A DNA stretch of 64,000 nt from Salegentibacter agarivorans (lineage in GTDB: Bacteria; Bacteroidota; Bacteroidia; Flavobacteriales; Flavobacteriaceae). The position numbers and the translations under genes were made by a program. The notes below the pieces were generated by a model. That model ran no database searches. It had not been told where the DNA came from and saw only the letters and a list, made by a program, of their open reading frames with translations. Positions 1 to 64,000 of this stretch are shown one piece after another. Each line of letters starts with the position of its first letter. The stretch's first letter is position 1. The stretch is from the NCBI RefSeq assembly GCF_900113135.1, contig NZ_FOOH01000004.1, forward strand, positions 62,001 to 126,000, given 5' to 3'.

Positions 1-402
1 AAGGAACAGGATTGGCCAATTTCCATAGAATATCAAATGCTTTCCGAAGCTGAAGAAGGCATACCAAGGCCCACCGGGAATATGTGCTCCCCAGGCACCG
101 AAGTTTTATATAATGGTAAAATGGATCCACGGCACTGCATTCAATCCTCTTCTAAAACCTATAAATGGAACGAATGGGTAGATGCCGAACTTATTGTTTA
201 TAAGGACTCTCTGATCGTCCATAAAATTAATGGACAGGAAGTTTTAAATTACACCAAACCCCAAATTGGAGGTGGTGTGGCAAACGGATTTGATTCCGCC
301 TATAAAACAGATGGAAAAACCCTTAAAAAAGGTTATATAGGCTTGCAAGCCGAAGGCCAGGGTGTAGAATTTAAGGATATCAGGATTAAAAAACTGGAAT
401 GA
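1..402 (+). CDS. DUF1080 / 3-keto-disaccharide hydrolase-like protein, C-terminal part (5' end outside window)
   Basis: The reading frame is open from the first base and stops at 400-402, so only the last ~133 residues are present. The visible part is the C-terminal half of a concanavalin-like jelly-roll of the DUF1080 type (PF06439). Recognisable elements are a WPISIEYQM-like strand, the cysteine-containing loop NMCSPGT, the WNEWVDAELIV strand, the NGQEVLNY hairpin and the closing strand IGLQAEGQGVEFKDIRIKKLE. Members of this family are exported in Bacteroidota and some act on 3-keto-glycosides. The ThuA-like gene (5138) and the Gfo/Idh/MocA gene (34459) often travel with this family. I see no catalytic detail that fixes the substrate. 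Family assignment is fairly sure; function is inference. Confidence 0.75.
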   Translation, partial: KEQDWPISIEYQMLSEAEEGIPRPTGNMCSPGTEVLYNGKMDPRHCIQSSSKTYKWNEWVDAELIVYKDSLIVHKINGQEVLNYTKPQIGGGVANGFDSAYKTDGKTLKKGYIGLQAEGQGVEFKDIRIKKLE

Positions 403-433
403 TATAATAGGCCTATCAAGCCTTTATAAAAAT

Positions 434-469
434 AAAAAGACCCTGTTCTATCGACACAAGGTCATTTTT
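434..469. terminator. Probable bidirectional intrinsic terminator
   Basis: An A-run, the GACC/GGTC stem with an outer TGT/ACA extension inside, and a T-run form a hairpin readable on both strands. It lies 32 bp after the DUF1080 stop and before the convergent minus-strand GH2, where a shared terminator is expected. The stem is short and has one mismatch. Confidence 0.45.
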
Positions 470-644
470 AAACTATTGGCTACTCAAATAATACTATCTT
501 TTTACTATTAAGCTTCTTGTTAAAGTTTGAACTTTTATAAAGCCCGTCCTATAAAACGTCTTTCCTCCTATTAATATCAAGCATCCCCGAAGCATCAATC
601 TTTTTCTGGGAAATGATATTTTCGCTTAAATCGACTATACTCAA

Positions 645-677
645 CTGCGCCTTTCTAAAATCTTTAGAAAGGCGCAG
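645..677. repeat. Perfect 15-bp inverted repeat (3-nt loop) between convergent genes
   Basis: Arms 645-659 (CTGCGCCTTTCTAAA) and 663-677 are exact reverse complements with the loop ATC. No T-run follows on either strand, so this is not a textbook Rho-independent terminator, but it would form a very stable cruciform or hairpin. It lies in the 403-766 gap, which otherwise holds only the terminator-like element at 434-469. Confidence 0.6.
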
Positions 678-766
678 GTTCATGTCCTGTTCAATGAATC
701 AAATAGATTTTGAACTCACTTTCTGAAACTAAAATTTCCGAGTCCGAGATTTCGATTTTAACCCTC

Positions 767-3652
767 TTATTTTATCCTTTGTAGAATAAACCCATTCAGC
801 CACATATCCCCTTTTTCATCTAAATTTCTGAAAGATATGATTACGTCAGCCTTACCATTGCTGTCAAAATAATTTTTGATCGAAAGCGGACGACGTTCCC
901 CAGTACTATTATGCTCATAATAATCTACGATATGGTCATCAGCTTTTTTCACAACACTCCCCAAAGCATGCTTTACTTCTACTTCAATGTTATTGGTCAA
1001 TTTTACGTTTTCCCTCCTGGTATGGTGAAAACTCTCTAATACATATTTTCCTTGTGGCAAGCCGGAAATATTCAATTTCAACTCTCCTTCCTCAGAATAA
1101 ACGCCATCTGTACCCATGAAACTTAAATCCCCAAGCATGGACGCGTCATTCCCAAACCAGTTGATCTTTCCTGCTCCACTAACTTCTAATTTTACATCTT
1201 CAAATCCTTTTAATTTGAACTGAAGTTCTTTATTGGAACTACCGGTCCATTCCTGCCATTCATGCTGCACCAATTGCTTATCGCCTCCTATATCTATTTT
1301 TACAATAGGAAAATCGTAGATAGGCTGAGCGGTACGGATTATTTCATCGGGATTAAAATTTTTGGTGGTAATAGAAGTTTCACCCCCTTTTAAGCCTTCG
1401 GAAGAAGCAGTTATTTCAATTTTTCCTGCTTTAGTTGTAGGTCGAACATAAATAGAAGCCACACCATTATATAATCTAGCCGGATTGGCATCAATTTGGC
1501 CATTATCAACAAACTCGCCTTCACCAGAAATATTAAATTTAATCTTATTTTCAGCTGAAGTTACCACTTCACCATTTTTATCCATTACATAAGCATGTAC
1601 CAACCGCAAATCAGACCCACCAGCATAAAAAGCTTGCCCTTTTACATTACTGAACTTCACATCAATCTCAAATGGTTCTGCCTGTTTATTCCTAATATGT
1701 TCCCCGGTCTTTTCACCATTGATAAATGCTTCTGCTTTTAGTTCCCCATCCCTCCAGTTATAATTGAACGTAAAAGAGGGATGGTTTAAATTTACTTTTT
1801 CAGGGACATTATCCGGAAGTTGACGTGCAATCAAGGAATCATTGTGATAAAGGGCCACTTCACTTGCATTACTAAAAACCCGAATTTTGCCATTTTTTGA
1901 AGCCGTCTCATCGGCTATATGCACTATAGGTTTTGGCACAAGTTCCGATTGATACCAATAATACACAGGTTTAGGAACCCTATATGCACTTAACACAGCA
2001 TAGGTAGTCATAAAGTCACGCGACCACCGGCTATCAACTATATCTGGTTGTAAATGGTTATAATCGGCTCCCAGCCAACCAATGGTGGCAATATTTTGTT
2101 TACTCGCTTTATATCTTGAGATATGGAACTGATTTACCTCTGCATTGGCTGAACTACCATGCTCCATAACCATAGTAAAATCACTTTCGGGCCACTCGGT
2201 ACGGCGGTAGTCCATCGTCGCATGCACATCGGTAATTCCGGCATTCTTTACCCCATTCCAGGGACTTGACGCTGAAGCCGTTAACCGGAAAGGATCTTCT
2301 TCTTTAGCAATATATTGCATCTGTGGTACCGGGCCACGATGGTTAATGCCTGCTCCCCAGAATACTATGGAAGGATGGTTGCGATGGTTTCTGATCATTG
2401 TGCGTGTGGCTTTTCCAAGTTTGGAAAACCATTCTTCTCCACCCCACTCTATCCAGGTAGAAGGTTCTTCATACACCAAAAGACCAAGCTCGTCACACGC
2501 CTCCAAAAAAGCATCGTCCTGCGTATAATGAGATAGGCGGATAATGTTCATCCCGGCCTGTTTATACTGTAAAGCTTCCTGGTAGTGCAAAGCATCTGGT
2601 ACCGCATCGCCGATATTGGGAAAATTCTGGTGCCGGTTTACGCCGATTAGAAAAATGGGTTCACCGTTCAAAACAAAACCTTTCCCTTCAACTAATTTAA
2701 ACGTTCGGAACCCGAAGCGATTCTCTACAAAATCCACCGATTCTTCACCTTCATAAACGATTGAATTAACCCGATATAAATAAGGGGAATCCGGTGACCA
2801 TAGATGGAAATCATCTTCGATCCCGGTTGTTTGATAAAAAGTGTGTGTGGTATTTTCCGGCACTATCACCTCATCTTGAAGCTTTTTAATAACATAACCC
2901 TTGCTATTAATGATCCTTGTTTGGATTTTTGCTTTTTTAGGAACATCATATTCATTGGCCACGGTGGTTTCGATTGAAACCGTGCCATTAGTGCTATTTA
3001 CAGTAGGAGTGGTAATATGCACCCCAGCTTTATAATCTTCCCAATTAAAATTTACGTGAAGCTTGTTGGTTTTTACCAGATAAACATCCCGGTAAAGCCC
3101 ACCGAATTTCACATAATCTGTGCGATGGGGATCTGGGGCTATGCTTTTATCATAACTGTTATCAGCTTTGATGGCAATCAGGTTTTCCTGGCCTGGTTTT
3201 ACATATTCGGTAATATCAAAATGAAAAGGCACGTAGCCGTTTATTTTAAAACTGCCTGCTTTTTCCCCGTTTACCCAAATTTCTGTGGCATTATGCACGC
3301 CCTCAAATTCGATAAAAACCTTTTCATCAGGTTCGGCATCTATGTTTATACTTTTCCGATACCAGCCAAAATCCCTTAAATACTTTTCTTGCACCCAGGT
3401 TTCTTTTATACTATCCAGTTCATACGAAACTAGTTGCATAGTATGTGGCACCGAAATTTTTTTCCATTCAGAATCATTGAAATTGGAATCCCATGGTCTT
3501 CCAGAAACGTCGCCCAAATGGAATTTCCAGTCGTTGTTTATATTGATTTTACTTCTATTGGTCTCTGGAAAACCATCAGGTAACTTAGAAGTTTGAGACC
3601 ACAATCCTGAAACGCTTAGGATTGATATAAAGAGTAATGGTGTTAGCTTCAT
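767..3652 (-). CDS. GH2-family exported glycosidase with atypical acid/base site
   Basis: The 961-residue protein has a signal peptide (cleavage near SGLWSQ, residues ~14-20). A GH2 sugar-binding jelly-roll follows (~35-200; FGWYRKS, HNATEIWVNGEKAG), then an Ig-like domain (~205-310), a TIM barrel (~315-600; NRHQNFPNIGDA, RLSHYTQDD) and C-terminal beta domains typical of long Bacteroidota GH2s. GH2 enzymes are retaining exo-beta-glycosidases (galactosidase, glucuronidase and others). The usual acid/base motif W-S-x-G-N-E reads W-G-A-G-I-N here, so Asn437 occupies the Glu position. A nucleophile-like Glu497 remains in VMEHGS. The two other GH2s in the window keep the normal Glu. The gene is divergent from the rest of the locus and 34 bp downstream of GH16 3687-4553, probably as one operon. 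Substrate unknown; it could be a variant glycosidase or a binding or degenerate protein. Confidence 0.88.
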   Translation of the reverse strand: MKLTPLLFISILSVSGLWSQTSKLPDGFPETNRSKININNDWKFHLGDVSGRPWDSNFNDSEWKKISVPHTMQLVSYELDSIKETWVQEKYLRDFGWYRKSINIDAEPDEKVFIEFEGVHNATEIWVNGEKAGSFKINGYVPFHFDITEYVKPGQENLIAIKADNSYDKSIAPDPHRTDYVKFGGLYRDVYLVKTNKLHVNFNWEDYKAGVHITTPTVNSTNGTVSIETTVANEYDVPKKAKIQTRIINSKGYVIKKLQDEVIVPENTTHTFYQTTGIEDDFHLWSPDSPYLYRVNSIVYEGEESVDFVENRFGFRTFKLVEGKGFVLNGEPIFLIGVNRHQNFPNIGDAVPDALHYQEALQYKQAGMNIIRLSHYTQDDAFLEACDELGLLVYEEPSTWIEWGGEEWFSKLGKATRTMIRNHRNHPSIVFWGAGINHRGPVPQMQYIAKEEDPFRLTASASSPWNGVKNAGITDVHATMDYRRTEWPESDFTMVMEHGSSANAEVNQFHISRYKASKQNIATIGWLGADYNHLQPDIVDSRWSRDFMTTYAVLSAYRVPKPVYYWYQSELVPKPIVHIADETASKNGKIRVFSNASEVALYHNDSLIARQLPDNVPEKVNLNHPSFTFNYNWRDGELKAEAFINGEKTGEHIRNKQAEPFEIDVKFSNVKGQAFYAGGSDLRLVHAYVMDKNGEVVTSAENKIKFNISGEGEFVDNGQIDANPARLYNGVASIYVRPTTKAGKIEITASSEGLKGGETSITTKNFNPDEIIRTAQPIYDFPIVKIDIGGDKQLVQHEWQEWTGSSNKELQFKLKGFEDVKLEVSGAGKINWFGNDASMLGDLSFMGTDGVYSEEGELKLNISGLPQGKYVLESFHHTRRENVKLTNNIEVEVKHALGSVVKKADDHIVDYYEHNSTGERRPLSIKNYFDSNGKADVIISFRNLDEKGDMWLNGFILQRIK

Positions 3653-3686
3653 TATCTTAATTTTTAAACTATAATATTTTTTCTAA

Positions 3687-4553
3687 TTATTCCATTTTCC
3701 AAATCCTGAAATATTTTACATGGTACTCCCCATCAAGCCGTTTATCATCAGGCAGGGCGCCAAACCATTTATTAGATTCACAATTAAAATTAACCTCAAG
3801 AGGTTGGTGCCAATGTGTGTTTTCGGCTTCCCTGAATAAAATTCCGTCTATATAAAACCGGATATGTTCTGGGGTCCATTCCAGCCCCCATACGTGGTAA
3901 TCTTTTTGTAATTCTTCTGGAAAATAATATTTTTTTGTTCTGGAAAAGTGCTCTTTTACATCACCCTGTTCTGGTGGTGATCTAAATACATGGAGATTTG
4001 AATTCAAGTCATGCCGATTATATTTCACACCTGGGGCATTTTCACAAATATCGATTTCTGTCCACCAGTCCTTATCGACATTGGTCATCCAGAAACCGGA
4101 TACCCAGGGTGCATCCATCAATTTTGCTTCCGCTTCAAAATAACCATATAGAAATTTAGACTTGCTTTTTATAAAACCTGTACTGTGAGTATATCCTTCT
4201 GGTAATATGGTATCTCCATGCTTATTCACACTAATAACCAGTTCACCCTCTTCCAGGTTTACATTGGAACCGTGAAAATAAGTGGGGGCACGGCCCTTCC
4301 ATTTAGGGTTATTGGGATACCAACGCCCCTCGTCTAATTTGTCATCTTCAAATTCATCTGAATATTTTTCAATTAAATTCCAATTTTTTTCATTTGCCTG
4401 ATCTGATAAGGGAAATTTATCATTCAGTCTGTGTACAACTCTTGCCAGATTTATACTGTCTTCATAATTCTTAGGCGGCATAGTTAAATCTTGTGCCGAA
4501 ATATTTAGTGAACTAAAAATTAATACCAGACAAAAACCAATATTTTTAACCAT
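3687..4553 (-). CDS. GH16-family endo-galactanase (agarase/porphyranase/carrageenase type, substrate unresolved)
   Basis: The frame can be extended to 4658, but the upstream 35 codons do not resemble a leader. The methionine at 4553 begins a clean signal peptide (MVKNIGFCLVL ... NISAQ), so I choose 4553 (288 aa). The mature protein is one GH16 beta-jelly-roll: YSDEFEDDKLDEGRW at the start, WKGRAPTYF, FLYGYFEAEAKL, and the catalytic strand WWTEIDICE with E166, D168 and E171 in the E-x-D-x-x-E arrangement (nucleophile, assisting Asp, acid/base). It ends in a YHVKYFRIW strand. GH16 enzymes cut internal beta-1,4 or beta-1,3 linkages; in red-algal loci they include agarases, porphyranases, furcellaranases and kappa-carrageenases. 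It is transcribed with the GH2 below it. The subfamily cannot be settled by eye. Confidence 0.85.
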   Translation of the reverse strand: MVKNIGFCLVLIFSSLNISAQDLTMPPKNYEDSINLARVVHRLNDKFPLSDQANEKNWNLIEKYSDEFEDDKLDEGRWYPNNPKWKGRAPTYFHGSNVNLEEGELVISVNKHGDTILPEGYTHSTGFIKSKSKFLYGYFEAEAKLMDAPWVSGFWMTNVDKDWWTEIDICENAPGVKYNRHDLNSNLHVFRSPPEQGDVKEHFSRTKKYYFPEELQKDYHVWGLEWTPEHIRFYIDGILFREAENTHWHQPLEVNFNCESNKWFGALPDDKRLDGEYHVKYFRIWKME

Positions 4554-4705
4554 ATGAAAATTATTTATAATCCTAATAAAGCATGAGGTCCTGAAAATAT
4601 TTTCTACTTTGCTATTTGTATATCGAGAAAAAGGAGAGATTGAATTCTCCTCAACCAAGACTTTCTTAAATGACCAAAAGCATTTTGTAAACTAACTTTA
4701 ATCTT

Positions 4706-4725
4706 TTTGTACTTTATGGTACAAA
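4706..4725. promoter_or_regulatory. Inverted repeat, possible operator upstream of the minus-strand GH16/GH2 operon
   Basis: TTTGTAC at 4706-4712 and GTACAAA at 4719-4725 are perfect 7-bp arms around six bases, 150 bp upstream of the GH16 start. The 4554-5137 gap (584 bp) between divergent genes holds this site, a second inverted repeat (AATGCGG 4784-4790 / CCGCATT 4807-4813) and the CATATG cluster at 4988-5014. I see no coding sequence in it. Confidence 0.35.
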
Positions 4726-4987
4726 TGTTTTTATAACTATCTTAAATGGTTCCTGAAAATAACTCTAAAGGTTTATTGCTATTAATGCGGTAAACTATCA
4801 GTAGTTCCGCATTTCTAAACTAAACCCGAGACATATTTTGCTGAAATTTTAAGGTATAGATATTCATCTATATTGCCGGGGATACAAAGGATTCATTTTT
4901 GGCTTACTATTGTTAATTTTAGTTCAGTTAATGATTGTTTAGCAAAACTATATAAAGATTAAAACGTGCTAAAAAACATTTAAAAAC

Positions 4988-5014
4988 TATATGGATCCCA
5001 TATGGAACCATATG
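4988..5014 (+). promoter_or_regulatory. CATATG-type 21-bp direct repeat upstream of the ThuA-like gene
   Basis: Half-sites TATATG (4988) and CATATG (5009) are 21 bp apart, with an additional CATATG at 4999 between them, so three near-identical hexamers follow an ~10.5-bp helical period. The cluster ends 123 bp before the ThuA-like start. The same 21-bp spacing recurs upstream of six other units in the window. Confidence 0.55.
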
Positions 5015-5137
5015 TATTAAGAAAGATGTATTTTTTAAAGGAGTTTTGTTAAACCTTATAAAAATGAAAATTTAAGAGATATTTCCAATTAACGGCGACA
5101 TATAACACCCTTTAAAGACCAATAATATTAAAAGATT

Positions 5138-6244
5138 ATGAAAAATATTATTCCACCATTGCCTCTTTCCATTCTTATGGTTTTCATCATAAACCTTAGC
5201 TTTAATACAAATGAAATATATGCGGAGGTGGCCAAGCCTACCACACTACCAGATTTGGGTTTCCCCAAAGCTTTTGAGATATATAATTTTAATAGCGAAT
5301 TTCGAAGATTGACCGAGACTCAAACGTCAAAACCAATTAAACGAAAAATAAAAGTGCTTATAGTAGACGGGCAAAATAATCATGCCGCATGGCCAAAATC
5401 TACAATCATGATGAAACAATATTTGGAGGAAACCGGTTTGTTTATTGTAGACATCCTGCGCACGCAATATCTTTGGAAAGCGGATCGAGAAAAAGAATTT
5501 CTTTCTTTAGCCGGTGTGGGTGAAAAAGAAAATATGGAAAATCCAGAAGAAGATCCGGAATTTGCTCCAAAATTCCATAAATATGATGTGGTGGTTTCAA
5601 ATTTTGGATGGAAGGCCGCAGCTTGGCCTAATGAAACTCAGGCAGCATTTGAGAAATTCATAAAAAAGGGAGGTGGGTTTGTTGCCGTTCATGCTGCGAA
5701 CAACTCCTTCCCCAATTGGGAAGAATACAATAAAATGATAGGACTTGGAGGCTGGGGAGATAGGGACGAAAAAGATGGCCCTTATGTTTATTATACCGAT
5801 AACGGACAACAGGTTAGAGACATTTCTAAAGGAAAAGCGGGAGCCCACGGTCCCCAACATAGTTTTCCTATTACTATACGCGATTCTGATCATCCCATTA
5901 CGCATGGAATGCCAAAAGTATGGTTAACAGCAAAAAATGAATGCTATGCCAAATTACGTGGTCCAGCAGAAAATATGGTCATTTTAGCCACCGGAAAAGA
6001 TGTTTCAGGAAAAGCACCTACAAATCGTCATGAACCTGTTTTTATGGTTATAAATTATAGAAAAGGCCGGATTTTCAATACCATACTTGGGCACGACATT
6101 CCTTCATTTGAGGGGGTTGGTTTTATCGTTTCGTTTACCCGGGGCGTGGAATGGGCAGCTACTGGAAAGGTTACCCAAGCAATTCCCAAAGACTTCCCCA
6201 AAGCCAGTAAATCGAAAAGCAGAACATTCCACTATGAATACTAA
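5138..6244 (+). CDS. Exported ThuA-like domain protein
   Basis: A 368-residue protein with an N-terminal hydrophobic leader (residues ~8-30). It carries one ThuA-like domain (PF06283, class I glutamine amidotransferase-like fold) from ~68 to 350: the KVLIVDGQNNHAAWP strand, DVVVSNFGW, GGGFVAVHAANNSFPNW, the HPITHGMP region and GRIFNTILGHD. ThuA-like proteins are commonly encoded near DUF1080 and Gfo/Idh/MocA proteins in carbohydrate loci, both of which occur here, but their chemistry is poorly defined. The gene stands alone, with a 363-bp gap after it, and has its own regulatory repeat cluster upstream. The family call is reliable; the role in sugar handling is inferred from context only. Confidence 0.85.
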   Translation: MKNIIPPLPLSILMVFIINLSFNTNEIYAEVAKPTTLPDLGFPKAFEIYNFNSEFRRLTETQTSKPIKRKIKVLIVDGQNNHAAWPKSTIMMKQYLEETGLFIVDILRTQYLWKADREKEFLSLAGVGEKENMENPEEDPEFAPKFHKYDVVVSNFGWKAAAWPNETQAAFEKFIKKGGGFVAVHAANNSFPNWEEYNKMIGLGGWGDRDEKDGPYVYYTDNGQQVRDISKGKAGAHGPQHSFPITIRDSDHPITHGMPKVWLTAKNECYAKLRGPAENMVILATGKDVSGKAPTNRHEPVFMVINYRKGRIFNTILGHDIPSFEGVGFIVSFTRGVEWAATGKVTQAIPKDFPKASKSKSRTFHYEY

Positions 6245-6511
6245 AAAAGCTATCCTTATCGCATAGCCATGTTCAGAGATTCTTTAGGCAAATACAATCA
6301 ATACATACGTTAGTAAGATATTAATTCTTACGGAAGTGTTTTGAAATGGTGAAGTTTTTTCTGATATGCTTCGAAGATTTTTCGCGGAATTCTCTATCCT
6401 CATCTTTCCTGGATAGGACTGTATTTATATTCACGATACGTTTAAAAGTAAATTTATACTTACAATGCTATTCAAAAACTCTGAATTTGCCCTACTTCAG
6501 TTTATCTACAA

Positions 6512-6538
6512 CATATGTTTTTAATACTGCCACACTTG
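6512..6538 (+). promoter_or_regulatory. CATATG-type 21-bp direct repeat upstream of the GH2-sulfatase operon
   Basis: CATATG at 6512 and the weaker CACTTG at 6533 are 21 bp apart, ending 69 bp before the GH2 start. Eight bases GATCTTTG at 6537-6544 come within one base of the flavobacterial -7 consensus TAnnTTTG. The 6245-6607 gap holds nothing else I can support; the 69-codon open frame at 6346-6555 looks spurious. Confidence 0.45.
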
Positions 6539-6607
6539 ATCTTTGTATTTATTAGCCATCCTTTTTTAATTTATATTCACAACTACCTTTAAAATTCAAA
6601 TTCATAA

Positions 6608-9088
6608 ATGAAGTATTTTCTATTCAGTAAATCCCTCTGTTTTCTAGTCCTGAATTTCACCCTAATTTGTTCAGCACAAAAAAATAGCTCTGTCAATGAT
6701 ATAAATTTTAATAAGGATTGGCTATTTAGTAAGGGTAGCCAGCCCAGTGCGGAAAAAAAAGATTTTGATGATTCCAACTGGAGAAAACTTGATCTCCCCC
6801 ACGATTGGGCAATTGAAGGTCCATTTGATGAAAAATACAATGCCAGGACGGGAGGTTTGCCTGTACATGGTATTGGTTGGTACCGGAAAAACTTCACTAT
6901 AGCTCCCAAATATGCAGGTAAAAAAATCGCCATTGAATTTGATGGCGCCATGAACAATGCTAAGGTATGGCTAAATGGGGTTTATATTGGAGAACGACCA
7001 TTCGGTTACATAGGCTTTGAATTTGATTTAACTCCTCATATTAAATTTGGGGAGGAAAATGTAATTGCCGTACAATTGTCGCCCGAGGATCTAGCATCAC
7101 GTTGGTATTCGGGTGCGGGGATTTATCGAAATGTACGTTTAAAAATAAATAATCCTCTACACATCCCTCAATGGGGAACCTTTATTACTACCCCGGAAGT
7201 TTCCAGGGAGAGGGCAATACTTAACATTCAAACTACTATAAAAAATTCTGGAGATAGTGCAGGCAAAGTAACCCTTCAAACAAACATTCTGGATAATAAT
7301 GGTTCCACGGTTGCCTCTTCAACCAGCGAACTTAGCCTGAAATCCGGTACGGAAAAAACCGATACGCAGGAAATTGAAATTATTAAACCTCGCTTGTGGG
7401 ACCTTGATTCCCCAAACCTATACAAAGCAGTTAGTCAGGTTAAAAAAGATGGGGACATTATTGATGAATATACCAGCTCATTTGGAATTCGTACTATTTC
7501 CTTTAATTCTAACGACGGTTTTAAACTCAATGGTAAAAGGATACCCCTTAACGGTGTATGTATGCATCACGATCTAGGTCCTCTGGGTGCCGCCGTGAAT
7601 TATCGGGCAACAGAACGACAGATGCAAATTATGAAGGATATGGGAGTGAATGCTCTAAGGACAAGCCATAACCCTCCTTCTCCTGAAATGCTTGAAGTAT
7701 GCGATAAATTGGGGATTGTAGTAATAGATGAGGCATTTGATGAATGGAAAGAAGCAAAAGTCATCAATGGATATAATAAATATTTTGATGAATGGCATGA
7801 GAAAGATCTTCGTGATATGATAAAACGGGACCGTAATCATCCTTCCGTGATTATGTGGAGTATAGGAAATGAAATTCTTGAACAGTCAAAGAAAGATGGT
7901 TGGAAAATAGCAAAAATGCTGAATGACATATGTCACGATGAAGATAATACAAGACCTACCACTGCAGGTTTCAATTACTATCCTGCAGCTTTTAAAAATA
8001 AATTAGCTCATCAGGTTGACGTAGTAGGTATGAATTATAAACCCTACAATTATGCAGAGGTTAAGCAAATGTACCCGGATATGATTATTTATGGTTCTGA
8101 GACATCTTCCCAGACCAGTAGCAGGGGTGTTTACCATTTACCAATACAAGCAGATTTAAAAGAAGGTTCGAAACACGTTTCAAGTTATGATGTGGTGGTT
8201 GGGCCTCCATGGGCTTATCCTCCCGAGGTAGAATTTGATGTACAGAATGAAAATCCTTTTTTACTCGGAGAATTTATGTGGACTGGCTTTGATTATCTTG
8301 GAGAACCTACACCTTTTGGAGGCCGTGACAACTCAACAAACGGATATTGGAATGACGATTGGCCATCCCGATCTTCCTATTTTGCTCCGGTAGATCTGGC
8401 TGGATTTCCAAAAGACCGGTTTTACCTTTATCAAAGTCAATGGACCAATGAACCTATGGTTCACGTATTGCCTCACTGGAACTGGAAAGGTAAGGAAGGT
8501 CAAAACATTCCGGTATTTGCATATACCAACGCAGATGAAGTAGAATTATTTATAAATGGCAAATCCTATGGACGCAAAATAAAAGGGATTAACAAGACAG
8601 AAATCCCTGCGGAATTTAAAGGATTTGAAAAAGGAATGTATCCTTCTAGGCATAGACTTTCATGGGATGTACCATACCAGTCAGGCGCTTTAAAGGTAAT
8701 TGCCTACAAGGATGGCAATAAAGTGGCAGAAAAAGAAATTAAAACGGCCTCAAAACCAACCGGGATACACATGATTGCGGATAGAAATAATATAGCTGCT
8801 GATGGCAAGGATTTATCCTTTATAACGGTTAGGATTGAAGATGAACATGGAAATTTACATCCAATTGCAGATAATTTAGTAAAATTCCAGATTGAAGGAG
8901 ATGGCGTACTAGCAGCTGTTGGTAACGGAGACCAAACCTCTATGGCTTCATTCCAAATACCAGAAAGAAAAGCATTTAACGGTTTATGTCTTCTTATTGT
9001 TAAATCTACAGAAAAAAGTGGACGCATTAAAGTAACAGCTTCTTCTCCCGGTCTGGATCCAGAAACCATAACTGTAAGAACAGAGTAG
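6608..9088 (+). CDS. GH2-family exo-beta-galactosidase (probable)
   Basis: An 826-residue exported protein (signal peptide ending near LICSAQ). The domains are a GH2 N-terminal jelly-roll (~30-180; LPHDWAIEGPF, GWYRKNF, NNAKVWLNGVY), an Ig-like linker (~185-285), a TIM barrel (~290-580), then DUF4982-like and C-terminal Ig-like domains (~610-826). Acid/base E422 sits in WSIGNE and nucleophile E498 in YGSETSS, so the active site looks intact. GH2 proteins of this layout in agar and porphyran loci release beta-linked galactose from the non-reducing end. It is first in an operon with three sulfatases (gaps of 16, 11 and 5 bp), so trimming of galactose is probably coupled to desulfation. Galactose specificity is inference. 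Confidence 0.88.
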   Translation: MKYFLFSKSLCFLVLNFTLICSAQKNSSVNDINFNKDWLFSKGSQPSAEKKDFDDSNWRKLDLPHDWAIEGPFDEKYNARTGGLPVHGIGWYRKNFTIAPKYAGKKIAIEFDGAMNNAKVWLNGVYIGERPFGYIGFEFDLTPHIKFGEENVIAVQLSPEDLASRWYSGAGIYRNVRLKINNPLHIPQWGTFITTPEVSRERAILNIQTTIKNSGDSAGKVTLQTNILDNNGSTVASSTSELSLKSGTEKTDTQEIEIIKPRLWDLDSPNLYKAVSQVKKDGDIIDEYTSSFGIRTISFNSNDGFKLNGKRIPLNGVCMHHDLGPLGAAVNYRATERQMQIMKDMGVNALRTSHNPPSPEMLEVCDKLGIVVIDEAFDEWKEAKVINGYNKYFDEWHEKDLRDMIKRDRNHPSVIMWSIGNEILEQSKKDGWKIAKMLNDICHDEDNTRPTTAGFNYYPAAFKNKLAHQVDVVGMNYKPYNYAEVKQMYPDMIIYGSETSSQTSSRGVYHLPIQADLKEGSKHVSSYDVVVGPPWAYPPEVEFDVQNENPFLLGEFMWTGFDYLGEPTPFGGRDNSTNGYWNDDWPSRSSYFAPVDLAGFPKDRFYLYQSQWTNEPMVHVLPHWNWKGKEGQNIPVFAYTNADEVELFINGKSYGRKIKGINKTEIPAEFKGFEKGMYPSRHRLSWDVPYQSGALKVIAYKDGNKVAEKEIKTASKPTGIHMIADRNNIAADGKDLSFITVRIEDEHGNLHPIADNLVKFQIEGDGVLAAVGNGDQTSMASFQIPERKAFNGLCLLIVKSTEKSGRIKVTASSPGLDPETITVRTE

Positions 9089-9104
9089 TAAATAAAATAA
9101 TAAT

Positions 9105-10511
9105 ATGCTTATTAGCAATTTAAAACTGGCACTTCTTCTCTCGTTATTCATCTTAGGTGAGAGTATCAGTTTCGCCCAGAAAGAGGACGAAATAAAACCT
9201 AATTTAATTATTATACTCACTGATGATCAGGGATATGCAGATGTGGGCTTTAACGGTGCTACAGATATCCCCACACCAAACCTGGACAGGCTTGCTTCAC
9301 AAGGTATTAACTTTACTAACGGATATGTTTCACATCCATATTGTAGCCCTTCCCGGGCAGGTCTTCTTACCGGAAGGTATCAGGCTAGATTTGGACATGA
9401 CAACAATATTTCTGATGATGCCTTAGACGACGCTACCGTGGGGGTTCCCTTGAGCGAAACAATTATTTCTGAAGCATTAAAAGAAAATGGCTATACTACT
9501 TCGGCTATTGGAAAATGGCATTTGGGCGACCACCCCAACTTATATCCAACAAATCAGGGCTTTGATCACTGGTTTGGTTTTCCGGGAGGTGGGATGAACT
9601 ACTGGGGCAATTCCAGCGGTGAGATTAGGACCGTATATCGTAATGGGGAAAAAGTACCAGAGTCTGAATTGAGATATTTAACCGATGATTTTACAGATGA
9701 GGCAATCCATTTTATAAATAACAACCAGGAACAGCCGTTTTTTATATATCTGGCTTACAACGCGCCCCACGCACCAGATCAAGTTACAGAAAAATATCTG
9801 GAACGTACCAAACATATAGAATATGGAGGGAGAAGCGTATATGCTGCCATGGTAAACGCCGTGGACGAGGGGATTGGGAAGATCGACTCCACCCTTGTTG
9901 CCAATAATCTAAAGGAAAATACTGTTCTCGTTTTTTTGAGTGATAATGGCGGTAGGATAAAACATGCAAACAACAGTCCTTACAGGGGGCACAAGGGAAT
10001 GCTCTTTGAAGGAGGGATTAAAGTTCCTTTTTTTATCACCTGGCCTGCGAAACTTCCTGCTGATGAGACCTACGATAAACCGATAAGCTCATTAGACATA
10101 TTTCCTACTTTTCTGGAAGCTTCAAACACATCGATTTCTACTGAGCCAAAATTGCACGGAACCAGTCTCCTACCCTACATTCTGAAAAAAGATTCTTCAG
10201 CACCTCACCAAAAACTTTTCTGGCGTTCTTCAGGAGGGTTTGAATATGCAATTCGCAGGGGGGATCACAAATTATATAAAAGTTCCTATAAAGATGACAC
10301 CTTGCTTTTCAACCTGAAAGAAGATCCTTATGAAAAAAAGAATATTGCCAAAAATCATCCTGATCTCGTTCAGGACTTGGTCAGGGAATATAAGAAGTGG
10401 GATTCTAAAAACATCAAACCCGGTTGGACTGATGCACACCCAGAGAATGTTATCAAAGAGGAAGAGCGTTTTAAAGCAATTCGAAAAAGGGCAATGCAGG
10501 GTCAAAATTAA
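9105..10511 (+). CDS. S1-family formylglycine-dependent sulfatase
   Basis: A 468-residue exported sulfatase (signal peptide to ~SFAQ, residue 25). The metal-binding strand LIIILTDDQGYADVG is followed by the maturation motif C80-S-P-S-R with AGLLTGR, whose cysteine is oxidised to formylglycine. GKWHLGD is the conserved Lys/His segment, and SDNGG in the second half supplies further metal ligands. The length is normal for a single-module S1 sulfatase. It would remove sulfate esters from a galactan oligosaccharide in the periplasm. It is second in the GH2-sulfatase operon and its start lies 16 bp after the GH2 stop. The S1 subfamily and the position of the sulfate it removes cannot be told from inspection. 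Confidence 0.92.
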   Translation: MLISNLKLALLLSLFILGESISFAQKEDEIKPNLIIILTDDQGYADVGFNGATDIPTPNLDRLASQGINFTNGYVSHPYCSPSRAGLLTGRYQARFGHDNNISDDALDDATVGVPLSETIISEALKENGYTTSAIGKWHLGDHPNLYPTNQGFDHWFGFPGGGMNYWGNSSGEIRTVYRNGEKVPESELRYLTDDFTDEAIHFINNNQEQPFFIYLAYNAPHAPDQVTEKYLERTKHIEYGGRSVYAAMVNAVDEGIGKIDSTLVANNLKENTVLVFLSDNGGRIKHANNSPYRGHKGMLFEGGIKVPFFITWPAKLPADETYDKPISSLDIFPTFLEASNTSISTEPKLHGTSLLPYILKKDSSAPHQKLFWRSSGGFEYAIRRGDHKLYKSSYKDDTLLFNLKEDPYEKKNIAKNHPDLVQDLVREYKKWDSKNIKPGWTDAHPENVIKEEERFKAIRKRAMQGQN

Positions 10512-10522
10512 TTTTATTTAGA

Positions 10523-12220
10523 ATGAACAATATTTTCCATATCGGCTATAAATCATTTTTTATTTTTTGCCTCATACTGTACGGTTCTTCTACCACGACA
10601 GGCTTTTCTCAAGAGAAACCAAATATAATTTTCATTCTTACCGATGATCAGTCTTATGGAATGTTAGGAATTACAGGAAATGAAATCGTTAGTACCCCAA
10701 ATCTTGATAAGCTTGCCAATCAAGGAACCCTCTTTACAAACGCCCACGTTACAAGCGCTATTTGTACTCCAAGCCGGATCTCCATTTTATTAAGCCAGTA
10801 TGAACGTAAACATGGGGTAAACTTCAATTCGGGAACTAGTGTATCTAACGAGGCTTGGGAAAAGTCTTATCCAGTAGTTATGAGAAACTCGGGCTATTAT
10901 ACGGGTTGGATTGGCAAAAATCATACTCCTGTTGGAAAAGGTGGCTATTCCAGCGGGCTGATGGAAAAAAGTTTCGATTATTGGTATGCAGGTCACGGCC
11001 ACTTAACTTTTTATCCCAAGGATAAACATAAGATTTTTAATGATGCCATGGCAGACACCCAGGTTGAAATTATCCAGGAAGGTATGAATGAGTTCATAGA
11101 CCCAAATGCCCGAAAATTAAAAGGAGCCATTCATTTCCTCAAAGAAAGACCTATAGATAAACCTTTTTTATTGTCCGTTAATTTTAATTTACCTCACGGC
11201 GCAGGCACTCGTTCCATGGAGATGAGACCAACAGACGATGAAATTTACAGAACACTGTATCGCGATCAAAATATTCCTTTACCAGATAATTATATAGCAA
11301 AAAAAGATATCGGCACCCCAAAGTTACCCGCCACTCTTTTTAGGGTAGGAGACAGACAGGACGGCTATAGTTATGTTGATACTCCAACCACCCTAAAAGA
11401 GACTTATATCCGGCAACTGGAAGCTATGACGGGTATAGACAGGCTGGTTGGAAAATTACGGGATAAGCTGAAAGACCTGAAAATCGGTAGGAAAACAATT
11501 ATCATCTTTACTTCAGACCATGGCCTGTTTATGGGAGAACAGGGAATTGGTGGGAAATCATTATGCTATGAAAAAACCACCCATGTTCCCCTCATAATTT
11601 ACGATCCTTCCGTAGCGAAGAAATATAAAGGGCTTAAAAGCAATGCCCTTGTTCAAACCATAGACATAGCCCCTACAATCTTAAACTATGGTGGGGTGCA
11701 AAATCCGGTTACATTTCAGGGAAAAGATTTATCCAGTTTGGTAAATGGAGGCCAAACCAGTCCTCGCGAATATGTATTTACCGAAAACCTGTGGTCTACC
11801 CAGTTCGGAAATCCAAGGTGCGAAGCAGTTCAGAATGAAGAATGGAAATACATTCGGTACTACAAAAACGAAACATTCCCCGCTTCAAAAAAAATAGAAA
11901 CTGCAAAAGAACTGGAAATCAACCTTAATAAAATGCTCTATGCGGTACACGATCCCGATATAGCGATATACAGGGACTATATAGAATCCCCGCTCCTTGG
12001 TGAAGAACCTGTTTATGAAGAATTGTACAATTTAAAAAACGATCCCCAAGAACTTAATAATCTTATCCATGAGAAACAATACGAGCCCATGTTAAGAAAA
12101 TTGCAATCGGTTTGGGAGAAAGAAATCCATAAGGCCCGCGGGGAAGGTCCACCAAAAGTCTATAGGTATACGGCTGACAGCGAAGCCGAAAGCAATAATA
12201 AAAGTGAACCAGAAAGGTAA
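10523..12220 (+). CDS. S1-family formylglycine-dependent sulfatase
   Basis: A 565-residue exported sulfatase whose leader ends at about TGFSQ (residue ~30). Motifs in order are IIFILTDDQSYGMLG, the formylglycine site C81-T-P-S-R, the segment GWIGKNHTPVGKGG (Lys and His near the sulfate pocket) and FTSDHGLFMGEQG-x-GGK with the C-terminal metal ligands and a following Lys. Use of SDHG rather than SDNG, together with the long C-terminal part, sets it apart from the sulfatase before it, so the two probably act on different sulfate positions. It is third in the operon, 11 bp after the previous stop. Substrate unknown. Confidence 0.92.
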   Translation: MNNIFHIGYKSFFIFCLILYGSSTTTGFSQEKPNIIFILTDDQSYGMLGITGNEIVSTPNLDKLANQGTLFTNAHVTSAICTPSRISILLSQYERKHGVNFNSGTSVSNEAWEKSYPVVMRNSGYYTGWIGKNHTPVGKGGYSSGLMEKSFDYWYAGHGHLTFYPKDKHKIFNDAMADTQVEIIQEGMNEFIDPNARKLKGAIHFLKERPIDKPFLLSVNFNLPHGAGTRSMEMRPTDDEIYRTLYRDQNIPLPDNYIAKKDIGTPKLPATLFRVGDRQDGYSYVDTPTTLKETYIRQLEAMTGIDRLVGKLRDKLKDLKIGRKTIIIFTSDHGLFMGEQGIGGKSLCYEKTTHVPLIIYDPSVAKKYKGLKSNALVQTIDIAPTILNYGGVQNPVTFQGKDLSSLVNGGQTSPREYVFTENLWSTQFGNPRCEAVQNEEWKYIRYYKNETFPASKKIETAKELEINLNKMLYAVHDPDIAIYRDYIESPLLGEEPVYEELYNLKNDPQELNNLIHEKQYEPMLRKLQSVWEKEIHKARGEGPPKVYRYTADSEAESNNKSEPER

Positions 12221-12225
12221 AATTT

Positions 12226-13524
12226 ATGAAAACTATAATATCAACTTTTAGCTTCTTACTGCTGTTTCTCAGCGGCCAATCCCAGACCAATATTGTTTTT
12301 ATAGAGTCTGATGACCAAAGCAATCAGACAGTTGGGGCATTTGACAATCCTCAAATGAAAACACCCAATATCGATAAACTGGTGAAAGAAGGTGTTTCAT
12401 TTACTTCCGCCTACAACATGGGCTGCTGGTCACCAGCTGTATGTGTGCCAAGCCGCACAATGCTATTTTATGGAAAATATTTATGGGATTCTAAAAAAAT
12501 CAATCGTCAAAACGCGCCGGAATCTTTCCCCGAAAAGCTAAAACAACATGGATATAATACCTATATGACTGGGAAATGGCACGCATGGGGTAAAAAACCA
12601 GAGGAAATTTTTGATAAGCTAGGTAGCATCCAGCCGGGACAACTTGAAACCTACTGGACCCCCAAAGGGCATGTTACCGATATTACTGGGAACGAAGCCG
12701 TTAATTATATTAAAGAATACAAAAAAGAAGATCCTTTTTTTCTGTATGTCGCTTTTAATGCGCCCCACGTACCCAGAGAAACAAAATCGCATTATTACGA
12801 TCTTTATCCTACCGAAGAAATTACATTACCCCCAAATGTGAAAGAAGGACCTCTAAATCCTAACATAGAATATAATTATACCTCTGCGCCTTTAAAAAAA
12901 GGAGCTATGAGGTCACGGGTCCAACAAAATAATGCCATGATTACCCATATGGATAAGCGAATAGGCGATATTTTAAATGCTTTAAAGGCTAAAGGAATAT
13001 ATGAAGAAACCATCATTGTTTTTACCTCAGATCATGGTATTAATTTTGGAGAAAATGGTGTGGCGGGAAAGGTTTGTTTATATGAACCAAGTGTTACGGC
13101 TCCGCTAATAATAAAAGCTCCAAATTTCGCCAAGAATATTGAAATTAAAAGCAGGGTTTATCTACAGGATATCTCCCCTACTCTTTTCGATTTATTAAAT
13201 ATCACTAAGCCTGAAAAAACTGATTTTAAAAGTCTGGTCCCGCTTGTAAAAAATACTTCGACTCCCCGAGAATCTATTTACCTGGCGATGTTTGACGATC
13301 AAAGAGGAATTATAAATAAAAATCAGAAGTTGATACTTTATCCTAAATCAGGAGATATTGAGCTGTATGATTTAAATACTGATCCATGGGAAACAAACAA
13401 CTTACAAAGCAATACAAATTCTAAACGGATTGTAAAAAAGCTAATGACTGAACTTGTCACCTGGCAAAAAAAGGTAGGCGACACGGTAAATATTGAAAAA
13501 GCATTTTCGAATTATTTTAAATGA
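12226..13524 (+). CDS. S1-family formylglycine-dependent sulfatase
   Basis: A 432-residue exported protein with a short leader (MKTIISTFSFLLLFLSGQSQ). The core motifs are IVFIESDDQSNQTVG (metal ligands), the formylglycine site C73-V-P-S-R, TGKWHAWG, and FTSDHGINFGENGVAGK. The motif is preceded by an extra cysteine in NMGCWSPAV, a few residues upstream of C73. It lacks the longer C-terminal extensions of the other sulfatases in the window. It is the last gene of the GH2-sulfatase operon, only 5 bp after the preceding stop, and is followed by a 405-bp gap that holds a sulfatase-like relic. Family certain, substrate unknown. Confidence 0.9.
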   Translation: MKTIISTFSFLLLFLSGQSQTNIVFIESDDQSNQTVGAFDNPQMKTPNIDKLVKEGVSFTSAYNMGCWSPAVCVPSRTMLFYGKYLWDSKKINRQNAPESFPEKLKQHGYNTYMTGKWHAWGKKPEEIFDKLGSIQPGQLETYWTPKGHVTDITGNEAVNYIKEYKKEDPFFLYVAFNAPHVPRETKSHYYDLYPTEEITLPPNVKEGPLNPNIEYNYTSAPLKKGAMRSRVQQNNAMITHMDKRIGDILNALKAKGIYEETIIVFTSDHGINFGENGVAGKVCLYEPSVTAPLIIKAPNFAKNIEIKSRVYLQDISPTLFDLLNITKPEKTDFKSLVPLVKNTSTPRESIYLAMFDDQRGIINKNQKLILYPKSGDIELYDLNTDPWETNNLQSNTNSKRIVKKLMTELVTWQKKVGDTVNIEKAFSNYFK

Positions 13525-13627
13525 CTTGATGCTTGATAAATTTTCCTACTGAAACAATGAATTTAAGTTAAGTTTCACCTGTCCTTTTACCTAAAACCGT
13601 AGAACGATTGACCACCAAGAGTAATAA

Positions 13628-13880
13628 GAAAATATTTATTCATTAATAACGGTCGTTTTTTTCAAGGGACAGGCTCAATACCCAATAGAGAAAACAAACG
13701 AAGAAGTGCAACAATAACAATTACTTAGCGGCATATGAAAATTCAATGCTATTTAGAAAGCAGTATAATGAAATCGCAAATAAAATGAAAGACAAGCTTT
13801 TAAATATTGTTTTAGGAAACAATCGTGTAGGGGTAGATTGGGAAAAGTGGGGAACAGGTCCAATGGTATTTACTTTCTAA
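13628..13880 (+). pseudogene. Relic of an exported sulfatase-like gene (internal deletion plus frameshift)
   Basis: One frame (13652 onward) reads as the end of a signal peptide and mature N-terminus (ITVVFFKGQAQYPIEK), then stops. A second frame from about 13710 reads LAAYENSM ... EIANKMKDKLLNIVLG ... VGVDWEKWGTG and stops at 13878-13880, which resembles the C-terminal tail of S1 sulfatases. No start codon remains and the sulfatase core is absent. I read this as a gene collapsed by deletion. The rest of the 13525-13929 gap shows nothing I can name. Identification is tentative. Confidence 0.4.
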
Positions 13881-13929
13881 CGCTAATATTTCACACAGTA
13901 GAAAGGTAGTTTTATATAAATAATCTCAA

Positions 13930-15702
13930 ATGAAAAAAATAATTAAACTAATTCTAATTATTCTTTTAGTCCAAAGTGGATTTGCACAACAAAAGGGCAA
14001 GGTAAAAAATGGCGTTTGTTTTGCACTATATACCGTGCATGAAAACATCTTAAAACTAACAGCTCAATTTTATCCAGTAAAAAATTATGATCCTTTTGAA
14101 GCCACACTTCAAATAAAGGAAAATAATAAATGGGAAACTGTCCAAGAATCCGACATTGTTTATCCAGGTTACACGGCGCATTTTAGATTGGAAGATTGGG
14201 ACGATTCGGTTGAAAAACAATACAGAATTGTTTACAAAAAAGACCAATACTATGAAGGCATCATACGCAAAAACCCTAAAGATAAAAATGAAATTATCAT
14301 GGCTGCCTTTTCATGCTGGTCTACCTACCAAGAACATGGAGGTGCCAGTGCAAAAGATATCACTGATAATTTGAAAAAGCTAAATCCAGATATTTTATTC
14401 TTTGCTGGTGATCAAGTGTATGATCACAGTGATCATTATGGGAACTGGATACTTTTTGGCGAAACTTTTGGCGACATAATCAAAAACACACCAACCGTAA
14501 CAATCCCAGACGATCATGACGTAGGTCAAGGTAATATATGGGGAGATGGAGGTAGAAAATCAGAAAGTAGAGATGGAAATTACGGTGGCTATTACATGCC
14601 AGTGTCTTACATAAAAGAAGTAGAGAGAGCACAAACCAGTCATTTACCAGATCCTTACGACCCAACTCCAATAGATCAAGATATTGGCGTGTATTACACG
14701 GATCTAACTTGGGGAGGCATCAGTTTTGCAATTATTGAAGATAGAAAGTTTAAATCTGGACCAAAACGAGTTTTAGACCAAAAGAGCTATAACGATACCC
14801 GAAATATGGATGTAGAGGAGGCAACGCTCTTAGGTGAAAGACAGTTAGACTTTCTTGAAGACTGGACCACAGATTGGAATAACGCTGAAATGAAAGCAGT
14901 ACTTTCTGCAACCATATTTACCAATTTGGCCACCCATACACCAACTATCGACAAAAAGACAAACTACAGTGTTGATGCCAACGGTTGGCCACAAGCAGGA
15001 CGAAATAAAGCGTTAAAAGTCATCAGAAAAAGCTTTTCATGTATGATTGCCGGTGATCAGCATTTAGGATCGGTTGTACACCATGGTATTGAAGATTGGA
15101 ACAATGCCGGCTACTCTTTTGCGGTTCCCGCTGCAGCTAATTTTTGGATGCGCTGGTGGAACCCCGATGAACCAGGAAAAAACAGAAAACCAAATTCTCC
15201 AAAATATACGGGCGAATACAAGGATGCATTTCATAATAAAATTACTGTACACGCCGTTGCAAACCCTACCCACAAAGACAATACGCAAAGAGAGGATTTA
15301 TTGGACGGTAGAGCAGCGGGATACGGCATCATTAGGTTTAACAGACCAAAACGGGAAATCACATACGAATGCTGGAAGAGAAACGTAGACATTACCAATC
15401 CAAATAGTAAACAATATGAGGGATGGCCTGTAACATTTTCACAAACAGATAATTTTATTGTGAATGAAGGTTATCAGTTACCAAAACTTAAAATTTCAAA
15501 ACCTAATCAAGTAGTAACTGTTAGAGATAACTACACGAAAGAGGTCATTTCTTCCTTAAGGTTAAAAGGATCAACATACTCTCCAAAAGTGATGCACCAA
15601 GGTGATTATTCCATAGAGGTCGGTGAAGGAAAACATAAAAAGCGGTATTTCGGTATCGAAGCATCAAAGAAAAATTCTTCGATTATTAAAGTGGAACTTT
15701 AA
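13930..15702 (+). CDS. Exported PhoD-like metallophosphoesterase
   Basis: A 590-residue protein with a signal peptide (to SGFAQ, ~19), an N-terminal beta domain (~25-115) and a PhoD-like catalytic domain (~118-480). The binuclear-metal motifs are FAGDQVYDHS, the PDDHDVGQG loop and IAGDQHLGSVVHHG late in the domain. A C-terminal beta domain follows (~500-590). PhoD-type enzymes hydrolyse phosphomono- or diesters using Fe/Ca or similar metals. Here it leads a three-gene block with a beta-helix protein and a GH16 (gaps 65 and 33 bp) inside a sulfated-galactan locus, so either phosphate scavenging from the polymer or hydrolysis of another ester, possibly sulfate, is conceivable. The fold call is good; the substrate is open. 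Confidence 0.82.
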   Translation: MKKIIKLILIILLVQSGFAQQKGKVKNGVCFALYTVHENILKLTAQFYPVKNYDPFEATLQIKENNKWETVQESDIVYPGYTAHFRLEDWDDSVEKQYRIVYKKDQYYEGIIRKNPKDKNEIIMAAFSCWSTYQEHGGASAKDITDNLKKLNPDILFFAGDQVYDHSDHYGNWILFGETFGDIIKNTPTVTIPDDHDVGQGNIWGDGGRKSESRDGNYGGYYMPVSYIKEVERAQTSHLPDPYDPTPIDQDIGVYYTDLTWGGISFAIIEDRKFKSGPKRVLDQKSYNDTRNMDVEEATLLGERQLDFLEDWTTDWNNAEMKAVLSATIFTNLATHTPTIDKKTNYSVDANGWPQAGRNKALKVIRKSFSCMIAGDQHLGSVVHHGIEDWNNAGYSFAVPAAANFWMRWWNPDEPGKNRKPNSPKYTGEYKDAFHNKITVHAVANPTHKDNTQREDLLDGRAAGYGIIRFNRPKREITYECWKRNVDITNPNSKQYEGWPVTFSQTDNFIVNEGYQLPKLKISKPNQVVTVRDNYTKEVISSLRLKGSTYSPKVMHQGDYSIEVGEGKHKKRYFGIEASKKNSSIIKVEL

Positions 15703-15767
15703 TCATTAATCTGTCTCCCAAAATTAAGTATTTGAACTAAAACATCTTAACTAAACGAAATAAAACC

Positions 15768-16997
15768 ATGAATATAAAACAGGATTTGACCCATTTGCTA
15801 GTTGCGCTATTTATGGTATTGGTTAATATATCGATGTATTGCCAAAACCTAGATGATTCGCCATTTCTTAACATTAAGTCTTTTGGTGCTAAAGGAGATG
15901 GAAAAACCGATGACACCCCTGCTCTGTTAAAGGCCATGGAAGCTGCGACTCAGTCAGATGGAACAGTATATTTTCCGCATGGTAATTACCTAATACACCC
16001 AATAAAAGTACCAAGCCATATTACTTTGCTGGGTTATTCAGCTTGGGGGTATGAAAATAAGGATAAAGCTGATAAAGATTATATTGGCAAAACAATCTTA
16101 ACCGCACAATCTGGTGATGCCCGTGCACTGCTAAATTTAGATAATAATCGTGGAATACGTATTATTGGATTAACATTAGATGGAAAAAAATTGGGCAAGC
16201 GTATGCATGGTGTTTACGCCCGCCATTCAGGCTCAGAACAACATAACATTATTGAAGATTGCAGAATACAACGCTTTAGTGGTTCTGGTATACGTTTAGA
16301 ACGTTCTTGGGTGTTTGGAGTGCGCCGTTGCTTGCTTATGTTTAACCAAGAACATGGTGTGGATATAACGGGAGGATATGATGGCTGGATGATCGACAAT
16401 CAATTTACTGCTAATAACGGCTATGGACTTTTTGCACGAGGAGAACCACATCCAGACAAAACAAAGGAAGAAATAAAAGATTTAAAGTTTTTTGGAGGTG
16501 CATCCGTAATGGTTACAGCTAATCGAATTGAATGGAATAAAAAAGGAGGCATTTTTTTAAACAAATCGAACTCCATGCAAATTACAGGATGTGCAATCGA
16601 CCATAATTTTGGTCCCGGTATAAAAATCACTAATGGGACAGCACACACAATTTCGGGGAATTTATTGAGAAGCAATGGTGTTGATGCTAAGGATGATGCT
16701 TGCTCTCAGATTTGGTTAGAGAATGTAAATGGTGTATCTGTTACAGGAAATACTATTTGGGGTTGGTATAACCGTAAAGAGTACAAATTTGAATTTCCAT
16801 ACCCTTTTTACGGCATCATCGCTAAAAACCTTCAAGGAAGTGTGATTTCCCAAAACGCTATGTACCAAAGTTCAAGCAAAGAAGGTATTAGTGATAGAGG
16901 CGGAAACGGAACCTCTATAATAAAGGATAACGCTTACGTTAAACCAAAAATTGAGAAAATTGATGGTGGCGGGTTTCGTATTCTAGAAAATAAATAA
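15768..16997 (+). CDS. Right-handed parallel beta-helix protein, putative polysaccharidase
   Basis: A 409-residue exported protein (leader ends near MYCQN). It begins with the pectate-lyase-3/GH28-type N-cap IKSFGAKGDGKTDDTPALLKA and continues as regular helix coils: ITLLGYSA, RIIGLTLDG, NIIEDCRIQRFSGSGI, ITGCAIDHNFGPGI, VTGNTIWGW. This is the fold of GH28 and GH82 hydrolases and several lyases. I cannot match the catalytic triad of a named family, so it may be an uncharacterised galactan-active enzyme. It sits between the PhoD-like gene and a GH16 in one probable operon, which favours a role on the same polymer. Family-level fold is confident, activity is not. Confidence 0.7.
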   Translation: MNIKQDLTHLLVALFMVLVNISMYCQNLDDSPFLNIKSFGAKGDGKTDDTPALLKAMEAATQSDGTVYFPHGNYLIHPIKVPSHITLLGYSAWGYENKDKADKDYIGKTILTAQSGDARALLNLDNNRGIRIIGLTLDGKKLGKRMHGVYARHSGSEQHNIIEDCRIQRFSGSGIRLERSWVFGVRRCLLMFNQEHGVDITGGYDGWMIDNQFTANNGYGLFARGEPHPDKTKEEIKDLKFFGGASVMVTANRIEWNKKGGIFLNKSNSMQITGCAIDHNFGPGIKITNGTAHTISGNLLRSNGVDAKDDACSQIWLENVNGVSVTGNTIWGWYNRKEYKFEFPYPFYGIIAKNLQGSVISQNAMYQSSSKEGISDRGGNGTSIIKDNAYVKPKIEKIDGGGFRILENK

Positions 16998-17030
16998 AAG
17001 CTCATTATACATTTAACTTCAAAATAAAAT

Positions 17031-18287
17031 ATGTTGATGAAAAAACTTGTGATTGTTCTGTTTATATTTGGCATATCGCCTCATCCTTATGCCCAATCAG
17101 GGCCACCCGAACCGCCAATAGGAAAACGCTGGGTAATAAACCCTGATTTTTCAGATGAATTTAATGGTGAAACTTTAGATTCAGAAAAATGGCATGATTA
17201 TCATCCAACATGGAAGGGTAGAGAACCAGGTCTTTTCATGCCTTCGCAAGTGTCTGTAAGTGATGGTTACCTACAAATTAAAGGCGGAAAAATGGAAAAA
17301 GACACCATTATAAACGGGAAAACCTTCAATATAAAAGGAGGCGCTGTAGTTTCTAAAAAAACGGCCCTTTTTGGCTATTTTGAATGTCGGGTCAAAGCCG
17401 CTGCAACCACCATGTCCACCACATTTTGGTTTTCGGGAGGTGGTGGTAAAGGACCAAAAGGGTGTGACAACTACCATCAAGAATGGGACATCCAAGAATG
17501 TATTGGTAGAAGTGGCGATTTTGCTGGCAACTTTTTTTCTAACGGCATGAATTCTAATGGGCATTTTTGGTACACCGACTGCGATAAGGAAAGACACGAT
17601 ATAAGAGCGCCAGCCGTAAAGTTTGTTAATACAGAATTGGCTTCAAAAGATTTTCACGTGTACGGTGGTTGGTGGAGAGATGCAAAAACCGCATCGCTTT
17701 ATTATGATGATAGGGCACCAAAACATATGAAGTTCTATGATGGCATACTTGAAAAACCTTTCAATAAACCCATGTACATGCGATTGGTGTCTGAAACGTA
17801 TCCCTATCCCTGGATAGAATTACCTACCGACGAAGAATTAGCTGATGATACCAAAAACACGGTGTATTATGATTGGGTAAGAAGTTACGATTTGGTTGAT
17901 GTAGAGGATAAATCGATAGATCAGTCTTATGAAACGGGTCTAAATTTATATAACGAAAGTGTCATTTTTTCAGATTTGGAAATTGAATTAGAAACTAGCG
18001 ATGTATTGAAAATTCCTTTACGTTACAAAGCCAATCAGCATAGAAAAATACATATAAAAATTTCTGAAACCACAGATAGACTCAAGGAAAAGTGGGATAA
18101 GAAAGTTATTGAAAAAATAATAGATGTCTATCCGGGTTATGGAAATATCGGTGTTATTTTTAACCTTGAACAAAAGTTGTCTAAATCGGCAAGCTATATT
18201 GTAGAAGCATTGATTAAAGATGTAAACGATGATAACCAAACTAGAAAAGCATTAGACACGAGTACTATGTTTTTTACCATTCATTAA
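17031..18287 (+). CDS. GH16-family endo-galactanase with C-terminal extension
   Basis: A 418-residue exported protein (leader to about PYAQS). The GH16 domain spans ~30-290: FSDEFNGETLDSEKW, WKGREPGLFMPS, FGYFECRVKA, and the catalytic strand with E151-W-D153-I-Q-E156. A ~120-residue C-terminal beta-rich domain (~300-418) follows the catalytic module and could bind carbohydrate. The WKGR-x-PGLF segment is shared with the GH16 at 35914, and both resemble the porphyranase/agarase side of GH16 more than laminarinases. Secreted endo-acting enzyme; substrate (agar, porphyran or furcellaran-like) unresolved. It is last in the block 13930-18287 and is directly followed by a GH2 relic. Confidence 0.87.
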   Translation: MLMKKLVIVLFIFGISPHPYAQSGPPEPPIGKRWVINPDFSDEFNGETLDSEKWHDYHPTWKGREPGLFMPSQVSVSDGYLQIKGGKMEKDTIINGKTFNIKGGAVVSKKTALFGYFECRVKAAATTMSTTFWFSGGGGKGPKGCDNYHQEWDIQECIGRSGDFAGNFFSNGMNSNGHFWYTDCDKERHDIRAPAVKFVNTELASKDFHVYGGWWRDAKTASLYYDDRAPKHMKFYDGILEKPFNKPMYMRLVSETYPYPWIELPTDEELADDTKNTVYYDWVRSYDLVDVEDKSIDQSYETGLNLYNESVIFSDLEIELETSDVLKIPLRYKANQHRKIHIKISETTDRLKEKWDKKVIEKIIDVYPGYGNIGVIFNLEQKLSKSASYIVEALIKDVNDDNQTRKALDTSTMFFTIH

Positions 18288-18323
18288 TTTTATTTGATAT
18301 TGATACTAGCTGAAAAATATATA

Positions 18324-18624
18324 ATGAAAAAAAATAGGGTTACTATTCGCATTGTTTGGATGGTGTAATATGTTTTATGCACAAACACGAAAGCAAGATT
18401 TTAATTTCGATTGGAAATTTACATTAGTTGAAGACACCAAACTTCCAACCAACCTGCCTCTGGACGATGCGGCGTAATGGAGAGACGTTCGTTTGCCACA
18501 CGATTGGAGTGTAGAAGGTTCGTATAGTGAAGATTTCGATGGCGCTACTGGATATTTGCCTGGTGGAGCGGGGCTTATCAAATGCATTGTTATAGATAAG
18601 TATGATAAAACACGGAAAACTTAA
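18324..18624 (+). pseudogene. GH2 N-terminal relic
   Basis: A decayed leader begins at ATG 18324 in one frame. From 18370 a second frame reads QDFNFDWKF, then an in-frame TAA at 18475-18477, then LPHDWSVEG and GATGYLPGG before the homology is lost and the frame ends at 18622-18624. The order and wording match the first ~90 residues of the GH2 at 57455 ([27 protein letters not shown]). Everything after the jelly-roll start is gone. The remaining bases to 18804 show no recognisable gene. Confidence 0.75.
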
Positions 18625-18804
18625 AGGGTGACTGGGAAATTTCCAGGGTTGGGAACAAAGATTCTAGATTTTTTTAGAATATATTCTTTGAAACACCATA
18701 TTAAAAAAGAAGTTAGGACTAGTATCATCACTTATCTAACTGTTCTACCATAAAAAAATTACGAGGTTCAAATTCCATTAAAAAGTTACCAAAGAAAAAT
18801 AACA

Positions 18805-18831
18805 CATATCTTCTGCTATAGTAGACATATG
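18805..18831 (+). promoter_or_regulatory. CATATG-type 21-bp direct repeat upstream of sulfatase 18884
   Basis: CATATC at 18805 and CATATG at 18826 are exactly 21 bp apart; the second half-site starts 58 bp before the sulfatase start. This is one of the two tightest-spaced examples of the element in the window. Confidence 0.55.
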
Positions 18832-18883
18832 TTTTCTTGTTTCTTAATAAAAATACAAATATTTGGTTTAAATAATAGACTGA

Positions 18884-20686
18884 ATGAAAAAGTTAACGTT
18901 TAAACTAATAAGTTTGGTATTCCTATTTGGAGGCTGCTTGTTAATTACTGCCCAATCCTCACCAAAACCTAATGTAATTTTTATACTTGCCGATGACCAG
19001 GGATATGGAGATATGGCTATTAACGGGAACCCTTTGCTTAAAACCCCTCACATAGATGAATTGGGTAAAGAAGGCATATATCTAACAAACTTTCATACTG
19101 AAACCACCTGTTCACCCACTAGAGCTGGATTAATGACTGGTCAGTATGCTAATAAAGTAGGGGTTTGGCATACAGTTAAAGGCCGAGAGCTATTGGACAG
19201 GAGATTTATGACGATAGGCCAGGCTTTCAATGATGGCGGATATGCCACAGGGATCTTCGGGAAATGGCATCTGGGAGATTATGAAGGATATAGGCCCGAT
19301 CAACGAGGTTTTGACGAAGCATTTGTATGCCGTGGCGGAGGTGTAAGCCAGATTGCAGACTTTTGGAACAACGACTATTTTGGAGACACCTATTTTAGGA
19401 ATGGAAAGCCGGAAAAGATTACTAATAATAAATTTTGTACAGATGTCTGGTTCGATAACGCTTTTGCTTTTATAACAAAAAAATCAAAGCAAGGCCAACC
19501 TTTTTTCTGTTATATTCCCACCAATGCTGCACATTCACCATATTTTGCACCTCAGCAGTATCTGGATATGTACCAGAACAAAGAGGGAGTCCTTAATGCC
19601 GCATTTTATGGAATGATTACCAACATCGATCATAATCTGGGACGTTTGCAAAAACTGCTACGAGAATTGAATATAGCAGATAACACTATTCTCGTATACA
19701 CCTCCGATAACGGTTCAACCCTAAGAGGACCTAAAGAAAAAGCTTATAATAGTGGATTAAGAGGAAGAAAAGGATCTGAATATGAAGGGGGCCATAGACT
19801 ACCTCTTTTTATCTACTGGAAAGATGGAAAATTAACCGGCGGTAAAAGATTGGATGAATTGACTTCATATGTGGATCTAATGCCAACCCTTTTAGATTTA
19901 TGCGGTATTAAAGTCCCAAAAAACCTTGATGGGGTAAGTTTAGAAAACTATCTATATAACAAACCCCATAATCTTAAGGAAAGAGTAATCGTGTCCAATA
20001 CCCAGCGACAGGATTCCTTACAAAAATGGAAGAATACCTCAATCATGAAAGAGCATTGGAGGTTAATCACCAATGCGGAAAAAGTAGAACTTTATAATTT
20101 AGAAACCGATTGGGGCCAGCAAAATAATATAGTACAGGAACATCCTGAAGTGGTTAAAAATTTAAAAGATGCTTATGAAGATTATTGGGCAAATATCTCC
20201 GTCAATGCCCATAAATATAACCTTATTCCTGTAGAGCCGGGTAAAGAAGCCTTTATGACTGCAGATGATTGCCACGAATCGGATGGAGCCGTCGCCTGGA
20301 CACCTTATCATGTACGAAATGGCGAAGGGGCTAAAAATGGTTTCTGGACTATTGATGTTAGAGAAGCGGGGTACTACACCATTTCTCTAAGGCGATACCC
20401 AAAAGAAACCAATTTAGCTATCAATGACCCGGCACCTGAAGGCGATCCGGTTCCTGGTACTTCTCCAAGCTATCCACCGGGCAAAATTCTAAATTTCAAA
20501 AAGGCATCTATACTAATGAATGGAAAGCCTAAAAAGGAAAAAATGATCAAAGACAATCCTATTGAGATCAATTTCAATACAAAATTGTCCAAAGGCATGC
20601 TAAAGCTAAATGCCAGTTTTATAGATGATAAGGCGCAAAGATTGGATGCTTATTATGTATATATCAACAAAACAGCCAGGCCTTAG
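18884..20686 (+). CDS. S1-family sulfatase with C-terminal beta domain
   Basis: A 600-residue exported sulfatase (leader to ~LITAQS). The arylsulfatase-A-like core (~28-430) shows VIFILADDQGYGDM, formylglycine site C76-S-P-T-R with AGLMTGQY, FGKWHLGDYEGYRPDQRGFDE and YTSDNGS. Thr at the fourth motif position is tolerated by the family. About 130 further residues (~460-600) form a separate beta-rich domain (FWTIDVREAGYYTISLRRYP) that may contact the polysaccharide. The 21-bp repeat promoter lies directly upstream. It is followed by another sulfatase, GH29 and GH117, suggesting removal of sulfate before alpha-L-sugar release. Substrate unknown. Confidence 0.92.
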   Translation: MKKLTFKLISLVFLFGGCLLITAQSSPKPNVIFILADDQGYGDMAINGNPLLKTPHIDELGKEGIYLTNFHTETTCSPTRAGLMTGQYANKVGVWHTVKGRELLDRRFMTIGQAFNDGGYATGIFGKWHLGDYEGYRPDQRGFDEAFVCRGGGVSQIADFWNNDYFGDTYFRNGKPEKITNNKFCTDVWFDNAFAFITKKSKQGQPFFCYIPTNAAHSPYFAPQQYLDMYQNKEGVLNAAFYGMITNIDHNLGRLQKLLRELNIADNTILVYTSDNGSTLRGPKEKAYNSGLRGRKGSEYEGGHRLPLFIYWKDGKLTGGKRLDELTSYVDLMPTLLDLCGIKVPKNLDGVSLENYLYNKPHNLKERVIVSNTQRQDSLQKWKNTSIMKEHWRLITNAEKVELYNLETDWGQQNNIVQEHPEVVKNLKDAYEDYWANISVNAHKYNLIPVEPGKEAFMTADDCHESDGAVAWTPYHVRNGEGAKNGFWTIDVREAGYYTISLRRYPKETNLAINDPAPEGDPVPGTSPSYPPGKILNFKKASILMNGKPKKEKMIKDNPIEINFNTKLSKGMLKLNASFIDDKAQRLDAYYVYINKTARP

Positions 20687-20751
20687 CAGATAGGTTTTAT
20701 AAATGATTTATTCTACAAAGGCTCGTGAAAACTTAAAAGATTGACCAACCC

Positions 20752-22614
20752 ATGCATAAAAAAAACATCAAACCTAGCCTACTTTTTTTCTTCTTTATGA
20801 TAATGCTTTCAGCCAAATCTCAGGAAATAGGGAAGCAACCTCCAAATATAGTATGGATCGTCTCAGAAGATAATTCCAAACATTATTTAAAACTTTTTGA
20901 CGATAACGGGGTAGAAACACCAAATATCGCCAATCTGGCAGAAGAAGGAATCCTTTTTACGCGGGCATTTTCCAATGCCCCGGTTTGTAGTGTGGCCAGG
21001 TCAACTATTATTTCTGGATCTTATGCCCCGAGGATTGGGGCGCAATACCATAGAAAATCCAAAATAGTACCCATGCCCGATTCAATAGATATGTTCCCTG
21101 CTTATTTAAGAAAAGCTGGATATTACACTACAAATAATAGTAAAGAAGATTACAACCTTATAAAAGGAGAGGATGTTTGGGACGATTCTTCTAAAAATGC
21201 CACGTGGAAGAACAGGGAGAAAGGCCAGCCTTTTTTCCATGTCTTTAATATTGGAACAACGCATGAGTCTGGCATCCATTTTCAAAAAGAAGATATAGAA
21301 ACCATTGCCACCGTAACAAGTGAGGCTAGTTTTAAGGTACAACCCACGCATCCCGAAACCAAAATTTTTAAATATACCAATGCACGCTATCGGGACAAGA
21401 TGATAAAGATGGATAAAGAAGTAGGCCAGGTGGTCCAGGAATTGGAAAAAGAGGGACTTCTGGAAAATACTTTTATTTTTTACTACGGGGACCATGGCGG
21501 AGTCCTGCCCGGTAGCAAGGGCTATTTATATGAAACAGGCCTGCATGTGCCTTTGGTTGTACGTATACCGAAAAAGTACAAAAACCTAGTAAACTGGGAT
21601 TCTGGAAGTAAAACTGGACGCTTTGTAAGTTTTGTAGATCTGGCACCCACCGTGCTTCATCTCGCCGGTGTCAATGTTCCCAGGCAAATGGATGGAAGGC
21701 CTTTTTTAAGTAATAATTTAAAGCATGAAATACCTGAAACGCAAACTATCACTTATGCTTATGCCGATCGGTTTGACGAGAAGTATGACATGGTGAGATC
21801 AATAAGAAAAGGAAAATATAAATACATTAGAAATTTTCAGCCTTTCAATCCTGATGCGCTAATGAATGAATACCGGTACAAACAGCTGGCTTATAAGCAA
21901 TGGAAATCTCTATATGAGCAGGGAAAATTGAATAAAATACAGGCTAAATTCTTTCAACCTAAAGCTGCTGAAATGCTTTTTGACCTGGAAAAAGATCCTT
22001 ACGAAACCAACAATCTGGCAAAAAACTCCAAGTTAAAACATACCCTGATAGATTTACGTAAACACCTGGATCATTGGATGATGAACATGCCCGATCTATC
22101 TTTCTACCCGGAATACCATCTCCTTGAACATGCTGTTGAAAATCCGGTTGCTTTTGGTCAGCAGCATAAGCAGGATATCATTAGGTACCATAAAGTTTCC
22201 CAATTAATGTTACAAAATTTCAGCGGAGTCAAACATAAACTTGAATCTTACCTCCAATCTAAAGACCCATGGGAACGATATTGGGCTTTAATAGTGTGCA
22301 GCAGTTTCAGAAAAAAAGCCAAAACATTAACGCCTCTGGTGAAATCTATGGCAGCACAAGATCCTAAAAGAATAAACAGAGTAAGGGCAGCACAATTCCT
22401 TGGTCTTATAAAAAAAGAAAACCCTGCTCCTGTAATGCTGGACGCACTTTATGCTACAGACAGGCCTATGGAAGCCCTTCTTATTTTGAATATGATAACG
22501 GTGTTAAATTCGCAGGATTTAAATTATAACTTCTTTATTGATCCTCAAAAAATCGATCCCAAAGTACTGGAAGAGCAACTGGTAGCTGCCCGTATTAAAT
22601 ATTTAAACAATTGA
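20752..22614 (+). CDS. S1-family sulfatase with atypical CSVAR motif and HEAT-like C-terminus
   Basis: A 620-residue exported protein (leader to ~SAKSQE). The sulfatase core shows IVWIVSEDNSKHYLKLF (metal site), C79-S-V-A-R with STIISGSYAPRIG, and YYGDHGGVLPGSKG. The third motif position is normally Pro or Ala but is Val here; the Cys and Arg are retained. The last ~130 residues look alpha-helical and HEAT-like (ERYWALIVCSSF, RVRAAQFLGLI), an extension seen in some environmental sulfatases related to the heparan N-sulfatase group. It is 65 bp after the previous sulfatase. It probably acts on a galactan sulfate; whether formylglycine forms at CSVAR is worth testing. Confidence 0.88.
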   Translation: MHKKNIKPSLLFFFFMIMLSAKSQEIGKQPPNIVWIVSEDNSKHYLKLFDDNGVETPNIANLAEEGILFTRAFSNAPVCSVARSTIISGSYAPRIGAQYHRKSKIVPMPDSIDMFPAYLRKAGYYTTNNSKEDYNLIKGEDVWDDSSKNATWKNREKGQPFFHVFNIGTTHESGIHFQKEDIETIATVTSEASFKVQPTHPETKIFKYTNARYRDKMIKMDKEVGQVVQELEKEGLLENTFIFYYGDHGGVLPGSKGYLYETGLHVPLVVRIPKKYKNLVNWDSGSKTGRFVSFVDLAPTVLHLAGVNVPRQMDGRPFLSNNLKHEIPETQTITYAYADRFDEKYDMVRSIRKGKYKYIRNFQPFNPDALMNEYRYKQLAYKQWKSLYEQGKLNKIQAKFFQPKAAEMLFDLEKDPYETNNLAKNSKLKHTLIDLRKHLDHWMMNMPDLSFYPEYHLLEHAVENPVAFGQQHKQDIIRYHKVSQLMLQNFSGVKHKLESYLQSKDPWERYWALIVCSSFRKKAKTLTPLVKSMAAQDPKRINRVRAAQFLGLIKKENPAPVMLDALYATDRPMEALLILNMITVLNSQDLNYNFFIDPQKIDPKVLEEQLVAARIKYLNN

Positions 22615-22631
22615 ACTAGGAAGTATAGCGG

Positions 22632-22646
22632 TTCCGCAATGCGGAA
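22632..22646. repeat. Small perfect hairpin after sulfatase 20752
   Basis: TTCCGCA and TGCGGAA flank a single A and are followed by an A-run, 18 bp after the sulfatase stop. It could be a weak terminator read from the opposite strand or an mRNA-stabilising hairpin. The rest of the 244-bp gap before GH29 has no CATATG pair. Confidence 0.35.
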
Positions 22647-22858
22647 AAAAGTAGATAAAATTTCATGTAATCTTCCCTGGGCTTCAGATTAAAAGCCTTT
22701 GAAAAAACAGATAATCATTTGTTGCCTAAAAAAAACCCTGAGTATTGTACCTAAAAGATATCAATTAAGAAATTAGCTGTAATAACCCTATTAGGATTGT
22801 ACCCAGCAGACATTTATGATAAAAATTAAATACCGGGGGGCCTATTAAATAAATCAAA

Positions 22859-24424
22859 ATGAAATATAAAAAATTATTAAATCTAGTGTTTTTAGAAGCT
22901 GTTTTTAGCATGTCGGTGTTGCTATATGCCCAGGCTCCTTCTTCTGAAAATTATACTCCAGACTGGGAGTCTTTAGAGAATGTGAATCCTGCTCCAGACT
23001 GGTTTAGGGATGCCAAATTTGGAATTTACACCCACTGGGGACCGGTATCGGCAGCCTTTGTAGGCTCCGACCCTGATAAATTTTATGCAGGCTGGCATGG
23101 GATGAAAATGTATGAAGACGGCCAGAAAGTACCTACCAAAAATGGGAAACCAACCACAAACTATGAGCATCATGTGGCACAGCTCGGGGACCCAGCTGAA
23201 TTTGGATACAAATATTATATTGAGAATTTTGATACTTCCGGTTTTGATGCAAAAGAATGGGCAGAATTGTTTAAACTTTCCGGGGCAAAATTTGCCGGCC
23301 CGGTGGCTATGCACCACGATAATTTCGCCATGTGGGATTCAAAATCCACCCGCTGGAATTCCATGAATTATGGTGGTATAGATCCTTCCGCAACATTGAA
23401 AAAAGAGATCGAAGCCAGGGGCATGAAATACATGGGGTCTTTTCACCATGCCTTTACATGGATGTATTTTGCCCCGGCCCATGCTTATGGAGGGGTAGAT
23501 CCAGAAGACTACGATCTTTATACCAATCCTCATTCGCTGGAATCTACCACTCCAGATAAACAGTTTTACCAAGCATGGTGGGAAAAAATAAAGGAATTCA
23601 TAGATGTGTACCAGCCAGATCTAATATGGTTTGACTGGTGGCTGGAAAATATGGACGAAGAGACCCGTAAAAAATTCCTCGCTTATTATTATAATAAAGG
23701 CCTGGAATGGGGAAAAGATGTGGTGGTTTGTTATAAAGAGGATACTTTCTCTGAAACTACTGCCGTTAAAGATTATGAACGTGGGCGACCCAATCAACCC
23801 AAAAATAATGTCTGGCTTACAGATACTTCACCGGGTGCTTGGTTTTACAGGCCTAACGCCAAGTTTAAAACTCCCAACGAAATAATTGACATTTTGATAG
23901 ACATTGTTTCTAAAAACGGTTCCATGTTGCTAAATGTACCTCCCAACCCTGATGGGTCCATCCCCCAGGAAATGACAGACCTACTTACCGATATCGGAAA
24001 ATGGCTTAAAATCAACGGAGAGGCCATCTACGGAACCCGTCCCTGGACCATTTTTGGAGAAGGCCCTACGCGCTTGCCAGAAGGTGGTCACAAGGTGGAA
24101 AAGATTAAAATAGAATATAGAAATTCTGATATACGCTTTACGAAAAAATCAGAAAAAGAATTTTATGTGATTGTAATGGATAAGCCTGATCGAGAAACAC
24201 TTGTTAAATCGTTAAGCACTCAAATTGGGGTTTTAAATTCTTCTATTAAAAATATAGAATTGCTTGGGAGCGATGAAAAAGTTGAATGGAATTTAGATGA
24301 GGAAGGGCTTACTATTAGGGCCCCCACTAATCTACCCTCAGAATATGCCCTTTCATACAAAATTGTTTTGGAAGGATATACAGAAAATGATATTGGAGGC
24401 GCTGTTGAAGACCATGTAGATTAA
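22859..24424 (+). CDS. GH29-family alpha-L-fucosidase/alpha-L-galactosidase
   Basis: A 521-residue exported enzyme (leader to ~LLYAQA). The GH29 TIM barrel shows WFRDAKFGIYTHWGP, YYIENFDTSGFDAKEW, the family block AMHHDNFAMWDS, and nucleophile D259 in IWFDWWLEN. A C-terminal beta-sandwich completes it (~430-521). GH29 is a retaining alpha-L-fucosidase family, but a GH29 from a porphyran locus of a gut Bacteroides has been reported to act on L-galactose, which has the same ring configuration. The neighbouring sulfatases and GH117 make L-galactose from porphyran a plausible substrate. It lies 11 bp ahead of GH117, so the two alpha-linked L-sugar enzymes are co-transcribed. Confidence 0.9.
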   Translation: MKYKKLLNLVFLEAVFSMSVLLYAQAPSSENYTPDWESLENVNPAPDWFRDAKFGIYTHWGPVSAAFVGSDPDKFYAGWHGMKMYEDGQKVPTKNGKPTTNYEHHVAQLGDPAEFGYKYYIENFDTSGFDAKEWAELFKLSGAKFAGPVAMHHDNFAMWDSKSTRWNSMNYGGIDPSATLKKEIEARGMKYMGSFHHAFTWMYFAPAHAYGGVDPEDYDLYTNPHSLESTTPDKQFYQAWWEKIKEFIDVYQPDLIWFDWWLENMDEETRKKFLAYYYNKGLEWGKDVVVCYKEDTFSETTAVKDYERGRPNQPKNNVWLTDTSPGAWFYRPNAKFKTPNEIIDILIDIVSKNGSMLLNVPPNPDGSIPQEMTDLLTDIGKWLKINGEAIYGTRPWTIFGEGPTRLPEGGHKVEKIKIEYRNSDIRFTKKSEKEFYVIVMDKPDRETLVKSLSTQIGVLNSSIKNIELLGSDEKVEWNLDEEGLTIRAPTNLPSEYALSYKIVLEGYTENDIGGAVEDHVD

Positions 24425-24435
24425 AATCAAGCAAA

Positions 24436-25716
24436 ATGAATAAAACAAAAATTATTACGTTGTTAATTTTAATTTTGTACACTGTGTTATCATGTGTAGG
24501 AGATAAAAAAGAAACCACAACCAAAAGAGACACTGCCTTTCCTTATAAGTTACCAGCTGAAAAGCCTGATATTCCATTGAGTGCGGCACTAGAACGAAAT
24601 TACACCAATTACATGGCTCCTCGGCCAGAAGATAATGAACTATTTTCCCAGTTTAAATATACGAAATTGAAAGGCTTTGATTATAATGATCATGACGGGA
24701 CCATTTCACGACGGGACCCTTCAAAGGTGATCTTCGCCAACGGCAAGTATTATGTTTGGTACACCTATAGGAATACCCCCACCCCACCCCAGGGAGCCGA
24801 AAAAAGCAATGAAAGCATTCCATCGTCTGACTGGGACCTGGCAGAAATATGGTATGCCACCAGTGAAGATGGCCTCACCTGGGAGGAGCAAGGAGTCGCT
24901 GTTCCCAGGCCACCAAAACCAAATGTAGGCTGGAGATCGGTTAGTACAGCCGATATATTAAAATGGGAAGGAAAGTACTACCTGTATTATCAAGGCTTTA
25001 TGGAAGCAAGTGGAAAACGGGGTGACGATTGCCCGGTAGTAGTATCATACTCTGATTCGCCTGATGGCCCATGGATCCCACATAACGAAATTGTAATCCC
25101 GAATGGGGCTCCCGGTGAATGGGATCAATTTTCCATTCATGATCCTCATCCCTTTGTTTATAAGGGAAAAATCTATTTATATTATAAATCTGATTTTGAT
25201 GGTGACCCACGTCTGGTCCGCATGCAGGGTTTAGCGACTGCTAACAATCCTTTAGGTCCATTCAAAAAGCATCCTTTAAACCCAGTCATCAATTCCGGTC
25301 ACGAAACATCTCTATTTCCTTTTAAGGAGGGTATGGCTGCTATGGTTACCAGAGATGGGAACGAGCATCATACCATTCAGTATGCCGAAGATGGTGTCAA
25401 TTTTGATATTGCCTCCATCGTAACGCTCCTTCCTACCGCCGCTGGCTCCTTTATACCGGATGCATTTACTAATACCAGTAATGGTCGTGGTATTACATGG
25501 GGTTTATCTCATTTTACAAATGTTACCAACTGGTCAGAAAATCATGCGGTCCTCACCCGTTTTGATTGCGACCTGAGTCAGGATATACATGATCCAGATA
25601 TGAAACACCATAACGAATACTATAAACCTGAATTTTATTATAAACATAGCCTCAACGAAAAGCAGCTTCAAAGAATAACAAAATCTAACAAAGCCAAGCA
25701 AGCTTCTTCAAAATAA
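24436..25716 (+). CDS. GH117 alpha-1,3-(3,6-anhydro)-L-galactosidase family lipoprotein
   Basis: A 426-residue lipoprotein (lipobox ending at C20). It has the GH117 N-terminal S-x-A-x-x-R dimerisation motif (SAALER, ~51-56) and a five-bladed beta-propeller (~75-400). Candidate catalytic residues are D94 in RRDPS, D236 in IHDPHP and the His289-Glu290 pair in NSGHE; a His acting as general acid is characteristic of the family. Other blades show WYATSEDGLTWEEQG and YSDSPDGPW. GH117 enzymes release 3,6-anhydro-L-galactose from the non-reducing end of neoagaro-oligosaccharides, although some family clades lack this activity. It differs from the copy at 60004 in length and in several loops, so the two may not share a substrate. 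Confidence 0.88.
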   Translation: MNKTKIITLLILILYTVLSCVGDKKETTTKRDTAFPYKLPAEKPDIPLSAALERNYTNYMAPRPEDNELFSQFKYTKLKGFDYNDHDGTISRRDPSKVIFANGKYYVWYTYRNTPTPPQGAEKSNESIPSSDWDLAEIWYATSEDGLTWEEQGVAVPRPPKPNVGWRSVSTADILKWEGKYYLYYQGFMEASGKRGDDCPVVVSYSDSPDGPWIPHNEIVIPNGAPGEWDQFSIHDPHPFVYKGKIYLYYKSDFDGDPRLVRMQGLATANNPLGPFKKHPLNPVINSGHETSLFPFKEGMAAMVTRDGNEHHTIQYAEDGVNFDIASIVTLLPTAAGSFIPDAFTNTSNGRGITWGLSHFTNVTNWSENHAVLTRFDCDLSQDIHDPDMKHHNEYYKPEFYYKHSLNEKQLQRITKSNKAKQASSK

Positions 25717-25805
25717 CTTAAGATTTGAACCCTCACTTTCATTGTAGGAAAATCAGCATACACTATTGCATGAAAGTTTTTTTAACACCCTGAAATATCT
25801 TTGAC

Positions 25806-25832
25806 CATATGTTGCTAATAAAAACTTATATG
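25806..25832 (+). promoter_or_regulatory. CATATG-type 21-bp direct repeat upstream of beta-helix gene 25883
   Basis: CATATG at 25806 and TATATG at 25827 are 21 bp apart; the second half-site starts 56 bp before the start codon. The sequence TAGCTTTA at 25858-25865 is close to the TAnnTTTG promoter consensus. Confidence 0.5.
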
Positions 25833-25882
25833 TAGCATTCCATAAAAGCATAGCCATTTAGCTTTATCAAAAAACCAATATT

Positions 25883-28480
25883 ATGCTTAAAACTACTCAG
25901 ATCTACTTTTGTCTCTTTTTTCTGCTGTTGGGCTCAATAACTTTTTCCAAGGATATTTATGTTGCCACGGACGGGAATGACGCTAGTGGGGATGGAACAA
26001 TCAATAATCCATATAGGACTTTTGAAAAAGCCATATCCGAGATGTCTGCTGGAGATGTTTGTATTATTCGTGAAGGCGTTTATAATGAATCTTTAATTAT
26101 TAATAAAAATGGAAGTGTTGGTAATTATTTAAAATTTAAAGCTGCTGATGGTGAAAAAGTAAATATAAGAGCTACATCTAAAATTAATGATTGGCAATTG
26201 CATTCTGGTAATATTTACAAAGCCAACGTTAATATGTCTATTGATGGTAGATTTAGAGCTGTTTATCATAATGGAGAATACATGGATTTGGCAAGATGGC
26301 CCAATAATACAGACAACAACCGTTGGACTGTAGATTGTTCTCCTGCTACAGGAGGCGATGCCGGCACTAGTATTACTGGTGATGGCATTCCGGATTACGA
26401 TTGGGAAGATGGTGGACTAATTTATTATTTAGGTGCACATTCTGGAACTAGTTGGACCAGGGCCATAACCGCCAGTACAACATCTAGTATTAGCCATACT
26501 GAAGTTGATATTAATAAATGGCCATTTAGTGTTCATAATGTTAGTGTATGGAGAAATTACCCGGGAAATAATCGTGGGCAGTTTTTTCTATTTAATAAAT
26601 TAGAAGCATTAGATCATGCGAGAGAATGGTTTTATGATAGCGGGACTAGTACACTTTATCTCCAAACAGCTGATGGGAATATGCCAGCAGATGGAGCTGT
26701 GGAATACGCAAAACATAAATATGCCGCTCAAATCTCAGGAGAATATATCATTTTGAATGGACTAAATTTCTTCGGCGGTAGTGTAAAAGTAGATAATAAT
26801 GCGGATAATAACCAAATACTTAATTGTAAAATAATTCATGGTAGTGAAGGGCATGATGATTTAAATAATACATCCGCTCAAGTGGGTGAAGCTACCCTTC
26901 AAGTTCTTGGAGACAACACCTTGATAAAAGGCTGCACTATAGATCACAGCTCTGTGAGCGGAATAGTCATAGCCGGTTGGGCAGCTTCAAATTGCACTAT
27001 AGAGGGGAATAGTATTAGCAACATGGACTATTTAGGTATTCACGCATCCCCCATTAGAACTAGTGGTGACAATGTAAAAGTTTTAGAAAACACCATTACT
27101 AATGCCGGTAGAGATGGTATGTATGTAGCTGGCTCTAATTGTGAGATTGCCTACAATGATGTTTCCAATTCACAGAAAATTAATAGTGATTCCGGTGTAT
27201 TTTATACAGTTGGTAATGCCAGTTTAAAAAATAATAAAATCCATCACAACTGGTTTCATGATGCTACGGCTCCTTCTTATTCTCATAATCCTAATGATCC
27301 GGGTAAAGCAGCCGGTATCTATTTAGATAATAATAGTAAAGGCTATACGGTGCACCACAACGTGGTTTGGAATGTATCCTGGAGTGGTTACCAAGTAAAC
27401 TGGAACAATACTAATCTTGACTTTTTTCATAATACCATTTGGAATACCGAACGCGCTATGGATTCTTGGGTGAATGGTTACCCACAAGAAAATAATAAAA
27501 TTTATAATAATTACTCCAATAAAGGAGATTGGCATACTGGAAATGGCCCTCAAGAATTTGATATTCAAAATAACATTATTGCTAACACCACCCCTTTTGA
27601 AGATCCAGCCAATATGAATTTCATGCCAAAATCAGGTAGTGAACTTATAGATGCAGCTTCAATTATTTCTGGTTTTAATAAGCCATTTCAAGGATCTGCT
27701 CCTGATATTGGAGCCTATGAAAAATTTGGCACTAGATGGACCGCTGGTGTGAATGCTATTAAAGATACTGGTGAAGGCCAACCCATATCCATCTTGGACA
27801 CTCAGTTTACCATTTCTGCGACAACAGAAACTTGTCCGAATAAAGACAATGGCACAATTAACATAGTTGCTGATGTAGCACAAGATTACTCGGTTAATAT
27901 CAATGGTACAGATCAAAATTTCACAAATCAATTAAACCTCGAAAACTTAAAACCAGATGTCTATGAGTTATGTATTTCAATAAATGACAACCCGGAAAGC
28001 CAATGTTTTAGTATTGAGATTAAAGAGGCCACACAACTCTTCAGCAATTCTTCATTGACCAACAAAAAGTATTCTATCAACATACAAGAAGGTACAGCAC
28101 CATTTGTTATATCCGTAAATGATAAAGTAATTTATGAAACATACGAACAATCACTAGCCGTAAATGTAAATCAAGGTGATGAAGTTAAAATAAAATCCAG
28201 TAAAGATTGCGAAGGGGAAATTATTGAGATAATTGATATGTATGACAGTATAATATCTTATCCTAACCCCACCAATGGAGATTTTCAACTCCAATTGCCT
28301 GTTAACGAAGGTAAAATCTCTATAGAATTATATGATATCTACTCACGCTTAATATCATCTAAGGTATATGTTATTGAATCAGGAAAAGTAAACCTAAGCT
28401 TACATAACGAACCCTCAGGAATGTATTTTGCCAGAATACTGGGCGAAAATCCTGTTTATGTTAAAGTGATAAAGAAATAA
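25883..28480 (+). CDS. T9SS-secreted right-handed beta-helix protein, putative polysaccharidase
   Basis: An 865-residue protein with a leader (to ~TFSKD). The N-cap DIYVATDGNDASGDGT and NPYRTFEKAI begin a long parallel beta-helix (~25-620) with coils such as IVIAGWAASNCTIEGNSISNM and DGMYVAGSNCEIAYNDVS. Two small beta modules (~640-780, beginning ATTETCPNKDNGTINI) resemble the recurrent modules that precede the sorting signal in secreted flavobacterial polysaccharidases. The C-terminal ~75 residues are a type A T9SS domain (SYPNPTNGDFQL, GMYFARI). It would be released or surface-anchored. The beta-helix fold fits GH or PL families, but no catalytic signature is clear to me. The gene is transcribed with the small lipoprotein that starts 3 bp later. 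Confidence 0.78.
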   Translation: MLKTTQIYFCLFFLLLGSITFSKDIYVATDGNDASGDGTINNPYRTFEKAISEMSAGDVCIIREGVYNESLIINKNGSVGNYLKFKAADGEKVNIRATSKINDWQLHSGNIYKANVNMSIDGRFRAVYHNGEYMDLARWPNNTDNNRWTVDCSPATGGDAGTSITGDGIPDYDWEDGGLIYYLGAHSGTSWTRAITASTTSSISHTEVDINKWPFSVHNVSVWRNYPGNNRGQFFLFNKLEALDHAREWFYDSGTSTLYLQTADGNMPADGAVEYAKHKYAAQISGEYIILNGLNFFGGSVKVDNNADNNQILNCKIIHGSEGHDDLNNTSAQVGEATLQVLGDNTLIKGCTIDHSSVSGIVIAGWAASNCTIEGNSISNMDYLGIHASPIRTSGDNVKVLENTITNAGRDGMYVAGSNCEIAYNDVSNSQKINSDSGVFYTVGNASLKNNKIHHNWFHDATAPSYSHNPNDPGKAAGIYLDNNSKGYTVHHNVVWNVSWSGYQVNWNNTNLDFFHNTIWNTERAMDSWVNGYPQENNKIYNNYSNKGDWHTGNGPQEFDIQNNIIANTTPFEDPANMNFMPKSGSELIDAASIISGFNKPFQGSAPDIGAYEKFGTRWTAGVNAIKDTGEGQPISILDTQFTISATTETCPNKDNGTINIVADVAQDYSVNINGTDQNFTNQLNLENLKPDVYELCISINDNPESQCFSIEIKEATQLFSNSSLTNKKYSINIQEGTAPFVISVNDKVIYETYEQSLAVNVNQGDEVKIKSSKDCEGEIIEIIDMYDSIISYPNPTNGDFQLQLPVNEGKISIELYDIYSRLISSKVYVIESGKVNLSLHNEPSGMYFARILGENPVYVKVIKK

Positions 28481-28483
28481 ATT

Positions 28484-29173
28484 ATGAAAAAAATAAATTT
28501 ATTAATAGGATTCGTGATTTTTGTAGCTGCCTGTACTGCAGACGGAGAAGATGAAGACCCTATAGAAAACCAGGCACCTTCACAGGTTGATTCTTTAATA
28601 TATCCGTCTGACAATCTACTTTGTGCCGATAATACAATAGATTTTGAATGGGAAGCATCGACAGATCCTGATGGTGATGATATATCCTATCTACTCGAAA
28701 TAACCAGAGATATTGATTTTTCTACAATAGATCATTCGTTTACCCTTATCTCCACATCTAAATCCACGACTTTGGAAAAAGATATTGCATATTATTGGCG
28801 TGTTAAGGCAATAGATAGTAAAAATTTAGGTAGTGATTATTCTACAGTATACCAATTTTACACAGAGGGGGTGGGAGAAACAAATCATATTCCTTTTGCA
28901 CCAGAATTGATAGCCCCTAGCCTCAATGAAGTAGTGTCTGGGACATCTTCTACTTTAGAATGGGATGCAAATGATGTTGATAATGACCCATTAATTTTTG
29001 ATATTTATTTTGATACTGAAAATCCGCCTATAACAAAAATTGGTGATAATCAAAGTGATAAAACCCTAAGCGTTGATATAAATGCAGTTACTACTTATTA
29101 TTGGAAAGTTGTTGCTAAAGATGGCAAAGGAGGACAGTCTGTAGGTCAAGTATGGAGTTTTAGCACAAACTAA
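28484..29173 (+). CDS. Lipoprotein with two Fn3-like domains
   Basis: A 229-residue lipoprotein (lipobox ending at C17, followed by the acidic stretch TADGEDEDP that suits surface export in Bacteroidota). Two fibronectin-III-like repeats can be seen. The first (~33-128) contains DFEWEASTDPDGDDISYLLEI and YYWRVKAIDS. The second (~135-229) contains LEWDANDVDNDPLIFDIYFD and YYWKVVAKDGKGG. No catalytic residues are evident. It starts 3 bp after the secreted beta-helix gene and probably assists substrate capture or anchors that enzyme at the surface. I do not recognise a named family beyond the Fn3-like fold. Confidence 0.75.
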   Translation: MKKINLLIGFVIFVAACTADGEDEDPIENQAPSQVDSLIYPSDNLLCADNTIDFEWEASTDPDGDDISYLLEITRDIDFSTIDHSFTLISTSKSTTLEKDIAYYWRVKAIDSKNLGSDYSTVYQFYTEGVGETNHIPFAPELIAPSLNEVVSGTSSTLEWDANDVDNDPLIFDIYFDTENPPITKIGDNQSDKTLSVDINAVTTYYWKVVAKDGKGGQSVGQVWSFSTN

Positions 29174-29893
29174 TTTTATTTTACAAAACGACTCATCTTT
29201 AATTGGCTGTTTAAACATCACTTATAAGGAATTTAATTATTTGACTTTTACTTGTGTTCCCAGCAAATGTTTTAGAGGATTTGATTTATTATTTTCGCTA
29301 TTATTAAACCAAATCAATTAAAATCATAAATGTTGATGGGACTAGTAATGACGAAAGCACCTTTAACACAACGACTTGTAGTTTTCTGTAAGTTATAATG
29401 GATGCTATTTTTCCTAAATTAATACTTAGCAGGAAGTGTATAAATTATATTCTTCTTTGTGAAAAGAAAATTATTTAAGGCAGCATTATATGCTTCACAA
29501 ATAAGTTGTAGTTATGTCAGCCCATTTTAGAGTAACTGCAAAAAGTGCTTCAGGTTTCTAAAATTTGAGTGAATAAATAGCATCATTCGGTCATTAATTC
29601 ACTATCAGCGACTTCGAATTCCTTCTATATAATGCGATCTCTTTCAAGAAGATGTTCCCCCTGGGCTTTTTCAAATTCTTTTTTGAACCCCTCGGTTTAA
29701 CAAAAAAATTTAAGTATTTTTATTAGTGTGTAAACACAAGCAATAATTTAGTTAAAATCTATTTTTTGCATACTTAAATATTTTAATTTTTTGCTTGTTT
29801 TATGTTAACCAGACACACATTTTTTTGTAATAAAATTATTTCCTTTACAATTGTTCTAAACAACTAAAAATTCCACAAATTGTTGCTTTAAAT
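29174..29893. other. 720-bp intergenic region upstream of the HTCS gene
   Basis: No convincing gene, RNA or CATATG pair is visible. The only local structures are a short palindrome TGTGT-AA-ACACA (29727-29738) and GATTTG/CAAATC arms near 29280 and 29311. Very AT-rich sequence from 29690 probably contains the HTCS promoter. The length suggests either regulatory DNA or remains of a gene decayed beyond recognition. Confidence 0.4.
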
Positions 29894-32800
29894 ATGAGAA
29901 AATTTTGGTTCCTCAAGTATAGTTTAGTTATAATAAACCTCCTTTTCACTGGTTCCCTTTTATTATTTGCTCAAGAAGCTCAAATCAGTTTTGAACGGAT
30001 AACTACAAATGACGGTTTATCGCAAAGTGATATCAATTCTATTTATCAAGATCAAGCTGGATTTATGTGGTTTGGCACTCATGATGGGCTCAATAAGTTT
30101 GATGGGTACAATATTGAGGTATACAAGCCCCAAACACAAATATCCCATTCTATAAGTAGCAATTTAGTATTCGCAATTACCGGAGATGAAAAAGGAAATC
30201 TTTGGATTGGAACTACCGGCGGAGGGTTAAATTTTTACAACAGCAATACAAAACAATTTACAACTTTTAAACATGAAGAAAATAACCCGAAAAGTTTAAT
30301 TAGCAACCATGTAAATAATGTCTTTCTGGATTCTAGAAATAAACTATGGATAGGAACTAATAAAGGCTTAAATATGCTAGATCTAAATGATCCAAAAGAG
30401 GAATGGGATTTCTTGAAAATTACTTTATCAGGAAATAATGCATCGGATAGGATACCTATCAATACGATTTTTGAAGATAACTGTGGAAACATATGGGTTG
30501 GCAAACAAAATGAGTTATTTCGCTCTAACAATCAAAAAGAAGTTTCTCCCCATTTTGCAAAGGTTAATAAGAAGCTTGGTTTACTTAACTATAACATACA
30601 AGCCATTGCAGAAGATAAATTGGGAAATTTATTTTTTGCTACCACCCAGGGTCTTTACTTTTCACGAAACAACTCAGGCCATTTAGAAAAATCGCAATTT
30701 GTTCACCCCGGTTCTTTCAACGACATCAAAGTAGACAATCAAAATCAGATTTGGGGTGGAACAGATCAGGGGTTAATATATATTGACAATAGCGGCAATT
30801 TTCCCAAATTTTCTCAAAAATTTGTTTACGATCCGATTAACATCAATAGTATAAGTAAAAACATTATAAAGTCAATTTTTATTGATAACACAGGGATAAT
30901 ATGGATTGGAACAAACGGTGGTGGAATAAACAAGTACAATCCAGCCCGTAAAAGGTTTCAACATATTAGAAAAACGATTGATACTACTAGCTTAAGCTAT
31001 GATAAAATAAGATCCATATTTGAGGATAGCAACCAAAACCTATGGATTGGGACTGAAGGCGGAGGATTAAACCTTCTTACCGAAAACGAGACGGATATCA
31101 ATCATTACTCGACCTTTAAAAAATTTAGCTCTGTATTAAAAATTTTCGTATTAACAGAACTCCAATTAAAAAATAAAAGATGGTTGATTATTGGAGCTGA
31201 AGGAACACCTGGCCTCTATAAACTAGACATCACAAATCCAAAAAAATTAAAGGAGAAAGCAATCATACCTATCCCTAATGTCCCCTCCAGTGTTTTTTCT
31301 CTTTTAACAGATAGCGGTGGCAATCTATGGATAGGTACATATAACCAAGGGGTACACCGTTGGCTGAATAAAGGTGATTCTTTACAAAAATTCGAAAAGA
31401 ACAACTTTACCTACGACTCTAATTCCCAAAACAGTATTGGTCATAATATTATAAGAAGTATATATGAAGATAGTAAAGGGAATATGTGGTTTGCGACCGG
31501 AAATGGATTATCACGTCTTTCCCCGGATCAGGTATGGAAAAAAAATCCCCGGTTCATTAATTATAGGCATAAAGACGCTGACACATCAACAATAAGCCAT
31601 AATTATATTTTAAGCCTACACGAAAGCAAACAGGGGGATATTTGGATTGGCACCTTTGGAGGAGGACTTAATAAATATGTTCCTCAATCACAGACTGGAC
31701 CGGAACATTTTGTTAGGTACACTGAAAAAGATGGCCTTTCTAATAATGTAATAAAAGGGATTCTGGAAGATTCTCTTGGAAATCTCTGGCTGTCTACAAA
31801 CAATGGTCTTTCTAAATTTGATCCGGAAAAAGAAACTTTCAGAAACTACAGTGTTTACGATGGCCTGCAAAACAATGAATTTCAGGAATTGGCATATCTA
31901 AAAAGGTATGATGGTGAAATGCTTTTCGGAGGGATAAACGGTTTCAATGCCTTTTATCCAGATGAGATTCAAGATAATCTAATTCCGCCGGAAACTGTGA
32001 TTACCAATTTTTCAATCTCAAATAATCCGGTTGAAGTAGGAGAAAAAATTAATGGCAAAACCATTTTAGAGAAATCCATCCTAAATAAAAATAAGGTAGA
32101 ATTGAAGTATTTTCAAAATAATGTTTCTTTCGAATTCGCGGCTTTACACTATGCTTCTCCTAAAAAAAACAATTTTGCATACCTGTTAGAGGGTTTGCAA
32201 GACGATTGGATCCATACCACTTCAGATAACCGTATCGCTACCTATACCAACCTTAGCCCCGGCAACTATACCTTAAAAGTGAAATCTTCAAATAACGATG
32301 GTATCTGGGACCCTACTCCTACTATGCTGAATATAGAAATCACACCTCCCTTTTGGAAAACAACTGCAGCCTATATTTTTTACAGTTTATGTATCCTTGC
32401 TTTTTTAATTGGCCTTTGGAAATATACCATCATCAGCACCACTAAAAAACATGATCTGGAAATCGAACATCTGGAGAAAGAGAAAAATGAGGAAGTGCAA
32501 CAAATGAAGCTGGATTTTTTCACCAATATATCCCACGAATTTCGCACTCCTTTAACCCTTATAAAAGGACCCCTGGAATACCTGCAACAAAAAGGAAGAG
32601 AATTAGATTATAATATTGTGGAGCACCAGTACGCTTTAATGTATAAAAACACCAAATATTTATTAAGACTGGTAACCCAATTACTGGATTTTCAAAAAAT
32701 AGATAAGGGCAAAATGCAGTTAAATCTTAGAAAAGGGAATATTGTGAGATTTATAGAAGAAGTTGGAGAACCTTTTAAATTTATCAGCGAAAAGAAAAAT

Positions 32801-34126
32801 ATCAATTATAAAATAAATGCTGAAGAAAGGAAAATCTATAGTTATTTTGACCCTGATGCCTTGGAAAAAATCCTAAACAATTTACTGTCCAACGCCTTTA
32901 AGTTCTGCCCGCAAGGAGGCTATATTATCGTTAATATAAAAAGGGAATTTTCATCCAGTAAAAAAGACCAAAATAGTAAACAGGCATCAGAAGAAATTTT
33001 AATAGAGATTACAGATTCTGGCGCTGGAATATCAGCTGCTAAAAAAGAGAGAATATTTAAAAGATTTTACTCTCAAAACAGCCCCTCTCAGGCTAATGTT
33101 GGGACAGGAATAGGCCTGAGCTATACCAAAAGTCTTGTAGATTTGCATCTGGGAACAATAGATATTGCAAACGAAAAGGATGCTAGATCGACTTTTATAG
33201 TAACCCTTCCCAAAAACAAAATAGCATACTTAAATAAACCAGGAATCAACATTAGTGAAGATTCCAGTAAAGAAATTATTTTGAATCCTTCTAATTCTTC
33301 TTCTTATTTAGTTTCTTTAAATGACGAGAAAAATGATGAAGATATTTCTAAAGACAGAGCTGAGTTCCCAGTTATTTTAGTGGTAGACGACAATAAGGAT
33401 ATACGAACTTTTATAAAGCAAAGCCTAAAAGACCAGTATAATATTCATGAAGCTCAAAATGGTAAAGAGGGATTTGAAAAGGCTAAAGCCATTGTTCCAA
33501 ACATAATTATAAGCGATCTAATTATGCCTGAAATTGATGGAATAGAATTTTGCAAAAAGTGCAAAAATATGCAAGAAACCAGCCATATCCCTTTTTTATT
33601 ATTAACGGCAAAAGACTCCAAGGAAAGTGAACTGATAGCTTTGGAAAGTGGAGCGGATGACTATCTTCTAAAACCTTTTAATTTAGAACTCCTCCAATTA
33701 AAACTTAAAAATATAATCACGCGACGAAACCTTTTAAGAAAGCGTTTCAATAGGGAAATCATATTAAAACCAGAAGATGTGACCGTAACATCAGCAGATG
33801 AAAAATTTCTGGAAGAAGCTATGGCTATTGTGGAAAAAAATATGATGAATACCGATTTTAGTGTGGAAATGATGGTAAAAGAAATGGGATTGAGCCGTAG
33901 TAACCTTTATCTCAAACTTAAAGAAATTACAGGTCTCTCTTCTAGTGAATTCATCCGGAACATCCGGTTAAAGAGGGCAGTTCAATTATTGGAACAAAGC
34001 GACCTTTCAGTAAAAGAAATCATGTATATGACAGGTTTTAACACTGCCTCCTACTTTGCAAAATGCTTTAAAAAACAATTTGGAAAAACTCCCAGTGAGT
34101 ATGTCAATAAAAATCCATCAGCTTAA
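29894..34126 (+). CDS. Hybrid two-component system (HTCS) sensor/regulator
   Basis: A 1410-residue one-protein signalling system. A signal peptide leads into periplasmic two-component-regulator propeller repeats (~30-700; recurring LWIGTxxGGLN), a Y_Y_Y domain (~740-815) and one membrane helix (~823-845). The histidine kinase follows with phospho-acceptor H881 in ISHEFRTPL, N-box NNLLSNAFKF, DSGAGIS and GTGIGLSY. A receiver domain (~1156-1270) has phospho-acceptor D1208 in IISDLIMPE, and a C-terminal AraC-type HTH spans ~1290-1405. HTCS proteins bind an oligosaccharide in the periplasm and activate PUL transcription. All catalytic residues appear intact. AraC-type domains bind half-sites about 21 bp apart, which matches the repeats found across this window. 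Confidence 0.95.
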   Translation: MRKFWFLKYSLVIINLLFTGSLLLFAQEAQISFERITTNDGLSQSDINSIYQDQAGFMWFGTHDGLNKFDGYNIEVYKPQTQISHSISSNLVFAITGDEKGNLWIGTTGGGLNFYNSNTKQFTTFKHEENNPKSLISNHVNNVFLDSRNKLWIGTNKGLNMLDLNDPKEEWDFLKITLSGNNASDRIPINTIFEDNCGNIWVGKQNELFRSNNQKEVSPHFAKVNKKLGLLNYNIQAIAEDKLGNLFFATTQGLYFSRNNSGHLEKSQFVHPGSFNDIKVDNQNQIWGGTDQGLIYIDNSGNFPKFSQKFVYDPININSISKNIIKSIFIDNTGIIWIGTNGGGINKYNPARKRFQHIRKTIDTTSLSYDKIRSIFEDSNQNLWIGTEGGGLNLLTENETDINHYSTFKKFSSVLKIFVLTELQLKNKRWLIIGAEGTPGLYKLDITNPKKLKEKAIIPIPNVPSSVFSLLTDSGGNLWIGTYNQGVHRWLNKGDSLQKFEKNNFTYDSNSQNSIGHNIIRSIYEDSKGNMWFATGNGLSRLSPDQVWKKNPRFINYRHKDADTSTISHNYILSLHESKQGDIWIGTFGGGLNKYVPQSQTGPEHFVRYTEKDGLSNNVIKGILEDSLGNLWLSTNNGLSKFDPEKETFRNYSVYDGLQNNEFQELAYLKRYDGEMLFGGINGFNAFYPDEIQDNLIPPETVITNFSISNNPVEVGEKINGKTILEKSILNKNKVELKYFQNNVSFEFAALHYASPKKNNFAYLLEGLQDDWIHTTSDNRIATYTNLSPGNYTLKVKSSNNDGIWDPTPTMLNIEITPPFWKTTAAYIFYSLCILAFLIGLWKYTIISTTKKHDLEIEHLEKEKNEEVQQMKLDFFTNISHEFRTPLTLIKGPLEYLQQKGRELDYNIVEHQYALMYKNTKYLLRLVTQLLDFQKIDKGKMQLNLRKGNIVRFIEEVGEPFKFISEKKNINYKINAEERKIYSYFDPDALEKILNNLLSNAFKFCPQGGYIIVNIKREFSSSKKDQNSKQASEEILIEITDSGAGISAAKKERIFKRFYSQNSPSQANVGTGIGLSYTKSLVDLHLGTIDIANEKDARSTFIVTLPKNKIAYLNKPGINISEDSSKEIILNPSNSSSYLVSLNDEKNDEDISKDRAEFPVILVVDDNKDIRTFIKQSLKDQYNIHEAQNGKEGFEKAKAIVPNIIISDLIMPEIDGIEFCKKCKNMQETSHIPFLLLTAKDSKESELIALESGADDYLLKPFNLELLQLKLKNIITRRNLLRKRFNREIILKPEDVTVTSADEKFLEEAMAIVEKNMMNTDFSVEMMVKEMGLSRSNLYLKLKEITGLSSSEFIRNIRLKRAVQLLEQSDLSVKEIMYMTGFNTASYFAKCFKKQFGKTPSEYVNKNPSA

Positions 34127-34306
34127 AAAAATATCTGATGAATTAGCATTTTTGTCTAATTTCTAATAAGACTCTGTTTTCTATTACAACACTTATGAGC
34201 ATGAACTAAAGTCTTCAGAGAATTGACAGGTTTTTTTATCTTATTTAATTGCCCCCCTCACTTATTTTTATACACCTATATTATTACAGAATAAAAGGTA
34301 ATTAAT

Positions 34307-34333
34307 CATATGTTATGGTATAAAAATCATCAA
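34307..34333 (+). promoter_or_regulatory. CATATG-type direct repeat (second half-site weak) upstream of the Gfo/Idh/MocA gene
   Basis: CATATG at 34307 has only CATCAA 21 bp on, at 34328. The position (131-152 bp upstream of the start) matches the distal group of sites. The 34127-34458 gap holds nothing else recognisable. Confidence 0.4.
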
Positions 34334-34458
34334 TAGCTAAAATTCCCCTTAAATCTTTGGATTTTTACTGTGGTTCAAAAATAATTTTCAAGCCTACTAA
34401 CTATAGAAGGTACTTTTGAAGTTTCAATTAATTCATATCACCATAAAATTTTAAGAAA

Positions 34459-35766
34459 ATGAAGAATAAAATTCCAGAGAATAAAGATAAAAACAGCCGA
34501 AGAAAATTTATACGAAATTCATCCCTGGCTTTTGCAGCCATTCATATCATTCCACGACATGTTCTCGGGAGGGGCTTTACAGCGCCCAGCGATAGAATTG
34601 GATTGGGTTTTATAGGTTTGGGAAAACAAAGCAGAGGGCTTTCTTCCAGTTTTGCTAAATCTCAGGATGTTGAAATTATTGCAGGTTCTGATGTTTGGAA
34701 AACCAAAAACGACTGGTTTAAAAATCATGTGAAATATCAATATGCAGATAGAGCAAATTCAAGTTCTCTAGGAAACATCCAAACCTATCTGAATTATAAA
34801 GAACTTCTGGAAAGAAAAGACATTGATGCAGTAGTAATCGCTACTCCAGACCATTGGCATGGCATACAGAGCGTAGAAGCCATGAAAGCCGGAAAAGATA
34901 TTTATTGTGAAAAACCCCTAACCCATATTATTAAAGAAGGAAGGGAGATTGTAGACACGGCAAACAAAACCAATAGGATCGTCCAAACAGGAAGTATGCA
35001 ACGATCTTCAAATAACTTTAGAAAAGCCTGTGAACTGGTAAGGAATGGCTATTTAGGCGAAATTAAAAAAGTCTTGGTAAATGTGGGGGACCCCGCCCGT
35101 CCATACGATTTGCCAAAGGAAACTACCCCTAACGAAATCAACTGGGAAGATTGGTGTGGCCCCGCCCCCCTACTCGCATATAACCACAGGCTGGCACCCT
35201 CTAGAAATGATGTGGATTTCTGGCCAGATTGGCGATTATTTGAAGAAGTAGGAGGAGGCATCTTGAGTGACTGGGGTGCTCATATGTTTGATATTGCGCA
35301 ATGGGGACTTGGGATGGACCATTCAGGACCGGTAGAATATATTCCTCCAACTAACCCGGCAGCAGTCCGAGGATTAAAAATGTACTATGATAATGGAATT
35401 GAAATGGTACATGAAGATTTTGGCCGTGGCTGGGGTGTACGTTTTATAGGAAACAATGGTACTCTGGATATAAGCAGAAGTTATTTAGACTCTACCCCTG
35501 CGAACCTAAGCCTAACAAGCATAAAAAAATCCGATATTCATTTATATGACTCGTCAAACCATCATCAGGACTGGTTAAATGCAATAAAGAACAGAACTCA
35601 ACCAATTTGCAATGCAGAAACCGGACATCGCTCAGCTACTATCTGCAATATTGCTAATATCGCCTATAACCTTAAGCATCCTTTAAAATGGGATCCAAAA
35701 AAAGAAAAGTTTCAAGGGGATAGACAGGCTAATAAAATGAGAAAAAGGGTACACAAAAAAGCCTAA
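34459..35766 (+). CDS. Gfo/Idh/MocA-family oxidoreductase with Tat signal
   Basis: A 435-residue protein starting with a twin-arginine leader (SRRKFIRNSSLAFAA). The Rossmann domain (~48-170) contains IGLGFIGLGKQSRG and the ATPDHWHG and KDIYCEKPLTH signatures of the family. The C-terminal alpha/beta domain contains WPDWRLFEEVGGGILSDWGAHMFDIAQWGLG. Tat export implies folding with bound NAD(P) in the cytoplasm before translocation. Family members oxidise sugars or act as NAD-dependent glycosidases (GH109-type), and several are linked to 3-keto-sugar chemistry together with DUF1080 proteins. The GH109-like choice is possible but unproven. It has its own CATATG element and is followed 147 bp later by a GH16. 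Confidence 0.88.
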   Translation: MKNKIPENKDKNSRRKFIRNSSLAFAAIHIIPRHVLGRGFTAPSDRIGLGFIGLGKQSRGLSSSFAKSQDVEIIAGSDVWKTKNDWFKNHVKYQYADRANSSSLGNIQTYLNYKELLERKDIDAVVIATPDHWHGIQSVEAMKAGKDIYCEKPLTHIIKEGREIVDTANKTNRIVQTGSMQRSSNNFRKACELVRNGYLGEIKKVLVNVGDPARPYDLPKETTPNEINWEDWCGPAPLLAYNHRLAPSRNDVDFWPDWRLFEEVGGGILSDWGAHMFDIAQWGLGMDHSGPVEYIPPTNPAAVRGLKMYYDNGIEMVHEDFGRGWGVRFIGNNGTLDISRSYLDSTPANLSLTSIKKSDIHLYDSSNHHQDWLNAIKNRTQPICNAETGHRSATICNIANIAYNLKHPLKWDPKKEKFQGDRQANKMRKRVHKKA

Positions 35767-35771
35767 GAAAG

Positions 35772-35820
35772 TTCTACACATCACGAATGATCTTCTTTAC
35801 AGGAAGTTTCTTGTGTAGAA
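35772..35820 (+). terminator. Inverted repeat after the Gfo/Idh/MocA gene (possible terminator or attenuator)
   Basis: TTCTACACA (35772-35780) and TGTGTAGAA (35812-35820) are perfect 9-bp arms around a 31-nt loop that itself contains CTTC/GAAG arms. It starts 6 bp after the stop codon. There is no T-run, so it may be a processing or attenuation structure rather than a terminator. Confidence 0.35.
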
Positions 35821-35913
35821 GAGATCAGAAGTAGCCAGGCTTGGATTTACGACCTAAAATGAGATTCTGGTAATTTAAAATCCAGTTTTACCCTCTAACG
35901 AAAATTTTTAACC

Positions 35914-36801
35914 ATGATAATAAAAACAGATTTAATTAAACAGTTACTTATACTAGGAATTCTACTGATAGGAAGCACTTCATTATTTGCGCAAAATACG
36001 CCATACCTTAAAAAAGGGGACGACCAGGACCTTTTGAGGAAAGATTGGGAACTGGTTAAAAGTATGTCTGATGAATTCAATGGAAAAAAAATCAATGAAA
36101 AAAAATGGCAAATTTCCGGACAAGGCTGGATTGGAAGGCCACCCGGTTTATTTCTTCCTGAAAACATTAACGTTCAGGAAGGAAAACTTCAAATAACCGC
36201 AAACATGCTTCCTGAAGAAGTTACAAGAAACAACAATACGTTCACCCATGGTGGTGGTTACGTAGGCTCCAGGGAAAGCATGAAATATGGGTATTATGAA
36301 TGCCGAATGAAGGCAAACAAAACCTTTATGTCTTCCACCTTTTGGCTTATCAATGAAAGGAAAGATGCTAAAGGTTGTCTTAAACGTACAACCGAACTGG
36401 ACATCCAGGAATGCGTAGGTGAAATTACCAATGATGCTAAATGGATGGCCAATTTCGACAGCTCCATGAACTCTAATACCCACAGTCGGGATATTCCTAC
36501 AAACTGTGATTTTAAACAGGGATCTGAAAAAGCTAAAGCCTATATAGGTTCCAAAGTTTATGATGATTTCCATGTTTATGGAGTATGGTGGAAAAGCGAG
36601 GATGAAGTCTTATTCTTTTTAGACGGGAAATTCCATTCCAAAGTAAATCCGCCGGCAGATTTTAATATCCCAATGCATTTGAGGATGGTTGTGGAAACTT
36701 ATGACTGGAATCCTGTTCCTCCCGATGGCGGCATGAACTATCTAAAAGAAGAAAGAACAACCTCCTATGACTGGGTAAGGACCTGGAAATTAAAAGAGTA
36801 A
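35914..36801 (+). CDS. GH16-family endo-galactanase
   Basis: A 295-residue exported enzyme (leader to ~SLFAQN, residue 28) consisting of a single GH16 domain. Motifs are MSDEFNGKKINEKKW, WIGRPPGLFLPE, YGYYECRMKA, FMSSTFWL, and the catalytic strand with E161-L-D163-I-Q-E166. It ends in a YDWVRTWKL strand. The layout is close to the GH16 domain at 17031 (PGLF segment, D-I-Q-E-C strand), so the two are probably paralogues of one subfamily with porphyran- or agarose-type substrates. It follows the Gfo/Idh/MocA gene without a CATATG element of its own. Endo-acting; exact substrate not resolvable from sequence alone. Confidence 0.88.
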   Translation: MIIKTDLIKQLLILGILLIGSTSLFAQNTPYLKKGDDQDLLRKDWELVKSMSDEFNGKKINEKKWQISGQGWIGRPPGLFLPENINVQEGKLQITANMLPEEVTRNNNTFTHGGGYVGSRESMKYGYYECRMKANKTFMSSTFWLINERKDAKGCLKRTTELDIQECVGEITNDAKWMANFDSSMNSNTHSRDIPTNCDFKQGSEKAKAYIGSKVYDDFHVYGVWWKSEDEVLFFLDGKFHSKVNPPADFNIPMHLRMVVETYDWNPVPPDGGMNYLKEERTTSYDWVRTWKLKE

Positions 36802-36812
36802 ACGGTCATAAA

Positions 36813-36837
36813 ATGTTATCAAAAATGAAGATAACAT
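36813..36837 (+). terminator. Perfect 8-bp hairpin after GH16 35914
   Basis: ATGTTATC and GATAACAT flank nine bases, 11 bp after the GH16 stop. No T-run follows, so termination is uncertain, but position and symmetry fit a 3'-end hairpin. Confidence 0.4.
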
Positions 36838-37072
36838 AATGCGTTTGACAAGACATTGTATTCCCAAACCTTACGTGATGCTTTTTTTACTTAACTAAAA
36901 AAGTGGATCATCTCAGCTGTAAAATGATCAAAACAGTTATTTGAATTTACACGAGCAGAAGTAATGTATTTGGAGATCCCAATAAGGGTGCCCATTAAAG
37001 GTATAATAGAGCTTAGAAAGATTTACTAAAAATTTTGAGATTTTGAAAAACCACAAAGCTTACGGCATAAAC

Positions 37073-39286
37073 ATGACTATTCTCAAAAGAATATCTTTTA
37101 ATTTTCAATTTTGTTGTATTCAAAAACCAATTGTTTCCATCCTTCTTCTAAGCATATTCTCCTTAGGAAGTGCTCAGGAGAATAATTCCAAACACTACTC
37201 TAATCATGAGATCGAAGCGAAAGTAGACTCGGTTATGGCTACAATGTCTATGGAAGATAAGCTAGCGCAAATTACCGGGCCCCGGCTAAAAGAGATAATG
37301 GTAGATTACGAATTTTCAATTGAAAAATGTCGGGAAGTAATTCCAAATGGAATTGGTCATTTTTGTCAGTTTTCATCTGGTTTAATAAAGTCTCCGGAAG
37401 AATTAAGAGACCTGGTTCGAAAGATTCAGCATTATTTAATAACAGAAACAACCAATAAAATTCCTGCTATTTTTCATGAAGAAGCAATTACAGATTTTGC
37501 AACACAAGGAGCTACTACTTTCCCGCAACAAATTGGTGTAGGTTGTTCCTGGAACCCTGAAATAGTGAAGAAGAATGCTCGATCTACTGCTCAAAATATG
37601 CGTGCGGCAGGAGCCACTTTCGCACTCTCCCCAATGTTGGACCTCAGCCGTTCAGCGCATTGGAACCGAATTGAAGAAAGTTATGGAGAAGATGCGTACT
37701 TTACATCTAGAATGGGTGTTGCTTTTGCAAACGGTTTACAAGGTGATGACTTTAAAAGCGGTGTGGCAGCAACGGTAAAACACTTTGCCGGTTATGGTAC
37801 ATCCAATAATAATATAAAAGAATTATACGAGGAGTATTTAATGCCTCATGAAGCAGCCATAAAAATCGCAGATGCAAAAAGCGTAATGCCTTCTTATGGT
37901 AAATACAAAGCACTTGCCGTAACCGCAAATCCAATCATGCTAGACCAAATTCTACGTCAAGAAATTGGTTTTGACGGACTAGTGGTGAGCGATTATGGGG
38001 CTGTAAATTTAATCCGTAAGGGGCATCAACAGGTTGAAAACTCTGTGATGGCCACTGCTATGGTCATAAATACCGGGGTTGATATAGAACTCTCCTCCCC
38101 CGTTGCCTACCCACCGTTGCCACAGGCCATAAAGCAGGGGTTGGTTAGTGAGGAAACTATAAATCAATCGGTTAAGCGTTCGTTACTCATGAAAGCTAAA
38201 TTAGGCTTATTATATAGACATCCTGTAATAGGTAAAGATGGGGCGCTGGATTTTGATCCCCCGGCATATAGGAATTTAGCTTATGAAACAGCCAAACAAT
38301 CTATTGTTTTACTAAAAAACGATGGCCTTTTGCCTCTAAAAAAGGATATTCAAAATATATCCCTGGTAGGGCCTAATGTTGCCACGGTACATTGTTTGTT
38401 AGGTGATTACACTTATCAATCCATGATTTTATTTTGGCATGGTAAGGAATTTGATCCTACAAATCCCAGGCTGGTAACCCTAAAGAAAGGTATGGAAAAC
38501 AAACTTCGAAAGCGGGTAAAGATAAAACATGAACGAGGATGCGACTGGAGCTCACCTTTGGAAACTAAGATTTATACCGGGAGTTTAGGTGATGATAGAT
38601 TAAGTAAGTTAAGGCTGTTAACTATTAAAGACTTGTCTCAACCAGATCTGCAAAATGCCCTTAAAATATCAGAAGAAAGCGATGTGATTATTGCAGGGAT
38701 GGGTGAGAACCTGTATCTATGTGGTGAAGGACGTATGCGAAAAGGAATTCGTTTACCAGGTGAACAAGAAGCTTTTGTTGAAAAATTAATTGCTACGGGT
38801 AAACCTGTGATTTTGGTAGTTTTTAGTGGTCGCCAGCAATTGTTAAGCCGATTCGAAGAAAAATGCGCAGCAATTATTCAAGCCTGGTTCCCTGGGGAAG
38901 AAAGTGGAAATGCCTTGGCAGATATTATAGCGGGTAACGTAAACCCTTCAGCCAAACTATGTGTGACCTATCTCAAAACAGAATCAGAACAGGAAATCAA
39001 TTATAAAAATGGTTATGACTCTAATAACCTACCTCAATATCCGTTTGGTTTTGGATTGTCTTATACAACATTTGAATACTCCAATCTAAGAATGGAAGAT
39101 GTTGCGGACGTAACTGGAGAACGGTTCTCAATATCCTTAGATGTTCGTAATACTGGTAAAATGGATGGAACCGAAATTGTACAATGGTATGTTTCCCCTA
39201 AAGACAAAATTTCTACTATGAAACCAATTCAACTAAAAGGTTTCCAAAGAGTAGCATTAAAAGCAGGCGAAAAAAAGAGGGTTTGA
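37073..39286 (+). CDS. GH3-family glycosidase, reading frame broken near the C-terminus
   Basis: The frame opens with TTG at 37043, but ATG 37073 begins a good leader (MTILKRISF ... IFSLGSAQ), so I use it (737 codons before the stop). The GH3 barrel has KHFAGYG and nucleophile D307 in VVSDYGA. The alpha/beta sandwich contains YLCGEGRMR and WFPGEESGNALADI, then an Fn3-like domain begins (FEYSNLRM, DVRNTGKMDGTEIVQWYV) and stops at 39284 after GEKKRV. The missing end of that Fn3 domain is found immediately downstream in another frame. Family members are exo-beta-glycosidases. The core enzyme is complete, so a truncated product could still fold poorly or well; activity is uncertain. Confidence 0.8.
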   Translation: MTILKRISFNFQFCCIQKPIVSILLLSIFSLGSAQENNSKHYSNHEIEAKVDSVMATMSMEDKLAQITGPRLKEIMVDYEFSIEKCREVIPNGIGHFCQFSSGLIKSPEELRDLVRKIQHYLITETTNKIPAIFHEEAITDFATQGATTFPQQIGVGCSWNPEIVKKNARSTAQNMRAAGATFALSPMLDLSRSAHWNRIEESYGEDAYFTSRMGVAFANGLQGDDFKSGVAATVKHFAGYGTSNNNIKELYEEYLMPHEAAIKIADAKSVMPSYGKYKALAVTANPIMLDQILRQEIGFDGLVVSDYGAVNLIRKGHQQVENSVMATAMVINTGVDIELSSPVAYPPLPQAIKQGLVSEETINQSVKRSLLMKAKLGLLYRHPVIGKDGALDFDPPAYRNLAYETAKQSIVLLKNDGLLPLKKDIQNISLVGPNVATVHCLLGDYTYQSMILFWHGKEFDPTNPRLVTLKKGMENKLRKRVKIKHERGCDWSSPLETKIYTGSLGDDRLSKLRLLTIKDLSQPDLQNALKISEESDVIIAGMGENLYLCGEGRMRKGIRLPGEQEAFVEKLIATGKPVILVVFSGRQQLLSRFEEKCAAIIQAWFPGEESGNALADIIAGNVNPSAKLCVTYLKTESEQEINYKNGYDSNNLPQYPFGFGLSYTTFEYSNLRMEDVADVTGERFSISLDVRNTGKMDGTEIVQWYVSPKDKISTMKPIQLKGFQRVALKAGEKKRV

Positions 39287-39477
39287 TTTCAAGTTTCCCT
39301 GAACAACTGGTACAATTCAAAAAGAATCAATGGATCGTAGAAAACGGAGAGTATGAATTTAAAATTGGTGCTTCTTCGACAGATATACGTTTAAGCGCCA
39401 CTGTTCGATTGCGGGGTAATGATTTGGTCTTGAATAAAGGCAGAAGCATATTTTTCAGCTTGAATAATGCTGAATGA
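39271..39477 (+). pseudogene. Displaced C-terminal end of the GH3 protein (-1 frame)
   Basis: The -1 frame continues the GH3 Fn3 domain: FPEQLVQFKKNQWIVENGEY, then EFKIGASSTDIRL, to a stop at 39475-39477. The junction contains A_AAA_AAG in the upstream frame (39271-39277), a classic bacterial -1 slippery heptamer. An alternative reading with two extra bases (one T in 39282-39284, one C in 39297-39299) would restore KKRVDFKFPEQL, which fits the GH3 Fn3 strand better. I therefore favour indels, either mutations or assembly errors. Confidence 0.7.
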
Positions 39478-39609
39478 TTTTTTTAAAAAATATTATTAAA
39501 ATTTCGAAATTAAACAGAATGATTCCCATTATTGTGACGTTATGAATAATAACAGGTACCCCCTATAAATCAATATATTAAATTAGAATTCCTATTAATT
39601 ATTTCAAAT

Positions 39610-40755
39610 ATGATATACAGAACAATCTTCTTTTTCAGTCTAATTTTTGCTGTACTAGTAATTTCTATTTCTTGTAAAAATAGCAATAATGATCAAACAA
39701 AGGACATCCCAATAACAACGAAAAACAATCATAATGTTGGGCGTGAAAAAAAGGATATTTCGACACCTATTAAAGAAAAACCAGAAAACATAGACGCCCC
39801 AGATGGAATGGTATGGATACCCGGAGGAACTTTTATGCAAGGTGCGGTAACTTCCGATGAAATGGCCATGAAGCACGAAAAACCGGCACACGAAGTAGTG
39901 GTTGATGGATTCTATATGGATATAACTGAAGTGACCAATAAAGATTTTCAAAAATTTGTAGAATCAACGGGATATATAACTGTGGCCGAAAGATCCATCG
40001 ATTGGGAGGAAATGAAAAAACAACTCCCTCCCGGCACAACAAAGCCACATGATTCCATAATGCAGCCTGGTTCACTTACTTTTAAAAAAACGAAAAATAG
40101 TGTACCCAACCTGTATGACTATTCTCAATGGTGGAACTGGACTATTGGAGCAAATTGGAGACATCCAAATGGCCCTGGAAGTAATCTTGAAGGAAAAGAA
40201 AATTACCCGGTAGTCCATATCGCATTTGAAGATGCCCAGGCCTATTGTGAATGGGCTGGTAGACGATTGCCTACCGAAGCAGAATGGGAATATGCTGCCC
40301 GCGGTGGCCAGGAAAATGCGATCTTTACCTGGGGAACGGATTATCAAAAATTATCTCAAATGACTAATTCCTGGGAGGGAGACTTTCCTACTACTAATAC
40401 AAAAGTTGATGGCTTTGAAGGAAAAGCACCTGTAAAATCTTATAATCCTAATCCATATGGTCTTTATGATATGGCAGGAAATGTTTGGGAATATACTAGT
40501 GACTGGTACAATACTCACTATTACAGTGAAATGAGTAAGCAGGGAATAGTTAAAAACCCTAAAGGTGCTTCCGTAGCATACAATCCCAATGCGATGACAT
40601 CTGAAAAGGTGATTAAAGGTGGTTCATATTTATGTAACGCCTCCTACTGCGCAAGTTTCAGAATTTCAGCTAGAATGGCTAACGCTTATGACTCATCACA
40701 GGAACATTTGGGATTTAGAACGATAGCTACGCCTGAAATGCTCGAGAAAAACTAG
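39610..40755 (+). CDS. Lipoprotein formylglycine-generating enzyme (sulfatase maturase)
   Basis: A 381-residue lipoprotein (lipobox ISIS-C22, no acidic export signal after the Cys, so probably periplasm-facing). The FGE-sulfatase domain spans ~60-375: MVWIPGGTFMQG, VDGFYMDITEVTN, WAGRRLPTEAEWEYAARGG, GLYDMAGNVWEYTSDW and GGSYLCNASYC. C342 and C347 (five residues apart) align with the two copper-binding active-site cysteines of aerobic FGE, so this is a likely true maturase rather than a non-catalytic relative. It would oxidise the Cys of the C-x-P/A-x-R motif in exported sulfatases using O2. No other maturase is visible in the window. It lies 132 bp after the broken GH3 end. Confidence 0.88.
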   Translation: MIYRTIFFFSLIFAVLVISISCKNSNNDQTKDIPITTKNNHNVGREKKDISTPIKEKPENIDAPDGMVWIPGGTFMQGAVTSDEMAMKHEKPAHEVVVDGFYMDITEVTNKDFQKFVESTGYITVAERSIDWEEMKKQLPPGTTKPHDSIMQPGSLTFKKTKNSVPNLYDYSQWWNWTIGANWRHPNGPGSNLEGKENYPVVHIAFEDAQAYCEWAGRRLPTEAEWEYAARGGQENAIFTWGTDYQKLSQMTNSWEGDFPTTNTKVDGFEGKAPVKSYNPNPYGLYDMAGNVWEYTSDWYNTHYYSEMSKQGIVKNPKGASVAYNPNAMTSEKVIKGGSYLCNASYCASFRISARMANAYDSSQEHLGFRTIATPEMLEKN

Positions 40756-40809
40756 AGCAAATGCAACTTATAAAAATCTTATTTGCAGCGATTAAATACT
40801 CGAAATAGA

Positions 40810-41726
40810 ATGTTGAAAAATAAATCTGCGCTTTATTTATAATTTTTATCCTATTATTTAGCCTAACTAGGATCGCGCAAACAATTCCTGCATCCATAGA
40901 AAATCTCCACAAACCTCCCCCGAACTTTAAATTATCCGATAATTTTAACAGATCTAGAAAAAACAAATCTTTTGATACCACTAAATGGCATTTTTGTGAA
41001 TCTACAAAAAAAGGTCTGGGACAAGGGAAGGAATCTGTTCAAAAAAAAACGGAAAGCTTATATGGTACGGGATTAAATCAAAACATAAAGCTTGAGCAAT
41101 AGTACAACTTCCAATATGGCTGGTATTCTTTTCTATGGAAAACTACAAGTATAGATTTTAATAAAAAAATGTATGTCATCTAAATGGGGTTTCCTAAATG
41201 AATCCTAGAGACAATAAAATTCCTGTAATTTATGAACCTGGTAATAGCTGGATGGAAATTGATATTATAGAGTTTTCTAGATGGCCGTTGAACCAGACTT
41301 ATTAGAGTTCAGATGCTTCGACCTACATTTGGGTTGACTCGCTTCAGAAAAAGTTAAGATAATCTAGAACCAGAAGGCTTTCATTTGGTTGGAAAAAAGT
41401 TGTTATTATTGATCGTATAAAGGACCAACACAATGAAACTGTAATGGGTAATACAAATTTCAACAAATGGCAAATCTGGGGTATGGAATATCATCCCGAT
41501 TATCTACAAATGTGCAAAAAGAAGTGATAAATGGTTTGGAGTAGAACTCTTTACCGAACATGAAATAAAACCTTCTCTCACCGCAATACAAAAGAAAGTT
41601 ACAACTCGCCTGTTTTGGTATCTTGGAAATCTTTTTTACCATATGGGTAAAAAATACTTGAAGAGCAGAATACGAATTCCAACTTTTGAAGTAGACTGGT
41701 TTCATTTCAATCCATTAACGCAATAA
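40810..41726 (+). pseudogene. GH16 pseudogene (multiple stops and frameshifts)
   Basis: A start and decayed leader at 40810 (MLKNKSALYL, then stop) lead into QTIPASIENL and LSDNFNRSRKNKSFDTTKW, the GH16 opening strand. Several stops and frame changes follow. Later pieces are YGWYSFLWK, KWGFLNE, the catalytic-strand remnant WMEIDIIEF (about 41250-41275), WQIWGMEYHPDYLQM and the terminal strand FEVDWFHFNP before a stop at 41724-41726. The order matches a complete GH16 of about 300 residues. Clearly non-functional. Confidence 0.8.
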
Positions 41727-42048
41727 AATAAAAGATTTGAACTCAATAGGAAGAAAATTGTCTAATCGGGAAATGACTTAATTGAATAATATATTATTAA
41801 GTCTTAGGAAAGACTGTAATTTGGAAAAGCTAATAGGAAAGACTAACATATTTTGACACTCAAGATTGAATAGTTCAATTTGCTAGAAATCGGTTATACC
41901 TTCTATTTTATTCATTACTTAATGATAATAAAACTTTAGGGGTAAAATTAAATTTATCATTGATTTTTTTTCCTATATCCTAAACGGAAATATTCCAATT
42001 CTTTCAAATTTTGTTAAAATTCCTTCAAAAGCAGCACCTAACATCCTG

Positions 42049-42067
42049 TGTCTAGTTTATGTCTAGT
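42049..42067 (+). promoter_or_regulatory. Tandem TGTCTAGT direct repeat (11-bp period) upstream of SusC1
   Basis: Two identical copies of TGTCTAGT start at 42049 and 42060. The only similar pair I found is at 57325/57336, before the GH2-GH117 operon. The site is 172-190 bp before the SusC1 start. A 12-bp palindrome GTGATATATCAC (42098-42109) lies between it and the gene. The 41727-42238 region holds no gene. Confidence 0.5.
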
Positions 42068-42238
42068 GCGAATACATCACCTATTTAAAACTATTCTGTG
42101 ATATATCACTAAGTTTGACCTTCTACAATTGGGAAATTATCAAAAAAATAGTAATTGATAAGTTTTTTGTTAAAAACTAATTTTTCAAGAGTATTAGTTT
42201 AAAATTAGGAAAATATTAATATTTAATCATTAGTCAGC

Positions 42239-45200
42239 ATGAATAGAAAGTTAAGGAATTTAATTCCGTTCGTTTTTTTCTTATTTGTTTTTATATCTGC
42301 TTTTGCCCAGCAAAAAACAACAGTAAGTGGTACGATTACCGAAGCCGGAACAGGAATTCCCGTTCCCGGGGCTAATATAGTGGAAAAAGGCACTACCAAT
42401 GGAGTAATGAGCGATTTTGATGGAAATTATAGTATAGAGGTTTCCCCAGGCGCTGTCCTGGAAGTGAGTTTTTTAGGTTACACTACAAAAGAAACTCAAG
42501 TAAACAACCAAAACGAAATCGATATCGTGCTGGAACCCGAGACTTCCGCATTGGATGAAGTAGTAGTAGTTGGGTATGGTACTCAAAAGAAAAAAGAATT
42601 AACTGGGGCTGTTGGTTTTGTGGACTCTGAGGTTATTTCAAAAGCTCCCGTTTCGGATTTAGGTTCTGCAATCCAGGGGCAAGTAGCCGGGGTAAATGTT
42701 CAAGCTAGTAGTGGCCGACCCGGTGATGAGGCCAATATCCAAATTAGGGGCCTGGGATCTATTAGTTCTAACGGTTTGGCACCATTATATGTTGTTGATG
42801 GTATTCCTTACCAGGGAAACCCAAATATCGCACCGGAGCAAATTGCTTCTATAGACATCTTAAAAGATGGTGCCGCAGCGGCAGTCTATGGTACCAGGGC
42901 ATCAAACGGTGTCATAATTATAACGACCAAAAAAGGTCAGGAGGGTAAAATGTCTGTTAACTTTAGTGCATATGGAGGAATTCAGAATATCACCTCCGGC
43001 ACACCGTTAATGAATACACAACAGCAAATGTATGCAGAAGAAGTGGTGTTAAATGCATTAGGTAGGGAGCCTTTAATATTCTTTTTTAATCCCAATGCGT
43101 TAGACTATGATACCGATTTTGTTGAAGCAGTCCAAAATGACAATGCTCCAATCCAGAATTATAATTTATTGGTTTCAGGAGGTACAGAAAATCTAACCTT
43201 GAGTTTAAACACGAATTATTTTGATCAGGAGGGAGTTTTAATCAACTCTGGATTTAATCGATTGAGTAACCGAATTACTGGTGAATTTACCAGAGGTAAA
43301 TTTAAAGCTTTTGCCAGTCTGGGATTAACCACAGAAAATACAGAACAGGAGCCTTTTGCTTTATATGAATATGCCATTGCACAGGTGCCATGGCAACCAC
43401 CATTTGGAGCTTTGCCCAGCGCCGGAGAAAACAGTGTCCAGATTCCTGTAAGAAATGCAATACAGTACAGTTATTTATCGAGGATATTGGGCAATAGTGA
43501 TGATAGGGAAGTTAACAGTTCTAATATAGCTTTGAATTTGGAATATGAATTTTTTAAGGGCTTTAAATACAAGGTGAATCTGGGAAGGAACACCTGGAAT
43601 TACAGCAGGAAATTTTTTCAACCACAATATTTGGTATACAACACAGAAGGGGAGTACAATCCAACAGCCTCTCGGGAAGATGCAATTTTAAATGAAGATT
43701 TCACCTTTACAAAAAGAGATGTATGGGAAAATCAATTAACCTACAATTTAAATATAAATAATCACACGTTTAATTTGCTTGGTGTCTTGTCATACGAGAA
43801 ATTTGACTCGAAACAGTTGGGTGTGGGGGTTATAGGTTTATTAAGTAATGAAACACCTGTGTTAGGTGCGGGTTCTGAAGGAATTAAACCAAACAGCTAC
43901 GATTTTACTAATAGTCTTTCTGGAATGTTATTTAGATTACAATATAACTATGCTGGTAAATATTTATTTTCTGGAAGTTTTAGACGTGATGGGTCATCAA
44001 ATTTTGGCGAAGAAAACCGATACGGGAACTTTATTGGATTATCTGCAGGTTGGAATATTAGTGATGAAGAGTTTTTTCGAGATCTGGACTCAGAGGTTAT
44101 TAATAATTTAAAACTACGGGCTAGTTGGGCCGAAGTTGGAAATCAAAGTATAGACCCGTATTCATTTGCTTCACAAATTGAAACAGGTATAAATTATCCT
44201 TTTGGCCCAAATGAAGAACTTTCCACAGGGGCCATTCAAAGAAGATACGCAAATTCCTCGATCAAATGGGAGACCAGTATTTCTAAGAATATAGGGCTTG
44301 ACCTTGAAATGTTTGATCGAAAACTGAATTTCACAGCGGATGTGTATGAGAATGAGAAAGAAGACATGTTGCTACAGGAACGGCTTCCCCCTTCTTCTGG
44401 AACTTACCACCCAAGAGCTCTAGGAGTATATGATGTAAGGGTTATTAATGCAGGGAATATGATAAACAGAGGACTGGAATTGTCTTTATCTTACAGAGAT
44501 GAAACTTCTTATGGTCTTAATTGGAATGTTTCAGCCACTTTTACCAAAAATGATAATGAAGTGACCAACCTCAATGGGGTAGAAAGAGGTTATGCCAATG
44601 GTCGCCCCATTTTATCCAGGGGGACCAATACAGACTATACCACCTTCCTGGCAGAAGGATATGAAGCAGGAGCTTTCTTTTTAGTGCAAAATGATGGGAT
44701 AATCAAAACGGAAGAAGAACTGGAAGCATACAGGCAAATTGATGCAAGTGCACAGCTTGGTGATATTCGCTATATTGATCAGCCCACTGTGGATACTAAT
44801 GGTGATGGGGTTGCAGATACCGGGGATGGAGTTATTAACAATAATGACAGGGTATACTCTGGTTCCGGGCAGGCTGAGTTTGAGTCAGGTTTAAATTTTG
44901 GTGCGGATTATAAAGGTTTTGATTTGTTTGTACAAACTTTCTTATCTTATGGTGCGGAGCTGTATAATGGTGCGAAATTATATGCCTATACCGCGGGAAG
45001 ACATTTGGAGCAATATTCTATGTGGAGCCCGCAAAACCCCAATTCCAATATTCCAACTTTTAGAGAAGATGCTTTCCATAGTAGTGTACGGGCAAGAACT
45101 GACTACTTTATGGAGGACGGTTCTTACTTGAGGATAAGGAATATAACCCTTGGGTATTCCTTACCAGAATCACTAACAAATAGTAAAATTGATAAGGCTA

Positions 45201-45355
45201 GATTGTATCTAACAGCAATGAACCCTTTCACCTTCACAGAATATACCGGATACGATCCTGAGATAGGAGGGGATGGAATTTTCACCAGGGGGATTGATCG
45301 CGGAAATTATCCGGTAGCTCGAAGATTTTTGGTAGGTATGGAATTTAGATTTTAA
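42239..45355 (+). CDS. SusC-like TonB-dependent outer-membrane transporter (SusC1)
   Basis: A 1038-residue outer-membrane protein with a leader (to ~SAFAQQ). A carboxypeptidase-D-like regulatory domain (~27-105; VSGTITEAGTGIPVPGANI) precedes the SusC signature DEVVVVGYGTQKKKELTGA. The plug (~125-235; VDGIPYQGNPN, DGAAAAVYGTRASNGVIIITTK) and a 22-strand barrel end at the C-terminal aromatic residue of GMEFRF. SusC proteins import oligosaccharides with their SusD lid, powered by TonB. SusD1 begins 22 bp later, followed by a binding lipoprotein and a beta-agarase, so the likely cargo is agaro- or porphyran-oligosaccharide. The tandem TGTCTAGT element lies upstream. Confidence 0.96.
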   Translation: MNRKLRNLIPFVFFLFVFISAFAQQKTTVSGTITEAGTGIPVPGANIVEKGTTNGVMSDFDGNYSIEVSPGAVLEVSFLGYTTKETQVNNQNEIDIVLEPETSALDEVVVVGYGTQKKKELTGAVGFVDSEVISKAPVSDLGSAIQGQVAGVNVQASSGRPGDEANIQIRGLGSISSNGLAPLYVVDGIPYQGNPNIAPEQIASIDILKDGAAAAVYGTRASNGVIIITTKKGQEGKMSVNFSAYGGIQNITSGTPLMNTQQQMYAEEVVLNALGREPLIFFFNPNALDYDTDFVEAVQNDNAPIQNYNLLVSGGTENLTLSLNTNYFDQEGVLINSGFNRLSNRITGEFTRGKFKAFASLGLTTENTEQEPFALYEYAIAQVPWQPPFGALPSAGENSVQIPVRNAIQYSYLSRILGNSDDREVNSSNIALNLEYEFFKGFKYKVNLGRNTWNYSRKFFQPQYLVYNTEGEYNPTASREDAILNEDFTFTKRDVWENQLTYNLNINNHTFNLLGVLSYEKFDSKQLGVGVIGLLSNETPVLGAGSEGIKPNSYDFTNSLSGMLFRLQYNYAGKYLFSGSFRRDGSSNFGEENRYGNFIGLSAGWNISDEEFFRDLDSEVINNLKLRASWAEVGNQSIDPYSFASQIETGINYPFGPNEELSTGAIQRRYANSSIKWETSISKNIGLDLEMFDRKLNFTADVYENEKEDMLLQERLPPSSGTYHPRALGVYDVRVINAGNMINRGLELSLSYRDETSYGLNWNVSATFTKNDNEVTNLNGVERGYANGRPILSRGTNTDYTTFLAEGYEAGAFFLVQNDGIIKTEEELEAYRQIDASAQLGDIRYIDQPTVDTNGDGVADTGDGVINNNDRVYSGSGQAEFESGLNFGADYKGFDLFVQTFLSYGAELYNGAKLYAYTAGRHLEQYSMWSPQNPNSNIPTFREDAFHSSVRARTDYFMEDGSYLRIRNITLGYSLPESLTNSKIDKARLYLTAMNPFTFTEYTGYDPEIGGDGIFTRGIDRGNYPVARRFLVGMEFRF

Positions 45356-45377
45356 TTAATTAAAAATTTGTAGAAAG

Positions 45378-47090
45378 ATGAAAAAATTAAATATACTGTT
45401 GGGATTCTTAACTCTTAGTCTTGGAGTTAGCTGTAACACAGATGAATTTTTAGCGGAAGAAAACCCTAATACAATAACTACTGATATTTTTTGGGAAACG
45501 GAAGATCAGTTTCAGACAGCACTAACCACTGTTTACGGGGCACTTCAATTTCAGAGTATAAGTGGTGGTGAATTGATTTATGAGATGATAATGGGAGATA
45601 TTGCCGGAACTGAATCCTGGTATAGACCTTTCGCTTTCAGAAATTTTACCTTTAATGACGGCACATATTATGTAACAGATAAATGGAATGAGCTGTACAT
45701 TGGAATATTCAGGGCTAACCAAGTAATCCAAAACATTCAGGACGAAGAAAATATATTTGAAGATGGCGAAAAAGCAAGAATTGAAGCTCAGGCCAGGTTT
45801 TTACGCGCTTTTTTCTATTTTGAACTCGTACACACTTATGGCGGTGGAATAATTCAAACTGAGGTTGCAGAAGCAAAAGAAGATTTTGCAAAACCATTTT
45901 CCTCAATTGAAGAGATTACTTCTCAGGTGATTATCCCAGACCTGGAATTTGCCCGAACAAACTTACCCAAACAGTGGTCTGGTAATAATATAGGCAGAGC
46001 TACATGGGGTGCATCAACTAGCCTTCTGGCAAAGGTTTATCTTTATGGGGAAGACTGGGATACATCGGTATCATTATTCAAGGAAGTTATCGATTCAGGC
46101 ATTTACTCCCTCACTGCAGATATTATGGATAATTTTACGGATGAAAATGAATTTAATTCTGAATCAATTTTCGAAGTAACTTATTCCAGTGAATTGAGTC
46201 CTGGAGTAGGTGGAGCAGTTGTAGATGATAATCCAAATGAAACCGGGGCTGAAGCGAGCACATTGGCTACGGCATTCGGACAACTGAATTTTGGAGGTTT
46301 CAACACATTACTTCCCACCTATTATTTACACGAATTATATGTTAATGATGAAGTGGATCCGGCAAATCCTGTAAATGACGGCAATGAATTTTCCACAAGG
46401 ATGAACGCTTCCATTGTACCTGTAAATGGTGAAGGTTTATATTATCAGCTTCCCATAGGAGAACGTGCTGGATGGGCATTTGGTCAAAGTGCCTATATAA
46501 AAAAATATACCAACTGGTACCATTGGGAAGGAGAAGGATCAAACTCTAGGTCGGGAATAAACTTCAGACATATCAGGTTAGCAGATATTTATTTAATGTA
46601 TGCTGAAGCAGTGCTTCAGTCCTCCGGAAATGTTGATGAAGCTATCGAGTATGTAGATCTAGTTAGGAAGCGTGCAGGTGTAGTAACTTTACAGCAATAT
46701 CTGAATGAGAATTCAGGTACTTTCCCTCAGCTACATATTAGTGAGCAGGTTCATGGCACTCAACCTATGGCTCTGCCAACAGTTGACAATGTACTCACGC
46801 ACATACGACGCGTAGAAAGACCTCTGGAATTAGCTTTTGAAGGACATAGATGGAAAGATCTGGTGCGTTGGGACATTGTTCAGGAAGTTTTTGACGACTT
46901 AAGACAAGATGAAATATGGCGACAGGAACATCTTGAAGAACTCCAAATAAGTTCTGGCGGCATACCTCCCCTATTCATTCAAGAAAGAATTAGACCTGAC
47001 TTTAACCTGGCGGCACCAAATTATACCCCGTCACAACATAATTATTTACCAATTCCTTCTCAGGAAGTGCAAACAAACGACCAGCTATAA
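45378..47090 (+). CDS. SusD/RagB-like surface glycan-binding lipoprotein (SusD1)
   Basis: A 570-residue lipoprotein (lipobox LGVSC19). The family features are ETEDQFQTALTTVYGAL, the TPR-like segments KARIEAQARFLRAFFYFELVHTYG and TWGASTSLLAKVYLYGEDW, and the C-terminal RHIRLADIYLMYAEA, HIRRVERPLELAFEGHRWKDLVRW and HNYLPIPSQEV blocks. It forms the lid over SusC1 and binds the glycan at the surface. Spacing to SusC1 is 22 bp and to the next lipoprotein 18 bp, so the three are one operon. Confidence 0.95.
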   Translation: MKKLNILLGFLTLSLGVSCNTDEFLAEENPNTITTDIFWETEDQFQTALTTVYGALQFQSISGGELIYEMIMGDIAGTESWYRPFAFRNFTFNDGTYYVTDKWNELYIGIFRANQVIQNIQDEENIFEDGEKARIEAQARFLRAFFYFELVHTYGGGIIQTEVAEAKEDFAKPFSSIEEITSQVIIPDLEFARTNLPKQWSGNNIGRATWGASTSLLAKVYLYGEDWDTSVSLFKEVIDSGIYSLTADIMDNFTDENEFNSESIFEVTYSSELSPGVGGAVVDDNPNETGAEASTLATAFGQLNFGGFNTLLPTYYLHELYVNDEVDPANPVNDGNEFSTRMNASIVPVNGEGLYYQLPIGERAGWAFGQSAYIKKYTNWYHWEGEGSNSRSGINFRHIRLADIYLMYAEAVLQSSGNVDEAIEYVDLVRKRAGVVTLQQYLNENSGTFPQLHISEQVHGTQPMALPTVDNVLTHIRRVERPLELAFEGHRWKDLVRWDIVQEVFDDLRQDEIWRQEHLEELQISSGGIPPLFIQERIRPDFNLAAPNYTPSQHNYLPIPSQEVQTNDQL

Positions 47091-47108
47091 CAATTAAATT
47101 CAAGAGTA

Positions 47109-48671
47109 ATGAAAACGTATCAAATAATAATCTTATTGCTTATAGGAACCCTAACCTGGTCTGCATGTGACAAAGAAGACCTGGTAAACGTTGATGAACC
47201 AAACCATAGAGTAGTCTATACTTCACAAATGGATTTTCAAAACAGAATTCAGGTAAATGATACCATGAGTTTTGGAGATGTTTCCGCAGGGGTAATTTCC
47301 CGTACCTGGACCTTCCCTGAAAATGGGGTTAATGTGATAGATATGACGACTAATTCTTCCACCAACGCGATTGTAAAAGCACTCTTTACGCAGCCTGGTG
47401 AATTTGAAGTTGATCTGCACCAGGTTTATAAAGATAATGCATATGTGGATAACATTTTAAAAGGAAAGGAACTGGATACCACCATTGTAGTCAAAGTTTT
47501 AGATAGTATTAAAATTTCAGTCCAGGCTAATTATTTAAATGAAGATGGTTCCCTGGGAGCAGCACTTACACTCGAGGATATGGCTGAAAATGAACTTGAA
47601 GCCAGTAAATCTGTGAGGTATTCTCTCTCTACCATAGGCGAGCCTGAAGATATTGCCTGGAGCTTTGAAGGTGGTGATCCTTCTAATATTGAAAATGAAA
47701 CTGAAGTTGATGTGAAATACAGAAGAATGGGTACCTATAACTTTCAGGTTGTAGCTTCCAGGGAAAGACCATTTGGCGCAGATACACTTTCTTTTACTGA
47801 CTTTATAAAAGTGATACCCTCGTCAGATCCGGTAACATTAGATGCCGTTATAGAAGAAGACGGGGCTATTGCCCTTCACTATAGTAGAGAAATGGATCCA
47901 ACAAGCCTAAGATCCGGTGATTTCAGTGTGCAAATCGAAAATAGTGAAACAATTTTGAATCCCTTAGTTGCCAATGTAAGTATTGACCAAAATCAAGGTA
48001 ATGTGGTTTTATTGGAATTAGAGAATGAGGCCATTTATAACGATGATACGGTTACTGTATCTTATACCCCTGGAATCCTCTCAACTTTAGACGGGGTCGC
48101 TGCCGATGCCTTTGAAGGGGAAAAGGTTGTGTTTAGTGGAGAGAATGTTCTAAGCCCTACTGCGTATGATTATAGCTTTGAGAATTCCACGGCCAGCAAT
48201 TGGCCATACTTAGGCTGGGGGGCGCCCTGGGATATGTATGATTTCTCTATTTCTGAAACGCAGTCACAGCTCGGTACGAAAAGCGGTCTTGTGGAACTTA
48301 GACCTTATGGAGGAATGATCATAGGGCATAGGGACGATAATGGCAATAATATCACGTTTCCTATTGAAGCAGATAAAACTTATGAAATTGGAGTGTGGAT
48401 ATATATTGAAGAAATGGGTACAATAGATGAATCTGTAGAGCTACCAAGCCTGAGGTTCTTCTGGAACCCCAATACCAACTGGGCTGTTCAGGGACCAAGT
48501 TTCGATAATTCGTGGCCAGTAGGAGAATGGGTTTATGCCTCTACCCTGGCGGAATTTACTGCAGGTGGGGAATATAGATTTATGATTAGAGGAGCGAATA
48601 CAAAACAAACTGAAGGCATTAAATTCTATATGGATAATATTTCGGTTACCGAAGCCCGCATAAGACCTTAG
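47109..48671 (+). CDS. Surface lipoprotein with PKD-like and carbohydrate-binding-like domains (SusE/F position)
   Basis: A 520-residue lipoprotein (lipobox WSAC20 followed by DKED, a Bacteroidota surface-export signal). The N-terminal PKD-like part (~40-135; GVISRTWTFPENGVN, LFTQPGEFEVDLHQVY) is followed by a second beta domain (~140-235), a bacterial Ig-like domain (~240-345; LHYSREMDPTSLRSGDFSV) and a C-terminal jelly-roll of CBM4/22 type (~350-515; YDYSFENSTASNWPY, YEIGVWIYIEEMG, FYMDNISV). No catalytic motif is visible. Its place directly after SusC1/SusD1 fits a surface glycan-binding protein that holds agar or porphyran for the agarase encoded next. Ligand unproven. Confidence 0.8.
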   Translation: MKTYQIIILLLIGTLTWSACDKEDLVNVDEPNHRVVYTSQMDFQNRIQVNDTMSFGDVSAGVISRTWTFPENGVNVIDMTTNSSTNAIVKALFTQPGEFEVDLHQVYKDNAYVDNILKGKELDTTIVVKVLDSIKISVQANYLNEDGSLGAALTLEDMAENELEASKSVRYSLSTIGEPEDIAWSFEGGDPSNIENETEVDVKYRRMGTYNFQVVASRERPFGADTLSFTDFIKVIPSSDPVTLDAVIEEDGAIALHYSREMDPTSLRSGDFSVQIENSETILNPLVANVSIDQNQGNVVLLELENEAIYNDDTVTVSYTPGILSTLDGVAADAFEGEKVVFSGENVLSPTAYDYSFENSTASNWPYLGWGAPWDMYDFSISETQSQLGTKSGLVELRPYGGMIIGHRDDNGNNITFPIEADKTYEIGVWIYIEEMGTIDESVELPSLRFFWNPNTNWAVQGPSFDNSWPVGEWVYASTLAEFTAGGEYRFMIRGANTKQTEGIKFYMDNISVTEARIRP

Positions 48672-48688
48672 ACGTAATTAATTTTGTT

Positions 48689-48815
48689 AGAGCTTGTTTA
48701 AAAGAATGTTAATAGGTAATCAGGTATTTCCATTAAGCATTAAATAAACCCGAACCATCTAAAATAATGGCGCCAAATTTAGCTATATCAAAAAGCAGGA
48801 TTTTAGACAAGCTCT
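48689..48815. repeat. 127-bp element with 15-bp near-perfect terminal inverted repeats (possible MITE)
   Basis: The arms AGAGCTTGTTTAAAA (48689-48703) and its inverse at 48801-48815 match at 14 of 15 positions and enclose 97 bp with no open frame. The boundaries fall exactly at the repeat ends. No clear target duplication is visible. It separates the SusE-position gene from the beta-agarase. Confidence 0.4.
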
Positions 48816-48834
48816 TTTTAATAATAAGAAAACA

Positions 48835-50046
48835 ATGAAATATCTACATAGTTACTTTTTTTTATCCATCTGTTTATCAATCTTAGCGCTAACAGCTTGT
48901 TCCAATGATGAAGAAAAAGAGCCGGTAACACCTACAACACTAAAAACTAAAACACCTGAGAAAACTTCGGCATATTCTGAGGTTATTACAGGTGGGAGTA
49001 TAATTAAAGGAAATGATGATTTTATCATCTCGGAAAAAGGTATATGTTGGAGCGATAGTGAGAATCCAACTATTGATGACAATACAAAAACAGAGACCAC
49101 AACTTCTTTAGACTATACAATCAGTATAACGGGATTGCAGCCCACCACATCATATTATATAAGAGCCTATATAAATGGCGAAAATCAAACTATTTATGGC
49201 GATGAAAAACAGATCACCACAGATGAAGCACCAAGTGAGGTGTCCTTTTTACCAGACTTAGATGAAAACAAAAAGTGGATAATACAGCCAGAGTTTACAA
49301 ATGAGTTTAATTATAGCGAGGGCAAATCATCACCTGATTTTACTTCAAACTGGCAAGATAGATTTTTTAACGGATGGACCGGTCCTGGCGATACCCGCTA
49401 TAGTGCTTCTCAATCATCTGTAATGGATGGAAAACTTGTGTATAAAGCAAGTATAGAAGAGGATAACAACGGCCAGTCTATTATTAGAACAGGAATAGTG
49501 AGCTCCAAAGAAAAAGTTGGGTTTCCACTATACATGGAGGCACGGGTCAAAATTAGTGAATCCTCACTGGCATCTGCGGTATGGTTACTAAGTGATGATT
49601 CCACACAAGAAATTGACAATTTAGAAGCTTACGGCAATAAATCAAACGACTACTTTTCTAGACGTTTACATTTGAGTCATCATACTTTTATTAGAGATCC
49701 CTTTCAGGATTATCAACCTACTGGAGAAGAAACTTATTATGCTGATGATAAGGGCACGCAATGGGCAGACGACTATCACAATTATGGCGTACTATGGTTA
49801 GACCCTTGGACATTAAAATATTATGTAGATGGAGAACTGGTAAGAGAAACACCCACTAATCAAATAGACCCTAAAGGTTATACCAATGGTACGGGTTTGA
49901 ACAAAGACATGTATTTAATTATAAGTGCGGCGGCACAACCCTGGAGGGAAAACCAAGGAATTAATTATTTTACAGATCCATCCGTATTAGATCCAGAAAG
50001 ATCAACGATGTTAGTAGATTGGGTACGTGTTTACAAACCTGAATAA
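48835..50046 (+). CDS. Beta-agarase, GH16 family, surface lipoprotein
   Basis: A 403-residue lipoprotein (lipobox LTAC22 followed by SNDEEKE, an acidic surface-export signal). An Fn3-like domain (~35-133; ISEKGICWSDSENPT, GLQPTTSYYIRAYI) precedes a GH16 domain (~140-403). The latter closely follows the beta-agarase pattern: EFTNEFNYSE, GWTGPGDTRY, YMEARVKISESSLASAVWLL, TQE259-I-D261-N-L-E264-AYG, HLSHHTFIRDPFQDYQP, LKYYVDGELVRET and MLVDWVRVYKP. It should cut beta-1,4 linkages in agarose at the cell surface, giving neoagaro-oligosaccharides for SusC1/SusD1. A 163-bp gap with a possible MITE separates it from the SusCD operon. This is the best substrate marker in the window. Confidence 0.93.
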   Translation: MKYLHSYFFLSICLSILALTACSNDEEKEPVTPTTLKTKTPEKTSAYSEVITGGSIIKGNDDFIISEKGICWSDSENPTIDDNTKTETTTSLDYTISITGLQPTTSYYIRAYINGENQTIYGDEKQITTDEAPSEVSFLPDLDENKKWIIQPEFTNEFNYSEGKSSPDFTSNWQDRFFNGWTGPGDTRYSASQSSVMDGKLVYKASIEEDNNGQSIIRTGIVSSKEKVGFPLYMEARVKISESSLASAVWLLSDDSTQEIDNLEAYGNKSNDYFSRRLHLSHHTFIRDPFQDYQPTGEETYYADDKGTQWADDYHNYGVLWLDPWTLKYYVDGELVRETPTNQIDPKGYTNGTGLNKDMYLIISAAAQPWRENQGINYFTDPSVLDPERSTMLVDWVRVYKPE

Positions 50047-50204
50047 GTTTAGGTTTTTAATTTTAGAACGTGACAAAAAGAGAACGAATAAAAAACATGG
50101 GAGCGATTTCTTGAATGATAGAAATACAATATCTATAAAATTCAAATCACAGCAAATTCAGAAATAAAACCCATCTTTCAAGTATTTAAAAAGAACCAAA
50201 TTGA

Positions 50205-51893
50205 ATGTACAGCAATTTAAAAAGATATACGTTTAAATTCAGTTCTCTCATAAATCTAATAATTTGGAGAAAGACTCGATATGCCATTTGTTTGTTTTTC
50301 TTTATCCTTTCATATCAGGTTCTATTAGCTGCCCTCCAAGATTCTTCCAATACTTTCGATCCAGAAATTAATAACAATATTGAATTCCCCCAAAATGAAG
50401 AGCCCGATACTGCCATTACAGCATTGAATCTAGCTTACAAGATTTCTATAGACAGGGGCGACACCCTCCCAGCAATATATACTTTACTAAAAAAAGCTGA
50501 TTTTCACGGAAGTAGAGCGAACTATGGCGAAGCTTATGATAATTTTTGGGATGCTCTTTCGCTTGCTGACAAACTTTCAGAGAACACTTTAATAAAAGCT
50601 GAGATCTATCGGGAATTGGGAAGACTTTATAGTTTTTATAAAAGGGAAGAAGAGTCAGAAGCCTATTTGCTAAATTCCTTGAAATTAAAAAAACAACTCT
50701 TAAAAGAAAAAAAAATTGACTCTGCCGATCTGGTCCGGAATTTTTATGCAATAACGGCCACATACCGGGAATGGAACCAGCCTCAAAAGGCCCGGCAGTT
50801 TCTGGATAGTAGTTACACTTATTTCCATGACAAGCCTGGTCAATTACCAAAGGAGTTTTTAGCATTCGAAGAAGCATTTGTACTTTCCCAACTGGGAAAA
50901 CCTGAGGAGGCCTTAGGACTAATGAAAAAATTGCAACCATGGTTTGAAGCTAACCATCCGCATTATCTGGTCTTATTTTATACCTATTTAGGCGATATTT
51001 ATAAACAGCAGGATCAGTCCTTGCAAGGCCAAGATTATTATGAACGGGCAATCAAAACTGCAAACTACTATCAGAAACATCTGGATTTCACACCGTTAAT
51101 ATATGAAAAGCTTTCAGATGTTCAGAAAGAAATGGGAATGTATCAGAAAGCACTTAGCAGCCTTGAAATAGCCAAGGAACTGGATGCTACATTTTTTGAT
51201 AGCAGGAGCAAACGTAATCGGCCAATTTTACTAATAAAAGACGAGTTCAGGGTAGAAAAAGCAAAGCAGCAGGCAGTTATACAACAGCAAAAGCTACTCA
51301 GCTTGGAGCAAAAGAATGAGATAAGCTGGTTACAGAAATTACTGCTTCTTTTTGCCATTATCTTCCTAATTGCAATAGGCATCCTATATTTTAAAAACCT
51401 TCGCTCCAAACATATCGCAGAAAATGAATTCTTACGTAAGAAAAAAGAGCTGGAAATTGAGAAAGCAAACCAGTTGGTAGAACTCAAAAATAAAGAATTG
51501 GCCACCTCGGCATTACAGCTTGTTGAAAAAGATCAATTTGTAAAAGAACTAGAGAAACGATTCAAGGAAACCGATGATGATATAAAGTCTACGGAGGTTA
51601 AATCCATTTTCAAATCTTTATCGCATAATAATAGTCAACACTGGGAGGAATTTAAGTTAAGGTTCACTTCAATAAATGAAAAATTTTATGAAAATTTAAT
51701 TCAATCCTATCCAAACTTAAGCCAGAAAGACCAAAAGATTGCCGCTTTGGTGAAACTAAATTTTTCCAGCAAGGAAATGGCTGGTTTGTTAGGCATATCA
51801 GTACAATCTGTACACACGGCCCGATACCGGCTTCGAAAAAAAATGGGCTTAAAAAGAGATGATAACCTGGAAGAAATAATCTCAGGCTTTTAA
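50205..51893 (+). CDS. TPR-containing membrane regulator with LuxR-type HTH
   Basis: A 562-residue protein. A first hydrophobic segment (~27-45) is followed by TPR repeats (~60-350; ALNLAYKISIDRGDT, EIYRELGRLYSFYKREEESEAYL, YTYLGDIYKQQDQS). A membrane helix (~382-402; LLLLFAIIFLIAIGILYF), a coiled coil (~405-460) and a C-terminal LuxR-type HTH (~500-555; LSQKDQKIAALVKLNFSSKE, LLGISVQSVHTARYRL) complete it. The layout recalls SusR-like regulators that sense sugars in the periplasm and act on DNA in the cytoplasm. It stands between the agarase and the SusC2 operon, and the CATATG repeat starts 3 bp after its stop. It is a second candidate regulator beside the HTCS. Confidence 0.85.
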   Translation: MYSNLKRYTFKFSSLINLIIWRKTRYAICLFFFILSYQVLLAALQDSSNTFDPEINNNIEFPQNEEPDTAITALNLAYKISIDRGDTLPAIYTLLKKADFHGSRANYGEAYDNFWDALSLADKLSENTLIKAEIYRELGRLYSFYKREEESEAYLLNSLKLKKQLLKEKKIDSADLVRNFYAITATYREWNQPQKARQFLDSSYTYFHDKPGQLPKEFLAFEEAFVLSQLGKPEEALGLMKKLQPWFEANHPHYLVLFYTYLGDIYKQQDQSLQGQDYYERAIKTANYYQKHLDFTPLIYEKLSDVQKEMGMYQKALSSLEIAKELDATFFDSRSKRNRPILLIKDEFRVEKAKQQAVIQQQKLLSLEQKNEISWLQKLLLLFAIIFLIAIGILYFKNLRSKHIAENEFLRKKKELEIEKANQLVELKNKELATSALQLVEKDQFVKELEKRFKETDDDIKSTEVKSIFKSLSHNNSQHWEEFKLRFTSINEKFYENLIQSYPNLSQKDQKIAALVKLNFSSKEMAGLLGISVQSVHTARYRLRKKMGLKRDDNLEEIISGF

Positions 51894-51895
51894 AC

Positions 51896-51922
51896 CATAT
51901 GTAGTAAATAAAAAATCATATG
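51896..51922 (+). promoter_or_regulatory. CATATG 21-bp direct repeat (both half-sites exact) upstream of SusC2
   Basis: CATATG at 51896 and at 51917 are exactly 21 bp apart, 115 bp before the SusC2 start. This is the only site with two identical hexamers at the 21-bp spacing. The intervening bases are A-rich, as at the other sites. Confidence 0.6.
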
Positions 51923-52036
51923 ATTTGCAATATCCTTAATTCCAAAAGTACCTTAGAGTAAACAAACGGATATAATTTTTCATTGAAGTATTTTCAGTGA
52001 GTTTTCACTAATTAATAATCATTAAAATTAATTTAT

Positions 52037-55000
52037 ATGAAAAAAGTTTTACTTATAATCCTTTCCTTTTCTTTATTCAATTCACATCTTTTGGCGCAAG
52101 AAGCCCGTATTGAAGTGGACGGAGTAGTTACTGATCCCTCGGGGATGCCTCTTCCCGGAGTTAACGTAATTGAAAAAGGTACCTCCAACGGAGTGGTAAC
52201 CGATTTTGATGGTGAATTCTCGATTGATGTACTCCCTGGAGCTGTCCTAATATTTAGCTATCTCAGCTACGAAACCGCTGAGAGAGAGGTTGATGGGCAG
52301 ACACAATTTAATATTACTCTGGAACCTTCAGCTTCAGCATTGGAAGAAGTGGTAGTTGTGGGGTATGGAACCCAAAAAAGAACTAAAATCACCAGTGCGG
52401 TGAGTAGTGTCGATGATGATTATTTGGAGCAACAACCTACAGCTAATGTTACGCAGGCGCTCCAGGGAAGTGCTGCGGGAGTAACCACTGTTGCTTCAGT
52501 GACCCCCGGAGGCGATGCTGAGATTCGCATTCGAGGTATGGGAACTATAAATAACAATGATCCCCTATGGGTTATAGATGGTGTTTTTGGAGCTCCACCC
52601 CCACCGCCAAACCAAATAAAATCTATTGAAATATTAAAAGATGCAGCTTCTACTGCTATTTATGGTGCAAGAGGTGCAAATGGAGTAATTTTAGTGACTA
52701 CCAAAACTGGAAAAAAAAATCAACCCGCCCAGGTTGAAGTTAGTTTACGGACAGGATTTAATGCACCTTCTGCAAAATATGAATTCATGACAGATCCGCA
52801 ACTACTTGGGCAAATGTTGTGGTTAGAATATACAAATGATGGCCTTCCAACAACTAATCCTCATTACGGAAGTGGATCTGAGCCGATACTCAGTGATTAC
52901 CTTTTCCCTAATGGAGCCTCTATAGGAGATCCAAATGTTGATCCCTCTTTGTACAACCAGCAAACCTACCCCATAACGAGATCAAATTCAATTGGGACAG
53001 ATTGGTTGGAGGAGATTTATCATAACGGAATTATCCAGGATTATAGTTTTTCAGTAAATGGTGGCTCCGATCAAACCACCTATTCCTTCCAAGGTAGTTA
53101 CCTAGATGAAGAAGGAATATTAAAAAACACCTCCTTCCAAAGAGCCAGCTTACGAGCCAATATAGATTCACAATTGAATAACTGGTTGACTATCGGTGAA
53201 CGACTAGGGGTGACTGTATCCCAAGGCAATGGCTGGAGAGGAAATAACAGTCACGAAAATTTATTTAACCAGATATATAAATTGAATCCAATCCTTCCGG
53301 TTTACGATATAGCGGGAAACTATGCAGGTGGCATTGTAGGTGGTTTAGGGTTTGACGGTCCTAATCCGGTAGGGTTTCTAGATAGAAGCAGTTCAAATAG
53401 AAATCGAACTTATGATATAACAAGTAATATTTATGCCCAAATATCGCTTATTGAAGGTTTATCATTTAAAACACTTTTTGGCTACAACGCACGATTACAT
53501 GATTCTTACAACCCTTCTTTTCCAGCATGGGAAAATATAAATGGCGCACGTGGCACAACATTAGGTGAAAGAAGATCGACCAATACTACTTGGAATTGGA
53601 CCAATACTCTAAATTATCAAAAAACTTTCGCAGAAGATCATGATATAGATCTATTAGTAGGAATTGAAGCCATAGAAAGTGATTTTTCATTCATATCCGC
53701 CTCAAGACAGGAATATTTTTCTACAGATCCCGATTTCTTAGTTTTGGATGCTGGAGCCTCTAACCAATTAAATAATGGCAATGGCTCAGAATGGTCTCTG
53801 TTTTCATATTTTACCCGCCTACAATACTCCTTTATCGACCGGTATTTGTTTAACTTCACATTACGTCGAGATGGTTCATCACGATTTGGTGAAAATCATC
53901 GCTATGGGGTATTTCCGGCGGCTTCTTTGGGCTGGATCGTTTCCCAGGAAAATTTTTTAACGGATTCTAATTGGTTAAATTATCTAAAGATAAGAGGCAG
54001 CTGGGGTGAATCTGGTAATGATCAAATTGGTAACTATAATAGTTTTAGTACTTTTACATCGTCACTAGGTAATTCCTACTATGCCATTGGAGGATCCGAT
54101 AACTCAATAACCCAAGGATACCAATCTGCCTCTATAGGAAACCCAAACGCCAAATGGGAAACTACAGTTTCTACGAATATTGCTTTTGATGCTACTTTAT
54201 TTCAGGGACTGGATTTAAGTGTTGACCTTTGGCAGAAAAACACCGAGGATATGCTATTTCCTGTAGCCATTCCCCTTGTATCTGGATCGGCATCCCCGCC
54301 TTCAGTTAATATTGGATCCATGACTAATAAAGGAATAGATATAAGCCTTGGGTTTAAGGATAACTTGTTTAATGGTGAGTTGCAATATAACTTATCCGGT
54401 ACTTTTACCGCTTATAAAAACGAAGTAACTAAACTTTCGAACAATGAAAATGAATTCATTCAAGGTTTTCCTGTTCGCCAACAAGTTTACACAAGAACTG
54501 AGGTAGGACGTGCTTTCCCGGAATATTATGGTTATATCGTGGATGGGATATTTCAAACCCAAGAAGAAGCAGAGGCGCATCCCACAAACGGAACGTATAA
54601 TGAACCGGGAAATTTAAAGATAAGAGATGTAAATGAAGATGGGGTTATAAGTCCCGAAGACCGCACCTATATAGGTAGCCCTCACCCCGATTTCACAACT
54701 GGTTTGAGAATGGGTCTGCAATTTAAAAATTTCGATTTCGCTGCTACTTTTTATGCAAGTGTAGGGAATGACATCGCAAATTATACCAATAGATTCATCC
54801 GTTATGGTGCATTCTCAGGTCCAAATAGTCCCGATAGATTATTTAGATCATGGGGAAGTCCCTATTTACAAAATAATAATGATGCCATTTTTCCCAAAGC
54901 CTCAAGTAGTACTTCGTTTGAACAAAATGCATCCACTGAATATATAGAGGATGGTTCATATTTACGTTTACAGAACCTGCAGCTTGGCTATAACATTCCA

Positions 55001-55210
55001 ACGAATTTGATTTCCTCCTTTAACATTAATGAATTACGCATCTATGCTTTAGCTGCAAATCTCTTTACCATAACAAACTATTCAGGGTTAGATCCTGAAA
55101 TATCAGCCAAACGTGATGGAGGGGTGGCACAGGAAATAGACCGTGGAGTTGACGTGGGAACATGGCCAGTATCTAAGCAATTTATGTTTGGTCTAAACAT
55201 TTCATTTTAA
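52037..55210 (+). CDS. SusC-like TonB-dependent outer-membrane transporter (SusC2)
   Basis: A 1057-residue outer-membrane protein with a leader (to ~HLLAQE). The carboxypeptidase-D-like regulatory domain (~25-108; DGVVTDPSGMPLPGVNVI) precedes the SusC signature EEVVVVGYGTQKRTKITSA. The plug contains VIDGVFGAPPPPPNQIKSIE and DAASTAIYGARGANGVILVTTK, and the barrel ends in GLNISF. The plug loop has a proline-rich insertion absent from SusC1, and the barrels differ widely, so the two transporters probably take different oligosaccharides, for example sulfated against neutral ones. SusD2 follows after 16 bp. The exact CATATG repeat lies upstream, whereas SusC1 lacks it, so the two are probably under different control. 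Confidence 0.96.
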   Translation: MKKVLLIILSFSLFNSHLLAQEARIEVDGVVTDPSGMPLPGVNVIEKGTSNGVVTDFDGEFSIDVLPGAVLIFSYLSYETAEREVDGQTQFNITLEPSASALEEVVVVGYGTQKRTKITSAVSSVDDDYLEQQPTANVTQALQGSAAGVTTVASVTPGGDAEIRIRGMGTINNNDPLWVIDGVFGAPPPPPNQIKSIEILKDAASTAIYGARGANGVILVTTKTGKKNQPAQVEVSLRTGFNAPSAKYEFMTDPQLLGQMLWLEYTNDGLPTTNPHYGSGSEPILSDYLFPNGASIGDPNVDPSLYNQQTYPITRSNSIGTDWLEEIYHNGIIQDYSFSVNGGSDQTTYSFQGSYLDEEGILKNTSFQRASLRANIDSQLNNWLTIGERLGVTVSQGNGWRGNNSHENLFNQIYKLNPILPVYDIAGNYAGGIVGGLGFDGPNPVGFLDRSSSNRNRTYDITSNIYAQISLIEGLSFKTLFGYNARLHDSYNPSFPAWENINGARGTTLGERRSTNTTWNWTNTLNYQKTFAEDHDIDLLVGIEAIESDFSFISASRQEYFSTDPDFLVLDAGASNQLNNGNGSEWSLFSYFTRLQYSFIDRYLFNFTLRRDGSSRFGENHRYGVFPAASLGWIVSQENFLTDSNWLNYLKIRGSWGESGNDQIGNYNSFSTFTSSLGNSYYAIGGSDNSITQGYQSASIGNPNAKWETTVSTNIAFDATLFQGLDLSVDLWQKNTEDMLFPVAIPLVSGSASPPSVNIGSMTNKGIDISLGFKDNLFNGELQYNLSGTFTAYKNEVTKLSNNENEFIQGFPVRQQVYTRTEVGRAFPEYYGYIVDGIFQTQEEAEAHPTNGTYNEPGNLKIRDVNEDGVISPEDRTYIGSPHPDFTTGLRMGLQFKNFDFAATFYASVGNDIANYTNRFIRYGAFSGPNSPDRLFRSWGSPYLQNNNDAIFPKASSSTSFEQNASTEYIEDGSYLRLQNLQLGYNIPTNLISSFNINELRIYALAANLFTITNYSGLDPEISAKRDGGVAQEIDRGVDVGTWPVSKQFMFGLNISF

Positions 55211-55226
55211 CCTTAAAAAATTAATT

Positions 55227-56981
55227 ATGAAAGATTTTATAAAAAAACTAGGTTTCGTTACTTGCATATTGTTGATGATGAATGCATGCGATAAGGATTT
55301 TCTTGAAAAAAATCCGAAAGGAACAGTTAATGAAAACAATTTAGTTAATGAGGATGGAATAAAAGCGCTGCTTATAGCTACTTATGCAGTTCTTGATGGA
55401 TATGTGAGTGGTGAAAATCCTAGTGGTAATCAGGGAGAAGCCTCTGGTATAAATTGGGTATGGGGTGATGTGCCTTCCGATGATATACACCGCGGTGATC
55501 ACCCTGGCGGTTGGACTCAAATAAACGATATTGAAAGATATGAAGTTAGACCGGATAATGAATGGTTGACTGGTGCCTGGGGAGTAAATTATGAAGGTGT
55601 ATCTCGTGCCAATGATGTATTGAAGGCGCTAGAAAATGCAGGTGAAACCTTGCCAACAGAAAAAGCAAAACAAATAGAAGCAGAAGCCAAGTTTTTAAGG
55701 GCGTGGTATCATTTTCAGTTGAGAATTAAATTTGAGAAAATACCTTATATCACTGAAAATGTAGATCCTCTTACTGTGTCTAATGATCGTGAAGTTTGGG
55801 ATGAAATTGAAGCAGATCTTCAATACTCCATTACCAATTTGAATCCCGCCCCTGATGAATTAGGTAGAGCATCGAAATGGGCCGCTAAAGCATTTATGGC
55901 AAGAGTACACTTGTTCCAAAATGAATTCACTGAAGCTAAACCATTATTAGATGATATTATCAATAATGGTCCGTTTCAATTAGAATCGCACTTTTATAAT
56001 AATTTTGATGAAGAACACCAGAATAATGGTGAGAGCATCTTTGAAATTCAGTATTCCGTAAACGATGGTGCCGGTGTAGATAATTCGGGTATAGACCATC
56101 AAACTCTATATCCCAGAGGACCAGATGTCGGCCTTTGCTGTGCTTACAGTGCCCCTACCTTTGATTTGTTTAATGCTTTCAAGGTTAATGAGGAAGGTCT
56201 TCCTATGCTAGATAATTTTCGAGACAACCTACTTCTGGAAGACTATGGAATCTTAGATACAGAGAATTTTACGCCAACCGATCATTACTTAGATCCTCGG
56301 GTAGATTGGACTATAGGAAGACGAGGTATCCCCTTTTTAGACTGGGGGCCTATGAGTGGTAGTGACTGGATGCAAGATCAATTAAATATGGGGCCTTTCC
56401 TGAATAAAAAAATCATGTTCTATAAAGAAAATTTGGGTGAAATTTCAACCCAATCTAGTTATTGGGCTTCAGGTGTCAATGGAAATAATTTTCGGGTACT
56501 AAGACTAGGTCATGTACTGATGTGGAGAGCAGAAGTTGCTGTGGAAGAAAACGATTTAGCTACTGCTCTTTCTTTAGTGAATCAAATCCGTCAGAGAGCT
56601 GCAGATGATGTTGTGATGGGTAAGGTTACCAATACTAAGTTTGGTTCTGATGATCAAATAGAAGTTGATCCAACAAAACCTGCTGCCAATTACAAATTAA
56701 GCTTATATCCATCGTTCCCTAGTCAGGAATATGCGAGAAAAGCGGTGCGGTTCGAGATGCGTCTCGAATTTGCACTTGAAGGAATGCGATTTTATGATCT
56801 GGTCCGTTGGGGGACTGCTGAGTCAACATTAAATACTTATTTAAGTAAAGAACTTGAAAATGGAAGATTACCATGGCTAAATGGTGCGGTTTTTAATGCC
56901 GAACAAGATGACCATTGGCCAATTCCTCAAGTACAAATTGATTTACAAAATGGGGTATTAACACAAGATCCGGCTTATTAG
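55227..56981 (+). CDS. SusD/RagB-like surface glycan-binding lipoprotein (SusD2)
   Basis: A 584-residue lipoprotein (lipobox MNAC21 followed by DKDF). SusD features are ALLIATYAVLDGYV, QIEAEAKFLRAWYHFQLRIKFEKIPY, RASKWAAKAFMARVHLFQNEF, and the C-terminal NFRVLRLGHVLMWRAEVAVEE, RFEMRLEFALEGMRFYDLVRWG and WPIPQVQIDLQNGVLTQ blocks. It pairs with SusC2. It resembles SusD1 only in the common family framework, consistent with a different ligand. It ends the operon; an inverted repeat follows 49 bp later. Confidence 0.95.
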   Translation: MKDFIKKLGFVTCILLMMNACDKDFLEKNPKGTVNENNLVNEDGIKALLIATYAVLDGYVSGENPSGNQGEASGINWVWGDVPSDDIHRGDHPGGWTQINDIERYEVRPDNEWLTGAWGVNYEGVSRANDVLKALENAGETLPTEKAKQIEAEAKFLRAWYHFQLRIKFEKIPYITENVDPLTVSNDREVWDEIEADLQYSITNLNPAPDELGRASKWAAKAFMARVHLFQNEFTEAKPLLDDIINNGPFQLESHFYNNFDEEHQNNGESIFEIQYSVNDGAGVDNSGIDHQTLYPRGPDVGLCCAYSAPTFDLFNAFKVNEEGLPMLDNFRDNLLLEDYGILDTENFTPTDHYLDPRVDWTIGRRGIPFLDWGPMSGSDWMQDQLNMGPFLNKKIMFYKENLGEISTQSSYWASGVNGNNFRVLRLGHVLMWRAEVAVEENDLATALSLVNQIRQRAADDVVMGKVTNTKFGSDDQIEVDPTKPAANYKLSLYPSFPSQEYARKAVRFEMRLEFALEGMRFYDLVRWGTAESTLNTYLSKELENGRLPWLNGAVFNAEQDDHWPIPQVQIDLQNGVLTQDPAY

Positions 56982-57029
56982 GTTGAACATATTTCTAATC
57001 CCTGTATAGATGACCTTTTTTTCAGATTT

Positions 57030-57078
57030 ACAGCCTTATATGAACTTTGTAGATAATCTTGGTGAATGATAAGGCTGT
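57030..57078 (+). terminator. Perfect 10-bp inverted repeat after SusD2
   Basis: ACAGCCTTAT (57030-57039) and ATAAGGCTGT (57069-57078) flank a 29-nt loop, 49 bp after the SusD2 stop. It could end or protect the SusCD2 transcript. The remainder of 56982-57454 holds only the two regulatory repeats listed separately. Confidence 0.4.
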
Positions 57079-57289
57079 TCATTTGGGAATTGCATTCCTC
57101 TGAATTTAGAAATGATATTAGCTAATTAAAACAAGCGTGTGATGATAAATATGATGTCTACTTTTCTTTTTACTGTTCTTTTAGTATCACAAGTATTTAG
57201 AAATCCATAGATATTCTCTCACTGCCGCTTCAAAAAAACGGATTCATAAGAGATAATAATCTGCCGTTAACAATCTCAGATATTTGAAC

Positions 57290-57316
57290 CATATGTTATC
57301 CTTTTTTAATCATAAA
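57290..57316 (+). promoter_or_regulatory. CATATG-type 21-bp direct repeat upstream of the GH2-GH117 operon
   Basis: CATATG at 57290 and CATAAA at 57311 are 21 bp apart, 139-165 bp before the GH2 start. It is followed within nine bases by the TGTCTAGT tandem, so the two elements form a composite promoter. Confidence 0.5.
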
Positions 57317-57324
57317 ATTCTCCC

Positions 57325-57343
57325 TGTCTAGTTCTTGTCAAGT
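57325..57343 (+). promoter_or_regulatory. Tandem TGTCTAGT/TGTCAAGT repeat (11-bp period) upstream of the GH2-GH117 operon
   Basis: TGTCTAGT at 57325 and TGTCAAGT at 57336 repeat the element found upstream of SusC1 with the same 11-bp period and one base changed. It would tie this catabolic operon to SusC1 expression. Confidence 0.5.
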
Positions 57344-57454
57344 AACTTCCACAAGTAAAATGGAAAAATAAAACTTTATTTGAAGCGGATGGGAAATCCG
57401 AGAAAACAATGGATTTCAAACAGATCATTTCTTATAGATTTAATGTAAATAAAG

Positions 57455-59998
57455 ATGTTGAAGAGTAAAGTTTTAGTAATTATTTTTTATAGTCTTGGCT
57501 TTTTTTTCTCTGAAGGTTTTGCACAAGCTTCAGAGAAAAATATTCCAAATGAAGTCCAGGATTTTAATTTTGACTGGGAATTTTCCCTACGCAACCCAGC
57601 AGATAGCAGTAAAACTGCAAATGTTGATAACTGGAAGCCGGTTAAGCTTCCTCATGATTGGAGTGTGGAGGCTTCCTTTGATTCTATAAAAGGGGAAGGA
57701 GCCACAGGCTACCTTCCTGGAGGTATAGGCTGGTATAAAAAAGAATTTTCTACCGACATCGGAAAAGATGAGAAAGCCTATATCTATTTCGACGGGAATT
57801 ATAACAATGCCGAAGTCTGGCTGAATGGAACAAAACTGGGGTTTCATCCTTATGGCTATACTCCGCACTATTATGATATTACCGATTATCTAAATTCTGC
57901 TTCAGAAAACGAGATTATGGTAAAGGTAGATCGAACGCGCTATGCCGATAGCAGATGGTATACCGGCTCAGGTATTTACAGGAATGTTTCCTTGATTACC
58001 ACAAATAAATTACATGTTCCAATCTGGGGCACTTTTATAACAACCCCGGAAATAACAGATAAAGAGGCAATTGTTAATGCACAAATACAGATTAAAAATG
58101 ATTTTCAACGTAGAAAGGAATTTAAATTGATTACTGAAGTGCTGGATGCTGATGGTAAAATTAAAGGTAAAGCCACCTCAACAAAAAGGATTGCACCAGA
58201 ATCTGAAATAACCTTAAATCAAGAAATTATTGTCAATAATCCTCAATTATGGGATATTGAGAGTCCTTACCTCTACATAGCAGTAACATCTATAATAGAA
58301 GATAATAAGCTTATTGGCCAATACGAAACTCGCTTCGGGATAAGACAGTTTAAGTTTGATGCAGATAAAGGCTTTTTCCTTAATGGCAAAAATTTAAAGA
58401 TCAAAGGGGTTAACCTCCACCACGATGCGGGATTGGTAGGGGCAGCCGTTCCGGAAGGCGTTTGGGAACGCCGACTCAAAATACTGAAAGAAGCAGGTGT
58501 GAATGCTATAAGGACCGCCCACAACCCGGCTTCCAAAGAATTTTTACACCTGTGTGATGAAATGGGATTTCTGGTGCAGGAAGAATTCTTTGATGAGTGG
58601 GACAACCCAAAAGATAAACGCTTTAATCAAAAGGAAAGATCTGTAGATTATATAACAAGAGGTTATGGTGAGCATTTTCAGGAATGGGCTCGCCGTGATC
58701 TAAGAGCTACAATTTTACGGGATCGCAATCATCCCAGTATTTTCCAATGGAGCATAGGCAATGAAATTGAATGGACATATCCGAGATATCGTAATGCCAG
58801 CGGATACTTCAATATGAACTGGCAGGGTAACTATTTCTGGGAGCTTCCTCCTATAACCCCTCAACAAATAAAAGAACGATTTGATGAAAGTGAAGAGGGT
58901 AAATACGTGTTGGCTGAAACGGCAAAAAAACTTTCTAAATGGACTAAAGAATTAGATACTACACGACCAGTGACCGCTAATTTGATTTTACCCTCGGTAA
59001 GTCATTTAACCGGATATGCAGATGCTCTGGATGTAGTAGGCTATAGCTATAGAAGAGTTCTTTACGATTATGGTCATGAGAATTATCCAGACAAGCCCAT
59101 TATGGGCACAGAGAACTTGCCCCAATGGCACGAGTGGAAGGCTGTACTGGAGCGGCCATTTATTTCCGGTACTTTTCTTTGGACTGGAATAGATTACATG
59201 GGAGAGGCTAATGGGAATTGGCCTGTAAAAGGAACATTAAGTGGTTTGCTGGATTTTGCAGGTTTTAAAAAACCATCATATCATATGATGAAATCACTTT
59301 GGAGTGAGGAGCCGCATATCTATATCGCCACACAAACCAACGATAAGTCCATTTTTAAATGGGACGGGGCAACAAACCAGGTGGTGGAAAAAAAACCGGG
59401 TGCCTGGGAACATGCCTTATGGTTCTGGCACGATGTGAATGAACACTGGGATTATAAAGTAAATGACAGCATTATTGTAGAAGTCTATTCCAATTTAGAG
59501 GAACTTGAATTATTGTTGAACGGACAGTCCCTCGGGGTTAAAAAACTTAGCCAATTCCCGGACCATATTTATAAATGGGCTGTGCCGTATGAAAAAGGGG
59601 AAATCACAGGCAAAGGTTTAAAAAATGGGAAAACAATATGGAAATCCCTGGTCACCCCTACTCAGGCATATGCCATTAAGCTAACTACAGAAAATGATAC
59701 TTTACAGGCTAATGCCTATGATGTTTCCCACGTGGTGGCGCAAATAGTGGATAAAGCTGGAAATCCTATAAAAACCAAAGAACAAAACATAGAATTCTCG
59801 GTAGAAGGCGAGGCAAAAGTCCTTGGCGTAGACAATGGTTCGGGCACCAATGTACAGGATTACCAGTCTAACAGCCTAAAAACAAATCAGGGCAAGGCCC
59901 TACTCCTGCTCCAGGCTACAAAAGAACCTTCTGTGATCACAGTAACAGCAAAGGCGGGAAGCTTAAAAACAGAACCACTAAAAATAATCTCACAATAA
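57455..59998 (+). CDS. GH2-family exo-beta-galactosidase (probable)
   Basis: An 847-residue exported enzyme (leader to ~EGFAQA). The GH2 jelly-roll (~30-185; [31 protein letters not shown]) is followed by an Ig-like domain, a TIM barrel with acid/base E437 in WSIGNE and nucleophile E553 in MGTENL, then DUF4982-like and Ig-like C-terminal domains. It is closest in wording to the relic at 18324. Intact active site; beta-galactosidase activity on agar- or porphyran-derived oligosaccharides is inferred from the company of GH117, which removes the alternating anhydro-L-galactose. It is first gene of the operon GH2-GH117-MDR-SDR-sulfatase, with GH117 starting 5 bp after its stop. Confidence 0.9.
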
Positions 59999-60003
59999 AA
60001 AAC

Positions 60004-61236
60004 ATGAAAGACAATAATTTAATACTTCAGCTTTTTATGGCCACGGCATTCCTGGCTGGATGTGATTCCAAGGTAGATCAGGAAAATGACGGGGAAAAGA
60101 CTAAAAACCAAATGGAAATCTCCCAGGAAGATATAGACCGTCTTGGGATTACCAATCCAGATTCCCTCAGTGCTGCCTCAAAAAGGGCATTGGAATGGCC
60201 GGAGGTTGGGAATGAATGGTTTATTGAATTTAGTGAACTTCAACCCCTTAAAGGAGACTTGGCCTATGAAGAAGGTGTGGTACGACGGGACCCCAGTGCC
60301 TTGTTGAAGCATAATGGCAAATATTATGTATGGTACTCCAAAAGTACAGGTCCTACCCAGGGCTTTGGGGGCGATATAGAAAATGACAAAGTTTTTCCCT
60401 GGGACCGTTGTGATATCTGGTATGCCACCTCAGAAGATGGATGGACCTGGGAGGAACAGGGTGTGGCCGTAGCCAGAGGAGAAAAAGGTGAGTATGACGA
60501 CAGATCGGTATTTACTACCGAAATCATGGAACATGAAGGCACCTATTACCTGTGTTATCAAACTGTAAAATCTCCATATAATGTAAGAGTCAAAAACCAG
60601 GTAGGATTAGCTTGGTCAAATTCTCCTGATGGTCCATGGACAAAAAGTGAAGAACCTATTCTGAGTCCTGCCGATAATGGAATTTGGAAAGGTGAAGAAC
60701 AAAACCGGTTCACGGTTGAGAAAAAAGGAGATTTTGATAGTCATAAAGTTCATGATCCTTGTATCATTCCGTATCAGGGAAAATTCTATCTCTACTATAA
60801 AGGAGAACAAATGGGTGAAGAAATCACTTTTGGAGGTAGACAGATTCGCCACGGAGTGGCAGTGGCTGATAATCCCAAAGGACCTTATAAAAAATCGGCA
60901 TACAATCCCATAAGCAATAGCGGTCACGAAATTTGTGTATGGAAACACAATGGCGGTATTGCCTCGTTGATCACTACAGATGGCCCCGAAAAAAACACCA
61001 TCCAATGGGCTCCAGACGGTATTAATTTTGGGATTAAATCGGTTATTAAAGGTGCGCCCCATGCCATTGGCCTAAACAGGAGCCTAAACACAGATGATAA
61101 AGAAGACCCGACCAGTATTCTGCGCTGGGGATTATCACATATTTACAACAATAGCGACTACCAAAGCATCATGAGGTTTTCTTCCAGAAGAAGGACCGTC
61201 CATGTAGCGAAAGGAGAAAATGCAAAAAACAATTAA
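60004..61236 (+). CDS. GH117 alpha-1,3-(3,6-anhydro)-L-galactosidase family lipoprotein
   Basis: A 410-residue lipoprotein (lipobox LAGC20). The N-terminal helix carries the S-x-A-x-x-R motif (SAASKR), followed by the beta-propeller. Candidate catalytic residues are D96 in RRDPS, D251 in VHDPC and the H308-E309 pair in SNSGHE; WYATSEDGWTWEEQG and RQIRHGVAVADNPKGPY are typical family blades. The proposed reaction is release of 3,6-anhydro-L-galactose from neoagaro-oligosaccharides. It sits between GH2 and two dehydrogenases that could handle the released sugar's later intermediates, which makes this copy the stronger candidate for true anhydro-galactosidase activity than the one at 24436. Confidence 0.9.
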   Translation: MKDNNLILQLFMATAFLAGCDSKVDQENDGEKTKNQMEISQEDIDRLGITNPDSLSAASKRALEWPEVGNEWFIEFSELQPLKGDLAYEEGVVRRDPSALLKHNGKYYVWYSKSTGPTQGFGGDIENDKVFPWDRCDIWYATSEDGWTWEEQGVAVARGEKGEYDDRSVFTTEIMEHEGTYYLCYQTVKSPYNVRVKNQVGLAWSNSPDGPWTKSEEPILSPADNGIWKGEEQNRFTVEKKGDFDSHKVHDPCIIPYQGKFYLYYKGEQMGEEITFGGRQIRHGVAVADNPKGPYKKSAYNPISNSGHEICVWKHNGGIASLITTDGPEKNTIQWAPDGINFGIKSVIKGAPHAIGLNRSLNTDDKEDPTSILRWGLSHIYNNSDYQSIMRFSSRRRTVHVAKGENAKNN

Positions 61237-61251
61237 AAACCAATCTAGATT

Positions 61252-62286
61252 ATGGAAGCAGCATATTATAAAGAGAAAGGAAAATTTATTTCAGGTGAAA
61301 GCAAGGAATTAAAACCGAAGAAAGGGGAAGTAAGGCTTGATGTGGCTTATTGTGGCGTTTGTGGTACAGATGTTCACATTTATCATGGCACTATGGACAA
61401 GCGCGTGGATATGCCCCAGGTTATAGGCCATGAAGCCTCTGCCGTGGTGGCAGAAATAGGCGAAGGCGTTACCCATGTAAAAGTTGGGGATAAGGTAGCC
61501 GTAAGGCCCTTGAAGTTTGGTGAGCCGCATAAATTTGACAAAGGTTTTCCCCATGTGGGCAAGAATCTGAAGTTTATAGGAATAGACGCGCCAGGGGCTT
61601 TTCAGAAAAGCTGGACGGTTCCCGCCTATACCCTGCACCAGTTACCGGAAAAACTTTCTTTACAACATGGAGCCTTCATTGAACCGCTTTCGGTGGCCTG
61701 CCACGATGTAAAAATCGGAAGGGTGAAAAAAGGCGAAAATTGCCTCGTTATTGGTGGCGGCCCTATTGGTACCCTTATTTCTTATGTATTGAAAGAAAAG
61801 GATGCCAACGTGATTATTTCAGAAGTCAACGAAAAACGTGTGAATATGCTTTCAGAACTTGGCTTTACGGTGATCAATCCCGCAAAGGAAAACCTTGTGG
61901 AAAGGATTTCAGAATTAACAGAAGGGGGGATGATAGATTGTGCTTTTGAAGTTTCAGGATCGGCAGCTGGTGTAGAAGCCATGACCGAAGTGGTGAATGT
62001 CCGTGGCAGGATTGTTATGGTGGCCATTCACGGGGGCGAGAAGCGAAAGGTGGACCTATTTAAATTCTTCTGGTCTGAAATTGAACTTCTGGGAGCCAGG
62101 TTATATGAAGAAGAAGATTATGACGAGGCCATACGCATTGCTGCCTCTAGTAATATCCCTTTTGACAAGCTTACCACGAAAATAAGCAAACTGGAAGATA
62201 TCCAGGATGTTTTTGAAGAAATCGACACCAACCCTGCAGGCATGAAATACCTTATAAAATGCCAACCGGAAGAAAGACTGGCTTAA
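61252..62286 (+). CDS. Zinc-dependent medium-chain dehydrogenase, candidate 2-keto-3-deoxy-L-galactonate 5-dehydrogenase
   Basis: A 344-residue cytoplasmic protein, no leader. The GroES-like domain has the catalytic-zinc ligands C34 or C37 in CGVCGTD and H60-E61 in IGHEAS. The Rossmann domain has VIGGGPIGTLI. The four-cysteine structural-zinc lobe of classical alcohol dehydrogenases is absent; the segment VRPLKFGEPHKFD stands in its place. It resembles the threonine/sorbitol dehydrogenase branch. In the described 3,6-anhydro-L-galactose pathway a 2-keto-3-deoxy-L-galactonate is oxidised at C5 and the diketo acid is then reduced to D-KDG. An MDR beside a KduD-like SDR and GH117 fits these two steps. 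Family sure, substrate inferred. Confidence 0.85.
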   Translation: MEAAYYKEKGKFISGESKELKPKKGEVRLDVAYCGVCGTDVHIYHGTMDKRVDMPQVIGHEASAVVAEIGEGVTHVKVGDKVAVRPLKFGEPHKFDKGFPHVGKNLKFIGIDAPGAFQKSWTVPAYTLHQLPEKLSLQHGAFIEPLSVACHDVKIGRVKKGENCLVIGGGPIGTLISYVLKEKDANVIISEVNEKRVNMLSELGFTVINPAKENLVERISELTEGGMIDCAFEVSGSAAGVEAMTEVVNVRGRIVMVAIHGGEKRKVDLFKFFWSEIELLGARLYEEEDYDEAIRIAASSNIPFDKLTTKISKLEDIQDVFEEIDTNPAGMKYLIKCQPEERLA

Positions 62287-62347
62287 TAGGCCACCCAAAA
62301 CAAAGATTTTGAAAAACAAGCGATAAGCAAATAAAAAATAGAACAAA

Positions 62348-63118
62348 ATGAGTGTATTGGATAAATTTAAATTAGACGGAAAAACAGCTTTAGTCACAGG
62401 CAGTAAAAGGGGGATTGGTTTGGGCATGGCCATCGCCTTGGCCGAAGCCGGTGCCGATATTATTGGCGTAAGCGCCACCCTGGACCCGAAAGGCAGCGAA
62501 GTAGAAAAAGAAGTAAAAAAACGAGGTAGGAACTTTAAAGGCTACTCCTGTGATTTTAGCAATAGAAAAGCGCTTTATGCCTTTATTAAGGAAGTGAATG
62601 AAGATTTTCCTGTAATAGATATCCTGGTAAACAATGCCGGTACCATTTTAAGAAAACCTGCTGCTGAGCATCCTGACGAAATGTGGGATAAAGTGATAGA
62701 AGTAAACCAAAACGCCCAGTTTATCCTTACCCGGGAAATAGGAAAACAAATGGTTGAGAGGGGTTCCGGTAAAATTGTATTTACCGCTTCTTTACTTACC
62801 TACCAGGGTGGGATTACTGTGCCGGGCTATGCTGCCAGTAAAGGTGCCATAGGTCAATTGACCATGGCCTTTGCGAACGAATGGTCTTCTAAAGGTGTAA
62901 ATGTAAATGCCATTGCTCCAGGCTATATCGCCACAGATAATACCGAGGCACTACGGAACGACCCCGACCGCGCAAACTCCATTTTAGCGCGTATCCCGGC
63001 CGGAAGATGGGGCGAACCTGAAGATTTTGCCGGTCCCATAGTATTCCTGTGTTCGGAAGCAGCGTCTTATATGCACGGGAGCATCACGCTTGTGGATGGC
63101 GGATGGATGGGTCGATAA
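62348..63118 (+). CDS. kduD: KduD-like short-chain dehydrogenase
   Basis: A 256-residue cytoplasmic SDR. The cofactor motif is TGSKRGIG, NNAG is present, and the active site is S148, Y161 and K165 (Y-A-A-S-K). The C-terminus RIPAGRWGEPEDFAGPIVFL and SITLVDGGWMGR is characteristic of KduD, which interconverts 2,5-diketo-3-deoxygluconate and 2-keto-3-deoxygluconate. Next to the zinc dehydrogenase and GH117 it would supply the reductive half of a C5 inversion, sending anhydro-L-galactose carbon to D-KDG and then to the Entner-Doudoroff route. It starts 61 bp after the MDR stop. The KduD family call is strong; the physiological substrate is inferred from neighbours. Confidence 0.87.
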   Translation: MSVLDKFKLDGKTALVTGSKRGIGLGMAIALAEAGADIIGVSATLDPKGSEVEKEVKKRGRNFKGYSCDFSNRKALYAFIKEVNEDFPVIDILVNNAGTILRKPAAEHPDEMWDKVIEVNQNAQFILTREIGKQMVERGSGKIVFTASLLTYQGGITVPGYAASKGAIGQLTMAFANEWSSKGVNVNAIAPGYIATDNTEALRNDPDRANSILARIPAGRWGEPEDFAGPIVFLCSEAASYMHGSITLVDGGWMGR

Positions 63119-63135
63119 ATTTAAGCACATGAGAG

Positions 63136-64000
63136 ATGATGTACCCTTTTTTAAAATATATAGTAATATTATTCCCCTTGTGCGGAATACCGCAACAACC
63201 CAGCGCCCAAAATAAGCCTAACATTGTGTTTATTCTAGCTGATGATGCAGGTTACTCCGATTTTGGATTTCAGGGAAGTAATCATTTTAAAACTCCTGAG
63301 CTTGATAAACTGGCCAGTAGGAGTATCCGTTTTTCCCAGGCATATGTATCGGCTGCCGTTTGTGGTCCGTCCAGAGCCGGGATTTTAACGGGCAAATACC
63401 AGCAAAAATTCGGGTTTGAAGAGAACAATGTGCCGGGCTATATGAGTAATTCCGGTCTTACGGGTGATGACATGGGGCTTCCTTTGGATCAAACAACCAT
63501 GGCCGATTATTTGAAAAAACGAGGGTATAAGACTGCACTATTCGGAAAATGGCACCAGGGGAATGCCGATCGTTTCCATCCTACCAGGCGAGGATTTGAT
63601 GAATTTTATGGTTTTCGCGGTGGAGCCCGTAGTTATTGGCCCTACGAGGAAAAAGAACTCATAAAATATCCTGAAAATAAGTTGGAGCGAGGATTTGGGA
63701 ATTTTCAAGAACATCAGGGATACCTTACAGATGTCCTGGCTGAAGAAGCTGCTTCATTTATAGATAGAAATAAAGAACAGCCATTTTTCATTTTCCTATC
63801 CTTCAATGCAGTCCATACACCAATGCAGGCAAAACCTGAAGACCTTGAAAAAATTAAAGGATTGCAAGGCAAGAGAAAAACACTGGCAGCAATGAACCTG
63901 GCAATGGATCGGGCCATAGGTGTGGTAATGGAAAAACTGGAAGATCTTGGTCTGACTGAAAATACCATTGTTGTATTTACCAATGATAATGGAGGTCCAA
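63136..64000 (+). CDS. S1-family sulfatase, 3' end outside window
   Basis: The frame opens at ATG 63136 (a second ATG follows directly at 63139) and is still open at the window end, giving ~288 residues. The leader [17 protein letters not shown] is followed by [15 protein letters not shown], the formylglycine site C76-G-P-S-R with AGILTGKY, and FGKWHQGN[17 protein letters not shown]; the last visible stretch is FTNDNGG, which carries the second set of metal ligands. It starts 17 bp after the SDR stop, so it belongs to the GH2-GH117 operon. Substrate unknown. Confidence 0.9.

Follow-up and report, generated by a model that had tools for sequence, protein, structure and literature searches.

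CATATG-like direct repeats with 21-bp spacing as probable operators of an HTCS regulator in Salegentibacter agarivorans

Introduction

In Bacteroides thetaiotaomicron, the operators predicted for HTCS regulators of the AraC type lie upstream of PUL operons and consist of two conserved sites in direct repeat at a mean distance of 21 bp; where paralogues resemble each other in their DNA-binding domains, their motifs are alike as well (Ravcheev et al. 2013, PMC3878776). The direct repeats associated with the SusR-like regulators of Bacteroides have a spacing of 67 or 77 bp (PMC3878776). HTCS motifs in the form of 21-bp direct repeats have thus already been published for Bacteroides (PMC3878776); what the present analysis adds is the phasing of the repeat to the promoter and the occurrence of similar operators in the vicinity of further HTCS. 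In the open-access literature searched, no HTCS operator from Flavobacteriaceae was found in print. In Escherichia coli, AraC at araI1-I2 occupies a tandem pair of half-sites with a 21-bp spacing, of which the downstream half-site directly adjoins the promoter.

The locus described here lies in a window of 64,000 nucleotides of S. agarivorans (contig NZ_FOOH01000004.1, positions 62,001 to 126,000). It shares with araI1-I2 the AraC-type, here predicted, activator, the 21-bp tandem half-sites and the downstream half-site next to the promoter. It differs in that the DNA-binding domain and a membrane sensor kinase form one chain, unlike in E. coli AraC, and in that the promoter, unlike that of araI, carries a Bacteroidetes -7 box. 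As for the HTCS operators of B. thetaiotaomicron, a 21-bp direct repeat upstream of a PUL is found together with an AraC-type HTCS (PMC3878776), but the host belongs to another bacterial family, Flavobacteriaceae. The core of the repeat is CATATG here, and B. thetaiotaomicron was compared through the text of that paper without its logos, so that a similar core is possible there; the distance of 26 bp between repeat and -7 box found here is not mentioned for its HTCS operators in the parts of the paper used (PMC3878776). SusR-like operators are likewise direct repeats upstream of glycan operons, but such an operator was rejected for this locus, since the spacing was 21 bp (7-59 scanned) instead of 67 or 77 (PMC3878776).

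Results

Seven pairs of CATATG-like hexamers with a 21-bp offset, all on the forward strand, were found where the original prediction had placed them, and their second half-sites lie 56-144 bp ahead of a gene start, as it had said. Both halves are exact only in CATATG-N15-CATATG at 51896..51922, before SusC2/SusD2 (52037-56981). The other three pairs that had been regarded as non-degenerate have one mismatch each: TATATG-N15-CATATG at 4988..5014 before the ThuA gene (5138), with an extra CATATG at 4999; CATATC-N15-CATATG at 18805..18831 before two sulfatase genes (18884-22614); and CATATG-N15-TATATG at 25806..25832 before the gene of a beta-helix protein (25883). The second half-site is indeed degenerate in the remaining three, with two mismatches in CATATG-N15-CACTTG (6512..6538, before a GH2 and three sulfatase genes, 6608-13524), three in CATATG-N15-CATCAA (34307..34333, before the Gfo/Idh gene at 34459) and two in CATATG-N15-CATAAA (57290..57316, before the GH2 gene at 57455 and the genes after it). 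Throughout, noncoding DNA was defined by a plain ORF caller (at least 90 aa) and not by curated genes.

Two statements about absence had to be amended. Coding DNA was said to hold no 21-bp partner, and one coding pair with two mismatches was found at 12946. No pair was said to precede SusC1, GH3, GH29 or the HTCS gene itself. In a matrix scan of 164 kb of the contig, SusC1, GH3 and the HTCS gene had no upstream site above the coding maximum, but a weak candidate at 22716..22742 (forward strand) precedes GH29 (22859), scoring 13.0 bits, whereas no coding position exceeds 9.8. When the matrix was built from 15 sites of related genomes (see below), 21 noncoding matches in the 164 kb scored above the best coding match; they represent 14 distinct sites, including all seven pairs described above. 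Six further sites lie upstream of the window, and the series spans about 98 kb, from window position -40838 to 57316, its first member lying about 41 kb before the window starts. The sites precede PUL operons near the HTCS gene.

With at most one mismatch in total, the window holds four pairs at spacing 21, all noncoding, and at most one pair at each other spacing from 7 to 59. As raw direct-repeat counts by spacing were drowned by A/T runs, a normalised scan of hexamers and spacings was used instead. Over 9272 intergenic bp, taken from the window and the 17 kb preceding it, CATATG at spacing 21 ranked first of 4096 hexamers at 36 spacings, with 6 pairs observed and 0.158 expected (raw P 1.9e-8; corrected P about 0.003 for 147,456 tests), and 12 dinucleotide shuffles gave no P below 7e-6. 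No Rfam family and no tRNA was detected in the window. The genome-wide motif search proposed with the original prediction yielded 10 pairs with at most one mismatch in 4.3 Mb. Six of them are intergenic and are confined to one stretch of 65.5 kb on this contig (C34:48387-113922), while the other four lie outside it, all within ORFs; the binomial P for this clustering is 2.5e-9, with the span set by the hits themselves. At up to two mismatches, at least 158 places matched, compared with at least 104 for the reversed pattern. Without further features, the looser pair therefore lacks specificity.

Related genomes, where a search had likewise been proposed, were represented by 20 neighbourhoods of orthologous HTCS (51-57% identical; 788 kb, 18 other genomes, 14 genera), drawn from a list of 31 loci with more than 50% identity, the own locus excluded and at most two candidates per genome scored. 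The control set comprised 10 neighbourhoods of non-orthologous HTCS (35-39% identical; 380 kb). Around the orthologues, CATATG pairs at spacing 21 occurred 15 times in noncoding and twice in coding DNA, with 0-2 noncoding pairs at other spacings between 10 and 45; the 15 noncoding pairs fall in 10 of the 20 loci, and four of them stem from one genome. The controls contained no noncoding and two coding pairs. In the scan of hexamers and spacings applied to the relatives' intergenic DNA, the pair was seen 15 times with 0.53 expected (P 3e-17). Hexamers of a 7-bp repeat (TCAGTGT-like; spacings 14, 21, 28, 35 and 42) outranked it there; this repeat was taken for a tandem array and set aside.

The reciprocal search, with a matrix from the seven sites of the window, gave 22 noncoding matches in 12 of the 20 loci and no coding match in the relatives at 18 bits or more, and neither kind in the controls. 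At 14 bits or more, sites were present in 17 of the 20 orthologue loci and absent from three, at 36 noncoding and 17 coding matches, and the 10 control neighbourhoods had no noncoding match even at 12 bits or more. The DNA-binding domains were 69-86% identical to that of the window's HTCS in 20 orthologues, each from a different genome and two lacking a fetched neighbourhood, compared with 39-50% in nine of the 10 controls. Judged by these alignments and scans, the motif is conserved in other genomes alongside the DNA-binding domain of the HTCS.

The position of the promoter was analyzed for 38 sites, some of which are overlapping registers of one array; the own sites at -13742, -37388 and -40817 (three of 14) were left out, as were nine of the relatives' 36 sites at 14 bits or more, with the nearest gene more than 300 bp away or too short a sequence. 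The sigma-A -7 box TAnnTTTG started exactly 26 bp after the second half-site with at most one mismatch at 16 of the 38 sites and with at most two at 27, compared with no more than three of 38 at any other offset. On the forward strand of the window, boxes with one mismatch are predicted 26 bp after the operators at 4988 (5041..5048), 18805 (18858..18865), 25806 (25859..25866) and 51896 (51949..51956), and no box with at most one mismatch occurs at this offset after those at 6512, 34307 and 57290. Repeats before -7 boxes that were counted irrespective of their sequence peaked at 21 bp in the orthologue neighbourhoods (53 at 7 or more of 11 matches versus 7-25 elsewhere). There was no peak at 21 in the 10 control neighbourhoods (12 versus 4-12 elsewhere), and the test therefore yields no rule for all HTCS.

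The HTCS is encoded at 29894..34126 on the forward strand. Its single chain carries a propeller (Reg_prop, Y_Y_Y), HisKA, HATPase_c, a receiver and an AraC-type HTH_18, and has every HTCS element: propeller sensor, Y_Y_Y, HisKA, HATPase, receiver and AraC HTH. The closest solved structure is 12aw, an HTCS protein (E 1.2e-58). S/CHIP-DK residues form an inhibitory contact between receiver and HTH in HTCS (PMC11253607), and SHIP was read by eye in this receiver. Two other HTCS-like genes of the genome differ in their HTH sequences, and nothing above 9.6 bits was found in the surrounding 65 kb. Originally, the repeats had been interpreted as half-sites of the AraC type, probably bound by the HTCS at 29894; co-occurrence with orthologues, reciprocal matrices, conserved DNA-binding domains, the fixed distance to the -7 box and the lack of noncoding sites around the same-genome HTCS-like genes and the 10 non-orthologous HTCS all agree with this interpretation.

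Discussion

What was observed is the presence and enrichment of the repeats, their recurrence alongside this HTCS group and a preferred spacing to the -7 box. The repeats are best read, with a probability of about 88%, as predicted operators of the HTCS encoded at 29894, which would activate promoters in the geometry described; most likely, the shared operator lets one membrane sensor protein turn on a set of sugar-digesting genes. The propeller would sense a breakdown product of the glycan of the locus, and the histidine kinase would then phosphorylate the receiver, releasing the AraC-type domains. Two such domains may then occupy neighbouring half-sites (about AACATATGTT) with a 21-bp spacing, the downstream half-site being placed just before the promoter, 26 bp ahead of the -7 box. 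An HTCS bound at that distance could contact RNA polymerase, and the operon would be activated.

CATATG is itself palindromic, so that it is weak flanks and the promoter phasing that speak for a direct repeat. Several observations run counter to an HTCS operator. The second half-site is poor in three of the window's seven sites, which also lack a -7 box with at most one mismatch at offset 26. Strict pairs occur in just 10 of the 20 orthologue loci, and even at 14 bits three loci are without a site, while coding matches become frequent (17 beside 36 noncoding). SusC1, GH3 and the HTCS gene have no upstream site above the coding maximum.

The degenerate pairs and the abundance of two-mismatch pairs across the genome (at least 158 places) would also be expected if palindromic AT-rich hexamers met by chance in AT-rich intergenic DNA, but chance has next to no probability given the first rank among 147,456 combinations, the clustering of strict pairs in the genome, their recurrence near orthologues in other genera and the preferred offset of the -7 box. 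Another binder in the window would be the TPR protein with a membrane segment and a LuxR-like C-terminus (both by eye) encoded at 50205..51893 on the forward strand, which the original prediction had offered as alternative. Of the 32 genes of the window that were scanned, it alone resembles a regulator apart from the HTCS gene, and it adjoins the only exact site (51896). However, a homologue occurs in two of the 20 orthologue neighbourhoods (about 20 kb on each side) versus sites of at least 14 bits in 17, and LuxR-type proteins are not known to act at 21-bp direct repeats, which makes it an improbable general binder.

That the sites belong to a global factor of the Crp type, which binds palindromes, is just as improbable, although every half-site is palindromic and AACATATGTT is similar to the arms of the Crp-like motif of Bacteroides, wwwTATGTTnTAnAACATAwww, having TATGTT and AACATA in common with it (PMC3878776). 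Facing arms are 11 bp apart in the site consensus versus 4 in that motif (PMC3878776), the near-perfect intergenic pairs of the genome all fall within the one 65.5-kb stretch, and the repeats track one HTCS group and not the controls.

Operators of the kind assigned here to the HTCS at 29894 were also found near non-orthologous HTCS when a strict architecture pattern, framed after the relatives' sites were known, was searched; it matched 34 places (32 of them examined), two of those sites among them, and none with at most one mismatch in the window's own genome. Thus, the motif alone names no single regulator. A conserved GFNxxSYF in the second HTH was present in seven of the nine non-orthologous HTCS near such places; as the sole cause of the motif it was rejected, since control L044 has GFNxxSYF without sites. 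It is conceivable, although rather doubtful, that the grammar CATATGT-N14-CATATGT-N25-TAnnTTTG, with half-sites like CATATGTnnTAT, serves several HTCS subfamilies with different sensors family-wide.

For one glycan locus, the regulator, its likely operator and the promoter geometry are tied together, and the spacings of 21 bp within the repeat and 26 bp to the -7 box provide a rule for reading from sequence the operons under this HTCS group. Crosstalk between HTCS with similar operators becomes directly testable. If the wider grammar holds true, one operator code could be common to PULs that target different glycans, which might lead to cross-regulation or make new operons easy to recruit.

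Enrichment of CATATG Pairs Spaced by 21 bp

Seven pairs of CATATG-like hexamers (half-sites) offset by 21 bp had been predicted as a shared operator, at window positions 4988, 6512, 18805, 25806, 34307, 51896 and 57290. Inspection of the sequence confirmed all seven, with correct offset and gene distances. Within the window, four pairs with ≤1 mismatch occurred at spacing 21, all noncoding, i.e., outside the ORFs of ≥90 aa retained by a simple script, while each other spacing from 7 to 59 yielded at most one. In an unbiased scan, in which no hexamer or spacing was preferred, CATATG at spacing 21 ranked first among 147,456 hexamer-spacing combinations; the top eight also included ATATGT, ACATAT, ACCATA and ATCATA, all at spacing 21. 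The original prediction had proposed a genome-wide motif search; in such a search, pairs with ≤1 mismatch occurred at ten places in 4,298,571 bases, of which six were intergenic, exclusively on the window's contig (C34, 48387 to 113922), and four lay elsewhere, each within an ORF of 247–536 codons. With two mismatches allowed, at least 158 places matched as compared to at least 104 for the reversed pattern, and loose pairs therefore carry little meaning by themselves.

Preferred Distance to the −7 Box

In flavobacteria, the −7 box of sigma-A promoters reads TAnnTTTG and spans positions −12 to −5 (PMC9723704). This box was sought in 38 sites, each oriented to the nearest gene, at offsets 0 to 59 from the second hexamer. 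A box with ≤1 mismatch started 26 bp past the second hexamer in 16 of the 38 sites, and in 27 with ≤2 mismatches; the other offsets from 0 to 59 reached at most 3 sites. With both orientations considered, the box was found at offset 26 in 16/45 windows, as compared to a maximum of 6 at any position in 500 shuffles. Since sites were selected using bases no more than 3 past the hexamer, the box offset is independent of site choice. With this offset, the two half-sites fall near −65 to −60 and −44 to −39, an arrangement similar to that of AraC I1-I2. Four window sites (4988, 18805, 25806 and 51896) had a box with one mismatch. The three sites with a degenerate second half-site lacked a ≤1-mismatch box at offset 26 and are less certain than the other four.

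Extent of the Predicted Regulon

Both strands of a 164-kb part of the contig were scanned with a matrix derived from 15 sites of other genera only. Twenty-one noncoding rows (14 distinct sites, including all seven predicted ones) outscored the best coding position (9.8 bits), and the first and last sites were about 98 kb apart. The predicted regulon exceeds the window, and the operator series carries on in the upstream DNA (L016–L018, C34:21162-49589). Upstream of the window (negative coordinates), two sites 129 bp apart (−13742 and −13613) precede a minus-strand SusC gene and one (−12437) a divergent SusC gene; overlapping sites at −40838 and −40817 form three half-sites in 21-bp steps ahead of a 512-aa ORF, before −40674, and a site at −37388 lies 30 bp ahead of a lacZ-like GH2 gene. 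The claim that no pair precedes SusC1, GH29, GH3 or the HTCS gene held for SusC1, GH3 and HTCS, with no preceding site above the coding maximum in the 164 kb, and failed for GH29, which is preceded by a weak site at 22716. Promoters with three half-sites in 21-bp steps were also observed in relatives (L087:19541-19588 and L084:281-328), which suggests that more than one dimer could stack.

The scan of window genes covered 32, among them GH2, GH16, GH29, GH43, GH3, five sulfatases, a sulfatase-modifying enzyme, two SusC/SusD pairs and one HTCS. Upstream are two further SusC/SusD pairs, a sulfatase and a GH29, and farther upstream a sulfatase, a lacZ-like GH2 and a GH3; an aldehyde dehydrogenase, a mandelate-racemase-type enzyme, an aldose epimerase and transporters follow downstream. 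Judged from these families, the substrate is probably a sulfated algal polysaccharide. For GH16 (3687-4658), either TTG at 4658 or ATG at 4553 could be the start codon, and a weak operator-like pair at 4722 scored under the coding maximum. The roughly 1.5 kb ahead of SusC1 (40756-42238) contains short ORFs only (≤84 aa, all those listed on the minus strand). The matrix scan found no operator there, and SusC1 may be controlled in another way.

The HTCS as Predicted Binder

Neighbourhoods of HTCS orthologues (51–57% full-length identity to the window HTCS; 20 loci, 18 genomes, 14 genera, 788 kb) were compared with those of 10 non-orthologous controls (35–39%; 380 kb). At spacing 21, the orthologue set contained 15 noncoding and 2 coding pairs, and the controls 0 and 2; each other spacing from 10 to 45 gave 0–2 noncoding pairs in the orthologue set. 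The 15 pairs were spread over 10 of the 20 loci, four coming from one genome. In the reciprocal test, with a matrix from the seven predicted sites, the orthologue set yielded 22 noncoding and no coding positions at ≥18 bits (12/20 loci; controls none), 36 and 17 at ≥14 bits (17/20 loci; controls 0 and 6), and 66 and 81 at ≥10 bits (controls 5 and 43). Many of the relatives' sites at ≥14 bits precede SusC, GH29, GH2, GH16 or sulfatase genes that are related to genes of this locus. The intergenic DNA of the relatives' stretches (L051–L090) also contained hexamers of a TCAGTGT-like tandem repeat with a 7-bp unit.

The HTCS encoded at 29894 is, on sequence grounds, the predicted binder of the pairs (probability about 0.88). 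Its DNA-binding domain is 69–86% identical to those of the 20 orthologues and 39–50% to those of nine controls, and conservation among the orthologues is strong in the stretches that we take, from the AraC fold, to be the two recognition helices. The TPR-LuxR protein encoded at 50205, the other candidate regulator, has a homologue in 2 of the 20 orthologue neighbourhoods. The genome carries two further HTCS-like genes, long frames ending in HTH_18 with different HTH sequences; no position within 65 kb around these two genes exceeded 9.6 bits in the matrix scan.

Occurrence in the Family and Relation to Known Operators

Among 249 genomes of the bacterial family, 27 contained the strict pattern CANATGT-N14-CANATGT-N25-TANNTTTG (≤1 mismatch), at 34 places in all, and none contained it read backwards. 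The strict pattern was present in 11 of 21 genomes with an HTCS orthologue (own genome counted) as compared to 16 of 228 others (Fisher P 5e-7); the window's own genome had no match. Thirty of 32 examined places were noncoding. Within the 10 kb fetched to each side, 11 of these 30 had an HTCS gene, in 8 cases ≤200 bp away, and 19 had none. Two of the 11 HTCS belong to the orthologue group (domains 78–80% identical) and nine fall outside it (43–51%). In these nine, the first HTH is divergent, and GFNxxSYF of the second HTH is kept in seven; since one control without sites also has GFNxxSYF, reading of CATATG by the second HTH is only a guess. By eye, the half-site near the nine is often CATATGTnnTAT-like.

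Predicted HTCS motifs of Bacteroides thetaiotaomicron are direct repeats that lie 21 bp apart on average, a spacing that the authors consider suggestive of dimers whose monomers sit two helix turns from one another (PMC3878776). PUL promoter binding by HTCS receiver-HTH proteins depends on phosphorylation (PMC11253607), and ChIP-seq revealed HTCS binding near their own regulated genes (PMC3404733). A carrageenan locus of Zobellia has a one-component activator of the AraC family (PMC5698469), and in a Vibrio xylan locus AT-rich direct repeats accompany a regulator of the AraC type (PMC12125979). The kind of operator is thus already known. In searches of an open-access library, neither a CATATG operator nor a fixed −7 box offset was found for HTCS. 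The observation is real and explained as an operator of a known kind, to which the precise promoter rule is an addition.
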